A DNA stretch of 64,000 bases. It comes from Shewanella psychropiezotolerans (lineage in GTDB: Bacteria; Pseudomonadota; Gammaproteobacteria; Enterobacterales; Shewanellaceae). Made by a program: the position numbers and the translations under genes. Location: the NCBI RefSeq assembly GCF_007197555.1, contig NZ_CP041614.1, positions 248,001 to 312,000 on the forward strand, written 5' to 3'. A model generated the notes under the pieces. It worked only from the letters and a program-made list of their open reading frames with translations, searched no databases and was not told the DNA's origin. This document shows positions 1 to 64,000 of the stretch, piece after piece. How positions within the stretch are numbered: the stretch's first letter is position 1; each line of letters begins with the position of its first letter.

Positions 1-659
1 CAACAAATGTGTCCGAAGCCACCAAGCATAGTCATGAAATTAAGGACATAGCCGATGCTAATAATGCCAGGGTTACACAGCTGTCTCAGCGGTTACTCGG
101 GGCCGTTGAAATAATGACCAGGTTGAGTAGTCATAGTAAAAATATTGGTGGCATCTTAGACACCATAGTGTCGATCGCCGAGCAGACTAACTTGTTAGCC
201 CTCAATGCCGCCATAGAATCTGCCAGAGCCGGTGAGCATGGGCGTGGGTTTGCCGTGGTGGCCGATGAAGTCAGGACCTTAGCCATGCGAACTCAGGAAT
301 CTACCGCGGAGATTCAGGTAACGATTAGCGCCTTGCAGCAGGAGACGGCCAGCGCCGAGGAAGAGATAGGTATGGCACAGTCGCAGGCCTCCGAGTGTGT
401 AGATCAAAGCCAGGAATTAACTCGGGCAATAGAGCTGATGGATAGATCCTTGAGCGTAATAGAGCAGATGAGCAAGAATATTGCCCAGGTTGCGCAAGAA
501 CAGTTATCCGATAGTGAGAGCATAGTCTCTGGGATGAATGAAGCCGCCGAGGCCGCGGAGAAAAATGCTGATGAGTCCACCGAAATGTCGAAAGGCAGTA
601 CAGAGATGAATGAGCTGGCTCAATCTTTGACGAGTTCAGTGGAGCGATTCCAGCTTTAA
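1..659 (+). CDS. Methyl-accepting chemotaxis protein, C-terminal part (partial)
   Basis: The reading frame is already open at the left edge, so only the cytoplasmic signalling end of a chemoreceptor is in the window. The hairpin-tip signature is clear: [20 protein letters not shown] followed by [15 protein letters not shown], the CheA/CheW contact region of this family. The rest is Ala/Glu/Gln-rich coiled coil, as expected for adaptation helices, and the protein ends shortly after it with no pentapeptide tether. The ligand-binding and membrane parts lie outside, so the stimulus cannot be deduced. A GTG at position 9 is only an internal codon. Confidence 0.93.
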
Positions 660-693
660 TTTTATCACTTTATACCTTCAGAAAAGCGTGCAT

Positions 694-722
694 AAAAAAA
701 CACCCAGCATTGCTGGGTGTTT
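694..722. terminator. Bidirectional intrinsic terminator between the chemoreceptor and cusA
   Basis: An almost perfect inverted repeat (ACACCCAGC / GCTGGGTGT) is flanked on the left by seven A residues. Read on the minus strand this gives a GC-rich hairpin followed by a U-tract, ending the cusBA transcript. On the plus strand only a weak T-tract follows, so it may also stop the chemoreceptor transcript. Confidence 0.8.
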
Positions 723-744
723 AGTATTACAGAGCGCTTAGTTT

Positions 745-3700
745 CTACTTGCTCAGCTTACGTGAATAAACCAAGAGATAGAGGGCTGGTAGTACGAACA
801 GTGATAACAGAGGTGCAGTTACCATGCCACCGACCATAGGTGCGGCGATCTTCTGCATCACGTCATTGCCGGCCCCGGCGCCCCACATGATGGGCAGTAG
901 GCCGAAGAAGATGGTAGCAACCGTCATCGCCTTGGGTCGAATTCGCATCACAGCACCTTCTATCAAGGCCTCTTTCAGATCGCTTACCGCTTCATATTTA
1001 CCTTTCTCTTTTCTATGCTTGATGGCGTTGTTGAGGTAAACCAACATCACCACGCCAAACTCTGCTGCTACCCCTGCTAAGGCTATCATACCCACGGCAA
1101 CGGCAACTGACATATTGAAGTCCAGAGCATATAAGAGCCAGGTACTGCCAACGAGTGCGAATGGTAAGCTGAACATGATCATGCTGGCTTGAATTGTCGA
1201 ACCGAATGTCATCATCAACAAGATGAAGATGACACCCAAAGCCATAGGGATCACTTTTTTCAGCTTTTCATCGACACGCTGCATATATTCATACTGGCCT
1301 GCAAAGTCGTAGCTGTATCTTGGCGGCACTACTAACTCGTTTTCTAAAGCTGACTTAGCTTGATCGATATATTCACCAATAGAGGTTCCTTCTATATCGA
1401 CAAACACCCAAGAGATTAAACGACCATTCTCACTCTTGAGCATAGGGGGCCGTCGGTTATCTCTATATCGGCTAAGTTACGCAGCGGCAGATAATGCCCC
1501 GTCTTAGTGATCACCGGCAGTTCTCTGAGTTTCTCGATATTGTCTCTGAGTTCCCTCGGGTATCTGAGATTGATAGGGTAACGTTCCGCTCCTTGAACAG
1601 ACTCACCAATATCCATACCGCCGATGGCGTATCGGACAACATCTTGGATATCGGTCAGGGTCATGTCATAGCGAGAGGCCACATCTAGCTTAGGTGTGAT
1701 ATCGATATAGCGGCCACCACCTACACGCTCGGCATAGGCCGATTTAGTGTTAGGCAGTTTACTGAGTATGGCTTCGATATCTGTACCTATCTGCTGCAGT
1801 TCATTTACGTCGGCGCCGGTGATCTTGATACCCACCGGAGTCTTGATCCCGGTGGAGAGCATGTCGATACGCGTCTTAATGGGTTGAACCCAAGCATTCG
1901 TCAGCCCAGGTATTTTAACGGTTTTCTGCAGCTGATCTATGACGTCCTTTAGGGTGTATCCTTCACGCCACTCATCTCTGGGCTTGAGCATTATGGTGGT
2001 TTCCAGCATGGTCAGTGGCGCCGGATCCGTCGCCGTTTCTGCACGGCCGACCTTACCGAATACCCGCTTCACCTCGGGGACTGTCTTAATCAACCTGTCG
2101 GTCTGTTGCAGTATTTCGGCGGCCTTACTGGCACTGATACCTGGCAAGGCTGTAGGCATATAGAGTAGATCGCCTTCATCCAGCTCGGGCATAAACTCGC
2201 TGCCTAAGTTGCTCATTGGGTACCAGGCGCTCATCAGGGTGATTAATGCGACTACCAGTGTCATCTTTGGGAACTTAAGTACCAGAGTCAAAGAAGGCTT
2301 GTACAGGGCGATCAGGAACCGACTGATCGGGTTGCTGGTTTCCTTAGGGATTTTTCCTCGGATAAAGAAGCCCATAAGGACAGGCACTAGGGTAATGGAC
2401 AGCACGGCTGCCGCAGCCATAGCGAAGGTCTTTGTGTAAGCCAGTGGACTAAATAGTCTGCCCTCCTGCGCTTCCAAGGCAAATACCGGCATGAAACTCA
2501 GGGTAATGATAAGCAAGGAGAAGAAAAGCGCAGGACCGACTTCGACCGAGGCTTCTGTGACCAGCTTCCAGTGCTCCTTCATATCCGGTCGACGATTATT
2601 TTCCTGTTCGAAATGCTCCAAGTGCTTATGCATATTTTCGATCATGACGATCGCGCCATCGACCACTGCGCCGATGGCAATGGCGATGCCTCCTAAGCTC
2701 ATGATGTTCGCGTTGACGCCCATCTTATTCATGATGATGAATGCAATGAGTATTGCCAAGGGCAGGGTGATCACGGCGACTAAGGTCGAACGTGCGTGCA
2801 TAAGGAACAACATGCAGACCAAGCCAACGACAAACATCTCTTCGATCACCTTGTGGAACAGGTTTTCCACCGAGCTTTCGATCAATTGAGATCTGTCATA
2901 GGTAGGGATGATCTCTACGCCTTCGGGCAGACCAGCTTTGAGCTGTTCTAGCTTCTCTTTAACGGCTTCTATGGTGGCTAAGGCATTTTCGCCGTAACGC
3001 ATGACTATGATGCCGCCGACGACTTCACCTTCACCATCTAGCTCGGCGATACCACGGCGTGATGAGGGCCCTTTACGTACGGTGGCCACGTCTTTGAGTA
3101 ACAAGGGGGTTCCCGAAGGACTGGTTATTCCGAGAGGGATCTCCCTAAAGTCATCCAAAGTTTGACGATATCCTTTGGCGCGCACCATGTATTCGGCTTC
3201 TGCCATCTCGATAACCGAGCCGCCGGCTTCAGAATTCGACTTAGAGATGGCATCTTTTATCGCAGCGATATCTAGCTTATAAATGGCCAACTTATCGGGT
3301 TCTATGACTATCTGATAGCTAAGTTCCATGCCGCCAACAGTGGCGACTTCAGAAATACCGGGAACGCTCTGAAGTTCAAGTTTCAGATACCAATCCTGCA
3401 AACTCTTTAGCTGAGAAAGATCTAAATTCCCCGTTCTGTCCACCAGAGCATATTCGAAGATCCAACCGACTCCGGAAGCATCTGGCCCCAGCGATGGCTG
3501 CACCCCTTGGGGGAGGCTACTACCCACTTGATTCAGATACTCCAACACTCGAGAGCGGGCCCAGTAGATATCTGTGCCATCTTCGAAGATGACATAGACA
3601 TATGAGTCGCCGAAGAAGGAGTAACCGCGAACCGTCTTGGCTCCCGGAACAGCCAACATGGCCGTAGAGAGCGGATAGGTGATCTGATCCTCGACCAATT

Positions 3701-3875
3701 TAGGTGCCTGACCCGGGAAAGGAGTCTTAATAATTACCTGTACATCCGAGAGATCCGGTAAGGCATCCAAGGGTGTATTTCTTAGCTCCTGCACACCCCA
3801 GACGGTGATCATTATGGTGACAATCAACACCATTAATCTCTGTCTTATAGAAGCTTCAATGATTTTTTTAAGCAT
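745..3875 (-). pseudogene. cusA: CusA/CzcA-type heavy-metal RND efflux pump, split by a frameshift
   Basis: This is the inner-membrane proton-driven pump of a tripartite copper/silver-type efflux system. Two adjoining pieces (819 and 232 codons) together have the usual length of about 1,045 residues. The first has the N-terminal helix, the porter loops and the HME-RND signature GAVVDGAIVMIEN near residue 410; the second has the last membrane helices. The frame is lost at a run of five G at 1445-1449 (C on the coding strand). One extra C there restores D-G-P-P-M-L-K-S, the normal continuation. The gene follows cusB and starts inside a short leader ORF. It may be intact in the organism if the run was undercalled. 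The metal is inferred from the family and the copper-like neighbours. Confidence 0.9.
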
Positions 3876-3957
3876 GAGTAGAGCCTCCCGGTATCAAGCC
3901 GTAGTTAGGGATAGTTCTGTTACTAATAGAGGCTTCGTAATTAATATTTTTAAGCAT
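3868..3957 (-). CDS. 29-codon leader ORF overlapping the cusA start
   Basis: A strong GGAGG sequence overlapping the cusB stop codon precedes an ATG at 3957. The ORF encodes MLKNINYEASISNRT and continues to a TAA that lies inside the cusA start (ATGCTTAA). Its first codons resemble those of cusA (MLKKIIEASIRQR), as do the flanking bases, so it looks like a diverged partial duplication of the cusA translation start. The overlap would allow translational coupling of cusB, the leader and cusA. Whether the peptide itself has a role is unknown. Confidence 0.45.
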   Translation of the reverse strand: MLKNINYEASISNRTIPNYGLIPGGSTHA

Positions 3958-3969
3958 GAGCAAAACCTC

Positions 3970-5493
3970 CTAGTGCTGATGACCGCTACTCAGGCGCATT
4001 AAACTGCCCTTGAGACTGGCTTCTGAATCGAGTAAGAATTGACCCGAAGTGATCACGAGTTCGCCTTCGCTCAGCCCATCGAGAATCTCGGCCTTGCCTT
4101 GGCTTAGCATACCTACAGTGACCTTACGTGCAGTAAAACTGTTATTTTCAAGCTTCACTATGACGCGGTTTTCTTTGCCCGTTTGGATCAAAGCCTCTTG
4201 AGGGATCACCAGAACATCTTCGTTGGGGCCCCCGAAGATGTCTATCTTGGCTAAAGTGTTTGGTCTTAGCTTTGTGTTGTGATTTTGAACCACAATTCTG
4301 ACCCGTAAGCTACGGGTCACAGGATCGAGTTCCGGATAGATATAATCTATCTTACCTTCGATGCCCTTGATCCCCATGGCAGGTACAGAAACTTCGGCTT
4401 TTTGGCCCACTGCGAGCCAGCTTTGCTCGTTTTCAAATACATCGGCGATCACCCATACATTAGAGAGGTCGACGACGGACATCACCTCGGTAGCAGGCTG
4501 AATATACATACCATCTCTGATAGTAAGCTCTTTTACTATGCCGTCACTTTCGGCATAGAAGGGGACTCGATATTGAGTCTGTTTCGATTTTGCCAATGCT
4601 TTTATTTGGCTCTTTTTCAAGCCTAGTAATTCTAATCTTAAGCCTGCTTTTCTGAGTAAATCTTCGTAACTGGCATTCTTACCAGTACGTCTCAAGGTGT
4701 CTTGGGCGAGCAGGAAGTCATCCTGTGCATTGATCAGATCAGGTGAGTAGATTTCATACAAGAGTTGGCCCTTAGTGATCTTGTCGCCGACAGATTTGAT
4801 AGTCAGCTTCTCGATCCAGCCGGTAACTCTAGCGTGGATATGATTGATCTTACTCTCGTCATAATCTATCTGGCCTACGGTTTGAACAAACTTCCATAGG
4901 GTATCTTTTTCTACTTTAGCGACTTTTAGGGCCAGGGCTTGTTGCATGCCACCAGAGACATCTATCTGGATCTCTGTACCGCTGCCACCTACCTCGACCT
5001 TCTCCAGGTTCATGCCACAGATAGGACAGGTGCCCGGAACGTCACTGATAATGTGTGCGTGCATCGGACAGACAAACTTGATCGTGGCACCTTCATCGAG
5101 TGAAGCAGGCTTAGCACTGTTAAATACTGTATCAGCAGGAGTGAGTGCCGACTGAGCCGTATGCTCGTGCCCCGATTGGTCTTCCGGGATTGATTCGCTC
5201 ATATTATGGGCCGAGTGATCCATACTCCCTTTCTCTTCCTCCTCCTCTTCCACGAGGAACATGTTACAGATTGAGCAACGGCTACCCGGCTCATGGCTGG
5301 TTTCTTCGGGATGCATAGGACATGAATAGGTTATCGCTTCATGACCTTGTGTCTGGCTATGCTGAGCATGCTCTGTCGCCGGACTCTGGGCAATCAGTGA
5401 CTGAGAATGGACTAACTGGGGTGTCACAACCATAAATAGGCTGAGCAGGTAGGCTAGTTTTTTACGTTTATTGTTCATTTCAAATTGACTCAT
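3970..5493 (-). CDS. cusB: CusB-type periplasmic adaptor with two heavy-metal-binding domains
   Basis: This is the membrane-fusion protein linking an HME-RND pump to an outer-membrane channel. After an N-terminal membrane or signal segment (residues about 11-30) there are two CPM(H)...C..C.M heavy-metal-binding modules, at about residues 57-80 and 141-163, separated by a Glu-rich and His/Met-rich linker. The lipoyl/hairpin/barrel adaptor core follows, for example VTGWIEKLTIKSVGDKITKG. The C-terminus is GHQH. At 507 residues it is longer than E. coli CusB because of the two N-terminal modules. The start has a GAGG ribosome site. It lies 22 bases after the small metal-binding gene and just before the cusA leader, so one operon is likely. 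No CusC-like channel gene is nearby. Confidence 0.92.
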   Translation of the reverse strand: MSQFEMNNKRKKLAYLLSLFMVVTPQLVHSQSLIAQSPATEHAQHSQTQGHEAITYSCPMHPEETSHEPGSRCSICNMFLVEEEEEEKGSMDHSAHNMSESIPEDQSGHEHTAQSALTPADTVFNSAKPASLDEGATIKFVCPMHAHIISDVPGTCPICGMNLEKVEVGGSGTEIQIDVSGGMQQALALKVAKVEKDTLWKFVQTVGQIDYDESKINHIHARVTGWIEKLTIKSVGDKITKGQLLYEIYSPDLINAQDDFLLAQDTLRRTGKNASYEDLLRKAGLRLELLGLKKSQIKALAKSKQTQYRVPFYAESDGIVKELTIRDGMYIQPATEVMSVVDLSNVWVIADVFENEQSWLAVGQKAEVSVPAMGIKGIEGKIDYIYPELDPVTRSLRVRIVVQNHNTKLRPNTLAKIDIFGGPNEDVLVIPQEALIQTGKENRVIVKLENNSFTARKVTVGMLSQGKAEILDGLSEGELVITSGQFLLDSEASLKGSLMRLSSGHQH

Positions 5494-5515
5494 GATGCCT
5501 CATCTCCACTCAAAA

Positions 5516-5929
5516 TTAGTGTTTGTGGTGAACTGCTGGTTTAGTGTCAGCCTTCGCTTGCATAGGCTCTAGGTTCATTCCACATTTCGGGCATGTATCA
5601 CCCTCTTTCCCTGTTATATCTGCGTTCATAGGGCAGGCATGGGTGTCAGCAGATGCACTGTGTTCATGAGCCGATGTCTTATGGTGCGGGCAATTATCAC
5701 AACTTTGACCATTAGAGGCGCTTTTGACAGCAGTTAAGTTCATACCGCATTTAGGACAAGTATCACCTTTTTTTCCTGTTACCTCAGGATGCATAGGGCA
5801 GGCATGATCGGCTTTCATTTCATGGTGTTGAGCATGTTCTTGCTGCTGAGAATGATCGTGTGCAGATACGGTTGGCGCAACTGAAATCAAGATAAAGGCT
5901 GATAAAATAAGGCTAATAAGGGTTTTCAT
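5516..5929 (-). CDS. Small exported protein with two heavy-metal-binding domains
   Basis: A 137-residue protein with a clear signal peptide (cleavage near VSA-HDH). A His-rich stretch follows, then two modules of the pattern CPMHPEVTGKKGD-TCPKCGMNL, the second beginning CPMNADITGK, and a His-rich tail. The same module occurs twice in the adjacent CusB. It is probably a periplasmic copper or silver binding protein feeding or buffering the efflux pump, occupying the operon place where cusC or cusF is often found. That role is an inference from domain and position. Confidence 0.8.
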   Translation of the reverse strand: MKTLISLILSAFILISVAPTVSAHDHSQQQEHAQHHEMKADHACPMHPEVTGKKGDTCPKCGMNLTAVKSASNGQSCDNCPHHKTSAHEHSASADTHACPMNADITGKEGDTCPKCGMNLEPMQAKADTKPAVHHKH

Positions 5930-5946
5930 TTATAAATTCCATCATA

Positions 5947-5978
5947 TAGACGGCCGTCTAGATTTGATCTAATAGATC
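5947..5978. promoter_or_regulatory. Two adjacent palindromes upstream of the cus operon
   Basis: TAGACGGCCGTCTA (5947-5960) is a perfect 14-bp palindrome 18-31 bases before the first gene of the operon. GATCTAATAGATC (5966-5978) is a second perfect inverted repeat just upstream of it. They could be operators or form stem-loops in the mRNA leader. I do not recognise a MerR/CueR-type or CusR-type site in them. Confidence 0.4.
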
Positions 5979-6190
5979 GAAAATAAGTAACGGCTAATAT
6001 AAAACTAATCACAATGAATAACAGTCTTAATTAAGCATAATAAGTCGATAGTCTGACAGACAGAACAAATCGTGCTGTTAAGAATTTAATTATCAATCGG
6101 ATCGATACAAATAATTGTTTTAAAGATATAGCTTTGCAAGCAGTCGATAGGACTACTGGATTTAAGATTAAAGCATCTTAAGTCCTATAT
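5979..6190. other. Intergenic region upstream of the cus operon
   Basis: About 210 AT-rich bases between the two palindromes and the end of the next Met/His/Cys-rich gene. The promoter of the cus operon should lie here. I see no further gene or convincing terminator. Confidence 0.5.
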
Positions 6191-6631
6191 TTAAGCTATG
6201 GGAGGTCTGATATCTTTAGAGATTGAGATTGAATGGAAATGAGGCATTTGAGTGGCCAATGCTAACTCTGAGGGACTAAATCCTGGCCAAGATTTAGTAT
6301 CGAAAAGAGTGCCTGTCATCGAGATAACGAGACAATGATTACAATCACCCTGGCAGTATCCGTTGCCGTCACAGCAGCTCTGAGCTTCGTCGGGAAGCAC
6401 ATCGTCGAGTCGCTCTGAGTCGCAGCAATGGGGGATGTTATCTGTCTGTTCCGAGTGGCAAGCAGCTCCATCTTTCATACTCATCATTTGTGAATGGTGT
6501 GAACCAGACATCATGGCTTCATGTGCTTGTGCTTTTCCTATCATCATAGACCCATTAGATAGCAGCCCTTGGCTCAGCATCGCGAGCAGGGTAAAGGCTA
6601 TTAATGTGTGACGACGAAAAAACGTAAACAT
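6191..6631 (-). CDS. Exported Met/His/Cys-rich protein, putative metal binding
   Basis: A 146-residue protein of unrecognised family. It begins with a hydrophobic export signal (TLIAFTLLAMLSQGLL). The mature part has AMMSGSHHSQMMSMKDG and several paired cysteines (HCCDSE, SCCDGNGYCQGDCNHC). The composition suggests soft-metal binding, loosely like CopL-type exported copper proteins. It has a TTGGAAA ribosome site. It sits next to the efflux operon with its own 5' gap, so it is probably a separate metal-responsive unit. Function is inferred only from composition and neighbourhood. Confidence 0.65.
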   Translation of the reverse strand: MFTFFRRHTLIAFTLLAMLSQGLLSNGSMMIGKAQAHEAMMSGSHHSQMMSMKDGAACHSEQTDNIPHCCDSERLDDVLPDEAQSCCDGNGYCQGDCNHCLVISMTGTLFDTKSWPGFSPSELALATQMPHFHSISISKDIRPPIA

Positions 6632-6847
6632 AAAGTTTCCAATAATGAGTTGTGGCTAGTCTAACATGAGTAAGTAATAGTGCATTGACAGAATTCACAT
6701 TTATCGACTTTGGCTAGTTGGACTCTTCGATATATCTGCTGATGAATATTACTCATTCAATTTTGCTTCATTAACTGTATTCGGACAATCGTCATCTAGC
6801 CAATTCAATAGGTCTTGATATTGAATTGGCTTAGATTTTATCAAGAG

Positions 6848-7279
6848 TTATTCTCTAGCCAGTAGAAGCTGAGCCATCAGTTGGTGGTGAGTAAGCAAGG
6901 TGACATCTTTACTCTCTCCTTGGGTTTCTTTTAGGGTGATCACTGGATTATCGATAAAGTCATGGGCTTCTTCTTCGGTATATATCACAGGTGTTATGGC
7001 CTGATACTGTACCTGCTCGTTCGAACTCAAGATGAGGTAGAGAGGCGCCGATTTTACCCAGGCGCCCGAGTCATCGGCATTGACTTCGAAGATGTCGTGA
7101 TACTTAAGCTCGATGAGATTCTTACCCTCGGCAAGTTGAATCTCGTGGGTGCCAAACTTGGTTTCACCATTGATGCCGGTAACCGAGAGCGAATCGGGGA
7201 AAGAGACACTAGCGGCTGAAGATGAGAAGCTAACTAGACTGGCAAAACTCAGGGCTGCGATTGTGATTAATGTTTTCAT
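6848..7279 (-). CDS. DUF2057 (YccT/CsgI-like) periplasmic protein
   Basis: A 143-residue exported protein. The ATG at 7279 is preferred because TTGGAG lies just before it; a TTG four codons upstream would put the ribosome site inside the gene. The signal peptide ends near SSA-ASV. The mature part (FPDSLSVTGINGETKFGTHE, then LAEGKNLIELKYHDIFE) matches the N-terminal pattern of the DUF2057 family, which includes E. coli YccT, described as an inhibitor of curli assembly. This protein is shorter than YccT (about 220 residues), so it may keep only the first half of the fold. No curli genes are nearby. Confidence 0.7.
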   Translation of the reverse strand: MKTLITIAALSFASLVSFSSSAASVSFPDSLSVTGINGETKFGTHEIQLAEGKNLIELKYHDIFEVNADDSGAWVKSAPLYLILSSNEQVQYQAITPVIYTEEEAHDFIDNPVITLKETQGESKDVTLLTHHQLMAQLLLARE

Positions 7280-7481
7280 AATAGACTCCAATTGGAACTA
7301 TGCCGAGACAGAAATAAGATCCAGAAGGCTGTAGACTATGTGGGCTCTAAGATAATAGTGAAGAGCACCTTCATAGACACAGGAATTTGGCTCTGTCTTG
7401 AGGCAAAAAATATAATAAATTGTTTTGGGTGTGCCTCTAGCAATATGCCAGAGCGCCGAGCTGATAACTGTTAAGTTAAGC

Positions 7482-7979
7482 TTATCCAAATTGGAGGGGG
7501 TTAAACGTTGCGAGGTCTGCGGTCTGCGTCGACCATGATAGAGTCTGAACTTTACCACTGGATTCTGGTGATGACAGAGAAAATTGAGCTTGAATTAAGA
7601 TGCCACTAGCGCTGGCACAGTGAGAGATACATCCTCCTGCGCCCATCATCTCGCATAGGGCATCACAGTCGATAAGAATGTCGCTATCACTCGTCGACAT
7701 ACTAGCGACCATCATGTCACATTCTTTCTCCCCATGGGTCATAACCATCTCAGCTTTCGAGCCTGTGTCTGAATCAGAGAAATATGTAACTTGTGATTCG
7801 ATCGTTGAACTCTGTAGGGCTTGGCCCATGGACATCTTCATCGGTATATTTGAACTGTCCATCTCTGACATATGAGCATGAGTAAATGCGTGCAAAAATC
7901 TTGGCATAGCCATCACTGGTGTAAGCATAAATTGCCCCACTAAAGAGATGATTAATACAAGATGTGTAATTTGCTTCAA
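7482..7979 (-). CDS. Exported Met/Cys-rich protein of unknown function, TTG start
   Basis: A 165-residue protein whose family I do not recognise. An in-frame TAA lies four codons before the TTG at 7979, and no ATG follows until well inside the signal peptide, so TTG is the likely start. The signal peptide MKQITHLVLIISLVGQFMLT is followed by Met-, His- and Cys-containing segments (AFTHAHMSEMDSSNIPMKM, CDMMVASM, CDALCEMMGAGGCISHC). Position and composition resemble the exported gene at 6191-6631, so metal binding or sensing in the periplasm is a reasonable guess. Confidence 0.6.
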   Translation of the reverse strand: MKQITHLVLIISLVGQFMLTPVMAMPRFLHAFTHAHMSEMDSSNIPMKMSMGQALQSSTIESQVTYFSDSDTGSKAEMVMTHGEKECDMMVASMSTSDSDILIDCDALCEMMGAGGCISHCASASGILIQAQFSLSSPESSGKVQTLSWSTQTADLATFNPLQFG

Positions 7980-8395
7980 GATTTCTCGCTCTTAATTCGT
8001 TAAATGAATAGTGTGTCGTTCTAATAGACCCAGCAATTATATAAAAAGTTTCAAACTTTGAAAATATTTTTTTGATCGAGGTCAATAAAGGGGGGAATAT
8101 AAAGTTTTGATATTTGAAGAAATGTAAAAGCTCTGCTTTATCAGTGGATTGAGGTCATTACCTTGCTAAATACATGGGTTTGGCTTAACTTTAGCTAGAG
8201 TGAATATAAATTGAGCTAAGTGCTATTTTCTCCATTTCGCAATATAGAGTTAGAGCTAGATCTCATTTGTACTATTTCTCTCAGATCAGACGGTAAGATC
8301 TGGTTTATAATTTTTGCCATAGAGATGAAGTAAAAATAAGTACTAAACATAAGTATTAAGTACTAAATAAAAATCATATTTTACGGAGAAGAGTG
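7980..8395. other. Intergenic region before cymA with direct repeats
   Basis: About 415 AT-rich bases between divergent genes. Near the cymA start, TAAGTACTAAA occurs twice (around 8337 and 8358) with a related TAAGTATTAAG between them, ending just before the GGAGAAG ribosome site. I see no additional gene. Confidence 0.5.
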
Positions 8396-8959
8396 ATGAA
8401 CTGGCGTGCCCTATTTAAACCAAGCGTGAAATACTCAATATTAGCCCTATTAGTGGTTGGTGTTGTAGTCGGTGTTGTTGGCTACTTTGCTACACAACAA
8501 ACTTTACACGCGACAAGCTCAGATGAATTTTGTATGTCTTGTCACAGCAATCACTCTTTGAAAGATGAAGTGTTGGCTTCAGCACATGGCGGAGGTCGTG
8601 CGGGCGTGACTGTTCAGTGTCAGGATTGTCACTTACCTCATAATCCTATTGAGTACATGATTAAGAAGATCATCGTATCTAAAGATCTATATGGGTTCCT
8701 GACTATCGATGGCTTTAACACTCAAGAGTGGTTAGATGAAAACCGCAAGGAACAAGCCGAACACGCGCTTAAATACTTCCGTGCTACCGATTCAGCTAAC
8801 TGTCAGCATTGTCATACTCGTATCTACGAGAACCAGCCAGATACTATGAAGAAGATGGCGAAGAGAATGCATGAGCGCAACTTCAAGAAAGAAGCCGATA
8901 AGCGCAAGACTTGTGTAGACTGTCACAAGGGTGTTGCACACGTTTATCCTAAGGGATAA
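8396..8959 (+). CDS. cymA: CymA, tetraheme c-type cytochrome menaquinol dehydrogenase
   Basis: This is the NapC/NirT-family inner-membrane cytochrome that oxidises menaquinol and passes electrons to periplasmic carriers in Shewanella. The 187-residue protein has one N-terminal membrane anchor (residues about 13-33) and four CXXCH heme sites (CMSCH at 46, CQDCH at 75, then CQHCH and CVDCH). ATG 8396 follows GGAGAAG; a GTG one codon earlier is not needed. It is monocistronic, with its own promoter gap and terminator. In S. oneidensis CymA serves fumarate, nitrate, Fe(III) and DMSO respiration, and here it can supply the dms system about 21 kb away. Confidence 0.97.
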   Translation: MNWRALFKPSVKYSILALLVVGVVVGVVGYFATQQTLHATSSDEFCMSCHSNHSLKDEVLASAHGGGRAGVTVQCQDCHLPHNPIEYMIKKIIVSKDLYGFLTIDGFNTQEWLDENRKEQAEHALKYFRATDSANCQHCHTRIYENQPDTMKKMAKRMHERNFKKEADKRKTCVDCHKGVAHVYPKG

Positions 8960-8994
8960 GCCTTAAAGCTTAGTGCCGATACAGAGTAACCTTG

Positions 8995-9028
8995 AAAGTC
9001 CCATAGTTAGCACTATGGGACTTTTTTT
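8995..9028 (+). terminator. Intrinsic terminator after cymA
   Basis: A 13-bp perfect stem (AAAGTCCCATAGT / ACTATGGGACTTT) with loop TAGC, followed by a T-tract. Confidence 0.93.
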
Positions 9029-9201
9029 ATGCTTGTTCATCTATAGGCATAAACAAGCGACTTTTATTAGGTCCGTATGAGTCTGTACCAGCTTGTATCA
9101 TTATGAGTTAATATACTCAGAAGGTAATTACTTATCTCTAATGTTCCTGCTTTTTTCAGTTAAATGGATAGGTATTCAACTTACTTCTACAGGGGAGGTC
9201 T

Positions 9202-10104
9202 ATGTCAAACCGTTCACCTCTCATTCGTATCGAGGGAGTATTGGCGTATATTCACGATAATTTGCATAAGAGCCTGTCGTTAGAGGAGCTAGCCGAGCAG
9301 AGTTGCTGGTCCAGATGGCAGCTGCAGAGGGTTTTTCAGGGGCAAACTGGTTTGAGTGTTGCTCAATATGTCAGAGAATTGAAGCTGAGCCTGGCGGCTG
9401 AGCGCATGCTCACCGGCGGCGAGCGTATGCTAGATATCGCCTACGAGTTGGGATTTAACTCTGAGGTGAGTTTTAGTCGTGCTTTTAAACAGTTTTTCGG
9501 TGCTAGCCCGCGGGAATATAAGCTCAGAGGTTTGAGAGTGGGCTTGAGAAACCCACTGACCAAGCTAACAGATTTGGCCTCAGGCAGTGTGGTAGACAGC
9601 GCTTTTCTGCAGACCCGTATCGAATACAGACCCGCATTCAGCATCCTTGGAGTATCTTCGCCCATCAAGGGGGTGCTCTCAGATTCTCCTGATTTCTCTA
9701 CTATAGTCCCGGAAACTTGGTGTAAGTTACATAGTGCTCTGGATGCAGGCTCTATTCCTGCCAGCGGGCTAATAGGTGTCGTCGATACCCGTATGATTGG
9801 CGAACCGCTTATCAGCTATTGGGCTGGAGTTGAAAGTCAGGCTATCAAACTTGGTGGTCAAAAAAATCACCAGACATTGGGTTTGTTAGAGATACCAGCC
9901 CAAGAGTATGCGGTTGTCTCCTATATCGGTGCCATCAGTGGTTTTTCTCATGTGGTTGAGTGGTTGATCTGTACCTGGTTACCCGAGTCCGGATACTCGG
10001 GAGTCGAAGGCTTCGAGCTCGAGACCTATGGTGCCATAGAAGATCGTGGTAATGAGGCCTGTACCGAGATGGAATACTGGCTGCCTGTAGATAAGAAAGC
10101 TTAA
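9202..10104 (+). CDS. AraC-family regulator with GyrI-like effector domain
   Basis: A 300-residue transcription factor. The two helix-turn-helix motifs are at the N-terminus (LSLEELAEQSCWSRWQLQRV and LDIAYELGFNSEVSFSRAFK). The C-terminal half (residues about 135-298) resembles the GyrI/Rob-type effector-binding fold, ending TEMEYWLPV. This Rob-like order, DNA-binding part first, suggests response to a small hydrophobic ligand. It has a strong GGGGAGG ribosome site. It precedes the siderophore operon by 266 bases on the same strand. Regulation of that operon is possible, but the Fur box is the stronger signal. Confidence 0.88.
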   Translation: MSNRSPLIRIEGVLAYIHDNLHKSLSLEELAEQSCWSRWQLQRVFQGQTGLSVAQYVRELKLSLAAERMLTGGERMLDIAYELGFNSEVSFSRAFKQFFGASPREYKLRGLRVGLRNPLTKLTDLASGSVVDSAFLQTRIEYRPAFSILGVSSPIKGVLSDSPDFSTIVPETWCKLHSALDAGSIPASGLIGVVDTRMIGEPLISYWAGVESQAIKLGGQKNHQTLGLLEIPAQEYAVVSYIGAISGFSHVVEWLICTWLPESGYSGVEGFELETYGAIEDRGNEACTEMEYWLPVDKKA

Positions 10105-10370
10105 GCCTGCTTTGCCTGAACAGTAAAACTTTAATACTGTGTAACTAAAGTTTAGCTGGCTCGACTGCTTCTCCCTGTCCCTATAGATATTGTGATTTTC
10201 CTCTCGAAATGACCAACAAGTTTAATATTTACATTCCCATGCACCAAATTGTTAATTTTATCTCCGTTAAAGACTATATCATTCATTTCTGATAATCATT
10301 CTCATTTATATTCTCATAAGCAACTTGGTGTGCTGTTGAGAAAGCTAACCTGAATTTAGTAGAGGGCTCC
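10105..10370. other. Intergenic region with the siderophore operon promoter
   Basis: About 265 bases between the AraC-type regulator and the TonB receptor. It holds the Fur-box-like site at 10291-10309 and an AGAGGG ribosome site just before the receptor start. No clear terminator follows the regulator gene. Confidence 0.55.
10291..10309. promoter_or_regulatory. Fur box upstream of the siderophore receptor
   Basis: GATAATCATTCTCATTTAT matches the 19-bp Fur consensus (GATAATGATAATCATTATC) at 13 positions, about 60 bases before the receptor start. It predicts iron-repressed expression of the receptor and the genes behind it. Confidence 0.75.
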
Positions 10371-12539
10371 ATGGTCTCAAGTAAGCGTAATCTGGTATTT
10401 CATCGCACCGTTCTGGCCACAGCAATTATGGCTTCACTGTCATTCACGCAGTTCGTCAACGCGGAGGAGTCTGATGAATCTGTGGTTGAAACTCCTCAGA
10501 TGGAGACCATTACCGTACTCGGTCAAGCATATCGAAACACGGCGACTAAGACTTCGCTACGCCCGGAGGACACCCCCCAGGGGATCACAGTTATCGACAG
10601 TGAGCTGTTGAAAGAGCGCGGTGTTAAGTCTTTAAATCAGGCCCTAAGATATGTTCCTGGCGTGACTACCGAGCAAAAAGGTGGCGCGGTGACCATGTAT
10701 GACACCTTTAATATTCGTGGTTTCGATGTTAACCAGAGCTACTATGACGGCCTGGTGCTGCAGTCGCTGACGGGCTGGAACCTGCAACCTCAGATCGATC
10801 CTATTGCTATCGAGCAGGTGGAGGTATTTAAGGGGCCGACCTCTGTGCTGTATGGTTCTATGCCGCCGGGTGGCATGGTCAACATGATAGCTAAGACGCC
10901 ACAAACTATGCCTAGCACAGAGATCACGGCAGCCACAGGTTCAGATAATTTGATGGAAGCTTCGATCGATACCACGGGCCAGATTGGAGACAGTAACTTC
11001 TCATATCGCATCGTTGCGTTAGCGCGTAAGAAAGATGGCCAAGTGGATCATACCGAAGAGGAACGCTACGTTTTTGCGCCTTCTTTGGACTGGAATATCT
11101 CAGATAGCACCTATATTAACTTTAATCTCTATTATCAGAACGATCCAGCCATGGGAATGAACTCTTCATTACCATCTTCTGGGATGATCTATGATAATGC
11201 TGCGGGTAGTACCAGCCCGTCTACCTTCGCCGGTGATAAGAATTGGAGTACCTTCGAGCGTGAGTTCTGGATGGCAGGTTATAAGCTAAATCATGACTTC
11301 AACGATAATTGGTCTTTCCTACAGAGTTTCCGTTATCTGGATGCTCAGCTGTATCAGGAAAATACCTATCATGTGGCGGATAACTTCGACCCGGTCACGG
11401 GCAACTTAGACAGAAATATCTACAGTACCGATGAAGACTCTAGCGGTTATACGGTCGATAACCAGCTATCGGGCAACTTCTATACCGGTAATCTAGAACA
11501 CAATGTGTTGATCGGGGTCGATTACCAGAGGATGAGTGGAACGTCTGCATACTCTGAGTTTGGTACCACTAGCCAGTTTGGTGATTTCAATATCTTTAAT
11601 CCAAATAATGACATGATAGATCCGAGCAAACTGACCTCTACCTATGAAGCCAGAGACAATGTAAAACTTGAGCAGTTAGGCTTCTACTTTCAGGACCAGC
11701 TACGTATAGACAAGCTTATCCTGATCGCCGGTGGCCGTTTTGATGACTTTAGCGCTTCGAGTCAGTACACCGATAGTGATGCCAAGACTGAAGCCAATCA
11801 TAATCAGTTCTCTTACCGTGTCGGTGCCATGTATGAGTTCGATAATGGCGTCTCTCCCTTTATGAGCTACGCCACGAGTTTCGAGCCTGCGGCCGGCACT
11901 AAGTCCGATGGCAGCACTTATAAGCCTGAACTCGGTGAGCAGTTTGAAGCGGGGCTCAAGTATATCTCGCCGGCTCAGGATATGACGGCCAGCGTCTCCT
12001 ATTTCAACATAGTGAAGAGCGACGCCCTGATGGCTGATCCGAGCGATCCCTGGGGAAATAAACTCCAGGTCGGTGAGGTGCAATCCCAAGGACTTGAGCT
12101 CGAGGGGCAGTGGTACCTGACGGACAGTTTCGATATTTTAGCCAGCTACACCTATATAGATATGGAGATCACTAAAGACAGTGGTAACGATCTTCAAGGG
12201 AAGACGCCCATCTATGTACCCGAGCATACGGCGACATTATGGACTAATTATTACATAGATTCTGGCGTCCTCAGCGGCACGCGTATCGGTGGTGGTGTAC
12301 GTTATGTTGGTGAGATGCAGATGGATGCCAATAATACAGACAAGGTCTCTTCATACACCTTAGTTGATCTCTCCCTTGGCTATGACTTGAGTACATTGAG
12401 TAGCAACTTAGCCGGTGCCAGCATGACGCTTATCGCTAATAACCTATTCAATGAGGAGTATTATACCTGCTACGACTCGATGAACTGTTGGTATGGTGCA
12501 GAGCGTACCGTCGAGTTGAACGTTAAATATAACTTCTAA
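10371..12539 (+). CDS. TonB-dependent siderophore receptor
   Basis: A 722-residue outer-membrane receptor that takes up ferric siderophores using TonB energy. It has a signal peptide (cleavage near VNA-EES) and a TonB-box-like stretch ETITVLGQ. The plug domain follows (PQGITVIDSELLKERGVKSL, then FKGPTSVLYGSMPPGGMVN), then a 22-strand barrel ending in aromatic Phe (NVKYNF). The plug pattern is of the FhuA/FpvA siderophore-receptor group. It lies downstream of a Fur box and upstream of a FhuF-like reductase and FhuCDB-like transporter. The exact siderophore cannot be told; with no biosynthesis genes nearby, it may be a foreign one. Confidence 0.93.
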   Translation: MVSSKRNLVFHRTVLATAIMASLSFTQFVNAEESDESVVETPQMETITVLGQAYRNTATKTSLRPEDTPQGITVIDSELLKERGVKSLNQALRYVPGVTTEQKGGAVTMYDTFNIRGFDVNQSYYDGLVLQSLTGWNLQPQIDPIAIEQVEVFKGPTSVLYGSMPPGGMVNMIAKTPQTMPSTEITAATGSDNLMEASIDTTGQIGDSNFSYRIVALARKKDGQVDHTEEERYVFAPSLDWNISDSTYINFNLYYQNDPAMGMNSSLPSSGMIYDNAAGSTSPSTFAGDKNWSTFEREFWMAGYKLNHDFNDNWSFLQSFRYLDAQLYQENTYHVADNFDPVTGNLDRNIYSTDEDSSGYTVDNQLSGNFYTGNLEHNVLIGVDYQRMSGTSAYSEFGTTSQFGDFNIFNPNNDMIDPSKLTSTYEARDNVKLEQLGFYFQDQLRIDKLILIAGGRFDDFSASSQYTDSDAKTEANHNQFSYRVGAMYEFDNGVSPFMSYATSFEPAAGTKSDGSTYKPELGEQFEAGLKYISPAQDMTASVSYFNIVKSDALMADPSDPWGNKLQVGEVQSQGLELEGQWYLTDSFDILASYTYIDMEITKDSGNDLQGKTPIYVPEHTATLWTNYYIDSGVLSGTRIGGGVRYVGEMQMDANNTDKVSSYTLVDLSLGYDLSTLSSNLAGASMTLIANNLFNEEYYTCYDSMNCWYGAERTVELNVKYNF

Positions 12540-12597
12540 CCTGCTATCTAGGTTGGCGGAGAAAGGGAGCTCCGTCAGCCCTATTTTGGAGAAAAAT

Positions 12598-13314
12598 GTG
12601 AGCCAAGCGGATTTTGAACTGCTCTTTGAGCAATGTAAGCGAGTGACGCCTTATCTGAAGGGGGAGCTTGGTCGTTCGTTCAAGGGGATGATTTCCCAGC
12701 ATGGCTCAAACCTGCCGCAGATTAAATCTCTCTATCGTGAGTTACAAATCAGTACTCCCGAGGCCGAAAAGGTATATTGGCTGACACGCAGCTGGGATCT
12801 GTTGACCTGGCAGCCTCTCTATCTGGCATTTGTCGCCATCTATAATATGAAGTCGCTGCCAAACCTGGGTAATATGGCCCAGTATCATAGAGGCGATCTC
12901 ATCGCCGGATTCAGGTTCGATAACACTGAGTGTATTCAAGGTGATTATGAGGGGCTGATAAGCCGAGCGGGTCAACAATTGTCGCAGATGTTTGAGCACT
13001 ACAGAAGCGAACTCGATTTATGGATACGTTGTCGTCCAGGGTTTGTGCAGCATCTGCTAGCCGACGCCTTGCTGGCTAAGCTAATCCAAGTACAGCAGCG
13101 ACATAGGGAGATGACCGATGGCTTTATCTTGCACCACGCAAAACTTTGGTTAGCGGCATTTAATATCTCAGACAAGCATTTGGCATCTCTGTATCTGTCT
13201 AAATTAGATAATAAGCTCAGATTAAGCCGCACCAGCTGTTGCTCCGTATATAAGACTAAATCGGGTGTCCTGTGTGACAATTGCCCGCGTTTAAGAAGAA
13301 ACAAAGATGTATGA
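12598..13314 (+). CDS. fhuF: FhuF-like siderophore-iron reductase
   Basis: A cytoplasmic or membrane-associated [2Fe-2S] protein that reduces ferric siderophores so that iron is released. The C-terminal cluster motif is intact: SCCSVYKTKSGVLCDNC gives the CC-x10-C-x2-C pattern of FhuF. I prefer the GTG at 12598 (MSQADFELLF, 238 residues) because TTGGAG lies six bases upstream; a TTG at 12553 would add 15 residues. Its end overlaps the start of the next gene by eight bases, so it is translated in the same operon as the ABC transporter. Confidence 0.85.
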   Translation: MSQADFELLFEQCKRVTPYLKGELGRSFKGMISQHGSNLPQIKSLYRELQISTPEAEKVYWLTRSWDLLTWQPLYLAFVAIYNMKSLPNLGNMAQYHRGDLIAGFRFDNTECIQGDYEGLISRAGQQLSQMFEHYRSELDLWIRCRPGFVQHLLADALLAKLIQVQQRHREMTDGFILHHAKLWLAAFNISDKHLASLYLSKLDNKLRLSRTSCCSVYKTKSGVLCDNCPRLRRNKDV

Positions 13315-14074
13315 ATTAACCGATGTCAAAGTGATACGTGGTGAACGTACCATTTTGGATATAGATGCCCTACAGATAGATCCCCATGCCCTCACTGTGG
13401 TGCTGGGCCACAATGGTTCCGGCAAGTCGACCTTGGTCAACCTGCTCGCTAATCAGTTTCCCCCAGAAGAAGGCGAGGTAACATTAGCGGGTAAGCCACT
13501 CATCAGTTATAGCCCCAAGCGGTTAGCACAAATCGTGGCTTACTTGCCACAAAAATTGCCTGAAGTGGCAGGGCTGAATGTGGCAGAATTAGTACGCTTG
13601 GGGCGCTTCCCTTGGCGCGGTGCTTTAGGACGCTGGCGTAAAGAGGATGATGAGATCATCGCTCAGGCCATGGCGGAAACCGGAGTCGAGGCGTTTAAAG
13701 ATACCTTAGCCGATCAACTTTCCGGTGGTGAGCGTCAACGAACTTGGGTCGCCATGTTGCTGGCACAACAGGCTGATTTGTTGATACTGGATGAGCCAAC
13801 TTCGGCCCTAGACATTCATCACCAATATCAATTGATGGAGCTATTGAGTGAGTTAAACAAGAATACAGGCAAGGGCGTGATCGTCATCCTGCACGATCTC
13901 AACCTAGCTTTGCGCTTCGCGACTCAGATAGTGGCGCTTAAAGCGGGCAAGATAGCCTTTAAAGGGGAGGTGGATGTTTTGCTCGATGAGCAGCTGCTAT
14001 CAGCTCTCTACTCGACCCCCGTCAGGCTTATCGATCATCCGGAGCTAAATCATAAGGTCGCGGTCGTATGCTAG
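13307..14074 (+). CDS. fhuC: Siderophore ABC transporter ATPase (FhuC/FecE type)
   Basis: The 255-residue ATP-binding subunit of an iron-siderophore importer. It has Walker A GHNGSGKST (residues about 35-43), the signature LSGGERQR, and Walker B LLILDEPTSALD followed by the H-loop VILHDLNLA. It overlaps both neighbours, which indicates tight coupling within the receptor-fhuF-ATPase-binding protein-permease operon. The gene order after the receptor matches E. coli fhuACDB, so hydroxamate siderophores are likely substrates, though this is only inferred. Confidence 0.92.
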   Translation: MYELTDVKVIRGERTILDIDALQIDPHALTVVLGHNGSGKSTLVNLLANQFPPEEGEVTLAGKPLISYSPKRLAQIVAYLPQKLPEVAGLNVAELVRLGRFPWRGALGRWRKEDDEIIAQAMAETGVEAFKDTLADQLSGGERQRTWVAMLLAQQADLLILDEPTSALDIHHQYQLMELLSELNKNTGKGVIVILHDLNLALRFATQIVALKAGKIAFKGEVDVLLDEQLLSALYSTPVRLIDHPELNHKVAVVC

Positions 14075-15066
14075 CGGCTCAGTTAAGCGCAATATTAGCC
14101 AGAACGATGTTGATTACAGCAATAATATTGGTGTCTTGGGGGAGTCAGGCAGAGATTCAAGTGCCTGTTCAGGTCCAGGATAGTCGAGGACTGCAGATGT
14201 TAGCTCAGGTGCCAAGTCGTGTCGCCGTATTGAATTGGGATGTGGCCGAGCAAGTGCTGGAGCTGGGTATCACTCCTATCGCCATGCCGGATATTGCCGG
14301 ATATCGTGAGTGGGTAATGGAACCGCAAGTCCCCGAATCCGTGCTGGATATCGGCACCCGAGTCGAGCCTAACTTTCAGCGTTTGGCTGCCTTGAAGCCC
14401 GATGTGATCATTATAGCATCGCCTCAGCTCGACCTCTTACCTAAGCTTGAGCTGATAGCGCCAGTGCTGTTTTTCCAAACCTACAGTGAACATCACGATA
14501 ATGCCAAGGCCGCCATCGACAATTTCAAACAGATCGCTAAGGCGCTAGGGCGAGAGGATATCGCTGCTCTGAGATTAGCGAAGATGTACGCCAATATAGA
14601 ACAGATGAAGGCCAGATTAGAGGCGGCATATCCAGACAGCTTACCTAAAGTGACCACTTTCCGTTTTGCCAGCATGACCTCCATCTACCAATATGGTGAT
14701 AACTCTACCTCGCAATATGCTCTCTCTTTACTGGGTATCGAGCCCGCGATTGCTCAGGGCCGAACTCAATGGGGCGCGAGACAGAAAAGATTGAAAGAGT
14801 TGCGTCATGTGGATGATGGTATCGCCTTATATTTTCGCCCCTTTGCTCAAGAGTCTCAGCTGGATGCTAGCGTGATGTGGCATGCAATGCCTTTCGTTCG
14901 GGCTAAGAGAATGAACTGTGTCGAGTCGGCCTGGAACTACGGCGGTGCCATCTCTATCGAATATATGGCTCAGGCGCTGACCAATAGCTTGCTTGAGATT
15001 GCGCCCGTTAAACCGGAATTGACCCGAGTCTCAATATCAAAACAACAGGGTGAGTTAAACCAGTAA
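14068..15066 (+). CDS. fhuD: Periplasmic siderophore-binding protein (FhuD type)
   Basis: A 332-residue substrate-binding protein of the cobalamin/Fe3+-siderophore class. An N-terminal export signal (MLITAIILVSWGSQA) is followed by the family segments VAVLNWDVAEQVLELGITPI and LAALKPDVIIIASPQ. The C-terminal lobe ends in a typical clamp region. It starts inside the end of the ATPase gene and ends with TAATG overlapping the permease start. It delivers ferric siderophore to the inner-membrane permease. Confidence 0.9.
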   Translation: MLAAQLSAILARTMLITAIILVSWGSQAEIQVPVQVQDSRGLQMLAQVPSRVAVLNWDVAEQVLELGITPIAMPDIAGYREWVMEPQVPESVLDIGTRVEPNFQRLAALKPDVIIIASPQLDLLPKLELIAPVLFFQTYSEHHDNAKAAIDNFKQIAKALGREDIAALRLAKMYANIEQMKARLEAAYPDSLPKVTTFRFASMTSIYQYGDNSTSQYALSLLGIEPAIAQGRTQWGARQKRLKELRHVDDGIALYFRPFAQESQLDASVMWHAMPFVRAKRMNCVESAWNYGGAISIEYMAQALTNSLLEIAPVKPELTRVSISKQQGELNQ

Positions 15067-17069
15067 TGCACAAATATCAATTTTTCCGCTATAGCACGAC
15101 TCTGTTATTTTTACTGCTCATGACTGCCATGTCCGCCCAGGTCGATACTCAAATATCACTATCTAGCCAATGGCATCTGCTGGTGGATTTTTCCCAGCGT
15201 CACCTATTGGCGAACAGCTTCGATGAGATCATGTTTGTCGAGTCTCAATTGCCCCGTATTGTGATGGCCATCATGGTGGGAGCTACTTTAGGCTTAGTGG
15301 GTAGTTTGATGCAGCAGTTAACCCAAAACCCCCTGGTTTCTCCACTTACCTTAGGTACCGCTTCGGGAGCCTGGCTAGCCTTAGTTGTACTCAATGTATG
15401 GTTTCCCGGCTTTGTCGGTGAATACGCTTCACTGGCTGCCATGATTGGCGCCATCTTGACCTTGGGTCTGGTGATCTTGATCACAGGTATTCGTAACATG
15501 TCAGGATTGCCTGTGGTACTTGCTGGCATGGCGGTAAATATCTTACTCGGGGCCATAGCGACGGCGATTATTTTGCTCAATGATCAATACGCAAAAAACT
15601 TGTTTATCTGGGGTGCCGGAGATCTGGCGCAAAATGGCTGGCTGCAAGTTCAGTGGCTAGCGCCAAAGCTCTCTGTTGCTGTGCTTATTTTTATCTTTGC
15701 ACCACGGATTTTATCATTACTGCGTATGGGGCAAATTGGCGCAGCAGCAAGAGGCCTTAATATTGTTCCTGCTTTTCTTGGGCTCTTTGCCTTGGGGTTG
15801 TGGCTGGTGGCTTCATCTATCACTGCCGTAGGGGTGATCAGTTTTATCGGCCTGCTTGCGCCAAATATCGCCAGGCAACTCGGGGCCAGAACTCCGAAAG
15901 ATGAATTATTTTTCAGCATGTTGCTCGGTGCTCTGGTGCTGGTGGCTACCGATGCCCTGGCCATGTTGCTGAGTACCTATACCTTCGATCTGGTGCCGTC
16001 GGGGACGGCCGCCGCTCTGATTGGTGCGCCGGCACTTATCTGGTTCACCCGGCGCAAGATGGGAGCGCAAGATCAACTGTCTCTTTCTTTACCTAAGAGT
16101 CGTTATCAGATGAGCCCCAAGGCCCTGCCCTTGATGGCATTATGCTTACTGGCTCTGGCTGTCATCTCGCTGTTTATCTCTAAGGCAACCGTGGAGCAGG
16201 AGATTGTCTGGCTGTTCTCTTTCCCTGATGCCTTCGGTTGGCAAATACGTTGGCCGAGATTGTTGACCTCGATAGCATCGGGTGCAGGCCTTGCGGTTGC
16301 GGGCGTCTTGCTACAGAGATTGATCTACAACCCGTTAGCGAGCCCGGACATATTGGGGATCTCGGCCGGGGCAACATTGGCCTTAGTGGGTGGGACTATC
16401 TTCCTGGGATTGAATATCTTCGACGGTACTCCGGCCATTGCGTTTATCGGAAGCATGTCTGTCTTGGGTCTGCTGCTGATTTTGGGGAAACGACATCAAT
16501 ACGCGCCCTCCATGCTGGTGTTAACTGGCATAGCTTTGACCGCGCTTATCGAGGCCATGGTGCAGTTCGCTCTTGCACGAGGCGATGAGACCTCTTATAC
16601 CATCTTAAGTTGGCTCGCTGGCTCAACTTATAGAGTCACCCCCGTATCGGCACTGGTGCTCACCGCTGCCGTGGCGCTATTAATTTGCTTTGCTTTGTTA
16701 ACGTCGCGCTGGTTGACGCTGATCTCGGCGGGGCGAGAGTTTGCCAAGGCCAGAGGCCTAAACGTACCTGGAGCCTTTATCTCGTTACTCTCTTGTGTGG
16801 CACTCCTGTGCGCCATAGTCACAGCTACCATGGGGCCGGTGGCTTTCGTCGGCCTGCTTGCACCTCACATGGCGGTGATTTTAGGCGCGAAGAAGGCTGA
16901 GTTACAGATCCCGACTGCTGCTTTGCTCGGTGCCAGCTTGATGGTGTTTTCAGACTGGTTAGGCCAAAATTTGGTATACCCATCCCAGATAGCGGCTGGC
17001 ACTTTAGTCGCGATCGTTGGCGGACTCTATTTTATTGCTTTGCTAATCCAAGGAAGAAGGGCGACTTAG
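15066..17069 (+). CDS. fhuB: Fused iron-siderophore permease (FhuB type)
   Basis: A 667-residue inner-membrane permease made of two FecCD-type halves (about residues 1-335 and 345-667), as in FhuB. Each half carries the conserved NPL(V/A)SP(L/D)(T/I)LG segment and a late GLLAPxxA coupling motif (VGVISFIGLLAPNIARQ and GPVAFVGLLAPHMAV). With both halves fused, no separate second permease gene is needed, and none is present. It is the last gene of the Fur-box operon. Confidence 0.93.
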   Translation: MHKYQFFRYSTTLLFLLLMTAMSAQVDTQISLSSQWHLLVDFSQRHLLANSFDEIMFVESQLPRIVMAIMVGATLGLVGSLMQQLTQNPLVSPLTLGTASGAWLALVVLNVWFPGFVGEYASLAAMIGAILTLGLVILITGIRNMSGLPVVLAGMAVNILLGAIATAIILLNDQYAKNLFIWGAGDLAQNGWLQVQWLAPKLSVAVLIFIFAPRILSLLRMGQIGAAARGLNIVPAFLGLFALGLWLVASSITAVGVISFIGLLAPNIARQLGARTPKDELFFSMLLGALVLVATDALAMLLSTYTFDLVPSGTAAALIGAPALIWFTRRKMGAQDQLSLSLPKSRYQMSPKALPLMALCLLALAVISLFISKATVEQEIVWLFSFPDAFGWQIRWPRLLTSIASGAGLAVAGVLLQRLIYNPLASPDILGISAGATLALVGGTIFLGLNIFDGTPAIAFIGSMSVLGLLLILGKRHQYAPSMLVLTGIALTALIEAMVQFALARGDETSYTILSWLAGSTYRVTPVSALVLTAAVALLICFALLTSRWLTLISAGREFAKARGLNVPGAFISLLSCVALLCAIVTATMGPVAFVGLLAPHMAVILGAKKAELQIPTAALLGASLMVFSDWLGQNLVYPSQIAAGTLVAIVGGLYFIALLIQGRRAT

Positions 17070-17077
17070 AAGGTGAT

Positions 17078-17109
17078 TAAAAACCTTCCTAGGTTCTAGA
17101 GCCTAGGAA
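17078..17109 (-). terminator. Intrinsic terminator for the rsmD-yhhL transcript
   Basis: Stem TTCCTAGG / CCTAGGAA with an eight-base loop. On the minus strand it is followed by GGTTTTTAA, giving a U-tract just after the yhhL stop. The plus strand lacks a T-tract, so it would end the siderophore operon less well. Confidence 0.7.
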
Positions 17110-17128
17110 CTTAGCCTACACTCTTAAT

Positions 17129-17422
17129 TTAACTGCTCTTCTCTATATTGTGTATCACCTTGCGTCGATAACTTAATAGGCTAAATATGCCGAAGGCGAA
17201 CACGTTTAGGTAATCACTTTTGTGCAGAGTAAGCCGAGATTTGAATCGAGTATGTAAGATGACGACTTGAAAGCTGTGCATAAAAAGGGTCACGGCAAAT
17301 AAGATATTCAGGATAACGGTGGTGTTACCTTCGAAGGGCTGAACTAGATTGTAGGTCATCATCAACCAGGCAAGCAGGGTGATAGCCTTACCCGTCATTA
17401 TAAAAACGTTATTAAACTTCAT
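17129..17422 (-). CDS. yhhL: DUF1145 family membrane protein (YhhL-like)
   Basis: A 97-residue protein with two or three hydrophobic helices (AITLLAWLMMTYNLV, ILNILFAVTLFMHSFQVVIL) and a basic C-terminal tail. It resembles the DUF1145/YhhL family. In E. coli yhhL is likewise next to rsmD and the ftsYEX cluster, so the neighbourhood supports the call. Function is unknown. Confidence 0.75.
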   Translation of the reverse strand: MKFNNVFIMTGKAITLLAWLMMTYNLVQPFEGNTTVILNILFAVTLFMHSFQVVILHTRFKSRLTLHKSDYLNVFAFGIFSLLSYRRKVIHNIEKSS

Positions 17423-17470
17423 TTTTTCTCTTAAAATGCTTTTTTAGTTTCAAATAGCGGCGCTAATCTG

Positions 17471-17526
17471 CGTAGCTCGTAGCTCGTAGCTCGTAGCTCG
17501 TAGCTCGTAGCTCGTAGCTCGTAGCT
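17471..17526. repeat. Heptamer tandem repeat, eight copies of CGTAGCT
   Basis: Eight perfect head-to-tail copies of the 7-bp unit fill 56 bases between the end of rsmD and the start of yhhL. The unit contains the palindromic core TAGCT/AGCTA. Copy number in such arrays usually varies between strains. Confidence 0.97.
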
Positions 17527-17534
17527 AAGAGCCT

Positions 17535-18128
17535 TTAAGGCTGATATTGATACAGACGGTAGATGACTTGACCCGCCTTCTTCTCTTTTAACTGCACCCA
17601 GTCAGACGGTACGCTTAGTTGGTCCAGCTCGCTTTCAGTCTCCACATAGATCTGAGCATTTTCTTTGAGCCAATTATGTTCAGCGATTAATTGAATACTT
17701 TTTTCAGCGAGATCTTTTCTAAATGGGGGGTCAATATAGACGATATCGAAGCCTTCCAAGGGCTCAACCGTTAATAACTTAAGGGTATCGCCTTTGATGA
17801 CATCGGCCATCGATGAGTCACACTTGAGGGTTTTTAGGTTCAGTTTGAGTTGCTCTGCCGCACTGGCTTGGAGCTCAAAAATCTTGGCATAGCTTGCGTA
17901 GCGGGAGAGAGACTCGAAACAGAGTGCGCCACTACCGCCGAAGCAATCCAATATTCGAGCGCCGCTGAGGTCACCAGCAAGCCAGTTGAACAGTGTCTCT
18001 CTGACTCTATCGGTTGTGGGCCTTAAGCCTTCGAGATCGTGAATAGGTAGACGTCTCGAGCGCCACTGGCCCGCGATGATTCTAACTTGGCCACTGGAAG
18101 GTCTATTTTTTGCCATCTCTTTACCCAT
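17535..18128 (-). CDS. rsmD: RsmD, 16S rRNA (guanine-966-N2)-methyltransferase
   Basis: A 197-residue SAM-dependent enzyme that methylates G966 of 16S rRNA. It has the N-terminal IIAGQWRSRRL and LRPTTDRVRETLFNWL segments, the SAM-binding RILDCFGGSGALCFESLSR, and the catalytic motif IVYIDPPF for N2 methylation of guanine. An ATG four codons later (18116, MAKNRPSSG) is an equally possible start; neither has a strong ribosome site. It is divergent from ftsY, as in many gammaproteobacteria, and probably co-transcribed with yhhL. Confidence 0.95.
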   Translation of the reverse strand: MGKEMAKNRPSSGQVRIIAGQWRSRRLPIHDLEGLRPTTDRVRETLFNWLAGDLSGARILDCFGGSGALCFESLSRYASYAKIFELQASAAEQLKLNLKTLKCDSSMADVIKGDTLKLLTVEPLEGFDIVYIDPPFRKDLAEKSIQLIAEHNWLKENAQIYVETESELDQLSVPSDWVQLKEKKAGQVIYRLYQYQP

Positions 18129-18504
18129 CTGTTTAGCTGATTTTTGGTCTTAAGGGAGAAAGTGATAGACTATTTCGCCCAATGAAAGTCGATTATTTTA
18201 CCCCAAAGCTAGTGGAAATGGTGAAAACCTGAGGTTATTGCTGGAAAAGGCTTGTTTCTCTGCATATTTACCCCTTTCTTGTGGTTATAATGTGGCCCAA
18301 AATTAGTTTACTTGTATTGCATCGCAAAAATAATTGTTTGAATGATTATTTACTGGCGAGCAATGGATAAGTAGCAGATAACATCAGATAAAAGTAGATA
18401 AACAAATACATGATTGGATGGTTTCATTGAGCTTTTATAGCAACAGAATCAGTAGTTCATCCAGTTTAAAAGTTAAGTCCGTTAGTTGAGCATTGGTATT
18501 ACAC
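18129..18504. other. Divergent promoter region between rsmD and ftsY
   Basis: About 375 AT-rich bases that must hold the promoters of rsmD-yhhL and of ftsY-ftsE-ftsX. I see no gene or structured RNA here that I can support. Confidence 0.45.
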
Positions 18505-20124
18505 ATGGCAAAGAAAGGTTTTTTCTCCTGGTTTCGCAAAGATAAGTCAAAAGATGAAGTTGAGGCTCCAGAGGTAGAGGTTGCGGATAACGCTGCAGAG
18601 CTGGCGACAAAAGAAGCCGAGGCTCTTGTTTTAAAAGAAGCTCTAGTTTTAAGAGAAGCTGAAGCTCTGACAGAGGGTGAGGCCGCAGCGCTTGCAGAGA
18701 GAGAAGCTGCTGAACAAGAACGTCTTGCTGCACAAGCTCAAGCTGAGATAGAAGCGGCTGAACAGGCTCGTCTTGCTGCGGAGGCTCTTGCCGTGAAAGC
18801 GAGACAGGAAGCTGAGGCTCTAGTTTTAAGAGAAGCAGAAGCTCTAGCAGAGAAAGAGGCGGCAGCGCTTGCAGAGAGAGAAGCAGTTGAACAAGAGCGT
18901 CTTGCTGCTGAAGCTCTTGCTTTAAAAGAGGCTGAGGCTCTAGTTTTAAGAGAAGCAGAAGCTCTAGCAGAGAAAGAGGCCGCCGCGCTTGCAGAGAGAG
19001 AAGCGGTAGAACAAGAACGTCTTGCTGCACAGGCTCAAGCTGAGATAGAAGCGCAAGCGAGACAGGAAGCTGAGGCTCTTGCTTTAAAAGAAGCAGAAGC
19101 TCTTGCAGCACAAGAAGCTGCAGATCTTGAAGATGCTTCGGTGACACAAGAGGCGGAAAAGCAGCCTGAACCACAGGCAAAGCCGGTTAAAGAGGGGTTC
19201 TTTGCCCGGTTGAAGCGTGGCTTGAAGCGTACCAGTGAGAATATTGGTAGTGGTTTTATAGGGCTGTTCAAGGGCAAGAAGATCGATGATGATCTTTTCG
19301 AAGAGCTCGAAGAACAATTACTTATCGCCGATGTAGGTGTCGAGACGACCACTCGCCTGATCGAGAGTTTAACCGAGCAAGCGAGCCGTAAGCAGCTTAA
19401 AGATGGTGAGGCCCTATATGAACTACTGCGAGAAGAGATGCAGAAGACCTTAGAGCCTGTATCTATTCCTTTGGTTCCGGATAATGCCGATGGTCCCTTC
19501 GTGATCTTGATGGTGGGTGTCAATGGTGTCGGTAAGACAACGACCATAGGTAAGCTTGCCAAACAATACCAGGCCGAGGGTAAATCGGTTATGTTAGCAG
19601 CGGGTGATACTTTCCGTGCAGCGGCCGTCGAGCAGTTACAGGTCTGGGGACAGAGGAATGATATTCCGGTTGTGGCGCAGCATACTGGAGCCGACAGTGC
19701 TTCTGTGCTGTTCGATGCACTTCAGGCGGCACGCGCCCGAAATATCGATGTCTTGATAGCCGATACTGCAGGCCGTTTACAGAATAAAGCGCATCTGATG
19801 GACGAGCTAAAGAAAATCGTTCGGGTGATGAAAAAGTTGGATGAGAATGCTCCCCATGAGGTGATGTTGACCTTAGATGCGGGCACAGGGCAAAATGCAA
19901 TTAGTCAGGCTGATCTGTTCAAGAAAGCCGTTGGTGTGACGGGTATTACGATCAGTAAGCTGGATGGCACGGCGAAAGGCGGAGTGATCTTTGCCATTGC
20001 CGATAAGTTCGGTATCCCTATACGTCATATCGGTGTCGGTGAGCAGATAGATGATCTACGCACCTTCGATGCAAAAGACTTTATCGATGCGCTTTTTACC
20101 CAAGACAACGAAGAACAAAAGTAA
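18505..20124 (+). CDS. ftsY: FtsY, signal recognition particle receptor GTPase
   Basis: The SRP receptor docks ribosomes making membrane proteins at the translocon. The ATG at 18505 (MAKKGFFSWFRKDK) fits the usual amphipathic N-terminus; a TTG at 18493 is less likely. Residues about 15-215 form a very long acidic Ala/Glu-rich region with internal repeats, followed by the NG domain beginning KEGFFARLKRGLKRT. GTPase motifs are intact: GVNGVGKTTT (near 338), DTAGR (near 420) and SKLDGTAKGG (near 482). At 539 residues it is longer than E. coli FtsY because of the repeated acidic part. It heads the ftsY-ftsE-ftsX cluster. Confidence 0.97.
   Translation: MAKKGFFSWFRKDKSKDEVEAPEVEVADNAAELATKEAEALVLKEALVLREAEALTEGEAAALAEREAAEQERLAAQAQAEIEAAEQARLAAEALAVKARQEAEALVLREAEALAEKEAAALAEREAVEQERLAAEALALKEAEALVLREAEALAEKEAAALAEREAVEQERLAAQAQAEIEAQARQEAEALALKEAEALAAQEAADLEDASVTQEAEKQPEPQAKPVKEGFFARLKRGLKRTSENIGSGFIGLFKGKKIDDDLFEELEEQLLIADVGVETTTRLIESLTEQASRKQLKDGEALYELLREEMQKTLEPVSIPLVPDNADGPFVILMVGVNGVGKTTTIGKLAKQYQAEGKSVMLAAGDTFRAAAVEQLQVWGQRNDIPVVAQHTGADSASVLFDALQAARARNIDVLIADTAGRLQNKAHLMDELKKIVRVMKKLDENAPHEVMLTLDAGTGQNAISQADLFKKAVGVTGITISKLDGTAKGGVIFAIADKFGIPIRHIGVGEQIDDLRTFDAKDFIDALFTQDNEEQK
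18811..19030 (+). repeat. Internal tandem repeat in ftsY, 120-bp period
   Basis: A block starting at 18811 recurs almost unchanged at 18931, in frame. It encodes EALVLREAEALAEKEAAALA plus EREAVEQERLAA twice. Shorter related pieces (EAEAL, QAQAEIEA) occur on both sides. The length of the acidic domain is therefore likely to vary between strains. Confidence 0.9.
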
Positions 20125-20173
20125 TTTATTTAGCGCCTAGGCCAGGACTCTTTTCAGAGGGAAATGAGAACAG

Positions 20174-20869
20174 ATGATTCAATTTGAGCAGGTAAGTAAA
20201 GTTTATCCGGGTGGGCAGAAAGCCTTAACTGATGTTAACTTTCATCTTAAACGAGGTGAGATGGCATTCTTAACCGGTCATTCGGGTGCCGGTAAGAGTA
20301 CCTTGCTTAAGTTAATTACTGTGATTGAGCGTGCTAATGCTGGCCGGGTGTCCATTAATGGACACAATCTTGCCAACTTGTCTCGAAAAGATGTGCCGTT
20401 TCTTCGACGAGATATCGGCATGATTTTTCAGAACCATCACTTGTTGATGGAGAAGAGTGTTTTCGATAATGTCGCCCTGCCACTAGTGATCGAAGGCTTT
20501 TCCCATGGCGAGATAAAAAAGCGCGTGTTAGCGGCGCTGGATATGGTTGGACTCTATGGCAAAGAGCGCCACCACCCCATCATGCTCTCTGGTGGCGAGC
20601 AACAACGTGTGGGTATCGCCCGGGCGATTGTAAATAAGCCACCTCTGCTGTTGGCCGATGAGCCAACGGGGAACTTAGATCCTAAATTATCTATGGATAT
20701 TTTGCGCTTATTCGAGACATTTAATGACTCAGGCACTACGGTACTGATAGCTACACACGACTTAGGACTTATCGCTAGAATGAAATATCGCACCTTGACC
20801 CTAAAGCAGGGGCGAGTGTTAGGAGGGGAGGAGCTTACTTCTGCTCCGGCAAGCCAATTTACCTTTTAA
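20174..20869 (+). CDS. ftsE: FtsE, cell-division ABC-type ATPase
   Basis: A 231-residue ATPase that acts with FtsX at the septum to control peptidoglycan hydrolysis. It has Walker A GHSGAGKST, the signature LSGGEQQRVGIARAI, and Walker B LLLADEPTGNLD. It lies 49 bases after ftsY and 35 before ftsX, with a GAGGGAAATGAG ribosome region. Length and motifs are standard for the family. Confidence 0.97.
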   Translation: MIQFEQVSKVYPGGQKALTDVNFHLKRGEMAFLTGHSGAGKSTLLKLITVIERANAGRVSINGHNLANLSRKDVPFLRRDIGMIFQNHHLLMEKSVFDNVALPLVIEGFSHGEIKKRVLAALDMVGLYGKERHHPIMLSGGEQQRVGIARAIVNKPPLLLADEPTGNLDPKLSMDILRLFETFNDSGTTVLIATHDLGLIARMKYRTLTLKQGRVLGGEELTSAPASQFTF

Positions 20870-20904
20870 ATCAATATGATGTCTAATGGCACACAGGGAA
20901 TGAC

Positions 20905-21870
20905 ATGAGCAAGAAGCCTCAGCTAACCAGAAGCAAGTTACCCATCTCAGGTCGTATTGTGATGTTCTTCATTCGCCATATACAACATGCCATGGGAAGT
21001 ATGGGCGAGCTCTGGCGTAATCCTGTCTCCTCTATCATGACTATGGCTGTGTTGGGGGTGAGTCTAAGCCTGCCGGCCGCACTACAAGTCTTAGTTAAAA
21101 ATGCCGAGACGATAACTCAATCCTGGAACAGCGCCGCCGAGATATCGCTATTTGTCGACGATGCTCGTAGCGAGAGAACAATTCAAAGCTTAATTACCCG
21201 GATTAAGGTTTACCCTGAAGTCAGCGAAGTGAATTATATCAATCGTGAACAGGCACTCGAAGAGTTCCAGTCTCTGTCAGGATTCGGTGAAGCCCTTTCT
21301 TATTTAGATACTAACCCACTGCCGGCAGTAGTAACAGTGACGCCGAGTCTCAGATACTCGAGCCCTACCGGCGCACGTGAGTTGCTCAAGAAGTTAGAAC
21401 TGGAGCCCGAAGTGAGCTTTGGCCGACTCGATATTGAGTGGCTGGAAAGACTACAGGCCGTGGTGAAGTTACTCGAGCGTACTGTGTTAGCCATTGCCGC
21501 CTTATTAGTGTTAGCCGTTGTACTCGTGATAGGTAATACCATACGTTTAGCCATCATGAATCGTCGTACCGAGATTGAAGTCATGAAGCTAGTAGGCGCG
21601 ACGGAGGCCTTTATTCAGAGACCCTTCCTGTATACGGGGATCTGGTACGGCATCATAGGTGGCATCTTAGCTTGGATTATCATCAATCTTCTGGTCTGGT
21701 ATCTCGACAGTGCATTGGCTGAATTATTGGGCTTATACGGTAGCCAGCTGCAGATGCAATCTCTGTCTCTGGCGGAGCTTGGCCAGCTTGTGGGGCTTGC
21801 CTCTTTCTTAGGTTGGTTGGGGTCATATCTCTCCGTTCGTCATCATCTGAGGGCGATCGAGCCTTCATAA
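20905..21870 (+). CDS. ftsX: FtsX, cell-division ABC-type membrane protein
   Basis: A 321-residue inner-membrane partner of FtsE. It has a basic cytoplasmic N-terminus and one helix around residues 50-70 (SSIMTMAVLGVSLSLPAALQ). A periplasmic loop of about 120 residues, which in this family contacts amidase activators, follows. Three further helices come after it, with NTIRLAIMNRRTEIEVMKLVGATEAFI typical of FtsX between them. It has an AGGGAA ribosome site and is the last gene before a hairpin. Confidence 0.97.
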   Translation: MSKKPQLTRSKLPISGRIVMFFIRHIQHAMGSMGELWRNPVSSIMTMAVLGVSLSLPAALQVLVKNAETITQSWNSAAEISLFVDDARSERTIQSLITRIKVYPEVSEVNYINREQALEEFQSLSGFGEALSYLDTNPLPAVVTVTPSLRYSSPTGARELLKKLELEPEVSFGRLDIEWLERLQAVVKLLERTVLAIAALLVLAVVLVIGNTIRLAIMNRRTEIEVMKLVGATEAFIQRPFLYTGIWYGIIGGILAWIIINLLVWYLDSALAELLGLYGSQLQMQSLSLAELGQLVGLASFLGWLGSYLSVRHHLRAIEPS

Positions 21871-21905
21871 ATAATGCTGGAGGGTTTGTAACCTTCCAGC
21901 ATTAT
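21871..21905 (+). terminator. Hairpin after ftsX
   Basis: Stem ATAATGCTGG / CCAGCATTAT directly after the ftsX stop codon. The T-tract is poor (AGCTTCCT), so termination may be partial. Confidence 0.6.
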
Positions 21906-21982
21906 AGCTTCCTATAAGAACAATGAAGCTTTATGAACTAATCTTCACTTGCCTTGTCTATTCACTAGAGGCGACACTATCG

Positions 21983-22000
21983 AGAAGTAAAACTTCTTTT
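21983..22000 (+). terminator. Second, weaker hairpin with T-tract upstream of rpoH
   Basis: AGAAGT-AAA-ACTTCT followed by TTT. The stem is short and AT-rich; it may back up the ftsX hairpin. Confidence 0.4.
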
Positions 22001-22305
22001 AAAGTGGTCCTTAAAAATTCTGAAGACTCACTTTGAAGCTAGTTTGAAAAAGTAATTCGGAAAAAGCCGGAAAAAGAGATAAGTTAGTCGCAATTATTTC
22101 ATCTTAGGTGTGTTGACATAAGTTGTCAGATCACCGATAGTTCTTCACCCTGCCCTTTTACCTCGGTATTTAACAGAGGGCAAACCGCAACAAATACTTT
22201 CATCTTGTTGAAATAAGTCGGTGCTACACTCTGTCTTGTATATCGATGAATGTATTGTTAGCAGTATTTGTTAGACGAGTAAGTTGAGAAAGAATAGGAG
22301 CGTGA
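22001..22305. other. Leader and promoter region of rpoH
   Basis: About 300 bases before rpoH. One sigma-70-like promoter is visible (separate entry). The long leader leaves room for the translational thermosensor known for rpoH in E. coli, but I cannot demonstrate that structure by eye. Confidence 0.4.
22113..22141 (+). promoter_or_regulatory. Sigma-70-type promoter upstream of rpoH
   Basis: TTGACA (22113-22118) is a perfect -35 box, followed after 17 bases by GATAGT (4 of 6 matches to the -10 consensus). The -35 box overlaps the inverted repeat TGACA-TAAGT-TGTCA. Confidence 0.55.
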
Positions 22306-23166
22306 ATGACTGATCAAACGCAATTAATGGCACTTGTGGTTCCTCATGGAAGCGGTAGCCTGGAAGCTTATGTCCATTCGGCACACAACATTTCTATGTT
22401 GGAAGCCGAGCAGGAATACGAGTTGGCTAAGCGTTTACAGGAAACTGGTGATATACAGGCAGCGAAGCAGCTGATTATGTCGCATCTTCGTTTTGTTGTT
22501 CATGTTGCTAAGGGTTATGCCGGTTACGGCTTGCCTCAGGCTGATCTTATTCAGGAAGGCAATATTGGTCTGATGAAGGCGGTTAAGCGTTTCGATCCTA
22601 ATGTTGGGGTTCGCTTGGTCTCTTTTGCCGTTCATTGGATTAAAGCCGAAATTCATGAGTATGTGCTTAAAAACTGGCGCATAGTGAAAGTTGCTACCAC
22701 TAAGGCACAGCGCAAGCTGTTCTTTAACCTTCGTAAGGCGAAGAAGCGTCTTGGTTGGTTTAGCGATGCAGAAGTTGGTATGGTTGCCGAGAACCTGGGT
22801 GTATCTAAGGCCGATGTGACCGAAATGGAGTCACGCATGGCCGCTCAAGACCCTGCGTTCGACCTTGCCAGCGATAGCGACGATGACATTCAGGACTATG
22901 CTCCTGCCCTGTATCTTGAAGATCACTCTTCAGATCTTGCGAGCCAAGTCGAAACTGATAACTTAGAGGCCAGCAATCAAACTCGCCTTCTGGCTGCCAT
23001 CAAGACCCTCGATGAGCGTAGCCAACATATTCTTCAGGCTCGTTGGTTGAATGAAGATAAGACGACGTTGCAAGAGCTAGCCGCAACTTATCAGGTTTCT
23101 GCCGAACGTATCAGGCAACTTGAGAAGAATGCCATGAACAAGCTCAAGGGCCGAATGGAAGTGTAA
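22306..23166 (+). CDS. rpoH: RpoH, heat-shock sigma factor sigma-32
   Basis: A 286-residue alternative sigma factor directing RNA polymerase to heat-shock promoters. Region 2 ([19 protein letters not shown], residues about 80-98) and the RpoH-specific box QRKLFFNLR (residues 135-143) are present. The region 4 helix-turn-helix near the C-terminus is [20 protein letters not shown]. It has an AGGAGCGTG ribosome region. It follows ftsYEX as in E. coli but has its own promoter region. Confidence 0.97.
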
Positions 23167-23195
23167 AGCTTGCTAGCCTAAATAGAGTCAACGAA

Positions 23196-23218
23196 AACCT
23201 GCCGCGGCAGGTTTTTTT
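23196..23218 (+). terminator. Intrinsic terminator after rpoH
   Basis: Perfect palindrome AACCTGCCGCGGCAGGTT followed by a run of T. Confidence 0.95.
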
Positions 23219-23252
23219 ATGTCTGGAACATTTATGCCGATAGCCCATAGCC

Positions 23253-23502
23253 GAGATGACGCTTCGCTGGTGGTGCTGAGATGACGCTTCGCTGGTGGTG
23301 CTGAGATGACGCTTCGCTGGTGGTGCTGAGATGACGCTACGCTGGTGGTGCTGAGATGACGCTACGCTGGTGGTGCTGAGATGACGCTTCGCTGGTGGTG
23401 CTGAGATGACGCTACGCTGGTGGTGCTGAGATGACGCTGCGCTGGTGGAGCTGAGATGACGCTGCGCTGGTGGAGCTTAGATGACGCTTCGCTGGTGGGA
23501 CT
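23253..23502. repeat. 25-bp minisatellite, ten tandem copies
   Basis: Ten consecutive 25-bp units begin with GAGATGACGCT and end GCTGGTGGTGCT. They differ mainly at one position, T, A or G in GACGCT(W)CGCTGG. Units 1-3, 6 and 10 have T; 4, 5 and 7 have A; 8 and 9 have G. Units 8 and 9 also have GGAGCT, and the last begins with T. There are no unique spacers, so it is not a CRISPR array. The 25-bp period shifts the frame at each unit, which argues against coding. Confidence 0.97.
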
Positions 23503-23722
23503 GCGCCAGTTATTGCTCCCTGCATAACCGGCATTTCCGCCATTCATGGCGGTCAGATAGGGCTGAGCTGTAGGGATCGGGCCGCTTGTGTTCGTTGTAG
23601 GACCGGCTTTAGCCGGGAGAGAACACATCATGATGAAGACCCTCCTACAGGAAAGGGCTGAGAGGCACAGCCGTCCGCGAAGCGATAGGCCACAGGCCGT
23701 CATCTTAGCTGTTAGAAGCATC
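23503..23722. repeat. REP-like palindromic element beside the minisatellite
   Basis: A nested inverted repeat lies at 23596-23649: outer arms TGTAGGA / TCCTACA and an inner hairpin CCGGC-TTTA-GCCGG. Just before it, CGCCATTCATGGCG is a separate palindrome. The layout resembles bacterial REP or small non-autonomous elements. A minus-strand frame through this block and the repeats has no credible protein features. Confidence 0.6.
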
Positions 23723-25183
23723 TTAGATTTTAGCTCCTAAAACCGCCTCAATTATCTGCTTGCGCGATACCTTTAAACTGGTCTGCTCTACCTCAGGCCA
23801 AGGATAGTAATTTCGAGGGCGTTTAAAGCGTGCGGCTTGGCTGCAGACTAAGGCATCTAGTTCACTTTGCTGTGGGATATCTCCCTTGATTATCGCTGCG
23901 GGCAAGTTGCCAAACTCGTCATCAAACAGGGGAAATACGATAGCCTCTTCAATCTCTGGGTGTTGCTTGAGTATCGTCTCTATCTCTTCGGGTTGGATAT
24001 TCTCACCACCACAGATAAACATGTTGTCGCAGCGACCTAAGATGCACAGATTTCCGTCCTCGTTCCAATAGCCCCTGTCCTTGGTAAAGAACCAGCCATC
24101 TGGGTCCACTGTCAATGTTATCTGTTTCTCACTTTCTGTAAGAGAATGGGTAAGAGATTGAGGCTTGAGATAGCCCAGGAAGAGTGTTTCGCCCCGGACA
24201 TAGATCTTGTTGTCTTGGATCTTAAGCTCTCGGCCCGGTAATAGACGGCCACAACTGCCGTCTTCATTGGCAATACCTGTGGTGATCTGCGAGCCCATCT
24301 CTGTCATACCATAACTGGTGAAGCTGCGTATTTTTAGCGTTTCCAATTGGGCTAAGAGAGCTGGAGATATTGCCCCGCCGCCGAGCAGCAGCACCTTCAC
24401 TTGTTGAAGGCTGCTGGCATCTTGATTCAACAGCCTAACCAGCTGAGTCGCCACCAATGAAAGGTGAGTGATCTTATCTCTGGTTAATTGCTCCGCTAGT
24501 CTGGAGTCTCTATCTTGCAATACGACCGCCGCGCCGGCTAAGGCGCAGCGGTTGATGATTGCCAGACCACCAATATGAAACACTGGCAAGGTGAGTAGCC
24601 AGCTATCGACGGGCTCGAGAGGGATGAAGCTGCGGGAACCCTCTGCGTTTGCAATATGGTTATTGAGACTGTGCAACGCGGCCTTAGGTGTACCACTGCT
24701 GCCAGATGTGAGAATGATGTTGGCAGCTAGCTTGGTATCGACCCTGACCGGTTGAGATGGGATCGGATGGAATTGGCTTGTCAGGCTAAAGTTTAGGGAG
24801 ATGGCTTTATGGCTTAAGGCCTGAGTCAGCGAGTCACGGTGCTGCTCTCCCGCCCAGATATGGCTCAATGCGAACCTCTCGACTAGCTCGGTTATCTGTG
24901 CCGGGGGAAACCGTGGTGAGAGTGGACAGAAGAGTATCCCTTGGTCGATACAGGCCCAATAGAGCATGACTAATTCGGGGGAATTACGGTCAATGCAGGC
25001 GAGCCGGTCTCCTCTTGTTAAGCCTGAGGATAGCAGTTGCTCTCCCAGGACCATGACCCTCAGGCTCAGATCTGAATAGCTGAGCGCCGTGTTGACTCCC
25101 TTGCTGCGCCAGCTTATCGCTATCGAATGTGGATGAGTTTTCGCCGTCTGATGTAGGGGAGAGATAACAGGGACTCGTTGCAA
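23723..25183 (-). CDS. menE: MenE, o-succinylbenzoate-CoA ligase
   Basis: A 486-residue adenylate-forming enzyme that activates o-succinylbenzoate to its CoA ester in menaquinone synthesis. It has the AMP-binding motif TSGSSGTPKAALHS, the SYGMTEMG segment, and a C-terminal part with the expected GRCDNMFICGGENIQPEEIE. It is the last gene of the menD-menH-menC-menE run, 13 bases after menC. Menaquinone is the electron carrier used by CymA. Confidence 0.94.
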   Translation of the reverse strand: MQRVPVISPLHQTAKTHPHSIAISWRSKGVNTALSYSDLSLRVMVLGEQLLSSGLTRGDRLACIDRNSPELVMLYWACIDQGILFCPLSPRFPPAQITELVERFALSHIWAGEQHRDSLTQALSHKAISLNFSLTSQFHPIPSQPVRVDTKLAANIILTSGSSGTPKAALHSLNNHIANAEGSRSFIPLEPVDSWLLTLPVFHIGGLAIINRCALAGAAVVLQDRDSRLAEQLTRDKITHLSLVATQLVRLLNQDASSLQQVKVLLLGGGAISPALLAQLETLKIRSFTSYGMTEMGSQITTGIANEDGSCGRLLPGRELKIQDNKIYVRGETLFLGYLKPQSLTHSLTESEKQITLTVDPDGWFFTKDRGYWNEDGNLCILGRCDNMFICGGENIQPEEIETILKQHPEIEEAIVFPLFDDEFGNLPAAIIKGDIPQQSELDALVCSQAARFKRPRNYYPWPEVEQTSLKVSRKQIIEAVLGAKI

Positions 25184-25196
25184 GGGACCTCCTTTC

Positions 25197-26264
25197 CTAG
25201 ACTGATTTGATCAAGGTGAGTTCATCACAGCTCAGGCATTTAGCCTTGCCCGAGTCGAAGATCAGATCGGCGCTAAATGCACCTAAGGTATCTAGCCCGG
25301 GGATCTCATCCGGCGACATTATCTGGTTTAATCTCGCTAAAGCTTCAATACCTAGGCTGGCCTCCAGACTGGAGCTTAATATGGTGCGCACGCCATACTG
25401 GTCGGCTTCATGTTGTAAATTTTGTATCTTCTCTAAGGTGCCGATGAGCATAGGCTTGATGACTAAGGCCGTGAGGCCCGCTTGCATCACAAACTTGAAT
25501 TTAGGATCGTTAAGGGTTTCATCTAATGCCCAGGGCATAGCGACGGCTCGATAGAAGTTTGGGTTGTCATTATGATCGATGCAAGGCTCTTCTATGTACT
25601 CGACGGCGTCGATAGGCAGACAAGCGGCAAACTCGATGGCCTGCTCTAAGCTGAAGCCTCGGTTGGCATCGAGTCTAAGTTTTAGATCGGGTCTTATGGC
25701 GAGTACCTGATGCACTAATTGAATCTCCTCTTCCAGTGAGGTCTGGGCGACTTTTATCTTAACCGAATGCGTGTCCCTAGGTAGGGCGCGTACTCGGTCG
25801 TGTAAAGTGCTAACGGACTCATCTTGCCCGCGATAGATAAGCGGAACGACTCTAGTCTCCAGAAGTGACTGCTCAGTGTCATCGAGCTGGCCGATAAGCT
25901 TGCAATAGAGCAGGCTCAAGCCGAACGCGACTGATGGGTATTGAGTCTCTTCGGCGAGGTCTAACAGCTGGATGACTGGTTTACCTATGAGCGACTCGAG
26001 ACGTTCTTCCAGCAGTTGGCTGACCTCTTGCGAGCTTTCCTGGCTGAAACCCATTAAGGGACGGCTATCGATATCCAGACCCGACAAAGGGCTTATCTCA
26101 ACCAATTCGGTGCGTACTCCAGATGTTCCCTCGGCTTCTGAGTTCTCATTCACTTGGAGTCTGAGAACCAGTCCGCTGCGCAGTTCGATACGTTGTTTCC
26201 CGACAGGAAGCAGTTTATCCAGGGGGATTTGGTAAGAATATAGTTGAGCAGAGGAGATGATCAT
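25197..26264 (-). CDS. menC: MenC, o-succinylbenzoate synthase
   Basis: An enolase-superfamily enzyme dehydrating SHCHC to o-succinylbenzoate. I set the start at 26264 (MIISSAQLYSYQIPL, 355 residues), where ATG overlaps the menH stop as ATGA; a longer frame to 26303 would run into menH. Family residues are visible: KIKVAQ (catalytic Lys), LDANRGFS, YIEEPC and ALVIKPMLIG. The coupled start indicates co-translation with menH. Confidence 0.92.
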   Translation of the reverse strand: MIISSAQLYSYQIPLDKLLPVGKQRIELRSGLVLRLQVNENSEAEGTSGVRTELVEISPLSGLDIDSRPLMGFSQESSQEVSQLLEERLESLIGKPVIQLLDLAEETQYPSVAFGLSLLYCKLIGQLDDTEQSLLETRVVPLIYRGQDESVSTLHDRVRALPRDTHSVKIKVAQTSLEEEIQLVHQVLAIRPDLKLRLDANRGFSLEQAIEFAACLPIDAVEYIEEPCIDHNDNPNFYRAVAMPWALDETLNDPKFKFVMQAGLTALVIKPMLIGTLEKIQNLQHEADQYGVRTILSSSLEASLGIEALARLNQIMSPDEIPGLDTLGAFSADLIFDSGKAKCLSCDELTLIKSV

Positions 26265-27040
26265 TGAGGGGTCTCTATGAGTTGTAATATCAATTGCTGA
26301 CAAAATTTATCCGCAGCAGCCAAGTGAACATTGTGTCCGGCTCGCTCGAATTGATGCACGGTTAACCTTGACTGACTTTGCCAGTGCAGTGCCAGGGCCA
26401 AAAACTTACTGTCATCCTTGCCGACGTAGTAATGGCAGGGAGCCGAAATCTGATTGGGTAACTGAGTTAGATCTTCCTGAGCGGCGAGTGATGTCGCTAG
26501 GTAGATCGACTGCAGCGCCTGAGCACTATTATTGCTGCGCTTTTTGACCAAGGCTTGTCGTGCTACCACAGACAGCTCGGAAAACACCCCCTGCTGGTAC
26601 CAGGCATTAAGGAACTCATTCAAATTCAGGCTGGCGAGTCTGGAGTTCCACATTTTATCGTTTGTGAGTCTGGCCTCTCTATCGCTGCTGTTGAGTCCCG
26701 GGTGAGCGGACTCGATATGTAAGCTAAGGACCTGATCTCTGTATAGCCGGGCGATATGCAAGGAGATACGGCCGCCGAGTGAGTAGCCCAGTAGATGGTA
26801 TTTGTCTATGTGCAGAGCCGAAATAGATTGATGAACTGCTGTGGCCACCTGATACAATCCGGGTGTGTCGAGTGATAGTTCTGGGCTGTCTCCGTGTCCT
26901 GGTAAGTCGATGCAGATGCAATAAAAATGTTTGCTCAGCTCAGGTAGCAGAGGTGTCCAATCGACTCTATTTCCCAAGAAGCCATGGATCATGACCAGAG
27001 CCGGTTTAACGTTATCACCATTGCACGTTAAGGTTAACAT
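26261..27040 (-). CDS. menH: MenH, SHCHC synthase (alpha/beta hydrolase fold)
   Basis: A 259-residue enzyme that removes pyruvate from SEPHCHC to form SHCHC. It has the oxyanion region MIHGFLGNRVDW, the nucleophile elbow LGYSLGGR (Ser), and a C-terminal AGHNVHL (His). The start overlaps the menD stop as TAATG, and the end overlaps menC by four bases. Context within the men operon separates it from other alpha/beta hydrolases. Confidence 0.93.
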   Translation of the reverse strand: MLTLTCNGDNVKPALVMIHGFLGNRVDWTPLLPELSKHFYCICIDLPGHGDSPELSLDTPGLYQVATAVHQSISALHIDKYHLLGYSLGGRISLHIARLYRDQVLSLHIESAHPGLNSSDREARLTNDKMWNSRLASLNLNEFLNAWYQQGVFSELSVVARQALVKKRSNNSAQALQSIYLATSLAAQEDLTQLPNQISAPCHYYVGKDDSKFLALALHWQSQSRLTVHQFERAGHNVHLAAADKFCQQLILQLIETPQ

Positions 27041-28749
27041 TAGCTCTGCTTTACCCAGGAAGCGATTGTAGTTATCTGTTCGCTGGCCTGCTCTTGTTCC
27101 ACGGTCACTTCGATAACAGAGGGACCATCGAATTCAATGGCATCCTGATAGGCTGCATTGAAGCCCTCTATATCATCCACCTGGTTGTAGGCGATGCCAA
27201 ACATGGCGGCAGCATAACCAAACTCCAACCCGTGGGAGAGGCGGTAATAATCGTTTCTTAACTTCTCGTCAGGGACGGGTAATAAGTTAAAGATGTTGCC
27301 GCCATCGTTGTTTAAGATCACCACGACAAAAGGTGCTTTCATGGTGCGTGCTATGGCAAGGGAGTTTAGATCGTGTAGCTGGGATATATCCCCAATGACT
27401 AAGGTGGTTGGTGTCTTGCTATGCTTGGCAATACCACAAGCCGTCGCTAATAGCCCATCTATGCCCGATGCACCGCGGTTAGTGTAAGTAGAGCCGTACT
27501 CAGGGGTCATAGGGGCAAACATATCATAGAGGCGCACGGGTAAGCTGTTGCCAATAAATAGTTGCTGTGATGGTTTCTGCGACCTGGCGATGGTACGAAC
27601 CACCATGGCCTCGCCGAATTCACCATTGTCTATCTGGTGTTGGAACAGGGTTTCCAGGTAGTCATTGACTTGAGTCAGCTGCAGAGCCCAATTGACCTGT
27701 GAAGATCTGGGCCAGGCTAGTGAGGCAAATGTTTGCAGATCACACAGCCAAACCTGTTTTGCGCTATGGCTGGGATCTAGCCTTATTTGTGTCGGCAGCA
27801 CTTGCCAGTAACTCTTCCATTTTTGCTCGGCAAGATAACTGATTAATCGCTTCGATATAAGACGACCACCGAAGACTAAGACTCGCTCGGCCTGTTGCAG
27901 GAGTGCTCTGGCCTTGGGCTGATGTAGGAGTTGATCTATATTGCCAATAACACCTGGGTGTTGTCTGAGTTGAGATTGAGCATCAGTGAGTAACGGCCAG
28001 CCGAGCTTTTGTGATAACAAGATCAAGGCTTCCGGGGACTCTTTGGGAGACAAGGTTCCGGCAATGATCACTCCCTTGCCATGAACGAAGCGTGCCAGTG
28101 AGTCCTGGCTTGGTATGCTCTGCAGTTTTGCCTTGCCATATTGAACATAGGGCTGACTGGTATGTTGCCAGGTGCCTAAGGTGCTCAGATATTCGGTGAA
28201 GTTGGCACTCATGGTGGAAGGGTACAAGGGTTCTCGATACATGCAGTTGATGTGTACAGGTTGAGTCTGATTACTAATGGCTTCATCTAATGTTGCCAGC
28301 AGGGATTCGGGGCGAATAGCGAGACCCGGTGTGGGTAGGTTTACCTGTTTAGCGTATTGAGAAAAAATAGCCAGCTGTACTATGGCTTGGTTGGCGCCGC
28401 AGTCGATGAGTTCCGGTGGCCTATCCCCGGACAGAACAATGAGAGGGACATGGGTCAACCAGGCTTCAATTATCGCAGGGTAAAGGTTAGCAACAGCCGT
28501 GCCCGATGTGGTGATGATAGCGACGGGGGCTAGACTCGCTTTCGCTAAACCTAAAGCCAAAAATCCCAGGCCGCGCTCGTCAAAATGCAGATGTTGTTTC
28601 AACTTTGTCTGTTTAGCGGCGGCCAAGGTTAACGGCGTCGAGCGTGAGCCCGGCGCCATGCACACATGTTGCACGCCAAGGCGCGCAAGCTCCTCAAGTA
28701 TAAGAGTGCCCCATAACAAGTTCAGTTCAGCTGTCTTTTCGATCTGCAT
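27040..28749 (-). CDS. menD: MenD, SEPHCHC synthase (thiamine diphosphate enzyme)
   Basis: A 569-residue enzyme joining isochorismate and 2-oxoglutarate, the first committed step of menaquinone synthesis. The N-terminal domain has [14 protein letters not shown] and an [10 protein letters not shown] segment. The ThDP/Mg site is [10 protein letters not shown] through to [12 protein letters not shown]. First gene of the men run; the isochorismate synthase menF and menA/menB are not in this window. Its promoter lies in the long gap before the dms operon. Confidence 0.95.
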
Positions 28750-29388
28750 GGATAATTACCTGGAATTTAGTACCCATAGTGTACCCCTATTCACTTTAAA
28801 GGAAAATAATTAGCCCTGATAACAGCTTAACAGGTGCATTACCCTCTCAATTTTTTCTACGTCAGAGATGTTGAGATTATGTATTTAATTAGCTCTAAAC
28901 TCTTGGGGTTTAGAGCTAGGTCAAAATAAGTTTTCCTGCTGGTGTGCTTATTATCATAGTTGATGAAGCTATTAAGACCTCGGGTGCCTAATCACATGTA
29001 TAGTTATAAAAATCTTAATTTATAACTAATTATTAAAAATTTGAACTTCATCATTTGGTATCCCTTAAGTGGTAATTTAGGTTTAACATCTTGAACCTCA
29101 AGTATTAACATTAGCTAGGTACTGTCTCGTTTGAATTTTATTCATAACCTTAATATTCATTGGTTTACGTATAATTGTACTATGTGGTGAATAAGATTCA
29201 TTATTAATTGAATCTTGTTCGAGTTCACATTTTTCGTTTATTCATTGAGCCTATCTCAAATTTGTTTCTGACCTGTTTAACAATCAAGAATTAGTACTTG
29301 TTTACCTTAGAATATTGACAATCTTAACTGGTTAACTCCTGTTCAAATGGTGAGTTAATCATTGTGTTAATTATGTAAGGTTCGATTA
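28750..29388. other. Long divergent intergenic region between menD and dmsE
   Basis: About 640 AT-rich bases. It holds an inverted repeat at 29189-29220 (separate entry). Close to dmsE there are several TTAA-containing repeats, such as GTTAATCATTGTGTTAAT near 29353-29370, that could be ArcA- or CRP/FNR-type sites. I see no gene in it. Confidence 0.5.
29189..29220. promoter_or_regulatory. Inverted repeat upstream of the dms operon
   Basis: Arms GAATAAGATTCA and TGAATCTTGTTC pair at 11 of 12 positions around an eight-base centre, 169 bases before the dmsE start. There is no T-tract, so an operator is likelier than a terminator. I cannot name the protein that binds it. Confidence 0.4.
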
Positions 29389-30337
29389 ATGATCTCTCAT
29401 CTCTTGAATAAGGTATTAATTGGGATAGTCACACTTATGTGCTTATCTCTTAGTGCAAATGCCACCCCTGGAATCATCTCCCTAGTGAACAACTTGAGCA
29501 CAAATTAGCAGAAAAATTCTCGGCTGGTGAATATTCATCGAAAGGCGCCGATTCCTGCTTGATGTGTCACCGAAAAAATGAAGCCGTAATGGCGATTTTC
29601 GATGGTACCCACGGCATGATGAACAATAAGCAGTCACCAATGGCTGGCTTACAATGTGAAGCCTGTCATGGTCCTCAAGGAAAGCATAACAAAGGTGGCA
29701 AGGAGCCGATGATCGCCTTCGGTAAAGACAGTAAACTGTCGGCCTCTGCTCAAAACAGTGTTTGTCAGGGGTGCCATAACGATCCTAAACAGATGGCCTG
29801 GCACAGCAGTACCCATAACCTCGAAGAAGTGGCATGTTCCGACTGCCATACTCTGCACAGCGCCAAAGACCCTGCTTTAGATAAGCTCAGTGTTAATGAC
29901 ACTTGCACTTCGTGCCATACCAAAGAGAAAGCCGATATGAATAAGCGCTCATCTCACCCGATGAAATGGGACCAGATGACCTGTATCGATTGCCATTCAC
30001 CTCATGGTTCTATGAGTGAAAGCGCCCTGAATAAACCGACGATTAATGACACCTGCTATTCATGTCACAGTGAAAAGCGTGGCCCTGTGTTGTGGGAGCA
30101 CGCACCGGTTACCGAGAACTGTGTCACCTGTCACAACCCTCATGGCAGCGTTAATGAAGGCATGCTGAAGAGTCGTGCGCCTCAACTCTGTCAACAGTGT
30201 CATGCCCCGATGGTCATGCCAGTCGAGTTGTGCAGGAACCAGGAATGGATGCCTTCGGTGGTGGTAAGAGTTGCTTGAATTGTCACAGCAAGATCCATGG
30301 TTCTAACCATCCGTCAGGCAGCTTGCTGCAGCGCTAA
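29389..30337 (+). pseudogene. dmsE: DmsE-type periplasmic decaheme cytochrome with two frameshifts
   Basis: DmsE (MtrA family) carries electrons from CymA to the outer-membrane DMSO reductase complex. A signal peptide starts at ATG 29389 (MISHLLNKVLIGIVTLM). The frame breaks at CCCC 29465-29468, so the translated centre (29559-30278) lacks a signal. A second break at CCCC 30205-30208 removes the last heme. Adding one base at each restores [16 protein letters not shown]... and [19 protein letters not shown], and gives ten CXXCH sites in all (CLMCH, CEACH, CQGCH, CSDCH, CTSCH, CIDCH, CYSCH, CVTCH, CQQCH, CLNCH). Taken literally, the protein would be non-functional; a sequence error is as likely. 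Confidence 0.9.
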
Positions 30338-30351
30338 TAGGGAGCAATATT

Positions 30352-32361
30352 ATGAGATTTAAACTCAATATCATCACTGTGTCGCTCTTGGCCGTCTCAA
30401 GCTCGGCGATGGCCACAAACTTCGGTGTTGGTAACGCCAATATTGACTCGATCAATATGGATAAGTACCAGTGCAAACGCTGCGTCTCAACCAATGGCTA
30501 CCGCGGTGAAGTCACGGTCTCTGCGGGTTATAACTCAGTAGACGATATCCATGCCGGCAATGCTCTGGGAACCGCTGAAGATGGTGCCATCGCTGCGGTA
30601 AGTGGTGACATTCGCTACCAAAATGAGACCGGGTATCAGGCTCAAATGCAAGCGCATCAGTTAGGCATGGACAATGGCTTTGTCAATATCAAGGTGGGTA
30701 AATCAGGTCTCTATGAACTGGAGTTGGATTATCAATCGCTTAAGAGTTATCAGGCGGGCGATGCACAGAGTCAGCTTTGGCATAACGATGGGATGTTAAC
30801 ACCCAGCGCCTATACCAATGAATTTGATCTAGCGCTAAAGCGCGAGAAGTCGACGATAGGCTTCAATTATGGAGAGGGAATTTATAACACCTTCATCCGC
30901 TATAGTCAGGAAGATAAAACGGGTCATCAATCGAGCAGCTTGGTAGCCCCGAGTCCGGTCAATTTTGGTTTGCCTGTCGATGCCACCACTAAGCAGCTCG
31001 ATGCAGGAGCATCGTTAGCCGGTGATAACTGGTTAACTGAGTTGAGCTATTTCGGTAGTTATTACAGCAATAACATCACAGATCTCAGTCTGCCTCATAT
31101 GAATGATGTCTATTCGACAACCCCGGATAATCAGGCTCATCAGGTTTCACTCTCAGGCCAGTATCAGCTTAATCGCACTGTGATGAGTGGTCGTTTGGTG
31201 ACAGGACGGATGATCCAGGATGATGCGCTTATCCAGGTGAGTGGTAATCCACTGCAAAGTTGGGATGGGCAGATTGATACCTTGGATGGTCGTTTTACGG
31301 TGACCTCTATGTTGAGCAATCGCTTGCGATTAGGCGCTCGCGTCGATTACAGCAAACGCGATAACAAGAGCTCAGTGTGGGAGTTTACTCAGTACAGTTA
31401 CAACGGCTTAAGCGGCGCGTTTAAACAAAATGTGCCTCAGGACATCGAACGCAACACCTATAAGATCAATGCCAGCTATCGTTTAGCCAGTGGTTACCGT
31501 CTACAAGCGGGTTATGACAGAAAAGAGGTCGAGCGTAGCTATAGCGAGCGTGAACAGACCAATGAAGATAGCCTGTGGGCCAAATTTAATGTCAGCGCCT
31601 TCGACCAGTTTAACATCAACCTGAAAGCCAGCCATGGTAATCGCGGTGGCTCGGATTATGAAGTTAACCAGATCACCTCATCCGAAGAGAACGCCTTGAT
31701 GCGCAAGTACTATCTTGCAGACCGAAAGCGTAATGCCGTTGAGCTTAAGATTAATCACTCACCTTTATCCTGGGTGAGCATCGAGGTTACAGGGCGTTAC
31801 GCTAAAGACGATTATGACGCTACCGAGATCGGTCTGACTGAATCGGAAGACTTTGGCTATGACGTCAATCTGAGTCTGCAGTTTAGCAAGCATCTGTCGG
31901 CTTACGGTTTTGCCGGTCAGCAGTGGATCAACTCGGAACAAGCTGGTAGTCAGAGCTTTTCGAGCCCGGACTGGAACGCCGATATAGAAGATGAGTTTAT
32001 CAATATCGGTGCCGGTTTTAGCTATGGCGGCTTGATGCAGGACAAGCTCACCTTAGGTGGTGATTACTTGTTTAGTAATTCAATCAGTGACACCTCGGTC
32101 GGGGGCACCCTAGTCACGGCCAATAGTAGCCAGCCATATGGTGATTACTTTTCTTATAACCACAGCGTGCGCATGTATGCCGATTATGCCTTGAGCAAAC
32201 AGATGGCATTGAAGCTGAGTTATCAATACGAACGATATTACGACACAGATGCGGCTCAAGTCGCGACGAATGCTGTGCCGGGGCTAACCACGTTAGGTGA
32301 GCTTAACCATGACTATAACGCACACCAAGTGATGTTGTCGTTTAGCTATTTGTTGCGCTAA
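30352..32361 (+). CDS. dmsF: DmsF, MtrB/PioB-type outer-membrane porin
   Basis: A 669-residue beta-barrel that sheathes the decaheme cytochrome through the outer membrane. It has a signal peptide (cleavage near AMA-TNF), then the MtrB-family CXXC near the mature N-terminus (YQCKRCVST). A long run of amphipathic strands follows, ending in an aromatic-rich C-terminal strand (VMLSFSYLLR). It follows dmsE by 14 bases and precedes dmsA by 34 in the order known from Shewanella. Confidence 0.94.
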   Translation: MRFKLNIITVSLLAVSSSAMATNFGVGNANIDSINMDKYQCKRCVSTNGYRGEVTVSAGYNSVDDIHAGNALGTAEDGAIAAVSGDIRYQNETGYQAQMQAHQLGMDNGFVNIKVGKSGLYELELDYQSLKSYQAGDAQSQLWHNDGMLTPSAYTNEFDLALKREKSTIGFNYGEGIYNTFIRYSQEDKTGHQSSSLVAPSPVNFGLPVDATTKQLDAGASLAGDNWLTELSYFGSYYSNNITDLSLPHMNDVYSTTPDNQAHQVSLSGQYQLNRTVMSGRLVTGRMIQDDALIQVSGNPLQSWDGQIDTLDGRFTVTSMLSNRLRLGARVDYSKRDNKSSVWEFTQYSYNGLSGAFKQNVPQDIERNTYKINASYRLASGYRLQAGYDRKEVERSYSEREQTNEDSLWAKFNVSAFDQFNINLKASHGNRGGSDYEVNQITSSEENALMRKYYLADRKRNAVELKINHSPLSWVSIEVTGRYAKDDYDATEIGLTESEDFGYDVNLSLQFSKHLSAYGFAGQQWINSEQAGSQSFSSPDWNADIEDEFINIGAGFSYGGLMQDKLTLGGDYLFSNSISDTSVGGTLVTANSSQPYGDYFSYNHSVRMYADYALSKQMALKLSYQYERYYDTDAAQVATNAVPGLTTLGELNHDYNAHQVMLSFSYLLR

Positions 32362-32395
32362 GGCGCAGTGCGGAAAATCGCAAGAGGAAATATTA

Positions 32396-34924
32396 ATGGA
32401 ACGTAGAAGTTTCTTAAAAATGAGTGCAGCCATGGGCTGTGCAGCAAGCGTAACGGGTTGTAAAACCAGTTCAGACGATGCCAATGTTGTGCCGCCAAAG
32501 CCACCAGTAGGCGACGAGCAAATTACCTGGTCAGCCTGTCTGGTTAACTGTGGCTCTAACTGCCCGGTTAAAGTGTTTAGCCGTGATGGTGTTATTACTC
32601 GCGTTGAAACCGATCACGATGTGGTCGATGGCGATGATATTTATCAAGTGCGCGCCTGTGCCCGTGGTCGTTCACTGCGCCAGCGCACCTATGCCGTCGA
32701 TCGCTTAAAAACACCGATGAAGCGTGTTGGTAAGCGTGGTGAAGGTAAATTTGTGCCTATCAGCTGGGATGAAGCGGCAAAAACCATAGGCACTAAGCTA
32801 ACGTCGGTGATTGCTGAGCATGGCAATAAAGCCATCTTCCGTAGCTATGGCTCGGGGGCTTACTATGGCTTCGCTTCTAATGCCTGTTTTAACCGTTTAT
32901 TTAACTTAAGCGGTGGCTGCCTGAATGCCTATGGTAACTACTCCTGGGCGCAGCAGATGGAAGCGGCTAAGCATACCTTCGGTACCGGTAGTACTTCAGG
33001 TTCATCGACGGTGACTCTGGCAAACAGTGACCTTCTGTTAGGTGTGGCTTATAACCCAAGCGAGGTCCGCCAAAGCGGCAGTGGCGAAGGCTATGACTAC
33101 TTAAAAGCGCTGCAAAAAAGTAACGGTCTGAAAGTGGTGATGATTGACCCTCGCTACACCGACTCTATGTTAGGTAAGGAGTCTAAGTGGTTGCCCATCC
33201 GTCCGGGTACCGACGCAGCTTTTGCTGAAGCCATTGCTTATCAAATGATTAGCTCGGGTTGGGTCGATCAGAACTCACTCAGCTTTATTAACCAATATGC
33301 CGTCGGTTTCGACGCTGCTTCTATCACTGCGCAACAAGAACTTTTTGCTACGAGTGGTGATGCCACCAAGCAAGAATACGCGAAGGTGATGAAGCCTGAA
33401 GAAAACTACCGTGATTATATCTTAAGCCAAGGTATTTACGCCGAACAGCCGTTGAAGACGCCCGAGTGGGCCGAAAAAATCACTGGTATTCCGGCTGCGC
33501 AGCTTGAGCAAATTGCCACCGATCTACAAAACGCTAAGGCGCCATACATAGTCGTGGGCGCCGGTGTTAACCGTCAGGCCAATGGTGAGCAAAGCATGCG
33601 CGCTCTGTACATGCTGTCTGTATTAACGGGTAAGTTGGGCACCTTAGGCGCATCGAACGGTGAGCTGCCATACATGAGTGGTATGTACCGTGCCGGTATT
33701 CCAACGGGTAGCAACCCGGTTAAAGAGAGTATCTCATTCTTTACCTGGTCTGAAGCGATTCATAACGGCGAAACCATGACTGCGCGCAGCCACGGCGTTC
33801 GCGGAACTGACGGCCTGGATACGCCACTTGGCACCAATATCAAGGTCATTATCTCAGCCTCAGACAGCTCGCTGCTGAACCAGCACGCCGAGATCAACAA
33901 CACCGCTAAGATTTTAGAAGATGAAACGGGTGTTGAGCTGATTGTCAGCTGTGATTGTTGGATGACTCCTGGGGCTAAGTTTGCCGATATCATTCTGCCC
34001 GATACCAGCTGGTTAGAGTCAAATGACCTAGTTAACGACAGCTACGCCTCAGGTGCGCTGGGTTACATCACAGCGATGAAGTCGGCGATTGAGCCTATGT
34101 GGGACTGTAAGTCTATGTATGAAGCGGCAGCGCTCATCGCTAAGTACATGGGTTGTGAGGCTGAATTCACCGAAGGTAAAACTGAAGAGCAATGGCTCGA
34201 AGAGTTATATCAGAAGACCAAAGACAGCAGTAAAAACCTTGGCGTCGTGCCAGCCTTCCCGGCGACTTATAAAGACGCGCAAAAGGTCGGTTTCTTCCGT
34301 AAAAACATGAACGACAAGCATGTTGCCTTGGAAGGTTATATCAAGGGCGGTAAAGCACTGTCGACGCCAAGTGGCAAGATTGAGATCTACTCAGCCGAGC
34401 TCGCATGGCGGGCGGCTAACTGGGATCAAGAAAATAGTGTCGACAACCCGACCCAAGTTAAGGGGGACACTATCACAGCAATTCCTCAGTACACGGTGAC
34501 TTGGGATGGGTATGAAGATGAAGACACTAACATCGATTACCCAATTCAGTTAGCGGGTTACCACACTAAGGGCCGCACCCACTCTAGCTACCACAACGTG
34601 CCTTGGTTACGTGAAGCGGTTGAAGATGCGGTTTGGGTGAACCCGATGGATGCAGCAGAGAACGGTTTAAGCGCTGGCGACAAGATTGAGATGTATAACG
34701 AGCGTGGTTCGATTGCCGTTAAGGTTCGCATCACTCCACGTGTCGCACCTGGTGTGTTCGCGCTAGGTCAAGGTGCTTGGTTTAAGCCTGGTAATACGGT
34801 TGGTAGCACGGGTCACATCATAGATGAAGGCGGTGCGATCAATACGCTAACCCGCTATCAGCCAAGCCCTGTTGCTAAAGGCAATCCACAGCACACTAAC
34901 CGTGTTGCAATTAGAAAGATTTAA
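32396..34924 (+). CDS. dmsA: DmsA, molybdopterin subunit of DMSO reductase
   Basis: The 842-residue catalytic subunit that reduces DMSO to dimethyl sulfide. The N-terminus combines a twin-arginine-like motif (ERRSFLKMSAA) with a lipobox-like SVTGC, fitting export of a folded lipoprotein to the cell surface. The [4Fe-4S] ligands are CLVNCGSNC plus a later CARGRS. The GNYSWAQQ segment aligns with the region holding the Ser that binds Mo in DmsA. The C-terminal cofactor-binding domain is complete. No dmsC membrane anchor follows. Confidence 0.95.
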   Translation: MERRSFLKMSAAMGCAASVTGCKTSSDDANVVPPKPPVGDEQITWSACLVNCGSNCPVKVFSRDGVITRVETDHDVVDGDDIYQVRACARGRSLRQRTYAVDRLKTPMKRVGKRGEGKFVPISWDEAAKTIGTKLTSVIAEHGNKAIFRSYGSGAYYGFASNACFNRLFNLSGGCLNAYGNYSWAQQMEAAKHTFGTGSTSGSSTVTLANSDLLLGVAYNPSEVRQSGSGEGYDYLKALQKSNGLKVVMIDPRYTDSMLGKESKWLPIRPGTDAAFAEAIAYQMISSGWVDQNSLSFINQYAVGFDAASITAQQELFATSGDATKQEYAKVMKPEENYRDYILSQGIYAEQPLKTPEWAEKITGIPAAQLEQIATDLQNAKAPYIVVGAGVNRQANGEQSMRALYMLSVLTGKLGTLGASNGELPYMSGMYRAGIPTGSNPVKESISFFTWSEAIHNGETMTARSHGVRGTDGLDTPLGTNIKVIISASDSSLLNQHAEINNTAKILEDETGVELIVSCDCWMTPGAKFADIILPDTSWLESNDLVNDSYASGALGYITAMKSAIEPMWDCKSMYEAAALIAKYMGCEAEFTEGKTEEQWLEELYQKTKDSSKNLGVVPAFPATYKDAQKVGFFRKNMNDKHVALEGYIKGGKALSTPSGKIEIYSAELAWRAANWDQENSVDNPTQVKGDTITAIPQYTVTWDGYEDEDTNIDYPIQLAGYHTKGRTHSSYHNVPWLREAVEDAVWVNPMDAAENGLSAGDKIEMYNERGSIAVKVRITPRVAPGVFALGQGAWFKPGNTVGSTGHIIDEGGAINTLTRYQPSPVAKGNPQHTNRVAIRKI

Positions 34925-34938
34925 GAGACTCGTTAATT

Positions 34939-35616
34939 ATGACTCAACCAACTCAATATGGTTTTTATGTAGACAGCACTAAGTGTACTGGCTGTAAGGC
35001 ATGTCACGTGTCTTGCAAAGACCGCCAAAGTAACGAAATTCGTAATAATAGTAACCCAGAGGGTAATACCTTACCTGCACTCGAGGGCGTAACCTGGCGC
35101 CGCGTGTATGAGTACGGTGGCGGAGAATGGACTAAGGGTAACAATGGCTGTTTTGAGCAAAATGTATTTGCTTATTATATGTCTATTGGCTGTAACCACT
35201 GCTCCGAGCCAGTATGTGTTAAAGCTTGTCCTACCGGTGCTATGCATAAACGTCGTGAAGATGGTCTGGTTCACGTGGCGTCTGAGCTGTGTATCGGTTG
35301 TGAGAGCTGTGCGCGTGCTTGCCCGTACGATGCACCGCAAATTGATCGCGATCGCAAGGTGATGACTAAGTGTGATGGTTGCTTTGAGCGAATCGCCGAC
35401 GGTCGTAAGCCCGTATGTGTCGAGTCTTGTCCGCTACGAGCTTTGGACTTCGATACTATGGATAACCTTCGGGCTAAGTATGGCGATGGAGACGGCCATA
35501 TTGCACCGCTACCCTCACCTTCAATCACTTCACCTAACTTGATTATCAAGGCAAACGTCAATGGCCGCCCGGCTGGCAGCGGTGAAGGGCAAATATTAAA
35601 TTTATCGGAAGTTTAA
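34939..35616 (+). CDS. dmsB: DmsB, four-cluster iron-sulfur subunit
   Basis: A 225-residue electron-transfer subunit. Four [4Fe-4S] binding groups are visible: CTGCKACHVSC, CNHCSEPVCVKAC, CIGCESCARAC and CDGCFERI with PVCVESC. It has no signal of its own and is expected to be carried out of the cell with DmsA. It lies 14 bases after dmsA; an intrinsic hairpin follows before the chaperone gene. Confidence 0.96.
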   Translation: MTQPTQYGFYVDSTKCTGCKACHVSCKDRQSNEIRNNSNPEGNTLPALEGVTWRRVYEYGGGEWTKGNNGCFEQNVFAYYMSIGCNHCSEPVCVKACPTGAMHKRREDGLVHVASELCIGCESCARACPYDAPQIDRDRKVMTKCDGCFERIADGRKPVCVESCPLRALDFDTMDNLRAKYGDGDGHIAPLPSPSITSPNLIIKANVNGRPAGSGEGQILNLSEV

Positions 35617-35622
35617 TTGTTT

Positions 35623-35648
35623 ATGGCGCCCATGTGGCGCCATTTTTA
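35623..35648 (+). terminator. Intrinsic hairpin between dmsB and dmsG
   Basis: Stem ATGGCGCC / GGCGCCAT with loop CATGT, then a short T-run. It lies inside an otherwise continuous operon, so it may reduce expression of the two genes behind it rather than stop it fully. Confidence 0.7.
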
Positions 35649-35661
35649 ATGAGATGTAATT

Positions 35662-36321
35662 GTGATATCAGATAGCGTAAATACTTATTCAGATCTGCAG
35701 GCTATAGCACGAGTGCTGCATAATGTTCTGTTGGATTACCCCTGTGAAGTTTCGATTGACGGTTTTGCTGAAAATGAACTTGGTGACACCTGGCCTAGCC
35801 TAACTAACTCGGCAGAAAATCAGCAAGGCAAAGTGCTGCTTGATAGCTTTTTGGCAAAGTGGAACTCAGAACAGATAAATGAGTTAAAGCTTGATTATGG
35901 TCAGCTGTTTTTTGGTCCAGGAGAGCCGACAGCTATGCCATGGGGCTCAGTATATCTGGGCGAAGAGCAGTTACTGAATGATAAATCAACGGTCGCCTTG
36001 ATGGCGTTTTATAAACACAATGGGATTAGCTTTGATCTAGCGCAAAACCAGCCACTGGATCATATTGGACTGTTTTATGCAGTACTTGATCAGCTGTTAG
36101 GTCAGCTAGTCGCAGATTCAAATAATAAAGCTGTGTATGAAACTATGGTGATCTTGATGCAGCAACATATGTTGCTTTGGTCCGGACGCTGTTTAGAGTT
36201 AGCTCTTGAGCACGCAGAAACAGATTATTACCAAGCCATTGCATTATTGGCGCTAGATTTTCAATCGGTATTGAGTACAGAGCTAAATATTATCCCTGTA
36301 TCTGCTCGCTTATTTAAGTAA
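35662..36321 (+). CDS. dmsG: DmsG, TorD-family maturation chaperone
   Basis: A 219-residue all-helical cytoplasmic protein. The segment LDYGQLFFGPGEPTAMPWGSVYL carries the F-GPG-x-PW pattern of TorD/DmsD chaperones, with a later DHIGL motif. Such proteins bind the twin-arginine leader and help insert the molybdenum cofactor into DmsA before export. Position after dmsB matches Shewanella dmsG. Confidence 0.88.
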   Translation: MISDSVNTYSDLQAIARVLHNVLLDYPCEVSIDGFAENELGDTWPSLTNSAENQQGKVLLDSFLAKWNSEQINELKLDYGQLFFGPGEPTAMPWGSVYLGEEQLLNDKSTVALMAFYKHNGISFDLAQNQPLDHIGLFYAVLDQLLGQLVADSNNKAVYETMVILMQQHMLLWSGRCLELALEHAETDYYQAIALLALDFQSVLSTELNIIPVSARLFK

Positions 36322-36330
36322 GGAGTCTTT

Positions 36331-36780
36331 ATGGGGGTTATATATGCAGTAGGTGCGCAATGGGAAAAGGCCGAGTTTGCAAAACAGCTTAGAGAGTATT
36401 TTGTTAAAGATAATCAGCTAAGAGACATGTTTAGCGGGGCGACGAATATAGAGACGCTGACCCATGTTATGGCTGCTCTGATTGATGACAGAGAAAAAAT
36501 TCAGGCAGTAAAAAATAACCTAAATGCTGAATCTGTCTTCTTAATTCTCTTTGATTGTTATTTGCTGTTGTTTATAAAGGAGCTGGAGCACGGTGGGCTT
36601 TCTCAGGCAGAGCACCTTATTACTCAGATAAGCAGACGATATGCTGAATCAGCTAAAAAAAACATTTGTAATTCAATTGTTTGTATTATGGCGGAAAGAT
36701 TGTTGCTGTCAGCTAAACAGCTAGATTCTCTGTATCTTGATAGAAGAGGTGATCAAAGAAATATGGGGGCTACAATTTAG
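36331..36780 (+). CDS. dmsH: DmsH-like protein of unknown function
   Basis: A 149-residue mostly helical protein without signal peptide or membrane segments. It follows dmsG by nine bases with a good AAGGAG ribosome site and closes the operon, where dmsH lies in Shewanella. I recognise no motif. A cytoplasmic accessory role is the most that can be said. Confidence 0.7.
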   Translation: MGVIYAVGAQWEKAEFAKQLREYFVKDNQLRDMFSGATNIETLTHVMAALIDDREKIQAVKNNLNAESVFLILFDCYLLLFIKELEHGGLSQAEHLITQISRRYAESAKKNICNSIVCIMAERLLLSAKQLDSLYLDRRGDQRNMGATI

Positions 36781-36863
36781 GTTAATCATGGCTATATTAC
36801 TTTGCTATTGGGATAGCTATACCTCAATCAAACAGTGAGCCAATATTGTGGTCTACAAATCCA

Positions 36864-37301
36864 TTACCTCCGGTTATCGATCCATTCACTCATGACCACA
36901 TGGGTTTTTATTTTGATGATATCGGTCTGGGCATCGATATGTTCTCTGATTTCATGGAGACGTTTCATCGAAGCAGCCTGAACATAGACCAAGAGATCCA
37001 TATCTCCTGTGATGCCTCGGCAGGTAACGACCTCAGGAATAGCCTGGAAAACATGAACCACATCGGCACAACGCGGACATTTGTGCTGGATCTCGAAGTA
37101 AGCTGATACTCCCTCTTTTTGAGACTCGCTAAGTAGCACCTGATAGCCACGTATGATACCTGTGCTCTCGAGCTTCTTGATTCGCTCGGAGACGGCCGAA
37201 CGAGACAAATTCACCGCCTCGGAGATGTAGGAAATGCTCTGTCTGGCGTTTAACCTTAGCGCGGCGATGATAGCTTTGTCGAATTTGTCTAATTGATCCA
37301 C
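36864..37301 (-). CDS. Lrp/AsnC-family transcriptional regulator
   Basis: A 145-residue regulator with an N-terminal helix-turn-helix (LDKFDKAIIAALRLNARQSI ... LSRSAVSERIKKLES). A C-terminal ligand/oligomerisation (RAM) domain includes VTCRGITGDMDLLVYV. It is divergent from the YjeH-like exporter; in E. coli yjeH responds to Lrp, so local control of the exporter by amino acids is likely. There is an unusual CPRC in the linker (KCPRCADVV). Confidence 0.93.
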   Translation of the reverse strand: MDQLDKFDKAIIAALRLNARQSISYISEAVNLSRSAVSERIKKLESTGIIRGYQVLLSESQKEGVSAYFEIQHKCPRCADVVHVFQAIPEVVTCRGITGDMDLLVYVQAASMKRLHEIREHIDAQTDIIKIKTHVVMSEWIDNRR

Positions 37302-37602
37302 CTAATACTCCTGATTACCTATGTTCAATGTTACTTGTTGCCAACTATTTGTCTGAAATCCTGACTATTACCGACATTATGACGGTGTATGAGTCAGATC
37401 CGCTTATTGAATACGACAGTTTGTATCGAGAGTTAAGTTTATACTAATGGTGAAGATTCCCATACTAATGGGAGCCTGTAAGGTATTTAAGCTAAATTTA
37501 ACTCCATAATAATATGAGCCCTATGCCAACGTTTTGATGGTTATCTAAGTGATATTACATTCTTGGGTATAGGGCGGCTATAGCAGTATAAGGGCAGGGT
37601 AG
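37302..37602. promoter_or_regulatory. Divergent control region of the Lrp-type regulator and exporter
   Basis: About 300 bases. ATACTAATGG occurs twice, at 37441-37450 and 37462-37471, exactly 21 bp apart. The second copy also sits in the inverted repeat TCCCAT-ACTA-ATGGGA (37458-37473). The spacing of two helical turns fits cooperative binding of a regulator such as the neighbouring Lrp-type protein. Confidence 0.45.
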
Positions 37603-38873
37603 ATGGATCAGATAAAGGGAACAATTGGCCGTTGGCAGGGGGCGGGTTTGATGGCAACCACGTTATTGGGGACAGGAGTATTTGTCTTACCTCAGATGAC
37701 GATAGCGACGGCAGGTAATGACGCCTTAATCGCATGGCTTTTGCTAACCCTTGCAATTATCCCCGTCACACTGGTTTTTGGTCGATTAGCCGGGGCTTTT
37801 CCCCATGCAGCCGGACCTGCATATTTTGTCGAGAAGGCATTCGGTCGAACGGCGGGTCGAACCATAGGACTTATTTTTCTCTTGGTGGTGCCACTCGGTG
37901 CCGCCGCAGCTATCTTAATGACATTTCAATTTGTCGAGACCATGGTGCCCGTATCTGGCTGGAGTGAGGTCGCGATGCAGTTGGGCTTGCTAGTTGTGCT
38001 GTTTTTGCTTAATTTCAGAGGCATACATGTTTCTGCTAAGCTGCAATTTGTACTGACAATCGCCATTGTCAGTGTCGTGGTCTTGATGTTTGGCGCGGGG
38101 GATTGAATCTGCATAAGCTGGAGTCTATATCTGCTGGAACATCGAGTGATGCCGGCTTAATCATGGCGGCTGCGGGTATCGCTTTCTGGAGCTTTTTAGG
38201 GGTGGAGGCCATGACTCATTTGGCCAATGACTTTAAAGATCCCAAGAAAGACATGATCCCAGCCATGATGATAGGCACTGTCTTAGTGGGAGTCGTTTAT
38301 CTCGCGTGTACCGGACTCTTGCTAATGACTCAAGTTGATACCGGCGCAGGGGCAGGCTTAGCCATGGTAACAAGTTTCGATAGCTTGCTTGGTGGTTATG
38401 GTGCTCAAGTGATTGGTGTCTTAGGAATCGCCGGTGGTTTAGCGACTGTAAATGTGTATACCGCCAGTGTTTCGCGCTTGTTGTGGAGCTTTAGCCGGGA
38501 GGGGATACTTCCTGGTTATTTTGCTTCAATCAACCGCCATCAGGTTCCGGTTAGGGCGCTGTCCGCCGTGTTGCTCACCATGGCGTTGGTCATTGTCTTA
38601 ACTTATGTTTTGGATCAGGAACTTGAACATCTGATCGCATGGAGCAATGGGGTGTTTGTTATCATCTATCTGATGTCTATGCTTGCTGCGGCTAAGCTTC
38701 TGAGCAAGCGTTACTTACCCTTAGTGGCGGTAGGGAGTCTGTTCTGTATCATGCTTGCTTTTGCCTTGGGCTCGAGCATGTTATATGCGGTGATCATGAT
38801 CTTAGTGGTCGCACCTATATTATGGTGGCAGAAGAAACATCTTTCACGTAAACAACTGCTGCAAACTGCTTAG
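37603..38873 (+). pseudogene. yjeH: YjeH-like amino-acid exporter (APC family), split by a frameshift
   Basis: An inner-membrane transporter related to E. coli YjeH, a methionine and branched-chain amino-acid exporter. The first part (37603-38106, 167 codons) has LMATTLLGTGVFVLPQM and the first helices. The second (38103-38873) continues with FWSFLGVEAMTHLANDFKDP to the end. Together they are about 423 residues, the family length. The break is at five G, 38097-38101: one extra G gives FGAGGLNLHKLES without a stop. Either an undercalled base or a real inactivation. Confidence 0.87.
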
Positions 38874-39003
38874 GCTAGCTTATTGTATAAGGCTCCGGGC
38901 TAGCGATAAGTAAACGGGATTCGGTGAGAGATAAACCTGAGCATATTTGGATTTTCTGTCCTATATTTTTAACTCTAAGTTAAAGAATTTGTGGAGGAAC
39001 AGA

Positions 39004-39828
39004 ATGGATTCAGCTGCATTACTAAGTCATATCGATGAGCTACCACGCTTACCTAAGGCGGTCAGTGAACTGCTCGACCTGGTTAATAATGATGCTGCTT
39101 CGGTGGCGGAAATAACAGAGAAAATCTCTCATGATCCTCTGGTCAGTGCCCGAATCTTACGTTTAGTCAATTCGGCCCACTATGGTCGTAGCAGGGAGGT
39201 TGGTTCGATCGATGAAGCTGTGGTTCGTTTGGGGATGCAAACCCTAAGAACTTTAGTGATAGCTTCGGCGGTAATTGGCGCGGTACCCACTATCGCCGGT
39301 ATCGAGCTGGGGGAGTTTTGGGGGCAAACCTTTGAAGTTTCTCTGTATGGACAGGAGATGGCCAAGCGATGTGGTGCTGCCCCGGATATGGCATTTACCT
39401 GTGGCATATTACACGATATTGGCGAACTGCTCATTGCCACCATTGAGCCTGATAAATCGGCGAAAATTCGTGAACTTGCCACTAATGGGGACAAAAAATC
39501 ACTCATTGAGCAAGATATTTTGGGGTACGAGTCGGCAGAAGTGGCTGCATTATTGGCAAAGAACTGGAAATTTTCTCCCGAACTTGTCGAAGGAATAAAG
39601 TATCAAAATCACCCCTATAAAGCCGAGCCCTTCTCTAAGCAGGCAGCGTTATTAGCACTTTCTCATACAATCTTAGATGAGTGGGATCGGGTCGATGAAA
39701 ATGAGAGAACCAGTTGGTTATCTCAGCAAGCAACGGCTGTAGGTTTGAAAATGGAGGTGGGAGGGCTACAGGATAAGATACTTGGCTTGAGAGGTAAGGG
39801 CTTCGATATTGCCAAGCAATTAACCTAA
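39004..39828 (+). CDS. HDOD-domain signalling protein
   Basis: A 274-residue protein made mainly of an HDOD domain, an HD-superfamily relative often linked to c-di-GMP or stress signalling. The ATG at 39004 follows a GGAGG site; an upstream TTG would add an unlikely tail. The characteristic segments are LPRLPKAVSELLDLV, ISHDPLVSARILRLVNSAHYG, and FTCGILHDIGELLI, which retains an HD pair. No catalytic function can be assigned. Confidence 0.88.
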   Translation: MDSAALLSHIDELPRLPKAVSELLDLVNNDAASVAEITEKISHDPLVSARILRLVNSAHYGRSREVGSIDEAVVRLGMQTLRTLVIASAVIGAVPTIAGIELGEFWGQTFEVSLYGQEMAKRCGAAPDMAFTCGILHDIGELLIATIEPDKSAKIRELATNGDKKSLIEQDILGYESAEVAALLAKNWKFSPELVEGIKYQNHPYKAEPFSKQAALLALSHTILDEWDRVDENERTSWLSQQATAVGLKMEVGGLQDKILGLRGKGFDIAKQLT

Positions 39829-39916
39829 TAATCTCATCTGTAATGAATCGATTTGACTGTCAGCTCTGGGGCTCAGCTCCCCAAGAGCGAGCTTCTTTGC
39901 TTTTCTAAGATAAAGC

Positions 39917-40363
39917 CTAACTGTCCATCGCTAAATTGCGCATCTGTATAAGTTCGCTGTGTTTAAGGTAGAGCAGGTCAGCTGTCCTACGAATTATCTG
40001 ATCTTCGTATTGGCACAGTTGACCATCGGCATAGGCTAATTTCCACATGGCCAATATCAACTTTTGTTTTTGCTCTACGTCGCACTGCTCATTTATCTCC
40101 TTGGTAAACTCATAGAGGGAGATCGAGTCGCCTTGTATCTTCTTAGCTTCATCGATTAGCGCTTCAGTCTCTGCCTGAGTCAGAGATAGGGCCTTAGTCA
40201 TGAGTTGTGGCAGCAGTTGTGCTTCCTCTTCACTCAAGGTCTCATCGGCATAGATGACTTCGAGCAGTAAGCTCACGGCGGCTAAATTTAATTGGCGGGC
40301 TTTCTCTTCCGGTGTGACGGCTTGTGAGTGCGACGTTAGAAATTGTTTTAATTTGGCTAACAT
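39917..40363 (-). CDS. TerB-family protein
   Basis: A 148-residue helical protein with the repeated acidic TerB pattern: LLLEVIYADETLSEEEAQLL and LAMWKLAYADGQLCQYEDQIIRR. The paired (A/Y)AD-G/E motifs are typical of this domain. It lacks signal and membrane segments. Named after tellurite resistance, but a single TerB gene outside a ter cluster has no established role. Confidence 0.82.
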   Translation of the reverse strand: MLAKLKQFLTSHSQAVTPEEKARQLNLAAVSLLLEVIYADETLSEEEAQLLPQLMTKALSLTQAETEALIDEAKKIQGDSISLYEFTKEINEQCDVEQKQKLILAMWKLAYADGQLCQYEDQIIRRTADLLYLKHSELIQMRNLAMDS

Positions 40364-40494
40364 GAAAGACCCTGTCGATTTGAAGTGAGTTCAGCATAAA
40401 GGGTTAGAGTAGAAGATGAAATAAGAGTTCACTTGTAAACCAGATACAATAATGAATATTACTTCATCTATCTTTTCAGCTCTAAGAGGTAAAC

Positions 40495-41013
40495 TTAAAG
40501 AATGGCACCTAGGCCTTTCATAAGCATATCTGTTGTACCCTCTCCGGCATTGCTATCTAGGTAGCCTTTAACGATATCGACCATAGGGGCCGCGAGTTCT
40601 TTTGAAATCCCAAGTTTTTCGAAGGCATCGTAAACTTGAGCACCGCCTTGAAGCGAGCTACCCAGATCACCCGCTTTTGCCAGTAAACCTGACATACCTG
40701 ATTCGTTATCTAGGGCTGGAGCCGCTGATAATAGGCTTTCTATACCAGGAATAGCATTGGCAATAGAGCCAAAGTCATCACCACCGAGTGTGGATTTTGC
40801 CAGAGAAAGTAGGCTGCCTAATCCGCCTTCAGCCTGAGACTGATTGAGTCCGAGCTGAGACATGACACTGCCCACTAGGTCGCTGTTTTGCGTTTGTACG
40901 ACCTGTGGTTTTGCTTCTTCTGCTGCAAAGAGGTCATCAAACCAACCTGCAGCCGCTGGTGCGCTTAAAGTCGTGCTAGCGAGTACTAGGCCGATCACAG
41001 CTGATAGTTTCAT
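40495..41013 (-). CDS. DUF2780 exported protein
   Basis: A 172-residue protein with a signal peptide (cleavage near AAA-GWF). A Gly/Ser/Leu-rich helical body includes SDLVGSVMSQLGLNQSQAEGGLGSLL and a C-terminal VKGYLDSNAGEGTTDML. The pattern matches DUF2780 proteins. Function unknown. It has its own upstream gap and opposes the next gene. Confidence 0.78.
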   Translation of the reverse strand: MKLSAVIGLVLASTTLSAPAAAGWFDDLFAAEEAKPQVVQTQNSDLVGSVMSQLGLNQSQAEGGLGSLLSLAKSTLGGDDFGSIANAIPGIESLLSAAPALDNESGMSGLLAKAGDLGSSLQGGAQVYDAFEKLGISKELAAPMVDIVKGYLDSNAGEGTTDMLMKGLGAIL

Positions 41014-41194
41014 TTTTTATTCCAATGGTGAATTAATTAGATTGTTGTGACCATTCTATCTTTTTTAACAATATTATTGCATCTATTTTACTGTTTCAGC
41101 TTTGTATTGTGATATTTCATCGGTGCAATAACTATCAATTTTCGGTATCCTAGCGACCTTACTCTGCTTTTTTAATTATCTATTGGAAACACCC

Positions 41195-41911
41195 ATGTCA
41201 TTGTCTGCGATATTAACTGAAGCCTACAACTTCTTTCGTAACCATATTAGCCAGTTAGCCGCATTGACTGTGCCTATTTTATTTATTCAGGTTGGTATTC
41301 AGCTGTGGCTGGGCATGGAGATCAGAGGTGCCGATCTAGAGAACCCTCAGTTTGGTGCCTCTCACATGGCGGCCATGATGGCCCTGTTACTGGTGTTTTC
41401 TTTATTGATTGCGGCCTTGACTCTCTTCTTAGAGATCCGCTCACAAGGCCATGAAGCCAGTACTGCGCTGATATTGAAGACCAGTTTGAACTTCGTTCCA
41501 GGCCTGTTACTCGCCGGTGTATTTTCAGGCTTAGCGATTCTCGCTCCTGTGATGATTTTTGCAGCCTTCGGCCCTTTATGGCTAATCGGACTCACCATGA
41601 GTATTTATATCTTTGCCAGACTCGCCTATGTGAACTTTATGGTTGTCGTCGAGCGGTTAACGCCATTCGAAGCGATTAAGGCTAGTTTTAAATTTAGTAG
41701 CCCGATAGCATTCAAGACTCTGATGGTACTCATGTTGTACATTCCTTTGTCTCTCGTGGGTGGTTCAATTTCTGCTCTGGTGCAATCATTAGGTTTCCCA
41801 GTCCAGCTGATCGTCGAAGTGTTTGTCGCGTTTATCGGCTTATTCGTCAATGTGGCACTTTTCCGTTTGTACATGGTTTCACGCCCTAACAAGGTAGATG
41901 AAGAAGCTTAA
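41195..41911 (+). CDS. YciC-like (UPF0259) inner-membrane protein
   Basis: A 238-residue protein with five or six hydrophobic helices and the family opening SLSAILTEAYNFFRNHISQL. ATG 41195 is preferred since TTGGAAAC lies upstream of it; a TTG at 41183 would include that site. The late segment VVERLTPFEAIKASFKFS is typical of YciC proteins. Function unknown. Confidence 0.8.
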   Translation: MSLSAILTEAYNFFRNHISQLAALTVPILFIQVGIQLWLGMEIRGADLENPQFGASHMAAMMALLLVFSLLIAALTLFLEIRSQGHEASTALILKTSLNFVPGLLLAGVFSGLAILAPVMIFAAFGPLWLIGLTMSIYIFARLAYVNFMVVVERLTPFEAIKASFKFSSPIAFKTLMVLMLYIPLSLVGGSISALVQSLGFPVQLIVEVFVAFIGLFVNVALFRLYMVSRPNKVDEEA

Positions 41912-41967
41912 GTCATAGGAAAATTTAGTGCTTAGCATTTAGGAATGGGAAATACGGAGTATCTGTT

Positions 41968-43386
41968 GTGCTTACTGATGTGGACTTAGTTACTCAATTT
42001 TCTGCCGAATTAGGTCATGACTACTGCATCGCTAAGAGCTATGTAAAAGATGTGCCTACCCAGGCATTACTGCTGCTTCGTAGTCTTACCCATAAATTAA
42101 CGGATTTGCTGGCTGAGTCCAAAGGAGTCAAGTTCGCGGGTCCAAATCTATACGACAGAATAGAAACTCTTAATAATCAGCGTGTCATCGATGTACGTAT
42201 TACCAGAGCCCTGCATCGTTTACGAGGGGATGGTAATCGTGGAGCCCATCCGGAAAAATATCACCTGACTGCCGAACAATTACAGCAGCTCAGTGAAAAA
42301 TCGATAGAGAAGCTATTAAAACTCATCGAATCTTTGTTTAAGCAAGTCACGGGTAAGTCACTGCCTAAGTATAAATTTGAGCCATTCGATTTATTGGTGG
42401 GGCGGGATCTCTGTTATAGAGCCGTGATGCAAGGCGAAGCAGAAGCCCAATATCTTGTAGGAATGTCACTCAAAACTCGTGCTCTTATGCAGCAAGAACA
42501 AGAGCTGGCACTCGAGGCTCTCGATGATGAAGAGGCTGCCCAATCAAACCTTTCCAGAGACACTTTAGCCAAGGCCCAATATTGGTTTTCTCTGGCTGCC
42601 GATCGGAATATGAATGCTATGCACGAGCATGGCGTCGCCTTAATTCACGGTTACAAAGGTGAGTCCGACGTCGTTGCAGGGGAGAGGGCTATTGCTTTGT
42701 CTGCCCAGGCTGGTGTTGCCAATGCTATGGCCTTGTTAGGTTACTTCTATCTGGTAGGTAGTGAAACCGTCACTATCGATCTCGATAAAGCTCAAGAACA
42801 TCTGCAGGGTGCTGCCGAGCTGGAGCAAGCGGAGGCGATGGCGAACTTAGGTGTGTTGTTTTATCAGCAAGGTGATCTTGTCCAGGCTAATGACTTTATC
42901 TCCCAAGCCGCTAAGGCTGGCTTTCCCCATGCTCAATACAATCTTGCCTTGATGTTGGCAAAAGGGGAAGGCACAGAAATCGATCTATTGGCCAGTGAGC
43001 ACTGGATGAAAGAGGCGGCAGAACAAGGGCAGCTCGATGCCATGTTCTCTCGTGCCCAGGCCTTGCTCAATGATGATGGTTCTACAAGTGTTGAGCTGGC
43101 TTTGGCCGAGTCTTATCTCAGAGAAGTGATCAAGTACGGTCATAGTGTCCCCGCCATGATTGAACTCAGCATAGCCTTAGCCGACGGCATGCTTGATAAA
43201 ATTGATGTAGTAGGCTCTGCGGCTCTGCTCAAGTTAGCCAAAGAGCGGGCAAGTAACGAGGAACTCTCCGTCATAGAGCCATTATGGCACTCTCTGCTGC
43301 AGCAGGTTGAAAATGTGCTCTGTGTTGCAACTAAGACAGAAGAGTTAGCTGCCCTAGAGAGAGCAAAAGAACTGCTTTCTGATTAA
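41968..43386 (+). CDS. DUF4145 plus Sel1-repeat protein
   Basis: A 472-residue protein without a signal peptide. Residues about 1-135 match the DUF4145 type (YVKDVPTQALLLLRSLTHKL, RLRGDGNRGAHPEKY). From about 150 onward there are Sel1-like repeats, for example AEAQYLVGMSL, ANAMALLGYFYLVG, PHAQYNLALMLAKGEGTEID. The repeats form a helical scaffold for protein contacts. The head domain occurs in defence and regulatory proteins, but no partner genes of such a system are nearby. The partner is unknown. Confidence 0.8.
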   Translation: MLTDVDLVTQFSAELGHDYCIAKSYVKDVPTQALLLLRSLTHKLTDLLAESKGVKFAGPNLYDRIETLNNQRVIDVRITRALHRLRGDGNRGAHPEKYHLTAEQLQQLSEKSIEKLLKLIESLFKQVTGKSLPKYKFEPFDLLVGRDLCYRAVMQGEAEAQYLVGMSLKTRALMQQEQELALEALDDEEAAQSNLSRDTLAKAQYWFSLAADRNMNAMHEHGVALIHGYKGESDVVAGERAIALSAQAGVANAMALLGYFYLVGSETVTIDLDKAQEHLQGAAELEQAEAMANLGVLFYQQGDLVQANDFISQAAKAGFPHAQYNLALMLAKGEGTEIDLLASEHWMKEAAEQGQLDAMFSRAQALLNDDGSTSVELALAESYLREVIKYGHSVPAMIELSIALADGMLDKIDVVGSAALLKLAKERASNEELSVIEPLWHSLLQQVENVLCVATKTEELAALERAKELLSD

Positions 43387-43480
43387 TACCTATCTATAGC
43401 GGTAGATATAAGTCCATCTGGTCAACCCCTCTTATTCTACTATTTAGAAAACTAAAATTGAAATTCTGCGCACTCAATAT

Positions 43481-43497
43481 TTGCATACAATATGCAA
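43481..43497. promoter_or_regulatory. Perfect inverted repeat upstream of the metallopeptidase gene
   Basis: TTGCATA-CAA-TATGCAA, 86 bases before the start at 43583. Size and symmetry suit an operator for a dimeric regulator, but I cannot name one. Confidence 0.45.
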
Positions 43498-43582
43498 TGT
43501 GTTACATTTATGTTATTCAGGCTGAGAGGATACTTAATTGCTGACACGTGCGGACGAAAGACAAGACTGGGAAGGTGATCTT

Positions 43583-44815
43583 ATGGATGATCAACAATTG
43601 AACCGGAAGCTCAATGATATTGCCGAGTGTTATGTCAAGTTGGTACTCGCTATCGGCCTGCATGATCCCTTCTATGTCGATGCCTTCTACGGCCCAGAAA
43701 TTTGGCGATTGGAGTGTAAAAAACTCAATCTGACAGAGCTGCAGAAAATGGCAAAAGCACAGCTAAAGTGCCTGAACTCTCTCAGTCTATCGGATATTGA
43801 CGCTAAACTCATCTCCAGGCATAGCTTCTTAAACAAGCAAGTATCATCTGTGGTTTACTACTTGAGCCATCTGCAAGGGGATAGAGGTAGCTTCGATGTT
43901 GAGTCTGAAGGTTTATACGATACTCAGTCGCAAAAATTTGGCTTATGTTCATTCGAGTCGATACAAGATGAGATCGATAAGCTGTTACCGGGCGAAGGAG
44001 AGTTAGCCGAGCGTTTCGAGCAGTTTAGAGCGGAATTTATAGTGCCTCAGAGCAAGATCCCTGCGGTATTCGAGGCTGCGGTAGATAAAGCCAGAGCGCT
44101 CACTGGGGTGCATATAGAGCTGCCCCATGATGAAAATTTCAGTATCGAGTTTGTCACCGATAAGATCTGGACCGCCTATAACTGGTATCAAGGTAACTAT
44201 AAGAGTCTCATTCAGCTTAACCAAGATCAGCCTCTTTATATTGAGCGGTGTCTGGAGCTTGCCAGCCATGAAGGCTATCCTGGTCACCATGTATTCAACC
44301 TGTTGCAGGAGAGAGATCTGGTCAGAACCGAGCAATGGATCGAATATGCAGTTTATCCTCTCTATAGTCCTATCTCTTTTCTTTCGGAAGGCAGTGCTAA
44401 TTATGGCCTGAGCCTTATCATGTCTAAGCAAGAGGTGATCGATTTTGAATATGAGACCTTGATGCCATTAGCAGGTATCGAGGGGGATATTGAGAAATAC
44501 CACAAGGTGTTGGCGTGTTATAAGAAACTCGCCTATTTGGATAATTTGGTCTGTGAGCAGTTGACCGATGGTCATATCTTGGAAGAGGATGCTCAAAACC
44601 TCTTGATAAAATATGGTTTGTATACTCAGTCAAGAGCTAAGCAAAGGGTGAAGTTCTATCTCTCTAATCGAGCCTATGTGATTAATTATAATCATGGAGA
44701 GGAGAGTGTAGCCCGATGGGTAGAAAAAGATGGCGAGACGAGAAAACATGAGCATTGGAAGCGTTTCGAGGCGCTGTTAAAGCGGCCTCTGACAGCTTCA
44801 CAATTTAAAGTATAA
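43583..44815 (+). CDS. DUF885-like zinc metallopeptidase, cytoplasmic
   Basis: A 410-residue protein. The motif LASHEGYPGHH (near residue 245) and the later FLSEGSANYG fit the HExxH-related zinc site of DUF885-type peptidases. No signal peptide is seen, unlike many exported members. The ATG at 43583 is chosen because GGAAGG lies upstream; a TTG at 43538 would add 15 residues. Shorter than typical DUF885 proteins (about 600 residues), so it is a compact relative. Substrate unknown. Confidence 0.72.
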   Translation: MDDQQLNRKLNDIAECYVKLVLAIGLHDPFYVDAFYGPEIWRLECKKLNLTELQKMAKAQLKCLNSLSLSDIDAKLISRHSFLNKQVSSVVYYLSHLQGDRGSFDVESEGLYDTQSQKFGLCSFESIQDEIDKLLPGEGELAERFEQFRAEFIVPQSKIPAVFEAAVDKARALTGVHIELPHDENFSIEFVTDKIWTAYNWYQGNYKSLIQLNQDQPLYIERCLELASHEGYPGHHVFNLLQERDLVRTEQWIEYAVYPLYSPISFLSEGSANYGLSLIMSKQEVIDFEYETLMPLAGIEGDIEKYHKVLACYKKLAYLDNLVCEQLTDGHILEEDAQNLLIKYGLYTQSRAKQRVKFYLSNRAYVINYNHGEESVARWVEKDGETRKHEHWKRFEALLKRPLTASQFKV

Positions 44816-44858
44816 CGCTTAGCGCTTTCCTGTGTCAGCGCCTGAAAGGTGACGCCTG

Positions 44859-45227
44859 CTAGCTTGGGTCGTGCTCGTAGGTACGTCCTTGGTGCGGCTC
44901 AGCTTGATGACGTTTATCCGCAAAGGCCTTATCGGTAAATATTTGCTGGTTCTGCTGTTCGCTAGCGGTAGAGAAATTACTTTGTTGCTGCTTATCTGTA
45001 TAAGCTCCCTGGGCTTGCTGCTGTTTAAACTTAGCTAGCTGTCTCTTAAGAAATAGACGACCAAACAGGCTTAACAAGATAAAGCTAATAGCGCCGAACA
45101 ATAGCAGGAATGGCAGAGCGATGAGCGCTAGGGTGATGACTGCAATACCGATAGCAAACGCCATCCAACCTTTGGCTCCGGAGAATCTTGTCTGGAAAGG
45201 TGATTGCTGAAATTGACTATAGATCAT
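44859..45227 (-). CDS. Small membrane protein of unknown function
   Basis: A 122-residue protein with a hydrophobic block of about 40 residues (MAFAIGIAVITLALIALPFL and on), probably two membrane helices. A basic stretch and a long Gln-rich polar tail follow (KQQQAQGAYTDKQQQSNF). No family recognised. Confidence 0.65.
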   Translation of the reverse strand: MIYSQFQQSPFQTRFSGAKGWMAFAIGIAVITLALIALPFLLLFGAISFILLSLFGRLFLKRQLAKFKQQQAQGAYTDKQQQSNFSTASEQQNQQIFTDKAFADKRHQAEPHQGRTYEHDPS

Positions 45228-45395
45228 AAAAACTCCAAAAATTAACTGTGTCCAGTTTGCATATTTAATAACCTAAGATCACGTTAAATTCAGTTAATCT
45301 GGCTGTGAATATGTAACAGATTGTCTGTAAAGGCGATAACACCTCAAGAGTCACAATGATAAACCAGTTTGGATTAATCTAAGCTGAATAGCGGG

Positions 45396-46370
45396 CTAAT
45401 TATCACAAGTTTCGTTATCGAAAGCTTCGGCGACACTCTTACATATGGTTTCCCTTATCCATTTATGACCGGGTTCCTCGTTATTTCGAGAATTCCAAAG
45501 CAGAACATAGGCCAATGGAATAAATTCGAATGGCAGTGGCAGCTCGACCAATGGATACAGCTTTCCGGCATGGCGGGCAAAGCTAGATGGCAAGGTGAAT
45601 ATCAGATCGCTATGAGCGCACACACTTGCCGCACCATAAAAGTCCGGTACCGTAGTACTAAGTTTACGTCTATGGCCTAAGTTTGCCAGATGATAGTCAA
45701 GGGCCCACCAGTCATTGCCTTCACAGCGCACCTGTACATGTGACATTTCCAGATAGATGTGTATATCCCATTGGCCTGTTTTTACCGCAGAAATTATTGG
45801 ATGATTTTCTCTGACCAAACAGATCTGCTTATCGGTAAACAGGGTCTGGTGAGATATTCCGTGGGGAAGCCTGTCAATTTGAAAATCTGATTGTGGATGT
45901 AGGTCTCTGCCTGATATGCCGAAATCGATCTGTCCCTTCTGTAAGGCCTGCATGGATTGCTCCATCCATACATAGGTATCGAGTTTCAGGTTTGGCGCAT
46001 TATTGAGTAATGGGCCGATAAAATAGGGTAATAAGGTTTCATAGGCACTCTCAACCATAGCGAAAGAGAATTGACGATTGCTGCTTGCTGGAGTGAAACT
46101 AGGAGGTTGTGTCAGCTGGTATAGACCCTGAAGCATATCTGGTAATTTCTGGCCCAACTGTAAGGCATGGGCCGTGGGCTTTAATCCATGGGCGGTGCGA
46201 TGAAACAGGGGATCTCCTAGAGTATCGCGTAGGCGATTAAGGCTCTTACTGAGCGCCGATTGACTCAAGTGCAGACGACTGGCTGCGCGGGTGACACTTT
46301 GTTCTTCCAGCAGTACCTGCAATATGACCAGCAGATTGAGATCGATTCTCGCCAGGTTATCCAGATTCAT
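45396..46370 (-). CDS. LysR-family transcriptional regulator
   Basis: A 324-residue LysR-type protein: helix-turn-helix LLEEQSVTRAASRLHLSQSALSKSLNRLRD near the N-terminus and a substrate-binding domain behind it. It is divergent from the Bcr-type efflux gene, separated by about 105 bases, so it most likely controls that pump. Confidence 0.92.
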   Translation of the reverse strand: MNLDNLARIDLNLLVILQVLLEEQSVTRAASRLHLSQSALSKSLNRLRDTLGDPLFHRTAHGLKPTAHALQLGQKLPDMLQGLYQLTQPPSFTPASSNRQFSFAMVESAYETLLPYFIGPLLNNAPNLKLDTYVWMEQSMQALQKGQIDFGISGRDLHPQSDFQIDRLPHGISHQTLFTDKQICLVRENHPIISAVKTGQWDIHIYLEMSHVQVRCEGNDWWALDYHLANLGHRRKLSTTVPDFYGAASVCAHSDLIFTLPSSFARHAGKLYPLVELPLPFEFIPLAYVLLWNSRNNEEPGHKWIRETICKSVAEAFDNETCDN

Positions 46371-46477
46371 TAGTTATTCCTTAAAGGAAATTCAGTTCTG
46401 AAATTATACCATTTCTGTTCATAACATCACTGAGCTAAAATTTGGCCATAGAATAATGCTACATCTTGAGAAAAATA

Positions 46478-47679
46478 ATGCGTCGAAATCTGTTACCCAT
46501 ACTCATGTCTATGGTGGTACTAAGTCCATTAGCCATAGATATCTATCTACCCTCTATGCCGGCGATGGCTGCCGAGTTTTCTGTTTCATCGAGTGAAATT
46601 CAATCGACCTTAGTGCTGTTCCTATTCGCTATGGGGGTGGGGCAAATTCTCATTGGCCCACTAGCGGATCGTTATGGACGTCGTCCTATAGCTATCTTCG
46701 GTATTTTACTCTACATAGCTAGCAGCATATTTGCGGCCATGGCCATGGAGTTTCATTGGTTGCAGTTGGCCAGAGTACTACAGGGGCTAGCGGCCTGTTC
46801 AACATCGATCGTGGTCTTCAGTGCGGTGCGAGATTGCTTCACCCCTAAAGAAGGTGCGCGATATTATAGCTATCTCAATGGTGTTATCTGCGTGATCCCT
46901 GCATTGGCTCCGACTCTGGGTGGTTTGTTGGCGTTGCAGTTTGGCTGGCGCTCGACCTTCATCTTTATGACGCTCTACGCCATAGTGATGATGTTAGTCG
47001 TAGGATACCGTCTACCGGAAACCCGACCAGCTAATACTGTTACCACAGGCCCTCTTTACCGTTGGTCACGTTACAAGCCTGTACTGAGTGAGCCCCATTT
47101 CATGTTCTATGCATTATGTTGCATGGCTGGAATGGCGGCGATTTTGAGTTATGTTTCCTATGCGCCAGTTTGGTTAATCGAGCACTTGGGCATGTCAGAG
47201 CTGGCCTTCAGCGGGCTGTTTGGTCTCAATGCTGCCGTCAATATAGCTGCCTGTTTCCTGGCTCCTATGGTGATAAATAAGTTAGGCAATCGTCCTACTG
47301 TTATCCTGGCACTGAGAATCATGTTGCTATCGGCAGTGTCGCAGGTTCTGGTTCAGATCTGGGGGCCACAAGCAGGGCTGGCAGCGGCATTTAGCTTTAT
47401 GCTGCCTATGATGCTGCTCTGTATCGGTTTTGCCCTACTGCTTGGCCCTGCAACGAGCATGGCTCTGTCGGCATTCGGCGAGCGAGCCGGAACAGCAACG
47501 GCCATGCTTGGATTCATTCAGATGAGTGGCGCCTCTCTATTGGCCGGACTTGTACAACAAACGGATCTGACGGCTCCCTATGCAGTTGCGCTGGTGATGG
47601 GGGGTTAGCTATTATGTTATTAGTTATGTTGGCCATACCGCGTTTAGATCATTGGCATCAGGAGCAGCATGCGCACTAG
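46478..47679 (+). pseudogene. Bcr/CflA-type drug efflux MFS transporter, frameshifted near the end
   Basis: An inner-membrane proton-driven pump with the family opening SPLAIDIYLPSMPAMAAEF and the motif LADRYGRRPIAI after helix 2. ATG 46478 is preferred over a TTG four codons upstream. Translation stops at 47608 within the last helix. One extra G in the run of six G (47599-47604) lets the frame continue as LAIMLLVMLAIPRLDHWHQE to TAG 47677-47679, completing twelve helices. This looks like an undercalled base; otherwise the protein lacks its last half helix. Confidence 0.85.
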
Positions 47680-47735
47680 GAGAAGTGTCTAGGTTCTAGG
47701 AATTAGGAACGAACTTGTATCAAGCAACACCCTTT

Positions 47736-47774
47736 GCCCGCCGACTGCTAACCACAGGAGACGGGCTTTTTTTT
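47736..47774 (+). terminator. Putative intrinsic terminator
   Basis: A short GCCCG / CGGGC stem with a 21-base loop, followed by eight T. The stem is weak, but the T-tract is long. It would separate the MFS gene from the DTW-domain gene. Confidence 0.5.
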
Positions 47775-47917
47775 GTACATGGACCTTTCTTTAAAACTGT
47801 TATCCAAGCATGCCATGGATGGCATAGGAGGGGATTTGTATCGGGTTCAAGATACAGTTTATATCTCATGTCGGTTACACTAGTGTTTCTATATATTAAT
47901 TGAAATAAGAGAGCCCA

Positions 47918-48511
47918 GTGGCCCGCCCTATTTGCCCTAAATGTCATTACCCCTTGAAGGCTTGTCTCTGCGAGAGTATCGAGCCGATGCATGCCTCGAC
48001 TGAGTTGGTTGTGTTGCAAGATCCAAGTGAAGTGGGTCATGCCAAGAATAGCGTGCGCTTGTTATCTCTGGTTATCCCGGAGACGCAAGTCTTAGTTGGT
48101 GAGGGGCCTGATGATTTTTCGCAACTGCGCCAATATCTCGATGCCTGTACTAAGCCTGTCTATCTTGTTTACCCCTCCGATAAGAGCAAGAATGCCGAGG
48201 AGGAGAGATTCGATGATGAGGTTATCTTGCTGCTGCTCGATGGCACTTGGAGGAAGGCCTATAAGTTATTGCAGCTTAATCCTTGGTTACTTAAGTACCC
48301 TTCCTTGCATCTGGATCTGCAGTCAGGATCGAATTATACCATTCGTAAGGCGAGCCGCAGTGATAGCCTCTCGACATTGGAGGCGACGGCCATGGTGCTC
48401 AAGGCCATAGAGCCCAAATTAAGTGTGACTCCTTTAACGCGTGCATTGAGTGCCATGGTGAATCAACGCCTTAACTCTATGCCTGCGAGTGTGCGAAAGC
48501 GTTACGAGTAA
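47918..48511 (+). CDS. tapT: DTW-domain tRNA-uridine aminocarboxypropyltransferase (TapT-like)
   Basis: A 197-residue enzyme related to E. coli TapT (YfiP), which makes acp3U in tRNA. An N-terminal zinc-binding CPKCHYPLKACLCE is followed by the family motif LLLLDGTWRKAYKLLQLNPW. It starts with GTG at 47918 (MARPICPKCH), preceded by AAGAGAG. Length is typical of the short bacterial group. Confidence 0.86.
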   Translation: MARPICPKCHYPLKACLCESIEPMHASTELVVLQDPSEVGHAKNSVRLLSLVIPETQVLVGEGPDDFSQLRQYLDACTKPVYLVYPSDKSKNAEEERFDDEVILLLLDGTWRKAYKLLQLNPWLLKYPSLHLDLQSGSNYTIRKASRSDSLSTLEATAMVLKAIEPKLSVTPLTRALSAMVNQRLNSMPASVRKRYE

Positions 48512-48578
48512 TACCGATTGATATAATAAGCTTCTTTATTTGTTAGGGCCGACAGCATCTTTTTATAACAGTCTTGGC

Positions 48579-50702
48579 CTATGAAAAATTATCAGAGGTA
48601 AAGGTATCAGCTGTCTTAGGGTGACCAAAAAAATATCCCTGACCGAAGCCTTTTCCCATCTGTTCCAATATCTCTTTCTGTTGCTTGGTTTCTATGCCTT
48701 CCACCACAAAACTGATATCTAGGGCTTGAGCTAGCTGGATCATCGCCTGACAAAGCTGTTTCCCTTGTGGTTCACTGAGCCTACGTGCAAATCCTGCATC
48801 TATTTTCAAGCTGTCGATCGGTAGGCTGCCGAGTTTGCTGAGGGAGGATAGACCTGCACCAAAGTCATCGATTGCAATGCTAACACCTAGATTTTTTAAT
48901 AGGCAGAGAGTGTTCTGAACTCTCTCTGGTTGTCTCAAAAGTGCCGATTCAGTGATCTCTAGTACCAGAGCCTCTGCGGGCAGCGAGCTTATTGTTAAGG
49001 CTTGGCTGACGTGCTCGACAAAGTCTGGGTGTTCCAGTTGCATGGGTGAGACATTGACACAGACCTTGAGGTCGGGAGCGTGCTGTTTACGCCACTCTGC
49101 TATTTGCTGACAAGCTTGCTTGAGTACCCATTGGCCTATGGTGACCAGTAGGCCGGTTTCTTCCAGTAATGGCACAAAGTCGCAGGCTTTGATAACTTCA
49201 CCATTACTCTTTTGCCAGCGCAGTAGTGCTTCGGCACCGATAACGGTATTGCACTCTAAATTAACGATCACCTGATAGGCTAACTTAAACTGTTTTAGGC
49301 TGTGAGCATGCCGTAGTTCGCTGAGTAGGATGAGTTTTTTCTCTGCTTCTTCATGCATCCAAGCATCATAAAACAGCACGTGTTGTGGGCTTTTCTTGGC
49401 ACTGTACATAGCTGTATCGGCTAGACTGAGTAGCTTGGAGGCTTGATTGCTGTGCTCTGGAAACAGGGCTATGCCTATGCTGGTGCCCAGATAAAACTTC
49501 TGATCGTTAATTTCGAACGGGGCATCGAACAGCGTCATTATCTGCTTTGAAAATGCTTCAATCTCACCTCTATCTTGACAACCCTGTATGACTAAGGTGA
49601 ATTCATCACCGCCCAGACGAGCTATTTCGGCCTTATCTATACAGCTTGCCTCTAACCTGGCCGAGACCAGTTGTAATACTTTGTCTCCGGTGGCATGACC
49701 AAAACAATCATTGATGTTCTTGAAACCGTTGAGGTCGAGAAACATCAAGGCGCCGATTTCATTTGGATTGTCTTTGATCTCTTGCAGGGCTTGATTGAGC
49801 AATAATTTTAAGTGAAATCGATTGGGTAAGCCTGTGAGTGCATCATACATAGCTTGCTCGGTTAGCTTAGCTTCCAATTTTTTCTTGGCACTGATGTCAC
49901 TGAAGATGGTGACATAATAGATGTTTCCATCTGCGGATATTTTCCGGCAACTCTTCCATGCCGGAAACTCTGAACCATCGGATCTTTGTTTCCAGACTTC
50001 CCCCTGCCAGCTGCCACGCTCTTCTAAGGTGTTGTTGTATTTCTCCTCTTCGGCTGGCGTATGTTTCCGCATAACGATGAGTTCTGTATTCTTCAGTAGC
50101 AGTTGATCTGCGCTATAGCCACAGATGCGACACATGGCTTTATTAACGGCAATGATTTGGTGTTTTTCATTGGTGATATAAACAGCTTCGGCGCTGTCTT
50201 CCAAGGTGATAGACATCAGCTCTTTGGGTAAGGCGTCGAAGCCATTTCCTGTAATTGTCCTGGCTCTGTTACGTCTGTTGGTTGCAATGAACTGTGCCAA
50301 GACAACTGTTTCGCCCCCTAAGTCAAATGGGAAGAGAGCGACTCTGGTTGGCAGCTCTGTTCCTTGTTGGCTCAGATGAAGCCAGTCAAATTCGATGACA
50401 TCACCTGCGATGGCTTGGCGGATCATCTCCTGAGAATATTCGACACTATTTCGTCCGGAAGATTGAATTCGAGGCGAAAAGTCATAAGGAGTAGCATTGA
50501 CGAAGTTGTCAGCTTGAGTTTGAAAATACTTAAGCGTGGCCAGATTAGCCGCGATAAAGCGATAACCTTTGATTATGGCTAATGGAGATGAATCAGCTTG
50601 CTGTAGCCAAGACTCAAGCTTCACGGATAAGCTTGGCCTATCTGAAGTTAGCTTAGATAATAGATGAGGCCATTGGTCCATTCCTTTACTCCCTTGTCCC
50701 AT
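48579..50702 (-). CDS. PAS-GGDEF-EAL cyclic-di-GMP signalling protein
   Basis: A 707-residue cytoplasmic protein. After a variable N-terminal part there is a PAS domain (AEAVYITNEKHQIIAVNKAM to the YYVTIFSDIS tail). Next come GGDEF (YDALTGLPNRFHL; LGGDEF intact) and EAL (GAEALLRW intact, EITESALL, IDDFGAGLSSL). Both catalytic motifs look complete, so it may make or break c-di-GMP depending on the PAS signal. A start seven codons in (MDQWPHLL, 50681) with GGGAG upstream is a good alternative. Confidence 0.92.
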   Translation of the reverse strand: MGQGSKGMDQWPHLLSKLTSDRPSLSVKLESWLQQADSSPLAIIKGYRFIAANLATLKYFQTQADNFVNATPYDFSPRIQSSGRNSVEYSQEMIRQAIAGDVIEFDWLHLSQQGTELPTRVALFPFDLGGETVVLAQFIATNRRNRARTITGNGFDALPKELMSITLEDSAEAVYITNEKHQIIAVNKAMCRICGYSADQLLLKNTELIVMRKHTPAEEEKYNNTLEERGSWQGEVWKQRSDGSEFPAWKSCRKISADGNIYYVTIFSDISAKKKLEAKLTEQAMYDALTGLPNRFHLKLLLNQALQEIKDNPNEIGALMFLDLNGFKNINDCFGHATGDKVLQLVSARLEASCIDKAEIARLGGDEFTLVIQGCQDRGEIEAFSKQIMTLFDAPFEINDQKFYLGTSIGIALFPEHSNQASKLLSLADTAMYSAKKSPQHVLFYDAWMHEEAEKKLILLSELRHAHSLKQFKLAYQVIVNLECNTVIGAEALLRWQKSNGEVIKACDFVPLLEETGLLVTIGQWVLKQACQQIAEWRKQHAPDLKVCVNVSPMQLEHPDFVEHVSQALTISSLPAEALVLEITESALLRQPERVQNTLCLLKNLGVSIAIDDFGAGLSSLSKLGSLPIDSLKIDAGFARRLSEPQGKQLCQAMIQLAQALDISFVVEGIETKQQKEILEQMGKGFGQGYFFGHPKTADTFTSDNFS

Positions 50703-51234
50703 ATCCCTGTTTATCGTTTAGGTGTTAATTCAGTTAAAAATGCATTGTATCTATTAGCACAAGATTACAGCAGGATTAAAAATAACCTTATTTCCTCAGT
50801 TACTCAAACTTGAAATGCATTTTTATAATATATAACCGATATTTAGATGATTTCCCCCTGCATTTTTTGCTAGGACTTAAGGTTAAGATACAGTTTAAAT
50901 CGTACTCTGCTCTTGGGGGAGAGCTTAGAGGAGTTTATTTTCGATCATTTAGGGGCTAGTTTATTTCTTATTCGGCATAAAGATTCGACGCCCTAGATCC
51001 ATTGCTCTGTTGTGAGCTGCCTACAATAGAGGTAACCGAGAGACTTCCCCTTAAAAACCTGCGCCAAGCCAGAATAAATGTTGATAAGGAGTTCGCTTTC
51101 AACCGGGCTATCTGTTTTCCAAGCCTCTATCTAGGGGGTAATTTATTGCGTTTTGGTATGAAAGCCATCAAGCTTATGTTCAGCAAAATGATAATACCGA
51201 TATGCCTGATTTATATGCTCTCAAGGAGGAGTGA
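50703..51234. other. Intergenic region without supported genes
   Basis: About 530 bases between the divergent PAS-GGDEF-EAL gene and the small exported protein. A 78-codon frame at 51002-51238 has no recognisable features. I see no structured element that I can support. Confidence 0.45.
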
Positions 51235-51597
51235 ATGATATCTAATAGAAGTTACCGTTTCAGTCTGAAAGCCTGTGTATTTGGGGCGGCTTGTTTATTT
51301 CCCTCAACTTTCTCCATGGCATCAGACACTCAAAGTTTGTCTCAAAAAGCCGATGCGGCACGTGAACAGTCCCAAAAATTGGAGCTCGAACAGTTACAAA
51401 AAGCCAGGGATGCAGCGGGCGAAACACAAGCGCGAGAGAAAAAAATCTACAAAAAAATGCAACCAAATGACTGGGAAGCCGAACAGAGAGTTAAGGCGAA
51501 AAAGCAATTTGTTGAGCGCGAGTCTCGCGAGGGAAAATACCTTAGAGAGGCGAGGGAAGCGGCCTCAAAAGAACGGAAAATACCAAAACCTTTTTAA
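51235..51597 (+). CDS. Small exported, highly charged protein of unknown function
   Basis: A 120-residue protein with a signal peptide (KACVFGAACLFPSTFSMA) followed by a Lys/Glu/Gln-rich helical region of about 90 residues that could form a coiled coil. A strong AAGGAGGAG ribosome site supports translation. No family recognised. Confidence 0.65.
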   Translation: MISNRSYRFSLKACVFGAACLFPSTFSMASDTQSLSQKADAAREQSQKLELEQLQKARDAAGETQAREKKIYKKMQPNDWEAEQRVKAKKQFVERESREGKYLREAREAASKERKIPKPF

Positions 51598-51618
51598 AGC
51601 TAGCTGAGTAAAATGTAC

Positions 51619-52332
51619 TTATTCAGACTGTTTTAGCAAGTGATTGAGAATCACTTTTTGTACAAAAATCTCAGCCTCACTCTGGGGGCTGTTTATGATA
51701 AACCCATATTGGAGCTGTTCTTTGTCATGTTCGATTCCAATTGCATTCTTAACTGTGATCGACATGGATAAAGTTTCCATGTCTGGCATGATTTTAACCT
51801 GAAGCAGGTAGTTGCCTTCCTTTTCTATTGTGTCATTATTTTTGCAGACAAAGGCCCCACCCTTGATTGATATATCGCTTAAATTTCCATGTGCCAGAGG
51901 CTTAGCCTCAGCGCTATTTCCGCTTGCTTCACTAGATGCAGGCCTGAGTAACGATTCAACATTTATAGAGATTCTAGAGTGTTGTCTAAGCGCTACTTTT
52001 TGTATCTCCTTAGGATAGTCTACAAGCAACCATCGTCCTGAACCGTTGATGAGTTTTTGGATACAGGTTTTAAAGGCAATCACATTAGCATCGGGTTCAT
52101 CAGTTTTGACAATGCGTATGATGACTCCCTGATCTTGAACAATAAAGTCACTAGCCTGTTGCCAAAGCTTGTCAGAGCCAAGGGCCAATATTATGGATAC
52201 ATGTGGATCTACACCGACAAGCCTAGTTCGTAATCGTATAGGCTGAGTTGGGGTTAGGATCTGAATATGCACCTCAGTATTACAGGCAATATTATCTAGA
52301 TAAGAAAATTCGTAAGCTTGTGATTGAGGCAC
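51619..52332 (-). CDS. YcgR-like PilZ-domain protein, c-di-GMP receptor
   Basis: A 237-residue protein with an N-terminal YcgR-type domain and a C-terminal PilZ domain. The c-di-GMP binding elements are present: RQHSR (RxxxR, near residue 117) and LSDISIKGGAF (DxSxxG). Proteins of this kind slow flagella or tune surface attachment when c-di-GMP rises. No flagellar genes are adjacent. Confidence 0.82.
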   Translation of the reverse strand: MPQSQAYEFSYLDNIACNTEVHIQILTPTQPIRLRTRLVGVDPHVSIILALGSDKLWQQASDFIVQDQGVIIRIVKTDEPDANVIAFKTCIQKLINGSGRWLLVDYPKEIQKVALRQHSRISINVESLLRPASSEASGNSAEAKPLAHGNLSDISIKGGAFVCKNNDTIEKEGNYLLQVKIMPDMETLSMSITVKNAIGIEHDKEQLQYGFIINSPQSEAEIFVQKVILNHLLKQSE

Positions 52333-52536
52333 TTGTTACTCTCCATTTTTCTATTTAAACCATAGCGTATAACTTTGAATTGATGTTTTTTTTTGGCTAT
52401 AAAACCATTTTTAGAACCAATAAAAATTAGAAGTGTAAGGGTGTGGTCACGCCTGTTCGCTTGAAATTACAGCGTTTTTAGTTTCTTATACAGGGAGATT
52501 TCAGGAAGAAAAATAAGGCGTAGATAGGGGAATAAT

Positions 52537-53848
52537 ATGCTAAGAATTAAAAATTTTATTTTGTTCGTTAGGTTTTCATTAGCTGCATTTTTTACGTGCT
52601 CGGTTTTATCAGTTGTTCATGCAAAGGAGCTGATAGATACCAAGAGTTTGGCTCAAGAGGTTGAGAGTGAAGTGATATCTTGGCGACGAGATCTTCATCA
52701 GTACCCAGAGCTCTCAAATCGGGAGTTTCGAACCAGTAAGATAATTGAGAAGCACTTAATCTCCTTAGGATTAGATGTTAGAACCGATATCGCTCATACA
52801 GGCGTTGTTGGCATTCTTAAAGGAGGTAACTCAGGTCCTCTGATTGCGCTTCGCGCAGATATGGATGCTCTGCCTGTGAAAGAGGAGGTAGATCTTTCTT
52901 TTGCATCTAAGGCGATAGATACCTATCGCGGACAGAAAGTAGGGGTGATGCATGCCTGTGGCCATGACACTCACGTCGCTATCTTAATGGGGGTGGCTCA
53001 GAGTCTGGTTAAGGTCAAAGAGCACTTACATGGTGATGTGATGTTCATCTTTCAGCCTGCTGAGGAAGGAGCACCAAGCGGTGAAGAGGGGGGGCCGAAC
53101 TTATGCTGAAAGAAGGATTATTTTCAGAGAGGAAGCCTGAACAGATATTCGGTCTACATGTCACCTCCAGCATGCCTACTGGCATGATAGGTTTGCGATC
53201 CGGGCCAGCAATGGCTAGTGAAGATTCTTTTACTATCACCGTTAGCGGCAAGCAAACTCACGGCTCCCGTCCCTGGAATGGAGTAGATCCAATTGTGGCA
53301 GCGGCGCAGATCATTAATGGTGTACAGACTATCATAAGTCGACAAGTGGATGTGACAGCTGCACCAGCTGTCGTGAGCTTTGGTGCAATAAATGGTGGCA
53401 TTCGTTCGAATATCATCCCCGATAAGGTGGAGCTCATCGGTACCATAAGAACCTTCGATCAAGATATGAGAGCCGATATAAAGAAGCGTTTAGCAAATAC
53501 TGCCTCATTGATAGCCGAGAGTATGGGGGCTAGCGCTAGGACAGTGATACAGCAAGGCTATCCCGTCACAGTCAATGACCCTGAGCTAGTGCAGAAGATG
53601 GAGCCTGTTTTACTTGGCGTGGTCGGGGAGAAAATGTTGATAGAACCGGGTTTGATCACTGGGGCTGAAGACTTTTCCTATTATGCGTTAGAAACACCTG
53701 GCATGTTCTTTTTCCTCGGGTAACACCTGCAGGGACAGATTATAAGATTGCTCCAAGTAATCATTCTCCGCGTTTTTATGTCGACGAGAGTGCGTTTGTC
53801 ATAGGTGTGGAAGCATTGACTCAGTTAGCAGTGACATCACTTAGATAA
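52537..53848 (+). pseudogene. M20-family amidohydrolase with two frameshifts
   Basis: An exported metal-dependent amidohydrolase (N-acyl-amino-acid type). A signal peptide is followed by IALRADMDALPVKEE and the metal-binding VMHACGHDTHVAI. The frame breaks at seven G (53088-53094), where one more G restores EEGGAELMLKEGLF. It breaks again at GGG 53718-53720, where one more G restores FLGVTPAGTDYKIAPSNHSP to TAA 53846-53848. The repaired protein has about 436 residues, normal for the family. As written it would yield only fragments. Both are single-base losses at G runs, so error or phase variation must be considered. Confidence 0.87.
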
Positions 53849-54054
53849 GATTCAGGTCATTGTTATTTTTTGTAGTATGTTATTTACAATTTGTTTCTGT
53901 TTATTTACTCGGTCACAGTTGAATTTTAACGATTTTTAGCATTATATGTTCGACCAAACGTGTCATTCATATCGAGTCGGGATAAATAACTGGCTTTATG
54001 GGATGCATCAGAGAGTCGAACTGTTCGATTAAACATAAAAAAAGGGAGCGAAAA

Positions 54055-55383
54055 ATGATTCGCAAAATCTTAGGGCTGGTACTGATGTTAGGGGCCTTGG
54101 TCTCAACAACAGTGCAAGCGACCCAAGCCGAAGATATTAAGAGTTTTACTCTGGATAACGGCATGAAAATTATGGTGTTGGAAGATTCATCGATTCCAAA
54201 TGCCAACATGTATCTGTTTTGGAAAGTAGGGTCTCGTAATGAAGTGCCGGGTATCACAGGGATCTCTCATTTCTTCGAGCATATGATGTTTAATGGTGCT
54301 AAGAAGTACGGCCCTAAGATGTTTGACCGTACAATGGAAGCGGCTGGTGGAGCTAACAACGCCTATACCACAGAAAATCTGACTGTCTACACAGATTGGT
54401 TTCCTGCCAATGCATTAGAGACCATCTTCGATCTGGAAGCCGATCGTATCGGGCATCTGGATATCGATGCCAAAATGGTGGAGAGCGAGCGTGGTGTTGT
54501 GGCCTCTGAGCGTACAACTGGTTTGGAAAATTCAAACTGGCGTACTCTGCAGGAAGAGCTAAAAGGCATTGCATTTAGGGCTCATCCATACAGCTGGTCT
54601 GTGATTGGTCATGAGTCAGACATTACAGCCTGGACCTTGGACGATTTGGTGCAGTATCACAAGACCTATTATGCGCCCAATAATGCTGTGGTTGTCATTG
54701 CTGGAGATGTGAAGTTCAACGAAGTAAAAGCGTTAGCCAATAAATATTTCGCTCCTATTCCGGCGCAGGCGTCTCCAAGAGAAGTGAAAACGGTTGAGCC
54801 TCTGCAAAAAGGTGAGCGTCGAACTTATATTCAAAAGGCTTCGGTAAGCACACCTAATGTCATGCTTGCCTACCATGTGCCTTCGACATCACATGAAGAC
54901 TACTATGCGCTGGACTTGCTCTCCTCAGTGCTTAGTGAGGGTAATAGCTCTCGTCTGTATCAATCCTTGGTGGAGAAGCAAGTTGCCATCGAAGTTGAAA
55001 CTTACCTGCCGATGACAATCGATCCAAATCTCTTTTATGTGATGGGTGTCGCTAACCCAGGAATCACTGCCGTCGAACTTGAGAAAGGCATGATTAGCGA
55101 GATCAATCGCATTGCCCGTGAAGGTGTGACCGAGAAGGAGTTGGAGAAGGTCAAAAATATCAAGTTGATGAATTTCTATCGCTCCATGGAGACTATCAAT
55201 GGTAAGGCCAACACGGTTGGTACCTACGAGCTGTATTTTGGTAGTTTCGACAAACTGTTTAATGCTCCTGAAGCTTACAACAAGGTTACACCTGCAGATC
55301 TTCAGCGTGTGGCACAAACTTATCTACGTCGTGCAAACCGTAGTGTCGCCGTGCTGGCAGCAACAGAGGAGACAGATGAATGA
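54055..55383 (+). CDS. M16-family zinc peptidase, active subunit
   Basis: A 442-residue periplasmic protease. The ATG at 54055 follows GGGAGCG and starts a signal peptide (ILGLVLMLGALVSTTVQA). The inverted zinc motif HFFEHMMF is intact, with the third ligand Glu in the expected ESERGVVASERT region. Its end overlaps the next gene, a second M16 protein, so the two probably form a heterodimer. Confidence 0.93.
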   Translation: MIRKILGLVLMLGALVSTTVQATQAEDIKSFTLDNGMKIMVLEDSSIPNANMYLFWKVGSRNEVPGITGISHFFEHMMFNGAKKYGPKMFDRTMEAAGGANNAYTTENLTVYTDWFPANALETIFDLEADRIGHLDIDAKMVESERGVVASERTTGLENSNWRTLQEELKGIAFRAHPYSWSVIGHESDITAWTLDDLVQYHKTYYAPNNAVVVIAGDVKFNEVKALANKYFAPIPAQASPREVKTVEPLQKGERRTYIQKASVSTPNVMLAYHVPSTSHEDYYALDLLSSVLSEGNSSRLYQSLVEKQVAIEVETYLPMTIDPNLFYVMGVANPGITAVELEKGMISEINRIAREGVTEKELEKVKNIKLMNFYRSMETINGKANTVGTYELYFGSFDKLFNAPEAYNKVTPADLQRVAQTYLRRANRSVAVLAATEETDE

Positions 55384-56825
55384 ATACGTTAACTCATCTC
55401 ACTAAGCGTTCAAATAAGCTGATAACAGCTATCACTCTGGGCAGTGTATTAGCACTTTCGGCTTGTGCTTCAACTCAGACCAGTACCAGCGTCGATACTG
55501 GCAGTTTCAGCATGCCAGCCTATGAATACTTGGTCCTGGATAATGGTCTGACTATATATCTGATGCCTCAAAGAGAAGTGCCTTTGGTGACTGTCAGTGC
55601 TGTGGTGCGGGCTGGTTCGGTAAATGATACGACTTCAGGTGTGGCTGCAATGACGGCTCAAAGCCTGTTACTGGGCGCCGCTGGAAAATCTAAGGCCGAG
55701 ATAGAGCAGATGGTAGATTTCCTTGGTGCCTCTATCTATGCCGATGCGGGCAAAGAGGGTAGCTATATCGGTGCCGACTTCATGGCTAAAGATAGCGATA
55801 CTATGTTGCCTCTCATCAAGAGTCTGCTTTTATCACCAAACTTTGATGCCAACGAATTCGATAAATTGCGTCAACGTGAGATTGCCGGATTGTCTCAGGC
55901 TAAAGAGAGCCCCCGATCTGTGATCAGTCGCTATTTCGACAAACTCGTCTTCGGTGCACACCCATACGGTAATGCTACCTCTGGCACCAGCGAGTCTTTA
56001 GCCGAGCTAAATATTTCACAGCTGAGAGCATTTCATAAGAGCTATTACCAGCCGAGGAACACGGCCATCAGTGTGGTTGGTGACTTCGATGCTGAACAGA
56101 TGAAAGCCGAACTTAGTCAGCTGTTCGGTCAGTGGCAGAATGGCGAAAAAGTCGTGGCACTAAATCTGAAGGCGCACCAGCCTGAGCTTTCGTCTGCGAA
56201 CGTCTTATTAGTCGATAAGAGTGATGCCATAGAAACCACCTTTCTGATTGGCGGTAAGGGTATCTCACGGGATAACCCAGACTATGTGGGCTTGAAAGTG
56301 GTCAATACTATCTTAGGTGGCCGTTTTACCTCTTGGCTCAATGATGAGTTAAGGGTTAATGCCGGACTGACCTATGGCGCTCGCTCTGGATTTGTTGCTT
56401 ACTCTCAGGGCGGTGTATTTAGAATTAGTACCTTTACCAAGACTTCTACGACCAAAGAGACTATCGATCTGGCATTGAAAACTTATGCCAGGCTGTGGGA
56501 AACGGGCATAGACCAACTAACGCTAGATTCTGCCAAGGCCTATGTCAAAGGCCAATTTCCGCCTAAGTTTGAAACCAGTGGCCAGCTTGCAGGTTTGCTA
56601 TCCGATATGTACCTCTATGGCTTCGATGATGGCTTTATCAATGATTTTCAAGCTAAAGTGGACGGTTTAACTTTGGCCGAGACTCAGAGATTGGTCAGCA
56701 CTTACTTCCCGCAGCAGAATCTGCAGTTTGTCATCATAGGTAATGCCGAGAAGATAGCGCTTATTGCGGCCGAGTATGGCGAAGTTACCAGCTTAGACAT
56801 CAAAGCCGTTGGTTTTGGAGGATAG
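55380..56825 (+). CDS. M16-family peptidase, probably inactive lipoprotein partner
   Basis: A 481-residue protein with a lipobox (SVLALSACAS), so probably membrane-anchored. It aligns with M16 peptidases but has AMTAQSLLLGAAGKS where the HxxEH zinc motif should be. It is therefore expected to be catalytically dead and to act as the partner of the preceding gene, which it overlaps by four bases (ATGA). Confidence 0.9.
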   Translation: MNTLTHLTKRSNKLITAITLGSVLALSACASTQTSTSVDTGSFSMPAYEYLVLDNGLTIYLMPQREVPLVTVSAVVRAGSVNDTTSGVAAMTAQSLLLGAAGKSKAEIEQMVDFLGASIYADAGKEGSYIGADFMAKDSDTMLPLIKSLLLSPNFDANEFDKLRQREIAGLSQAKESPRSVISRYFDKLVFGAHPYGNATSGTSESLAELNISQLRAFHKSYYQPRNTAISVVGDFDAEQMKAELSQLFGQWQNGEKVVALNLKAHQPELSSANVLLVDKSDAIETTFLIGGKGISRDNPDYVGLKVVNTILGGRFTSWLNDELRVNAGLTYGARSGFVAYSQGGVFRISTFTKTSTTKETIDLALKTYARLWETGIDQLTLDSAKAYVKGQFPPKFETSGQLAGLLSDMYLYGFDDGFINDFQAKVDGLTLAETQRLVSTYFPQQNLQFVIIGNAEKIALIAAEYGEVTSLDIKAVGFGG

Positions 56826-56842
56826 CAAGTTAGTCTAATAAG

Positions 56843-56864
56843 CTTTAGGGCTAGAGTCCTAAAG
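56843..56864 (+). terminator. Weak hairpin after the M16 pair
   Basis: Stem CTTTAGG / CCTAAAG with an eight-base loop, 18 bases after the stop codon. Only a poor T-tract follows. Confidence 0.45.
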
Positions 56865-56938
56865 CGTTTCTTGCTGCAGCTTTGTTTGCTCTGTCCTACA
56901 CTTGATGCTTATAAGGTATTAAGACCAGGAGGGTCGAG

Positions 56939-57505
56939 ATGGCAATAAGTAATGCAGGGACTAGCAAGCTTAAGATGGAACTGCCTTTAAGTGATGCCGA
57001 TGTCGATTGGTGTCATATTCAAGAGACCACCAAGGTGCTGTTGTTGGCTATGGCGCAGATAGAACTATCTTTGAGCGATGGCGAGCATAATGTGACCTCA
57101 TTAGGTGCCTTGTTCACCGATATGGCCATGCATCTGGAAGGGATGAATAGCTACCTGACTCAAGTCGAAGGCACGCCGTTTGAAGTATTATCTCATGGTG
57201 AAAACCTAGCAACAGCCGTTAACGAAGGGGTCGTCGCGTTCCAGTTCTACGATCGTGTTTCCCAACGTTTGCAACACGTGATCATGGGGCTGGCATTGAT
57301 GGAAGAGGTGCTTAGCAGCCAGAAGCAAAGGATTTCCCCCGAGTCGTGGAAAAAGCTCCAAGAAGAGATAGAGGGGAGTTATTCACTTGATTGTGAGAGA
57401 AAAATGTTCAATCTTGTACTGCAAGGAGTCCCGGTACACGAAGCCTTGAAGCTTTATAAGGATCAGCATCAAGTTACCCTCAAAGATGATATCGAGTTAT
57501 TTTAG
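56939..57505 (+). CDS. Helical protein of unknown function
   Basis: A 188-residue cytoplasmic helical protein with a very good GGAGGG ribosome site. A central VVAFQFYDRVSQRLQHV segment is loosely like the dimer helix of CheZ-like or chemotaxis-linked proteins. That similarity is weak, and I make no function call. Its end overlaps the next gene by 20 bases. Confidence 0.7.
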   Translation: MAISNAGTSKLKMELPLSDADVDWCHIQETTKVLLLAMAQIELSLSDGEHNVTSLGALFTDMAMHLEGMNSYLTQVEGTPFEVLSHGENLATAVNEGVVAFQFYDRVSQRLQHVIMGLALMEEVLSSQKQRISPESWKKLQEEIEGSYSLDCERKMFNLVLQGVPVHEALKLYKDQHQVTLKDDIELF

Positions 57506-58025
57506 AAAGAGTATCGTTTCATGTGCGATAGCCTTGTGGGTATTTATGCCTATTTCATCCTGGGCAGAGAAGGCTCATTTCGGTGATTTTTGTACGGCAC
57601 TTGCGGGTCATTGGCAGGGCAGTGCAGCGAAACTGAAGCAACAGCCTATGCAGACTTCAGTTCAGGCTATCTGTTCTGCAGATCAACAACAGTTATTAGT
57701 CTCAGTCAGTCGTAATGCAAATCATAATTTCAGTGAAACCTGGTGGTTCAGGCGCAGAGGTGAGTCTACTTTTCTCATTTACTTCGATGGAGTCAATGAG
57801 GACAAGTCTCAAAGCTTTAGCCTATACCGCCAATATGGCAGCTATACCTTGTTGGGAGAGGGGGAGTTGAATAAACGCCCCGCATTGATCCAACTCAGGT
57901 TTGAGCCTAAAGATAATGGCTGGCTCTGGTTGCAGAATGTTCAATATCTGGATGACGATACCGATCGTTATCTCTTCTATCGAGGCATCGAGATGGTGCG
58001 AGTATCCCTGCAAGAAGAAAATTAG
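57486..58025 (+). CDS. Exported protein of unknown function
   Basis: A 179-residue protein with a signal peptide (SIVSCAIALWVFMPISSWA) and a beta-rich body (LAGHWQGSAA, TWWFRRRGESTFLIYFDG, WLWLQNVQYL), perhaps a lipocalin-like barrel. No family recognised. It starts within the end of the preceding gene, so translation is probably coupled. Confidence 0.65.
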   Translation: MISSYFRKSIVSCAIALWVFMPISSWAEKAHFGDFCTALAGHWQGSAAKLKQQPMQTSVQAICSADQQQLLVSVSRNANHNFSETWWFRRRGESTFLIYFDGVNEDKSQSFSLYRQYGSYTLLGEGELNKRPALIQLRFEPKDNGWLWLQNVQYLDDDTDRYLFYRGIEMVRVSLQEEN

Positions 58026-58086
58026 ACTCTATGTTACGAGCTAGATAATTTCTATTAGCTGGAACTCGCATACTTTGTCACAAGGC

Positions 58087-58551
58087 TTATAACGCCCCTT
58101 CGAAGCCGATTTGACGCCAGGCTTCATAGCTGATGATGGCGACGGCATTGGAGAGGTTAAGGCTTCTGCTTGTTCCCGCCATGGGGATCTTGAGTCTCTG
58201 GCTCGTTGGCAAAGATTCGATGATTTCTATGGGAAGTCCGCGTGTTTCCGGCCCAAATAAGAGTACATCTTCCTTCTCGAAGCTGAGTTCGCTATGAGGG
58301 CGACTCCCTTTAGTCGTGCAGGCCATGATGCGCCTTCCTTTCATTGCTACGAGGAAGCTTGCATAGTCTTTATAGCGGGTGACGCAGGTGAGATCGGCAT
58401 AATCTAATCCCGCACGGCGTAGTTTCTTCTCTTCGAGATCGAATCCTAATGGTTCAATTAAATGTAGCTGGCAACCATTGTTGGCGCACAGGCGTATGAT
58501 GTTACCTGTATTGGGAGCGATTTCGGGCTCATAGAGTGCGATATGAAACAT
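58087..58551 (-). CDS. trmL: TrmL, tRNA (cytidine/uridine-34-2'-O)-methyltransferase
   Basis: A 154-residue SPOUT enzyme that methylates the wobble ribose of certain leucine tRNAs. The start at 58551 ([20 protein letters not shown]) matches TrmL; the frame continues upstream for 17 codons without support. It has the SPOUT knot motifs [11 protein letters not shown] and [20 protein letters not shown]. Length is normal. Confidence 0.95.
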
Positions 58552-58735
58552 GCTGATCTGCCTAAATAATAATGAAGTGAGATTATGACATAAAGCAGGC
58601 AAGAAAAAATACCCGCAGTGGGTGAGCTCCGTCTTGTTTCTCGGTCGCTAGAGTATACGCCAGGCTTGGTTTCTGTTTATATTCTGGAGTGAAAAATCAG
58701 CATTAAAACAATGCATCGTGGGTGTGAGGAAGTGT

Positions 58736-59668
58736 ATGGATCTGGTCAAATTATCCCGTATCAGCATGAAACATCTGATTACTTTACATGTGATGTTAGA
58801 TACCTTGAGTGTCACAGCTGCCGCGGAGCGACTCTGTCTAAGCCCTTCATCCGTCAGTAAAACCTTAAGTCAGCTGCGCGGTAATTTGGGGGACGATCTT
58901 TTCTATCGCCATGGTAACAAGCTGGTGGCGACACCTCTGGCGCGTAGGTTGGGACCGAGTGTACAGCAGATGATCTATGATATGGAGCAGCTGTTGAGCC
59001 AAGACCAATTCGATCCTTCCAGCTGTGAGACGCGCTTTTCACTGGCCATGCGTGAGAGTACCTTCGAACTGCTGGCGGCTAAATTGAGTGCCCATGTGCT
59101 TGCCTTGGCACCCAATATCAGGCTGGATATCAGTACCAAGGACAGTGTCGGTTTCGATGGTCTGATCGCAGGCTCGCTGGATTTTATCATCTTGCCCCAC
59201 GATCTCAGTCAGCCGCCAGTCCCAAGGCATGAGCTGGTGTGGAAAACCTTGTTTCAGGATGAGATGGTATGTCTGATGAATCCAGATCATTTCCTAGCAG
59301 AGAGGGGGCGAGGAGAGTTGAGTCTGGATGACTATCTCAGTTACGGTCATATCGGCATCACCGACGGCGATCTGAATATTCCCTTCTTTGAGATGCAGCT
59401 GGCACAGCTGCAATGCCGCAGAAAAGTCAGTATCTCACTGCCAGACTTTGGTAGCGCAGCCTTGATGTGTCACCATTCAGCACTGCTCTTCACCTGTTCC
59501 CGTCGCTGGGCCGAGATGGCGCTACAGGCCAAGGGGCTAGTTAACCGAGCCCTGCCCTTCGATTATGGCGAAGTGGCCTATAGCCTGGTGTGGCATAGTG
59601 CGGCCATGAAAGATCCTGCCCAACGTTGGCTCTATGAGCAGATATTGGCGTGCAGCGAGACGGCATAA
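58736..59668 (+). CDS. LysR-family transcriptional regulator
   Basis: A 310-residue LysR-type protein: helix-turn-helix MLDTLSVTAAAERLCLSPSSVSKTLSQLR followed by a ligand-binding domain. ATG 58736 is preferred since GAGGAAG precedes it. Its gene converges on yjjW, so its targets are not obvious; the neighbouring glycyl radical genes are one possibility. Confidence 0.9.
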   Translation: MDLVKLSRISMKHLITLHVMLDTLSVTAAAERLCLSPSSVSKTLSQLRGNLGDDLFYRHGNKLVATPLARRLGPSVQQMIYDMEQLLSQDQFDPSSCETRFSLAMRESTFELLAAKLSAHVLALAPNIRLDISTKDSVGFDGLIAGSLDFIILPHDLSQPPVPRHELVWKTLFQDEMVCLMNPDHFLAERGRGELSLDDYLSYGHIGITDGDLNIPFFEMQLAQLQCRRKVSISLPDFGSAALMCHHSALLFTCSRRWAEMALQAKGLVNRALPFDYGEVAYSLVWHSAAMKDPAQRWLYEQILACSETA

Positions 59669-59712
59669 CAAATTTAGACTAAGGAATGACTAGGGATAGC
59701 TAAAGAAAAAAC

Positions 59713-60639
59713 TCATAGATAGGCGGAAGGTAAGACTAAAGAGGTTATCCCGAGTTTAGTGAGTCCCTCGGCCAGAGCCGTCATATCCGCTTCACTGCAG
59801 GTTTGCCATTCTAGTGCCTCCCCCTTAACACCATGATGCCTAAAGGCATTGAGTCTGATCTTAGTCGAACTCGGCAGGCGCTGCAGATACCCAGCCAGGG
59901 CCGTTATTTCTGAGTCGAAGTCAGATTTCCCCGGAATGTGTAGTAGCCTGACTTCATATAACTTACCCCGACTGGCCAGAAGCTCAATAGAGCGAAACAC
60001 CCTGTGGTTATCCCGGCCCGTCAGCCATTTATGGGTTTCTGTCTGCCAGGCTTTAAGATCGACCATGGCACCATCCAAATAAGGTAATAGCTTGTGCCAA
60101 CCCGACTCACTCAGGCTGCCATTGGTGTCCAACATACAGCTAAGGTGCTGAAGATCCGGGCTGGATTTTAAGGCAGAGAATAGGTCTACAATGAACATGA
60201 GTTGCAGACTGGCTTCGCCGCCGGAGACTGTGACTCCTGTGATAAAGGGGCTATTTTTTCGAATAACAGCCAAGAGCTGAGTCACTGTATATTGCCGGGT
60301 CTTAGGGCTTGCCTGTTTCGGACAGGCCTCCAGACATGCATCGCATTTGATGCACAGGTCTGTGTCCCAATGAATGACGCCAGATCCATAGGGCTCACTT
60401 AGTGAAAGGGCCTGAGCCGGACAGGAGGGGATGCATAGGCCACAACTATCACACTGACCTATGGTGTGAGGGTTGTGGCAGGACTTGCAGTCAAAATTAC
60501 ACCCCTGAAGGAAGATGACCAGTCTATTGCCGGGGCCGTCGACGCAGGAGAAGTTCAATATCTTAGAGACGGTTGCGCTTCTCTCATTTTTCATCTGCTG
60601 GACAGGATCCCCACAGGCTTGCTCTAAGATTCGTAGCAA
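59713..60639 (-). CDS. yjjW: YjjW, glycyl radical enzyme activase
   Basis: A 308-residue radical SAM protein that would install the glycyl radical on YjjI. Motifs: LQGCNFDCKSCHNPH (CxxxCxxC, SAM cluster), then two extra [4Fe-4S] sites CDSCGLCIPSC and CIKCDACLEAC, and VTVSGGEASLQL. The start overlaps the end of yjjI by 16 bases, indicating coupled translation. Confidence 0.92.
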   Translation of the reverse strand: MLRILEQACGDPVQQMKNERSATVSKILNFSCVDGPGNRLVIFLQGCNFDCKSCHNPHTIGQCDSCGLCIPSCPAQALSLSEPYGSGVIHWDTDLCIKCDACLEACPKQASPKTRQYTVTQLLAVIRKNSPFITGVTVSGGEASLQLMFIVDLFSALKSSPDLQHLSCMLDTNGSLSESGWHKLLPYLDGAMVDLKAWQTETHKWLTGRDNHRVFRSIELLASRGKLYEVRLLHIPGKSDFDSEITALAGYLQRLPSSTKIRLNAFRHHGVKGEALEWQTCSEADMTALAEGLTKLGITSLVLPSAYL

Positions 60640-62207
60640 GGCGCTTGCTCATGACTGGTGACTCTGGGCTTACGATCTAAGATGCCGGTATTGGCCGCTG
60701 CTTCTGCACCTAGGCCCGTGGTATTGGTACGCGAACCTCCTTGCTTAAAGGCGGCGATATCTGACAGCTTGATCATGTAGCCTGTTACCCTGACCAAATC
60801 ATTAGAGGCCACATTAGCGGTGAACTCACGCAGTCCCAGACTCAAGGCTCCCTTGCATAGCTGGTACATGGCTTGTGGATTCGATTTCACCGTCTCATCG
60901 ATAGTCAGTATCTCGCTGATCCCGGATGAGTAATACTGGTGATGCTCGGCCAAGGCCTGAATATGGGTAACAGGGTCCGGCTCGGTGCCATAGGGTATGC
61001 GCACTCCTGGGGTGACGTCCTTATCCAGACTGATACCGCCCTGAGCGTGCAGCAGCGCTCGGCCACGGTATCCGTAGGTTACAGGTGTCGATTTTACTAT
61101 TTTGTCCAGTGCCGCAGATATGCGATAGCCAAGTTCATTGGCGGTCTCACAGTGACCGTATGATTTAGATGATGCCTTGGTCTCACCCAGCAGGCAGTTC
61201 ACTGCCTCCGCCATGCCATAGATACCGAACATGGGAGCAAATCTCGTCTCCAGGATCAGGCCCTCTTCGACCAGGAAGCTGGTGAAGAAGTGTGACTCTT
61301 CATGGAGATAGCGACTTCTGGCCTGGATCAATTCATACATGAGTTGGCTATAATAGGGCAAGGTATTGCTGAAGAAGTCCTGAGTGTCTATGGCGAGCAT
61401 TGCCACTTGCTTGAGGTTGAGACGAACCAGAGTGTTGGCCCCACCCGTCAGCGGCAGTGAGTTGTAGCAGCTGACTATGCCGAAACCTGAGTCGTCAAAA
61501 GTCTGAGCATGTATCGGGTAATTGGCGATATGGGGCTTGCTGCACTCGCAGATGTTGTCGGTTGCCTGCTGCAGCAGCTTATCGGGTGTGGTGTCTGGAT
61601 CGTACATAAAGGTGAGGTTGGGAGCGACCTGCTTCAGTTCGGCGTCAACACGCAAGATAGTGCGGCAGATGATGTTATCTGACGGGCCTATGTTCACATG
61701 CATAAAAGCATCGGGCAAGGTGCGATCCAGCATGATCCAGAATAGCCTCAGCTTGTTATAGATAGTTTCATCATCCAGCTTGGCCACATAGGGCATCAGC
61801 AACTCATCTAATTGACCCAAGTAGACTGGGATGTTGGTCACCGAAGGCACATGGTGATAGATGATGGTTAAGGCATTGATGGCCTCATCAAGATTACGTG
61901 CCGGCTCCAGCTCCAGGTATTTTGAGCCTTGAGCCAGGTACTTAGCGTAGTCGGGCAGTACATAGCGAGGCTTAAAGGGGGCATGGCCCTCGAACATGTC
62001 GCAGATGATCCCCGAGTCCATCGCCTGTCTGACGGCGCTCGAGACTTGAGGATATGGCAGGCTGGCTTCGGCCTCCAGGGCCAGATAATTCGATTTCTGT
62101 TTTGGCGTTAGGCTGGTGTCGGTCACTATACGACTGAATGTGTCTTGGGAAGTCATCTGCATTATCCATATATGAATGATACTGACTAAATTACTCCCTA
62201 AGCTCAT
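60624..62207 (-). CDS. yjjI: YjjI, glycyl radical enzyme of unknown substrate
   Basis: A 527-residue protein closely matching the E. coli YjjI pattern. Shared segments include YHHVPSVT, DRTLPDAFMH, NICECSKPHIAN and GIVSCYNSLPL. The glycyl radical site is NDLVRVTGYMIKLSD near the C-terminus, with RTNTTGLG behind it. The start may be at 62162 (MQMTSQDTF); no strong ribosome site decides it. Oxygen-sensitive enzymes like this work anaerobically. The reaction is not known. Confidence 0.92.
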   Translation of the reverse strand: MSLGSNLVSIIHIWIMQMTSQDTFSRIVTDTSLTPKQKSNYLALEAEASLPYPQVSSAVRQAMDSGIICDMFEGHAPFKPRYVLPDYAKYLAQGSKYLELEPARNLDEAINALTIIYHHVPSVTNIPVYLGQLDELLMPYVAKLDDETIYNKLRLFWIMLDRTLPDAFMHVNIGPSDNIICRTILRVDAELKQVAPNLTFMYDPDTTPDKLLQQATDNICECSKPHIANYPIHAQTFDDSGFGIVSCYNSLPLTGGANTLVRLNLKQVAMLAIDTQDFFSNTLPYYSQLMYELIQARSRYLHEESHFFTSFLVEEGLILETRFAPMFGIYGMAEAVNCLLGETKASSKSYGHCETANELGYRISAALDKIVKSTPVTYGYRGRALLHAQGGISLDKDVTPGVRIPYGTEPDPVTHIQALAEHHQYYSSGISEILTIDETVKSNPQAMYQLCKGALSLGLREFTANVASNDLVRVTGYMIKLSDIAAFKQGGSRTNTTGLGAEAAANTGILDRKPRVTSHEQAPCYES

Positions 62208-62238
62208 TGGCCAACAGTGAAAAACCCTGCAGCGTCTG

Positions 62239-62253
62239 TTTCCAAAATGGAAA
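62239..62253. promoter_or_regulatory. Inverted repeat upstream of yjjI
   Basis: TTTCCA-AAA-TGGAAA, a perfect inverted repeat 32 bases before the longest yjjI start. A candidate operator; no regulator can be named. Confidence 0.4.
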
Positions 62254-62277
62254 ATCGATGCCTCAAGTCACAGTTTT

Positions 62278-62314
62278 CCCCTGAGACAGTCTGCCTCAGG
62301 GGAGTCGACTCCCC
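62278..62314 (-). terminator. Two overlapping hairpins after the aldehyde dehydrogenase gene
   Basis: GGGGAGTCGACTCCCC (62299-62314) is a perfect palindrome directly behind the stop codon. CCCCTGAG / CTCAGGGG (62278-62302) forms a second stem sharing the GGGG, so only one can form at a time. No long T-tract is present. Confidence 0.6.
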
Positions 62315-63835
62315 TTAGAAGAATCCCAAAGGATTGATGTCGTAGCTGATAAGCAAGTTCTTGGTGTTTTGATAATGATCTAACATCATCTTATGGGTCT
62401 CACGTCCGATCCCCGAGCGTTTATAGCCCCCGAATGCGGCATGTGCCGGATAGGCGTGATAGCAGTTAATCCACACGCGCCCCGCTTGGATCCCCCGTCC
62501 CATACGCTGTGCCTTGTTCATATCACGAGTCCAGACTCCGGCGCCGAGACCGTATTCGGTATCGTTGGCGATGGCCAGTGCCTCGGCTTCATCTTTAAAG
62601 GTGGTCACTGAGATCACCGGGCCGAATATCTCCTCCTGGAAGATGCGCATATCGTTGGTGCCCTTGAGGATAGTCGGCTTGATGTAAAAACCGCCACTCT
62701 GGCCGCCTTCGAGTTTGCAGATATCGCCGCCTAACAATAGCTCGGCCCCTTCCTCTTTACCTATGGCTAAGTAACTCAAGATCTTATCGAATTGCTCTTG
62801 GGATGCCTGTGCGCCGACTTGAGTCTCGGTATCCAGAGGATCGCCTTGCTTGATGGTCTTAGCGCGTTCGATAACCTTGGTCATAAACTTGTCGTAGATA
62901 GACTCATCGATGAGTACCCTAGATGGGCAGGTACAGACTTCGCCCTGATTGAAGAAGGCCAGCAACATGCCTTCGATTGCCTTGTCTAGATACTCATCTT
63001 CATGATCCATCACATCGGCGAAGAAGACATTGGGTGACTTACCGCCCAGCTCTACCGTCGAGGGGATCAGTGAGTCGGCGGCGCACTTAAGAATATGTTG
63101 ACCAATATTTGTCGAACCTGTGAAGGCCAGCTTGGCAATACGCTTGCTGGTGGCCAATGCCTGTCCAGCCTCTGTGCCAAAACCATTGACGATATTGAGT
63201 ATGCCAGCAGGTAGCAGATCTTCGATAAGCTCGACCAGTACCAGGATAGATACCGGCGTCTGCTCCGCAGGCTTGAGGACGATACAGTTACCCGCCGCTA
63301 GTGCCGGGGCGACTTTCCAGGCCGCCATTAACATGGGGAAATTCCAGGGGATGATCTGACCGACGACACCTAATGGCTCAGGGAAGTGATAGCTGACCGT
63401 ATTGGCATCGATATCGGCAGCACTACCCTCCTGGGCGCGGATGCAGCCAGCGAAATAACGAAAGTGATCGACAACTAAGGGGAGATCTGCGGCGAGAGTC
63501 TCACGCACCGCCTTACCATTTTCCCAGGTTTCGGCGATAGCCAGATATTCGATGTTCTGCTCGATACGGTCGGCAATCTTGAGTAGCAGATTGGATCTGT
63601 CTGTGACTGAGGTCTTCCCCCAGGACTCTCTGGCTTGGTGTGCAGCGTCCAGTGCGAGTTCGATATCTCTCTCGTCCGAGCGAGCGACCTGACAGAACAC
63701 CTTGCCATTAACGGGTGAGCTGTTCTGGAAGTATTCGCCGCCGACCGGGGCTACCCATTGGCCGCCGATATAGTTGTCATACTTGTCTTTGAAATTGATC
63801 TTGGCGCCGTCGCTTCCTGGTTGTGCGTAGTTCAT
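62315..63835 (-). CDS. exaC: NAD-dependent aldehyde dehydrogenase (ExaC/AldB type)
   Basis: A 506-residue enzyme oxidising acetaldehyde and similar aldehydes to acids. It has the catalytic Cys in [12 protein letters not shown], the general-base Glu in [10 protein letters not shown], and the cofactor segment [17 protein letters not shown] 63835 follows AAAGGA. A sigma-54-like promoter lies about 130 bases upstream. It precedes yjjI-yjjW on the same strand. Confidence 0.93.
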
Positions 63836-63964
63836 GCTATTTGTCCTTTAATTTGTCTTGTTAGTTAACTCTTACTGAGTCATTAGCCGATACATCTGTT
63901 GTATCTTATTGTTTTTAAGTGCAAAGAGTTTTCTCTACCTAAGTGCTACTTTCCTGGGGGATAT

Positions 63965-63981
63965 CGCAATCATTGGGCCAA
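63965..63981 (-). promoter_or_regulatory. Sigma-54-type -24/-12 promoter before exaC
   Basis: On the minus strand, TTGGCCCAATGATTGCG has GG and GC exactly ten bases apart, fitting TGGCAC-N5-TTGC. It lies 130 bases before the gene. A sigma-54 activator would then be needed; it is not in the window. Confidence 0.55.
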
Positions 63982-64000
63982 GCTGGCCGGAGTTGTGATA

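Follow-up and report, generated by a model that had tools for sequence, protein, structure and literature searches.

One-base deficits at G/C runs fragment genes in the Shewanella psychropiezotolerans genome sequence and most probably reflect consensus undercalls

The first closed genome of Clostridium autoethanogenum was reported to contain about 240 erroneous deletions in 4.35 Mb, ascribed to PacBio undercalls (PMC4687164), and the Kastor report describes gene-fragmenting errors in long-read bacterial assemblies (PMC12007338). For S. psychropiezotolerans YLB-06, a published account puts the coding density at 77.28% and the number of active genes below that of strain MTB7 (PMC10059138). Among open-licence PMC titles and abstract openings concerning the species, the strain, or homopolymer or frameshift errors in Shewanella, a fault of this kind was not reported for YLB-06.

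We analysed a window of 64,000 nucleotides, bases 248001-312000 of the one-contig S. psychropiezotolerans genome (6,449,204 bases); feature positions are those of the window. ORFs of fifteen relative sources were aligned to the window by tblastn, and a scan for non-triplet gaps was run on the same DNA. The relatives include G073, which we take to be S. psychrophila WP2; G123 and G125, presumably S. violacea DSS12 and S. woodyi, respectively; and G110, which is strain MTB7. A wider comparison set 464 kb of chromosome around the window against 480 kb of G073, together with four housekeeping clusters from elsewhere, and mean identity to G073 over the compared genes is 89%. The compared ORFs were taken mechanically, with a minimum of 100 aa around the window and of 60 aa for the housekeeping clusters, and some of them are spurious; they total 390 ORFs and 366,177 bases, and the reverse test of G073 covers 392 ORFs and 361,170 bases. 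The dnaA/origin pair contributed no compared genes. A plasmid search returned matches spanning only 1-3% of the query.

A candidate row was defined as an isolated gap of 1-2 bases, separated by 25 bases from other gaps and from either end of the ORF, and was accepted when each side of the gap carried at least three differences, with at least half at third codon positions. Each break was credited to the longest run lying no more than about 3 bases from the aligned gap; for a few rows the run adjoins the gap. An initial indel listing with loose gaps gave 228 events in S. psychropiezotolerans, mostly alignment noise, and was replaced by this stricter rule.

Comparison with intact relatives bears out the preliminary description of the window, which had listed seven frame breaks in five genes, each one base short at a G or C run, with A/T runs intact and no case repaired by a deletion (Table 1). 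Specifically, at each of the seven sites the relatives have a single protein, the window has it in two or three frames, and the step between frames is one missing base by tblastn; the statement on A/T runs and deletions holds within the window genes. For the window alone, seven of seven breaks in the short direction correspond to P = 0.016. Two one-base gains relative to G073, at 6638 and 17427, fall shortly before ORF starts of the window itself. An eighth break, absent from the earlier list, lies in a small gene and is seen as a non-triplet gap against all five relatives (one base in four of them, two bases in one). The C-terminus of this gene in the window is unlike those of G073 and G015, and the break fails the codon-position rule, being too near the gene end.

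Table 1. Genes of the window with frame breaks
Feature	Position	Strand	Frame breaks
CusA/CzcA-family heavy-metal efflux RND pump (cusA)	745..3875	-	two frames, break at G5 1445-1449
Small gene, no NCBIfam match	7482..7979	-	near 3′ end, at G5 7496-7500
DmsE-family decaheme c-type cytochrome (dmsE)	29389..30334	+	C4 29465-29468 and C4 30205-30208
YjeH-type L-methionine/branched-chain amino acid transporter	37603..38873	+	G5 38097-38101
Bcr-type pump (name from the preliminary description; putative family assignment)	46466..47676	+	near 3′ end, at G6 47599-47604
M20-type amidohydrolase	52570..53845	+	G7 53088-53094 and within 53711-53720

The cusA orthologues of G073, G123, and G028 are single ORFs of 1043-1058 aa that align in two frames; the intact G073 copy matches TIGR00914, and the DNA gap is present against all three covering relatives. 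The gap in the yjeH-like gene, whose intact G073 copy matches PRK11021, is present against six of eight covering relatives, as is the gap in the Bcr-type pump, whose intact relative copies are 400-404 aa long. The intact G028 copy of dmsE matches TIGR03508; by DNA, the upstream gap is present against six of eight covering relatives and the downstream gap against all eight, and a later alignment of seven of those eight places both gaps in all seven. Sequence related to dmsE also occurs elsewhere in the genome. Block 28909-36273, which comprises dmsE and the genes that follow it, is strain-variable: it is missing from the alignments of G073, G123, and G014, which jump from about 28760-28783 to about 36870, and is present in G028, S. 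canadensis, and S. atlantica.

The M20-type copies of G110 and G125 align with the window in three frames, the G125 copy matches TIGR01891, and on either side of each break most differences fall at third codon positions. The gap at the G7 run is present against both covering relatives in the DNA. The second break is missing from the DNA gap listing and is based on the frame change in both relatives and on a separate alignment. Its gap falls in G3 53718-53720 for one relative and in the T run directly before it for the other; G3 is the better site because the window keeps the relatives' frame through position 53717. Region 52527-53840 is not in the G073 and G014 alignments at this spot and has about 75% DNA identity in G110 and G125.

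The wider comparison yielded 43 rows for S. psychropiezotolerans, of which 20 pass the acceptance rule and 23 fail. One passing row, a break beside an A run of 2 in a hypervariable flagellin stretch (77% identity), was removed by hand as a misalignment. The remaining 19 breaks, accepted across 390 ORFs (366 kb) against relatives, are all one base short, and all lie at G/C runs. Tabulating indels at G/C versus A/T runs, a check that the preliminary description had proposed for the whole assembly, confirms the bias over these ORFs: 17 of 236 G/C runs of at least five bases are broken, versus none of 837 A/T runs of that length (P = 4e-12), and no gain is accepted. The chance of a break climbs with the length of the G/C run as read: 1 of 4494 runs of 3 bases, 1 of 876 runs of 4, 10 of 207 runs of 5, 6 of 26 runs of 6, 1 of 2 runs of 7, and 0 of 1 run of at least 8. 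At most accepted sites G073 has, by eye, a different base opposite the gap, indicating that substitutions extended the run in this genome alone. As an extrapolation from 19 breaks in 366 kb of compared ORFs, roughly 250-300 such breaks would be expected over the whole assembly, on the assumption that a share of 0.8 is coding.

Of the 23 failed rows, 10 are one-base gains here and 13 are one-base losses; the bias towards losses would be weaker if every one of the 10 gains were real. The 13 failed losses are six rRNA rows (two sites, each met three times); one T6 loss, in a cytochrome c ORF and probably upstream of its true start; three G/C-run losses, including the eighth break of the window and a sugar isomerase that passes in the mirror test; the mirror image of a G073 break in an EF-Tu-like gene; and two others.

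The same test applied to G073 as a control gave 25 rows, of which two were accepted: the mirror image of the dTDP-sugar isomerase break here, and one break of its own. The gene with that break is presumably EF-Tu; at this site (L118, about base 13767) G073 has one extra, not one missing, base relative to S. psychropiezotolerans. In a separate DNA alignment of the two genomes (50 blocks, 283,099 columns), isolated one-base gaps were counted. Within ORFs, 17 gaps at G/C runs of at least three bases are short here, one of them an rRNA site, versus none in G073; at A/T runs, four are short here and five in G073. Non-coding gaps at G/C runs lean the same way, weakly, with eight short here versus four in G073.

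Ten rRNA operons were found and compared in S. psychropiezotolerans; the 16S gene count published for YLB-06 is 12 (PMC10059138). At the level of single copies, eight bases are missing, six at G5 or G6 runs and two, ambiguous, beside short C or G runs. Specifically, the sole G6 run of 16S is short of a G in two copies and a G5 run of 16S in one; for 23S, the sole G/C run of 6 is one base short in two copies and a G5 run in a single copy. The two ambiguous losses, both in copy L125, lie beside C3 and G2 runs, where the run would be longer with the allele seen in another operon of the same genome (C4) or in G073 (G3). By run length, losses affect 2 of 70 copy-instances of G/C5 and 4 of 20 of G/C6, and none of 17 A/T runs of at least four bases in the ten operons is affected. 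Operon L123 (G000:C1:50300-55900) carries four of the eight losses, a clustering that suggests errors in locally poorly covered stretches. All 10 of the 16S copies are distinct with gap columns included and 9 without them, so most of the reported 16S variation consists of substitutions.

As controls, nine G073 operons have no gap column in 16S and one in 23S, and ten G125 operons have three in 16S and none in 23S. The 11 16S copies of MTB7 (G110) have 19 gap columns, several at G/C runs; 23S was compared in 6 of its 11 operons. All 11 MTB7 16S copies (operons L143-L153) differ, and 10 are distinct without gap columns. The MTB7 assembly was made with Illumina and nanopore reads (PMC10059138), and a small part of its reported rRNA diversity may come from sequencing error.

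The 464-kb sample is too sparse at long runs to show a depletion, and G runs of at least seven bases were therefore counted over whole genomes, on both strands. S. psychropiezotolerans has 84, and G073, G123, G028, and G125 have 162, 106, 107, and 110, respectively. Scaled for length, these four relatives predict 135 runs (P = 1.4e-6), and the rate of the poorest of the four predicts 118 (P = 6e-4); the depletion amounts to only about 40%. G110, which also has 110 such runs, was excluded from the expectation because of the many gaps in its own rRNA copies. The G073 runs are unevenly divided between strands (49 forward, 113 reverse), unlike those of the other five genomes counted.

Outside the window, mraY, murB, tilS, and lpxD, named by NCBIfam from the intact G073 copies, are among the genes with accepted breaks. 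In whole-genome searches, each of the four is represented solely by a pair of pieces that abut or overlap and lie in different frames. An extra, weak lpxD match at 28% identity is probably lpxA, and the single stop within a tilS piece falls at the final residue, the match there having extended beyond the break. A further broken housekeeping gene is hldE. In Escherichia coli, mraY, murB, lpxD, and tilS are essential, and a cell in which all four were truly broken would not be expected to grow. The breaks are thus blind to function, affecting genes expected to be essential and rRNA.

On the sequence comparisons, the breaks are almost certainly consensus errors of an incompletely corrected assembly, in which G/C runs were called one base short, more readily in longer runs. 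The consensus of what is presumably a long-read assembly would have lost one base from G/C runs, more often as the run lengthens; the raw reads would be predicted to show the longer runs; and the living strain most likely carries intact genes. The preliminary description had read the breaks as systematic homopolymer undercalls, which the one-sided direction, the exposure of G/C runs only, the broken single-copy essential genes, the rRNA copies, and the depletion of long G runs all support. The comparisons do not support the alternative it had offered, a mutator history or multi-gene phase variation: the affected loci include rRNA and genes expected to be essential, none of the gains passes, and A/T runs are spared. 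We count against consensus errors the short-run breaks of dmsE and of the second M20-type site, the limited depletion of long G runs, the two rRNA losses off long runs, the 10 failed gain rows, and the weakness of the non-coding lean.

It is improbable, though the least so of the alternatives, that a few breaks are genuine and recent gene losses of the deep-sea strain, obscured by several hundred false breaks; the two short-run breaks of dmsE would be the most plausible candidates. The C4 breaks of dmsE and the second, G3, break of the M20-type gene belong to a class of runs otherwise rarely broken, and dmsE has two of them. In the middle and 3′ segments of dmsE, a gene not selected by the acceptance rule, differences from all seven relatives lie mainly at third codon positions; its 76-base 5′ segment gives no clear codon-position signal. 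The third-position pattern, which for the other breaks formed part of the acceptance rule, indicates that selection on dmsE either continues or ceased only very recently. As judged from these alignments, the dmsE breaks would be either errors too or a very recent loss.

A mutator history, with slippage at G/C runs through defective mismatch repair and true loss of many genes, is highly unlikely. The window breaks are unseen in the relatives examined, as such a history would have it, and slippage also favours runs, G/C over A/T. However, slippage yields gains as well as losses and strikes long A/T runs, whereas every accepted break here is a loss and no A/T run of at least five bases is broken; in addition, the single-copy genes that are essential in E. 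coli are broken, and so are rRNA copies.

Equally slight is the chance of multi-gene phase variation, in which G/C tracts would act as on/off switches of genes. Transporters are among the affected genes and G tracts are well-known sites of switching, but phase variation typically uses long tracts in surface or regulatory genes. The tracts here are only 3-7 bases as read, mraY, murB, tilS, lpxD, hldE, and rRNA are affected alike, and the tract is not conserved, since G073 has a different base opposite the gap at most accepted sites.

That the short runs are real and that transcriptional slippage or ribosomal frameshifting restores the proteins is hardly credible: it would account for the selected look of the dmsE middle and 3′ segments, but it leaves the missing bases in single rRNA copies and the long-run depletion unexplained, and, against programmed frameshifting, relatives encode the same proteins in one frame and do not share the split.

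The breaks are thus very probably an ordinary assembly artefact and no real biological feature. Pseudogene counts, coding density, and missing pathways drawn from this YLB-06 sequence would then overstate gene loss, and false frame breaks may explain part of its published figures for coding density and active genes.

Compared with the described cases, the breaks differ from those of C. autoethanogenum in how they were recognised and in the bases involved: Illumina and Sanger reads decided there, whereas here comparison with relatives is the sole means, and the sites given in that report include T as well as C, whereas the accepted breaks here are all at G/C runs (PMC4687164). The Kastor assemblies, as described, are nanopore MinION assemblies, whereas for S. 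psychropiezotolerans the platform, PacBio or nanopore, is presumed (PMC12007338). The resemblances are close in both cases. As in the C. autoethanogenum account, where one-base losses number in the hundreds and are mostly at homopolymers, false frameshifts fall in survival-relevant genes (PMC4687164); as in the Kastor cases, where most errors follow four to five equal bases, the deletions are tied to homopolymers and come to light through reference relatives (PMC12007338).
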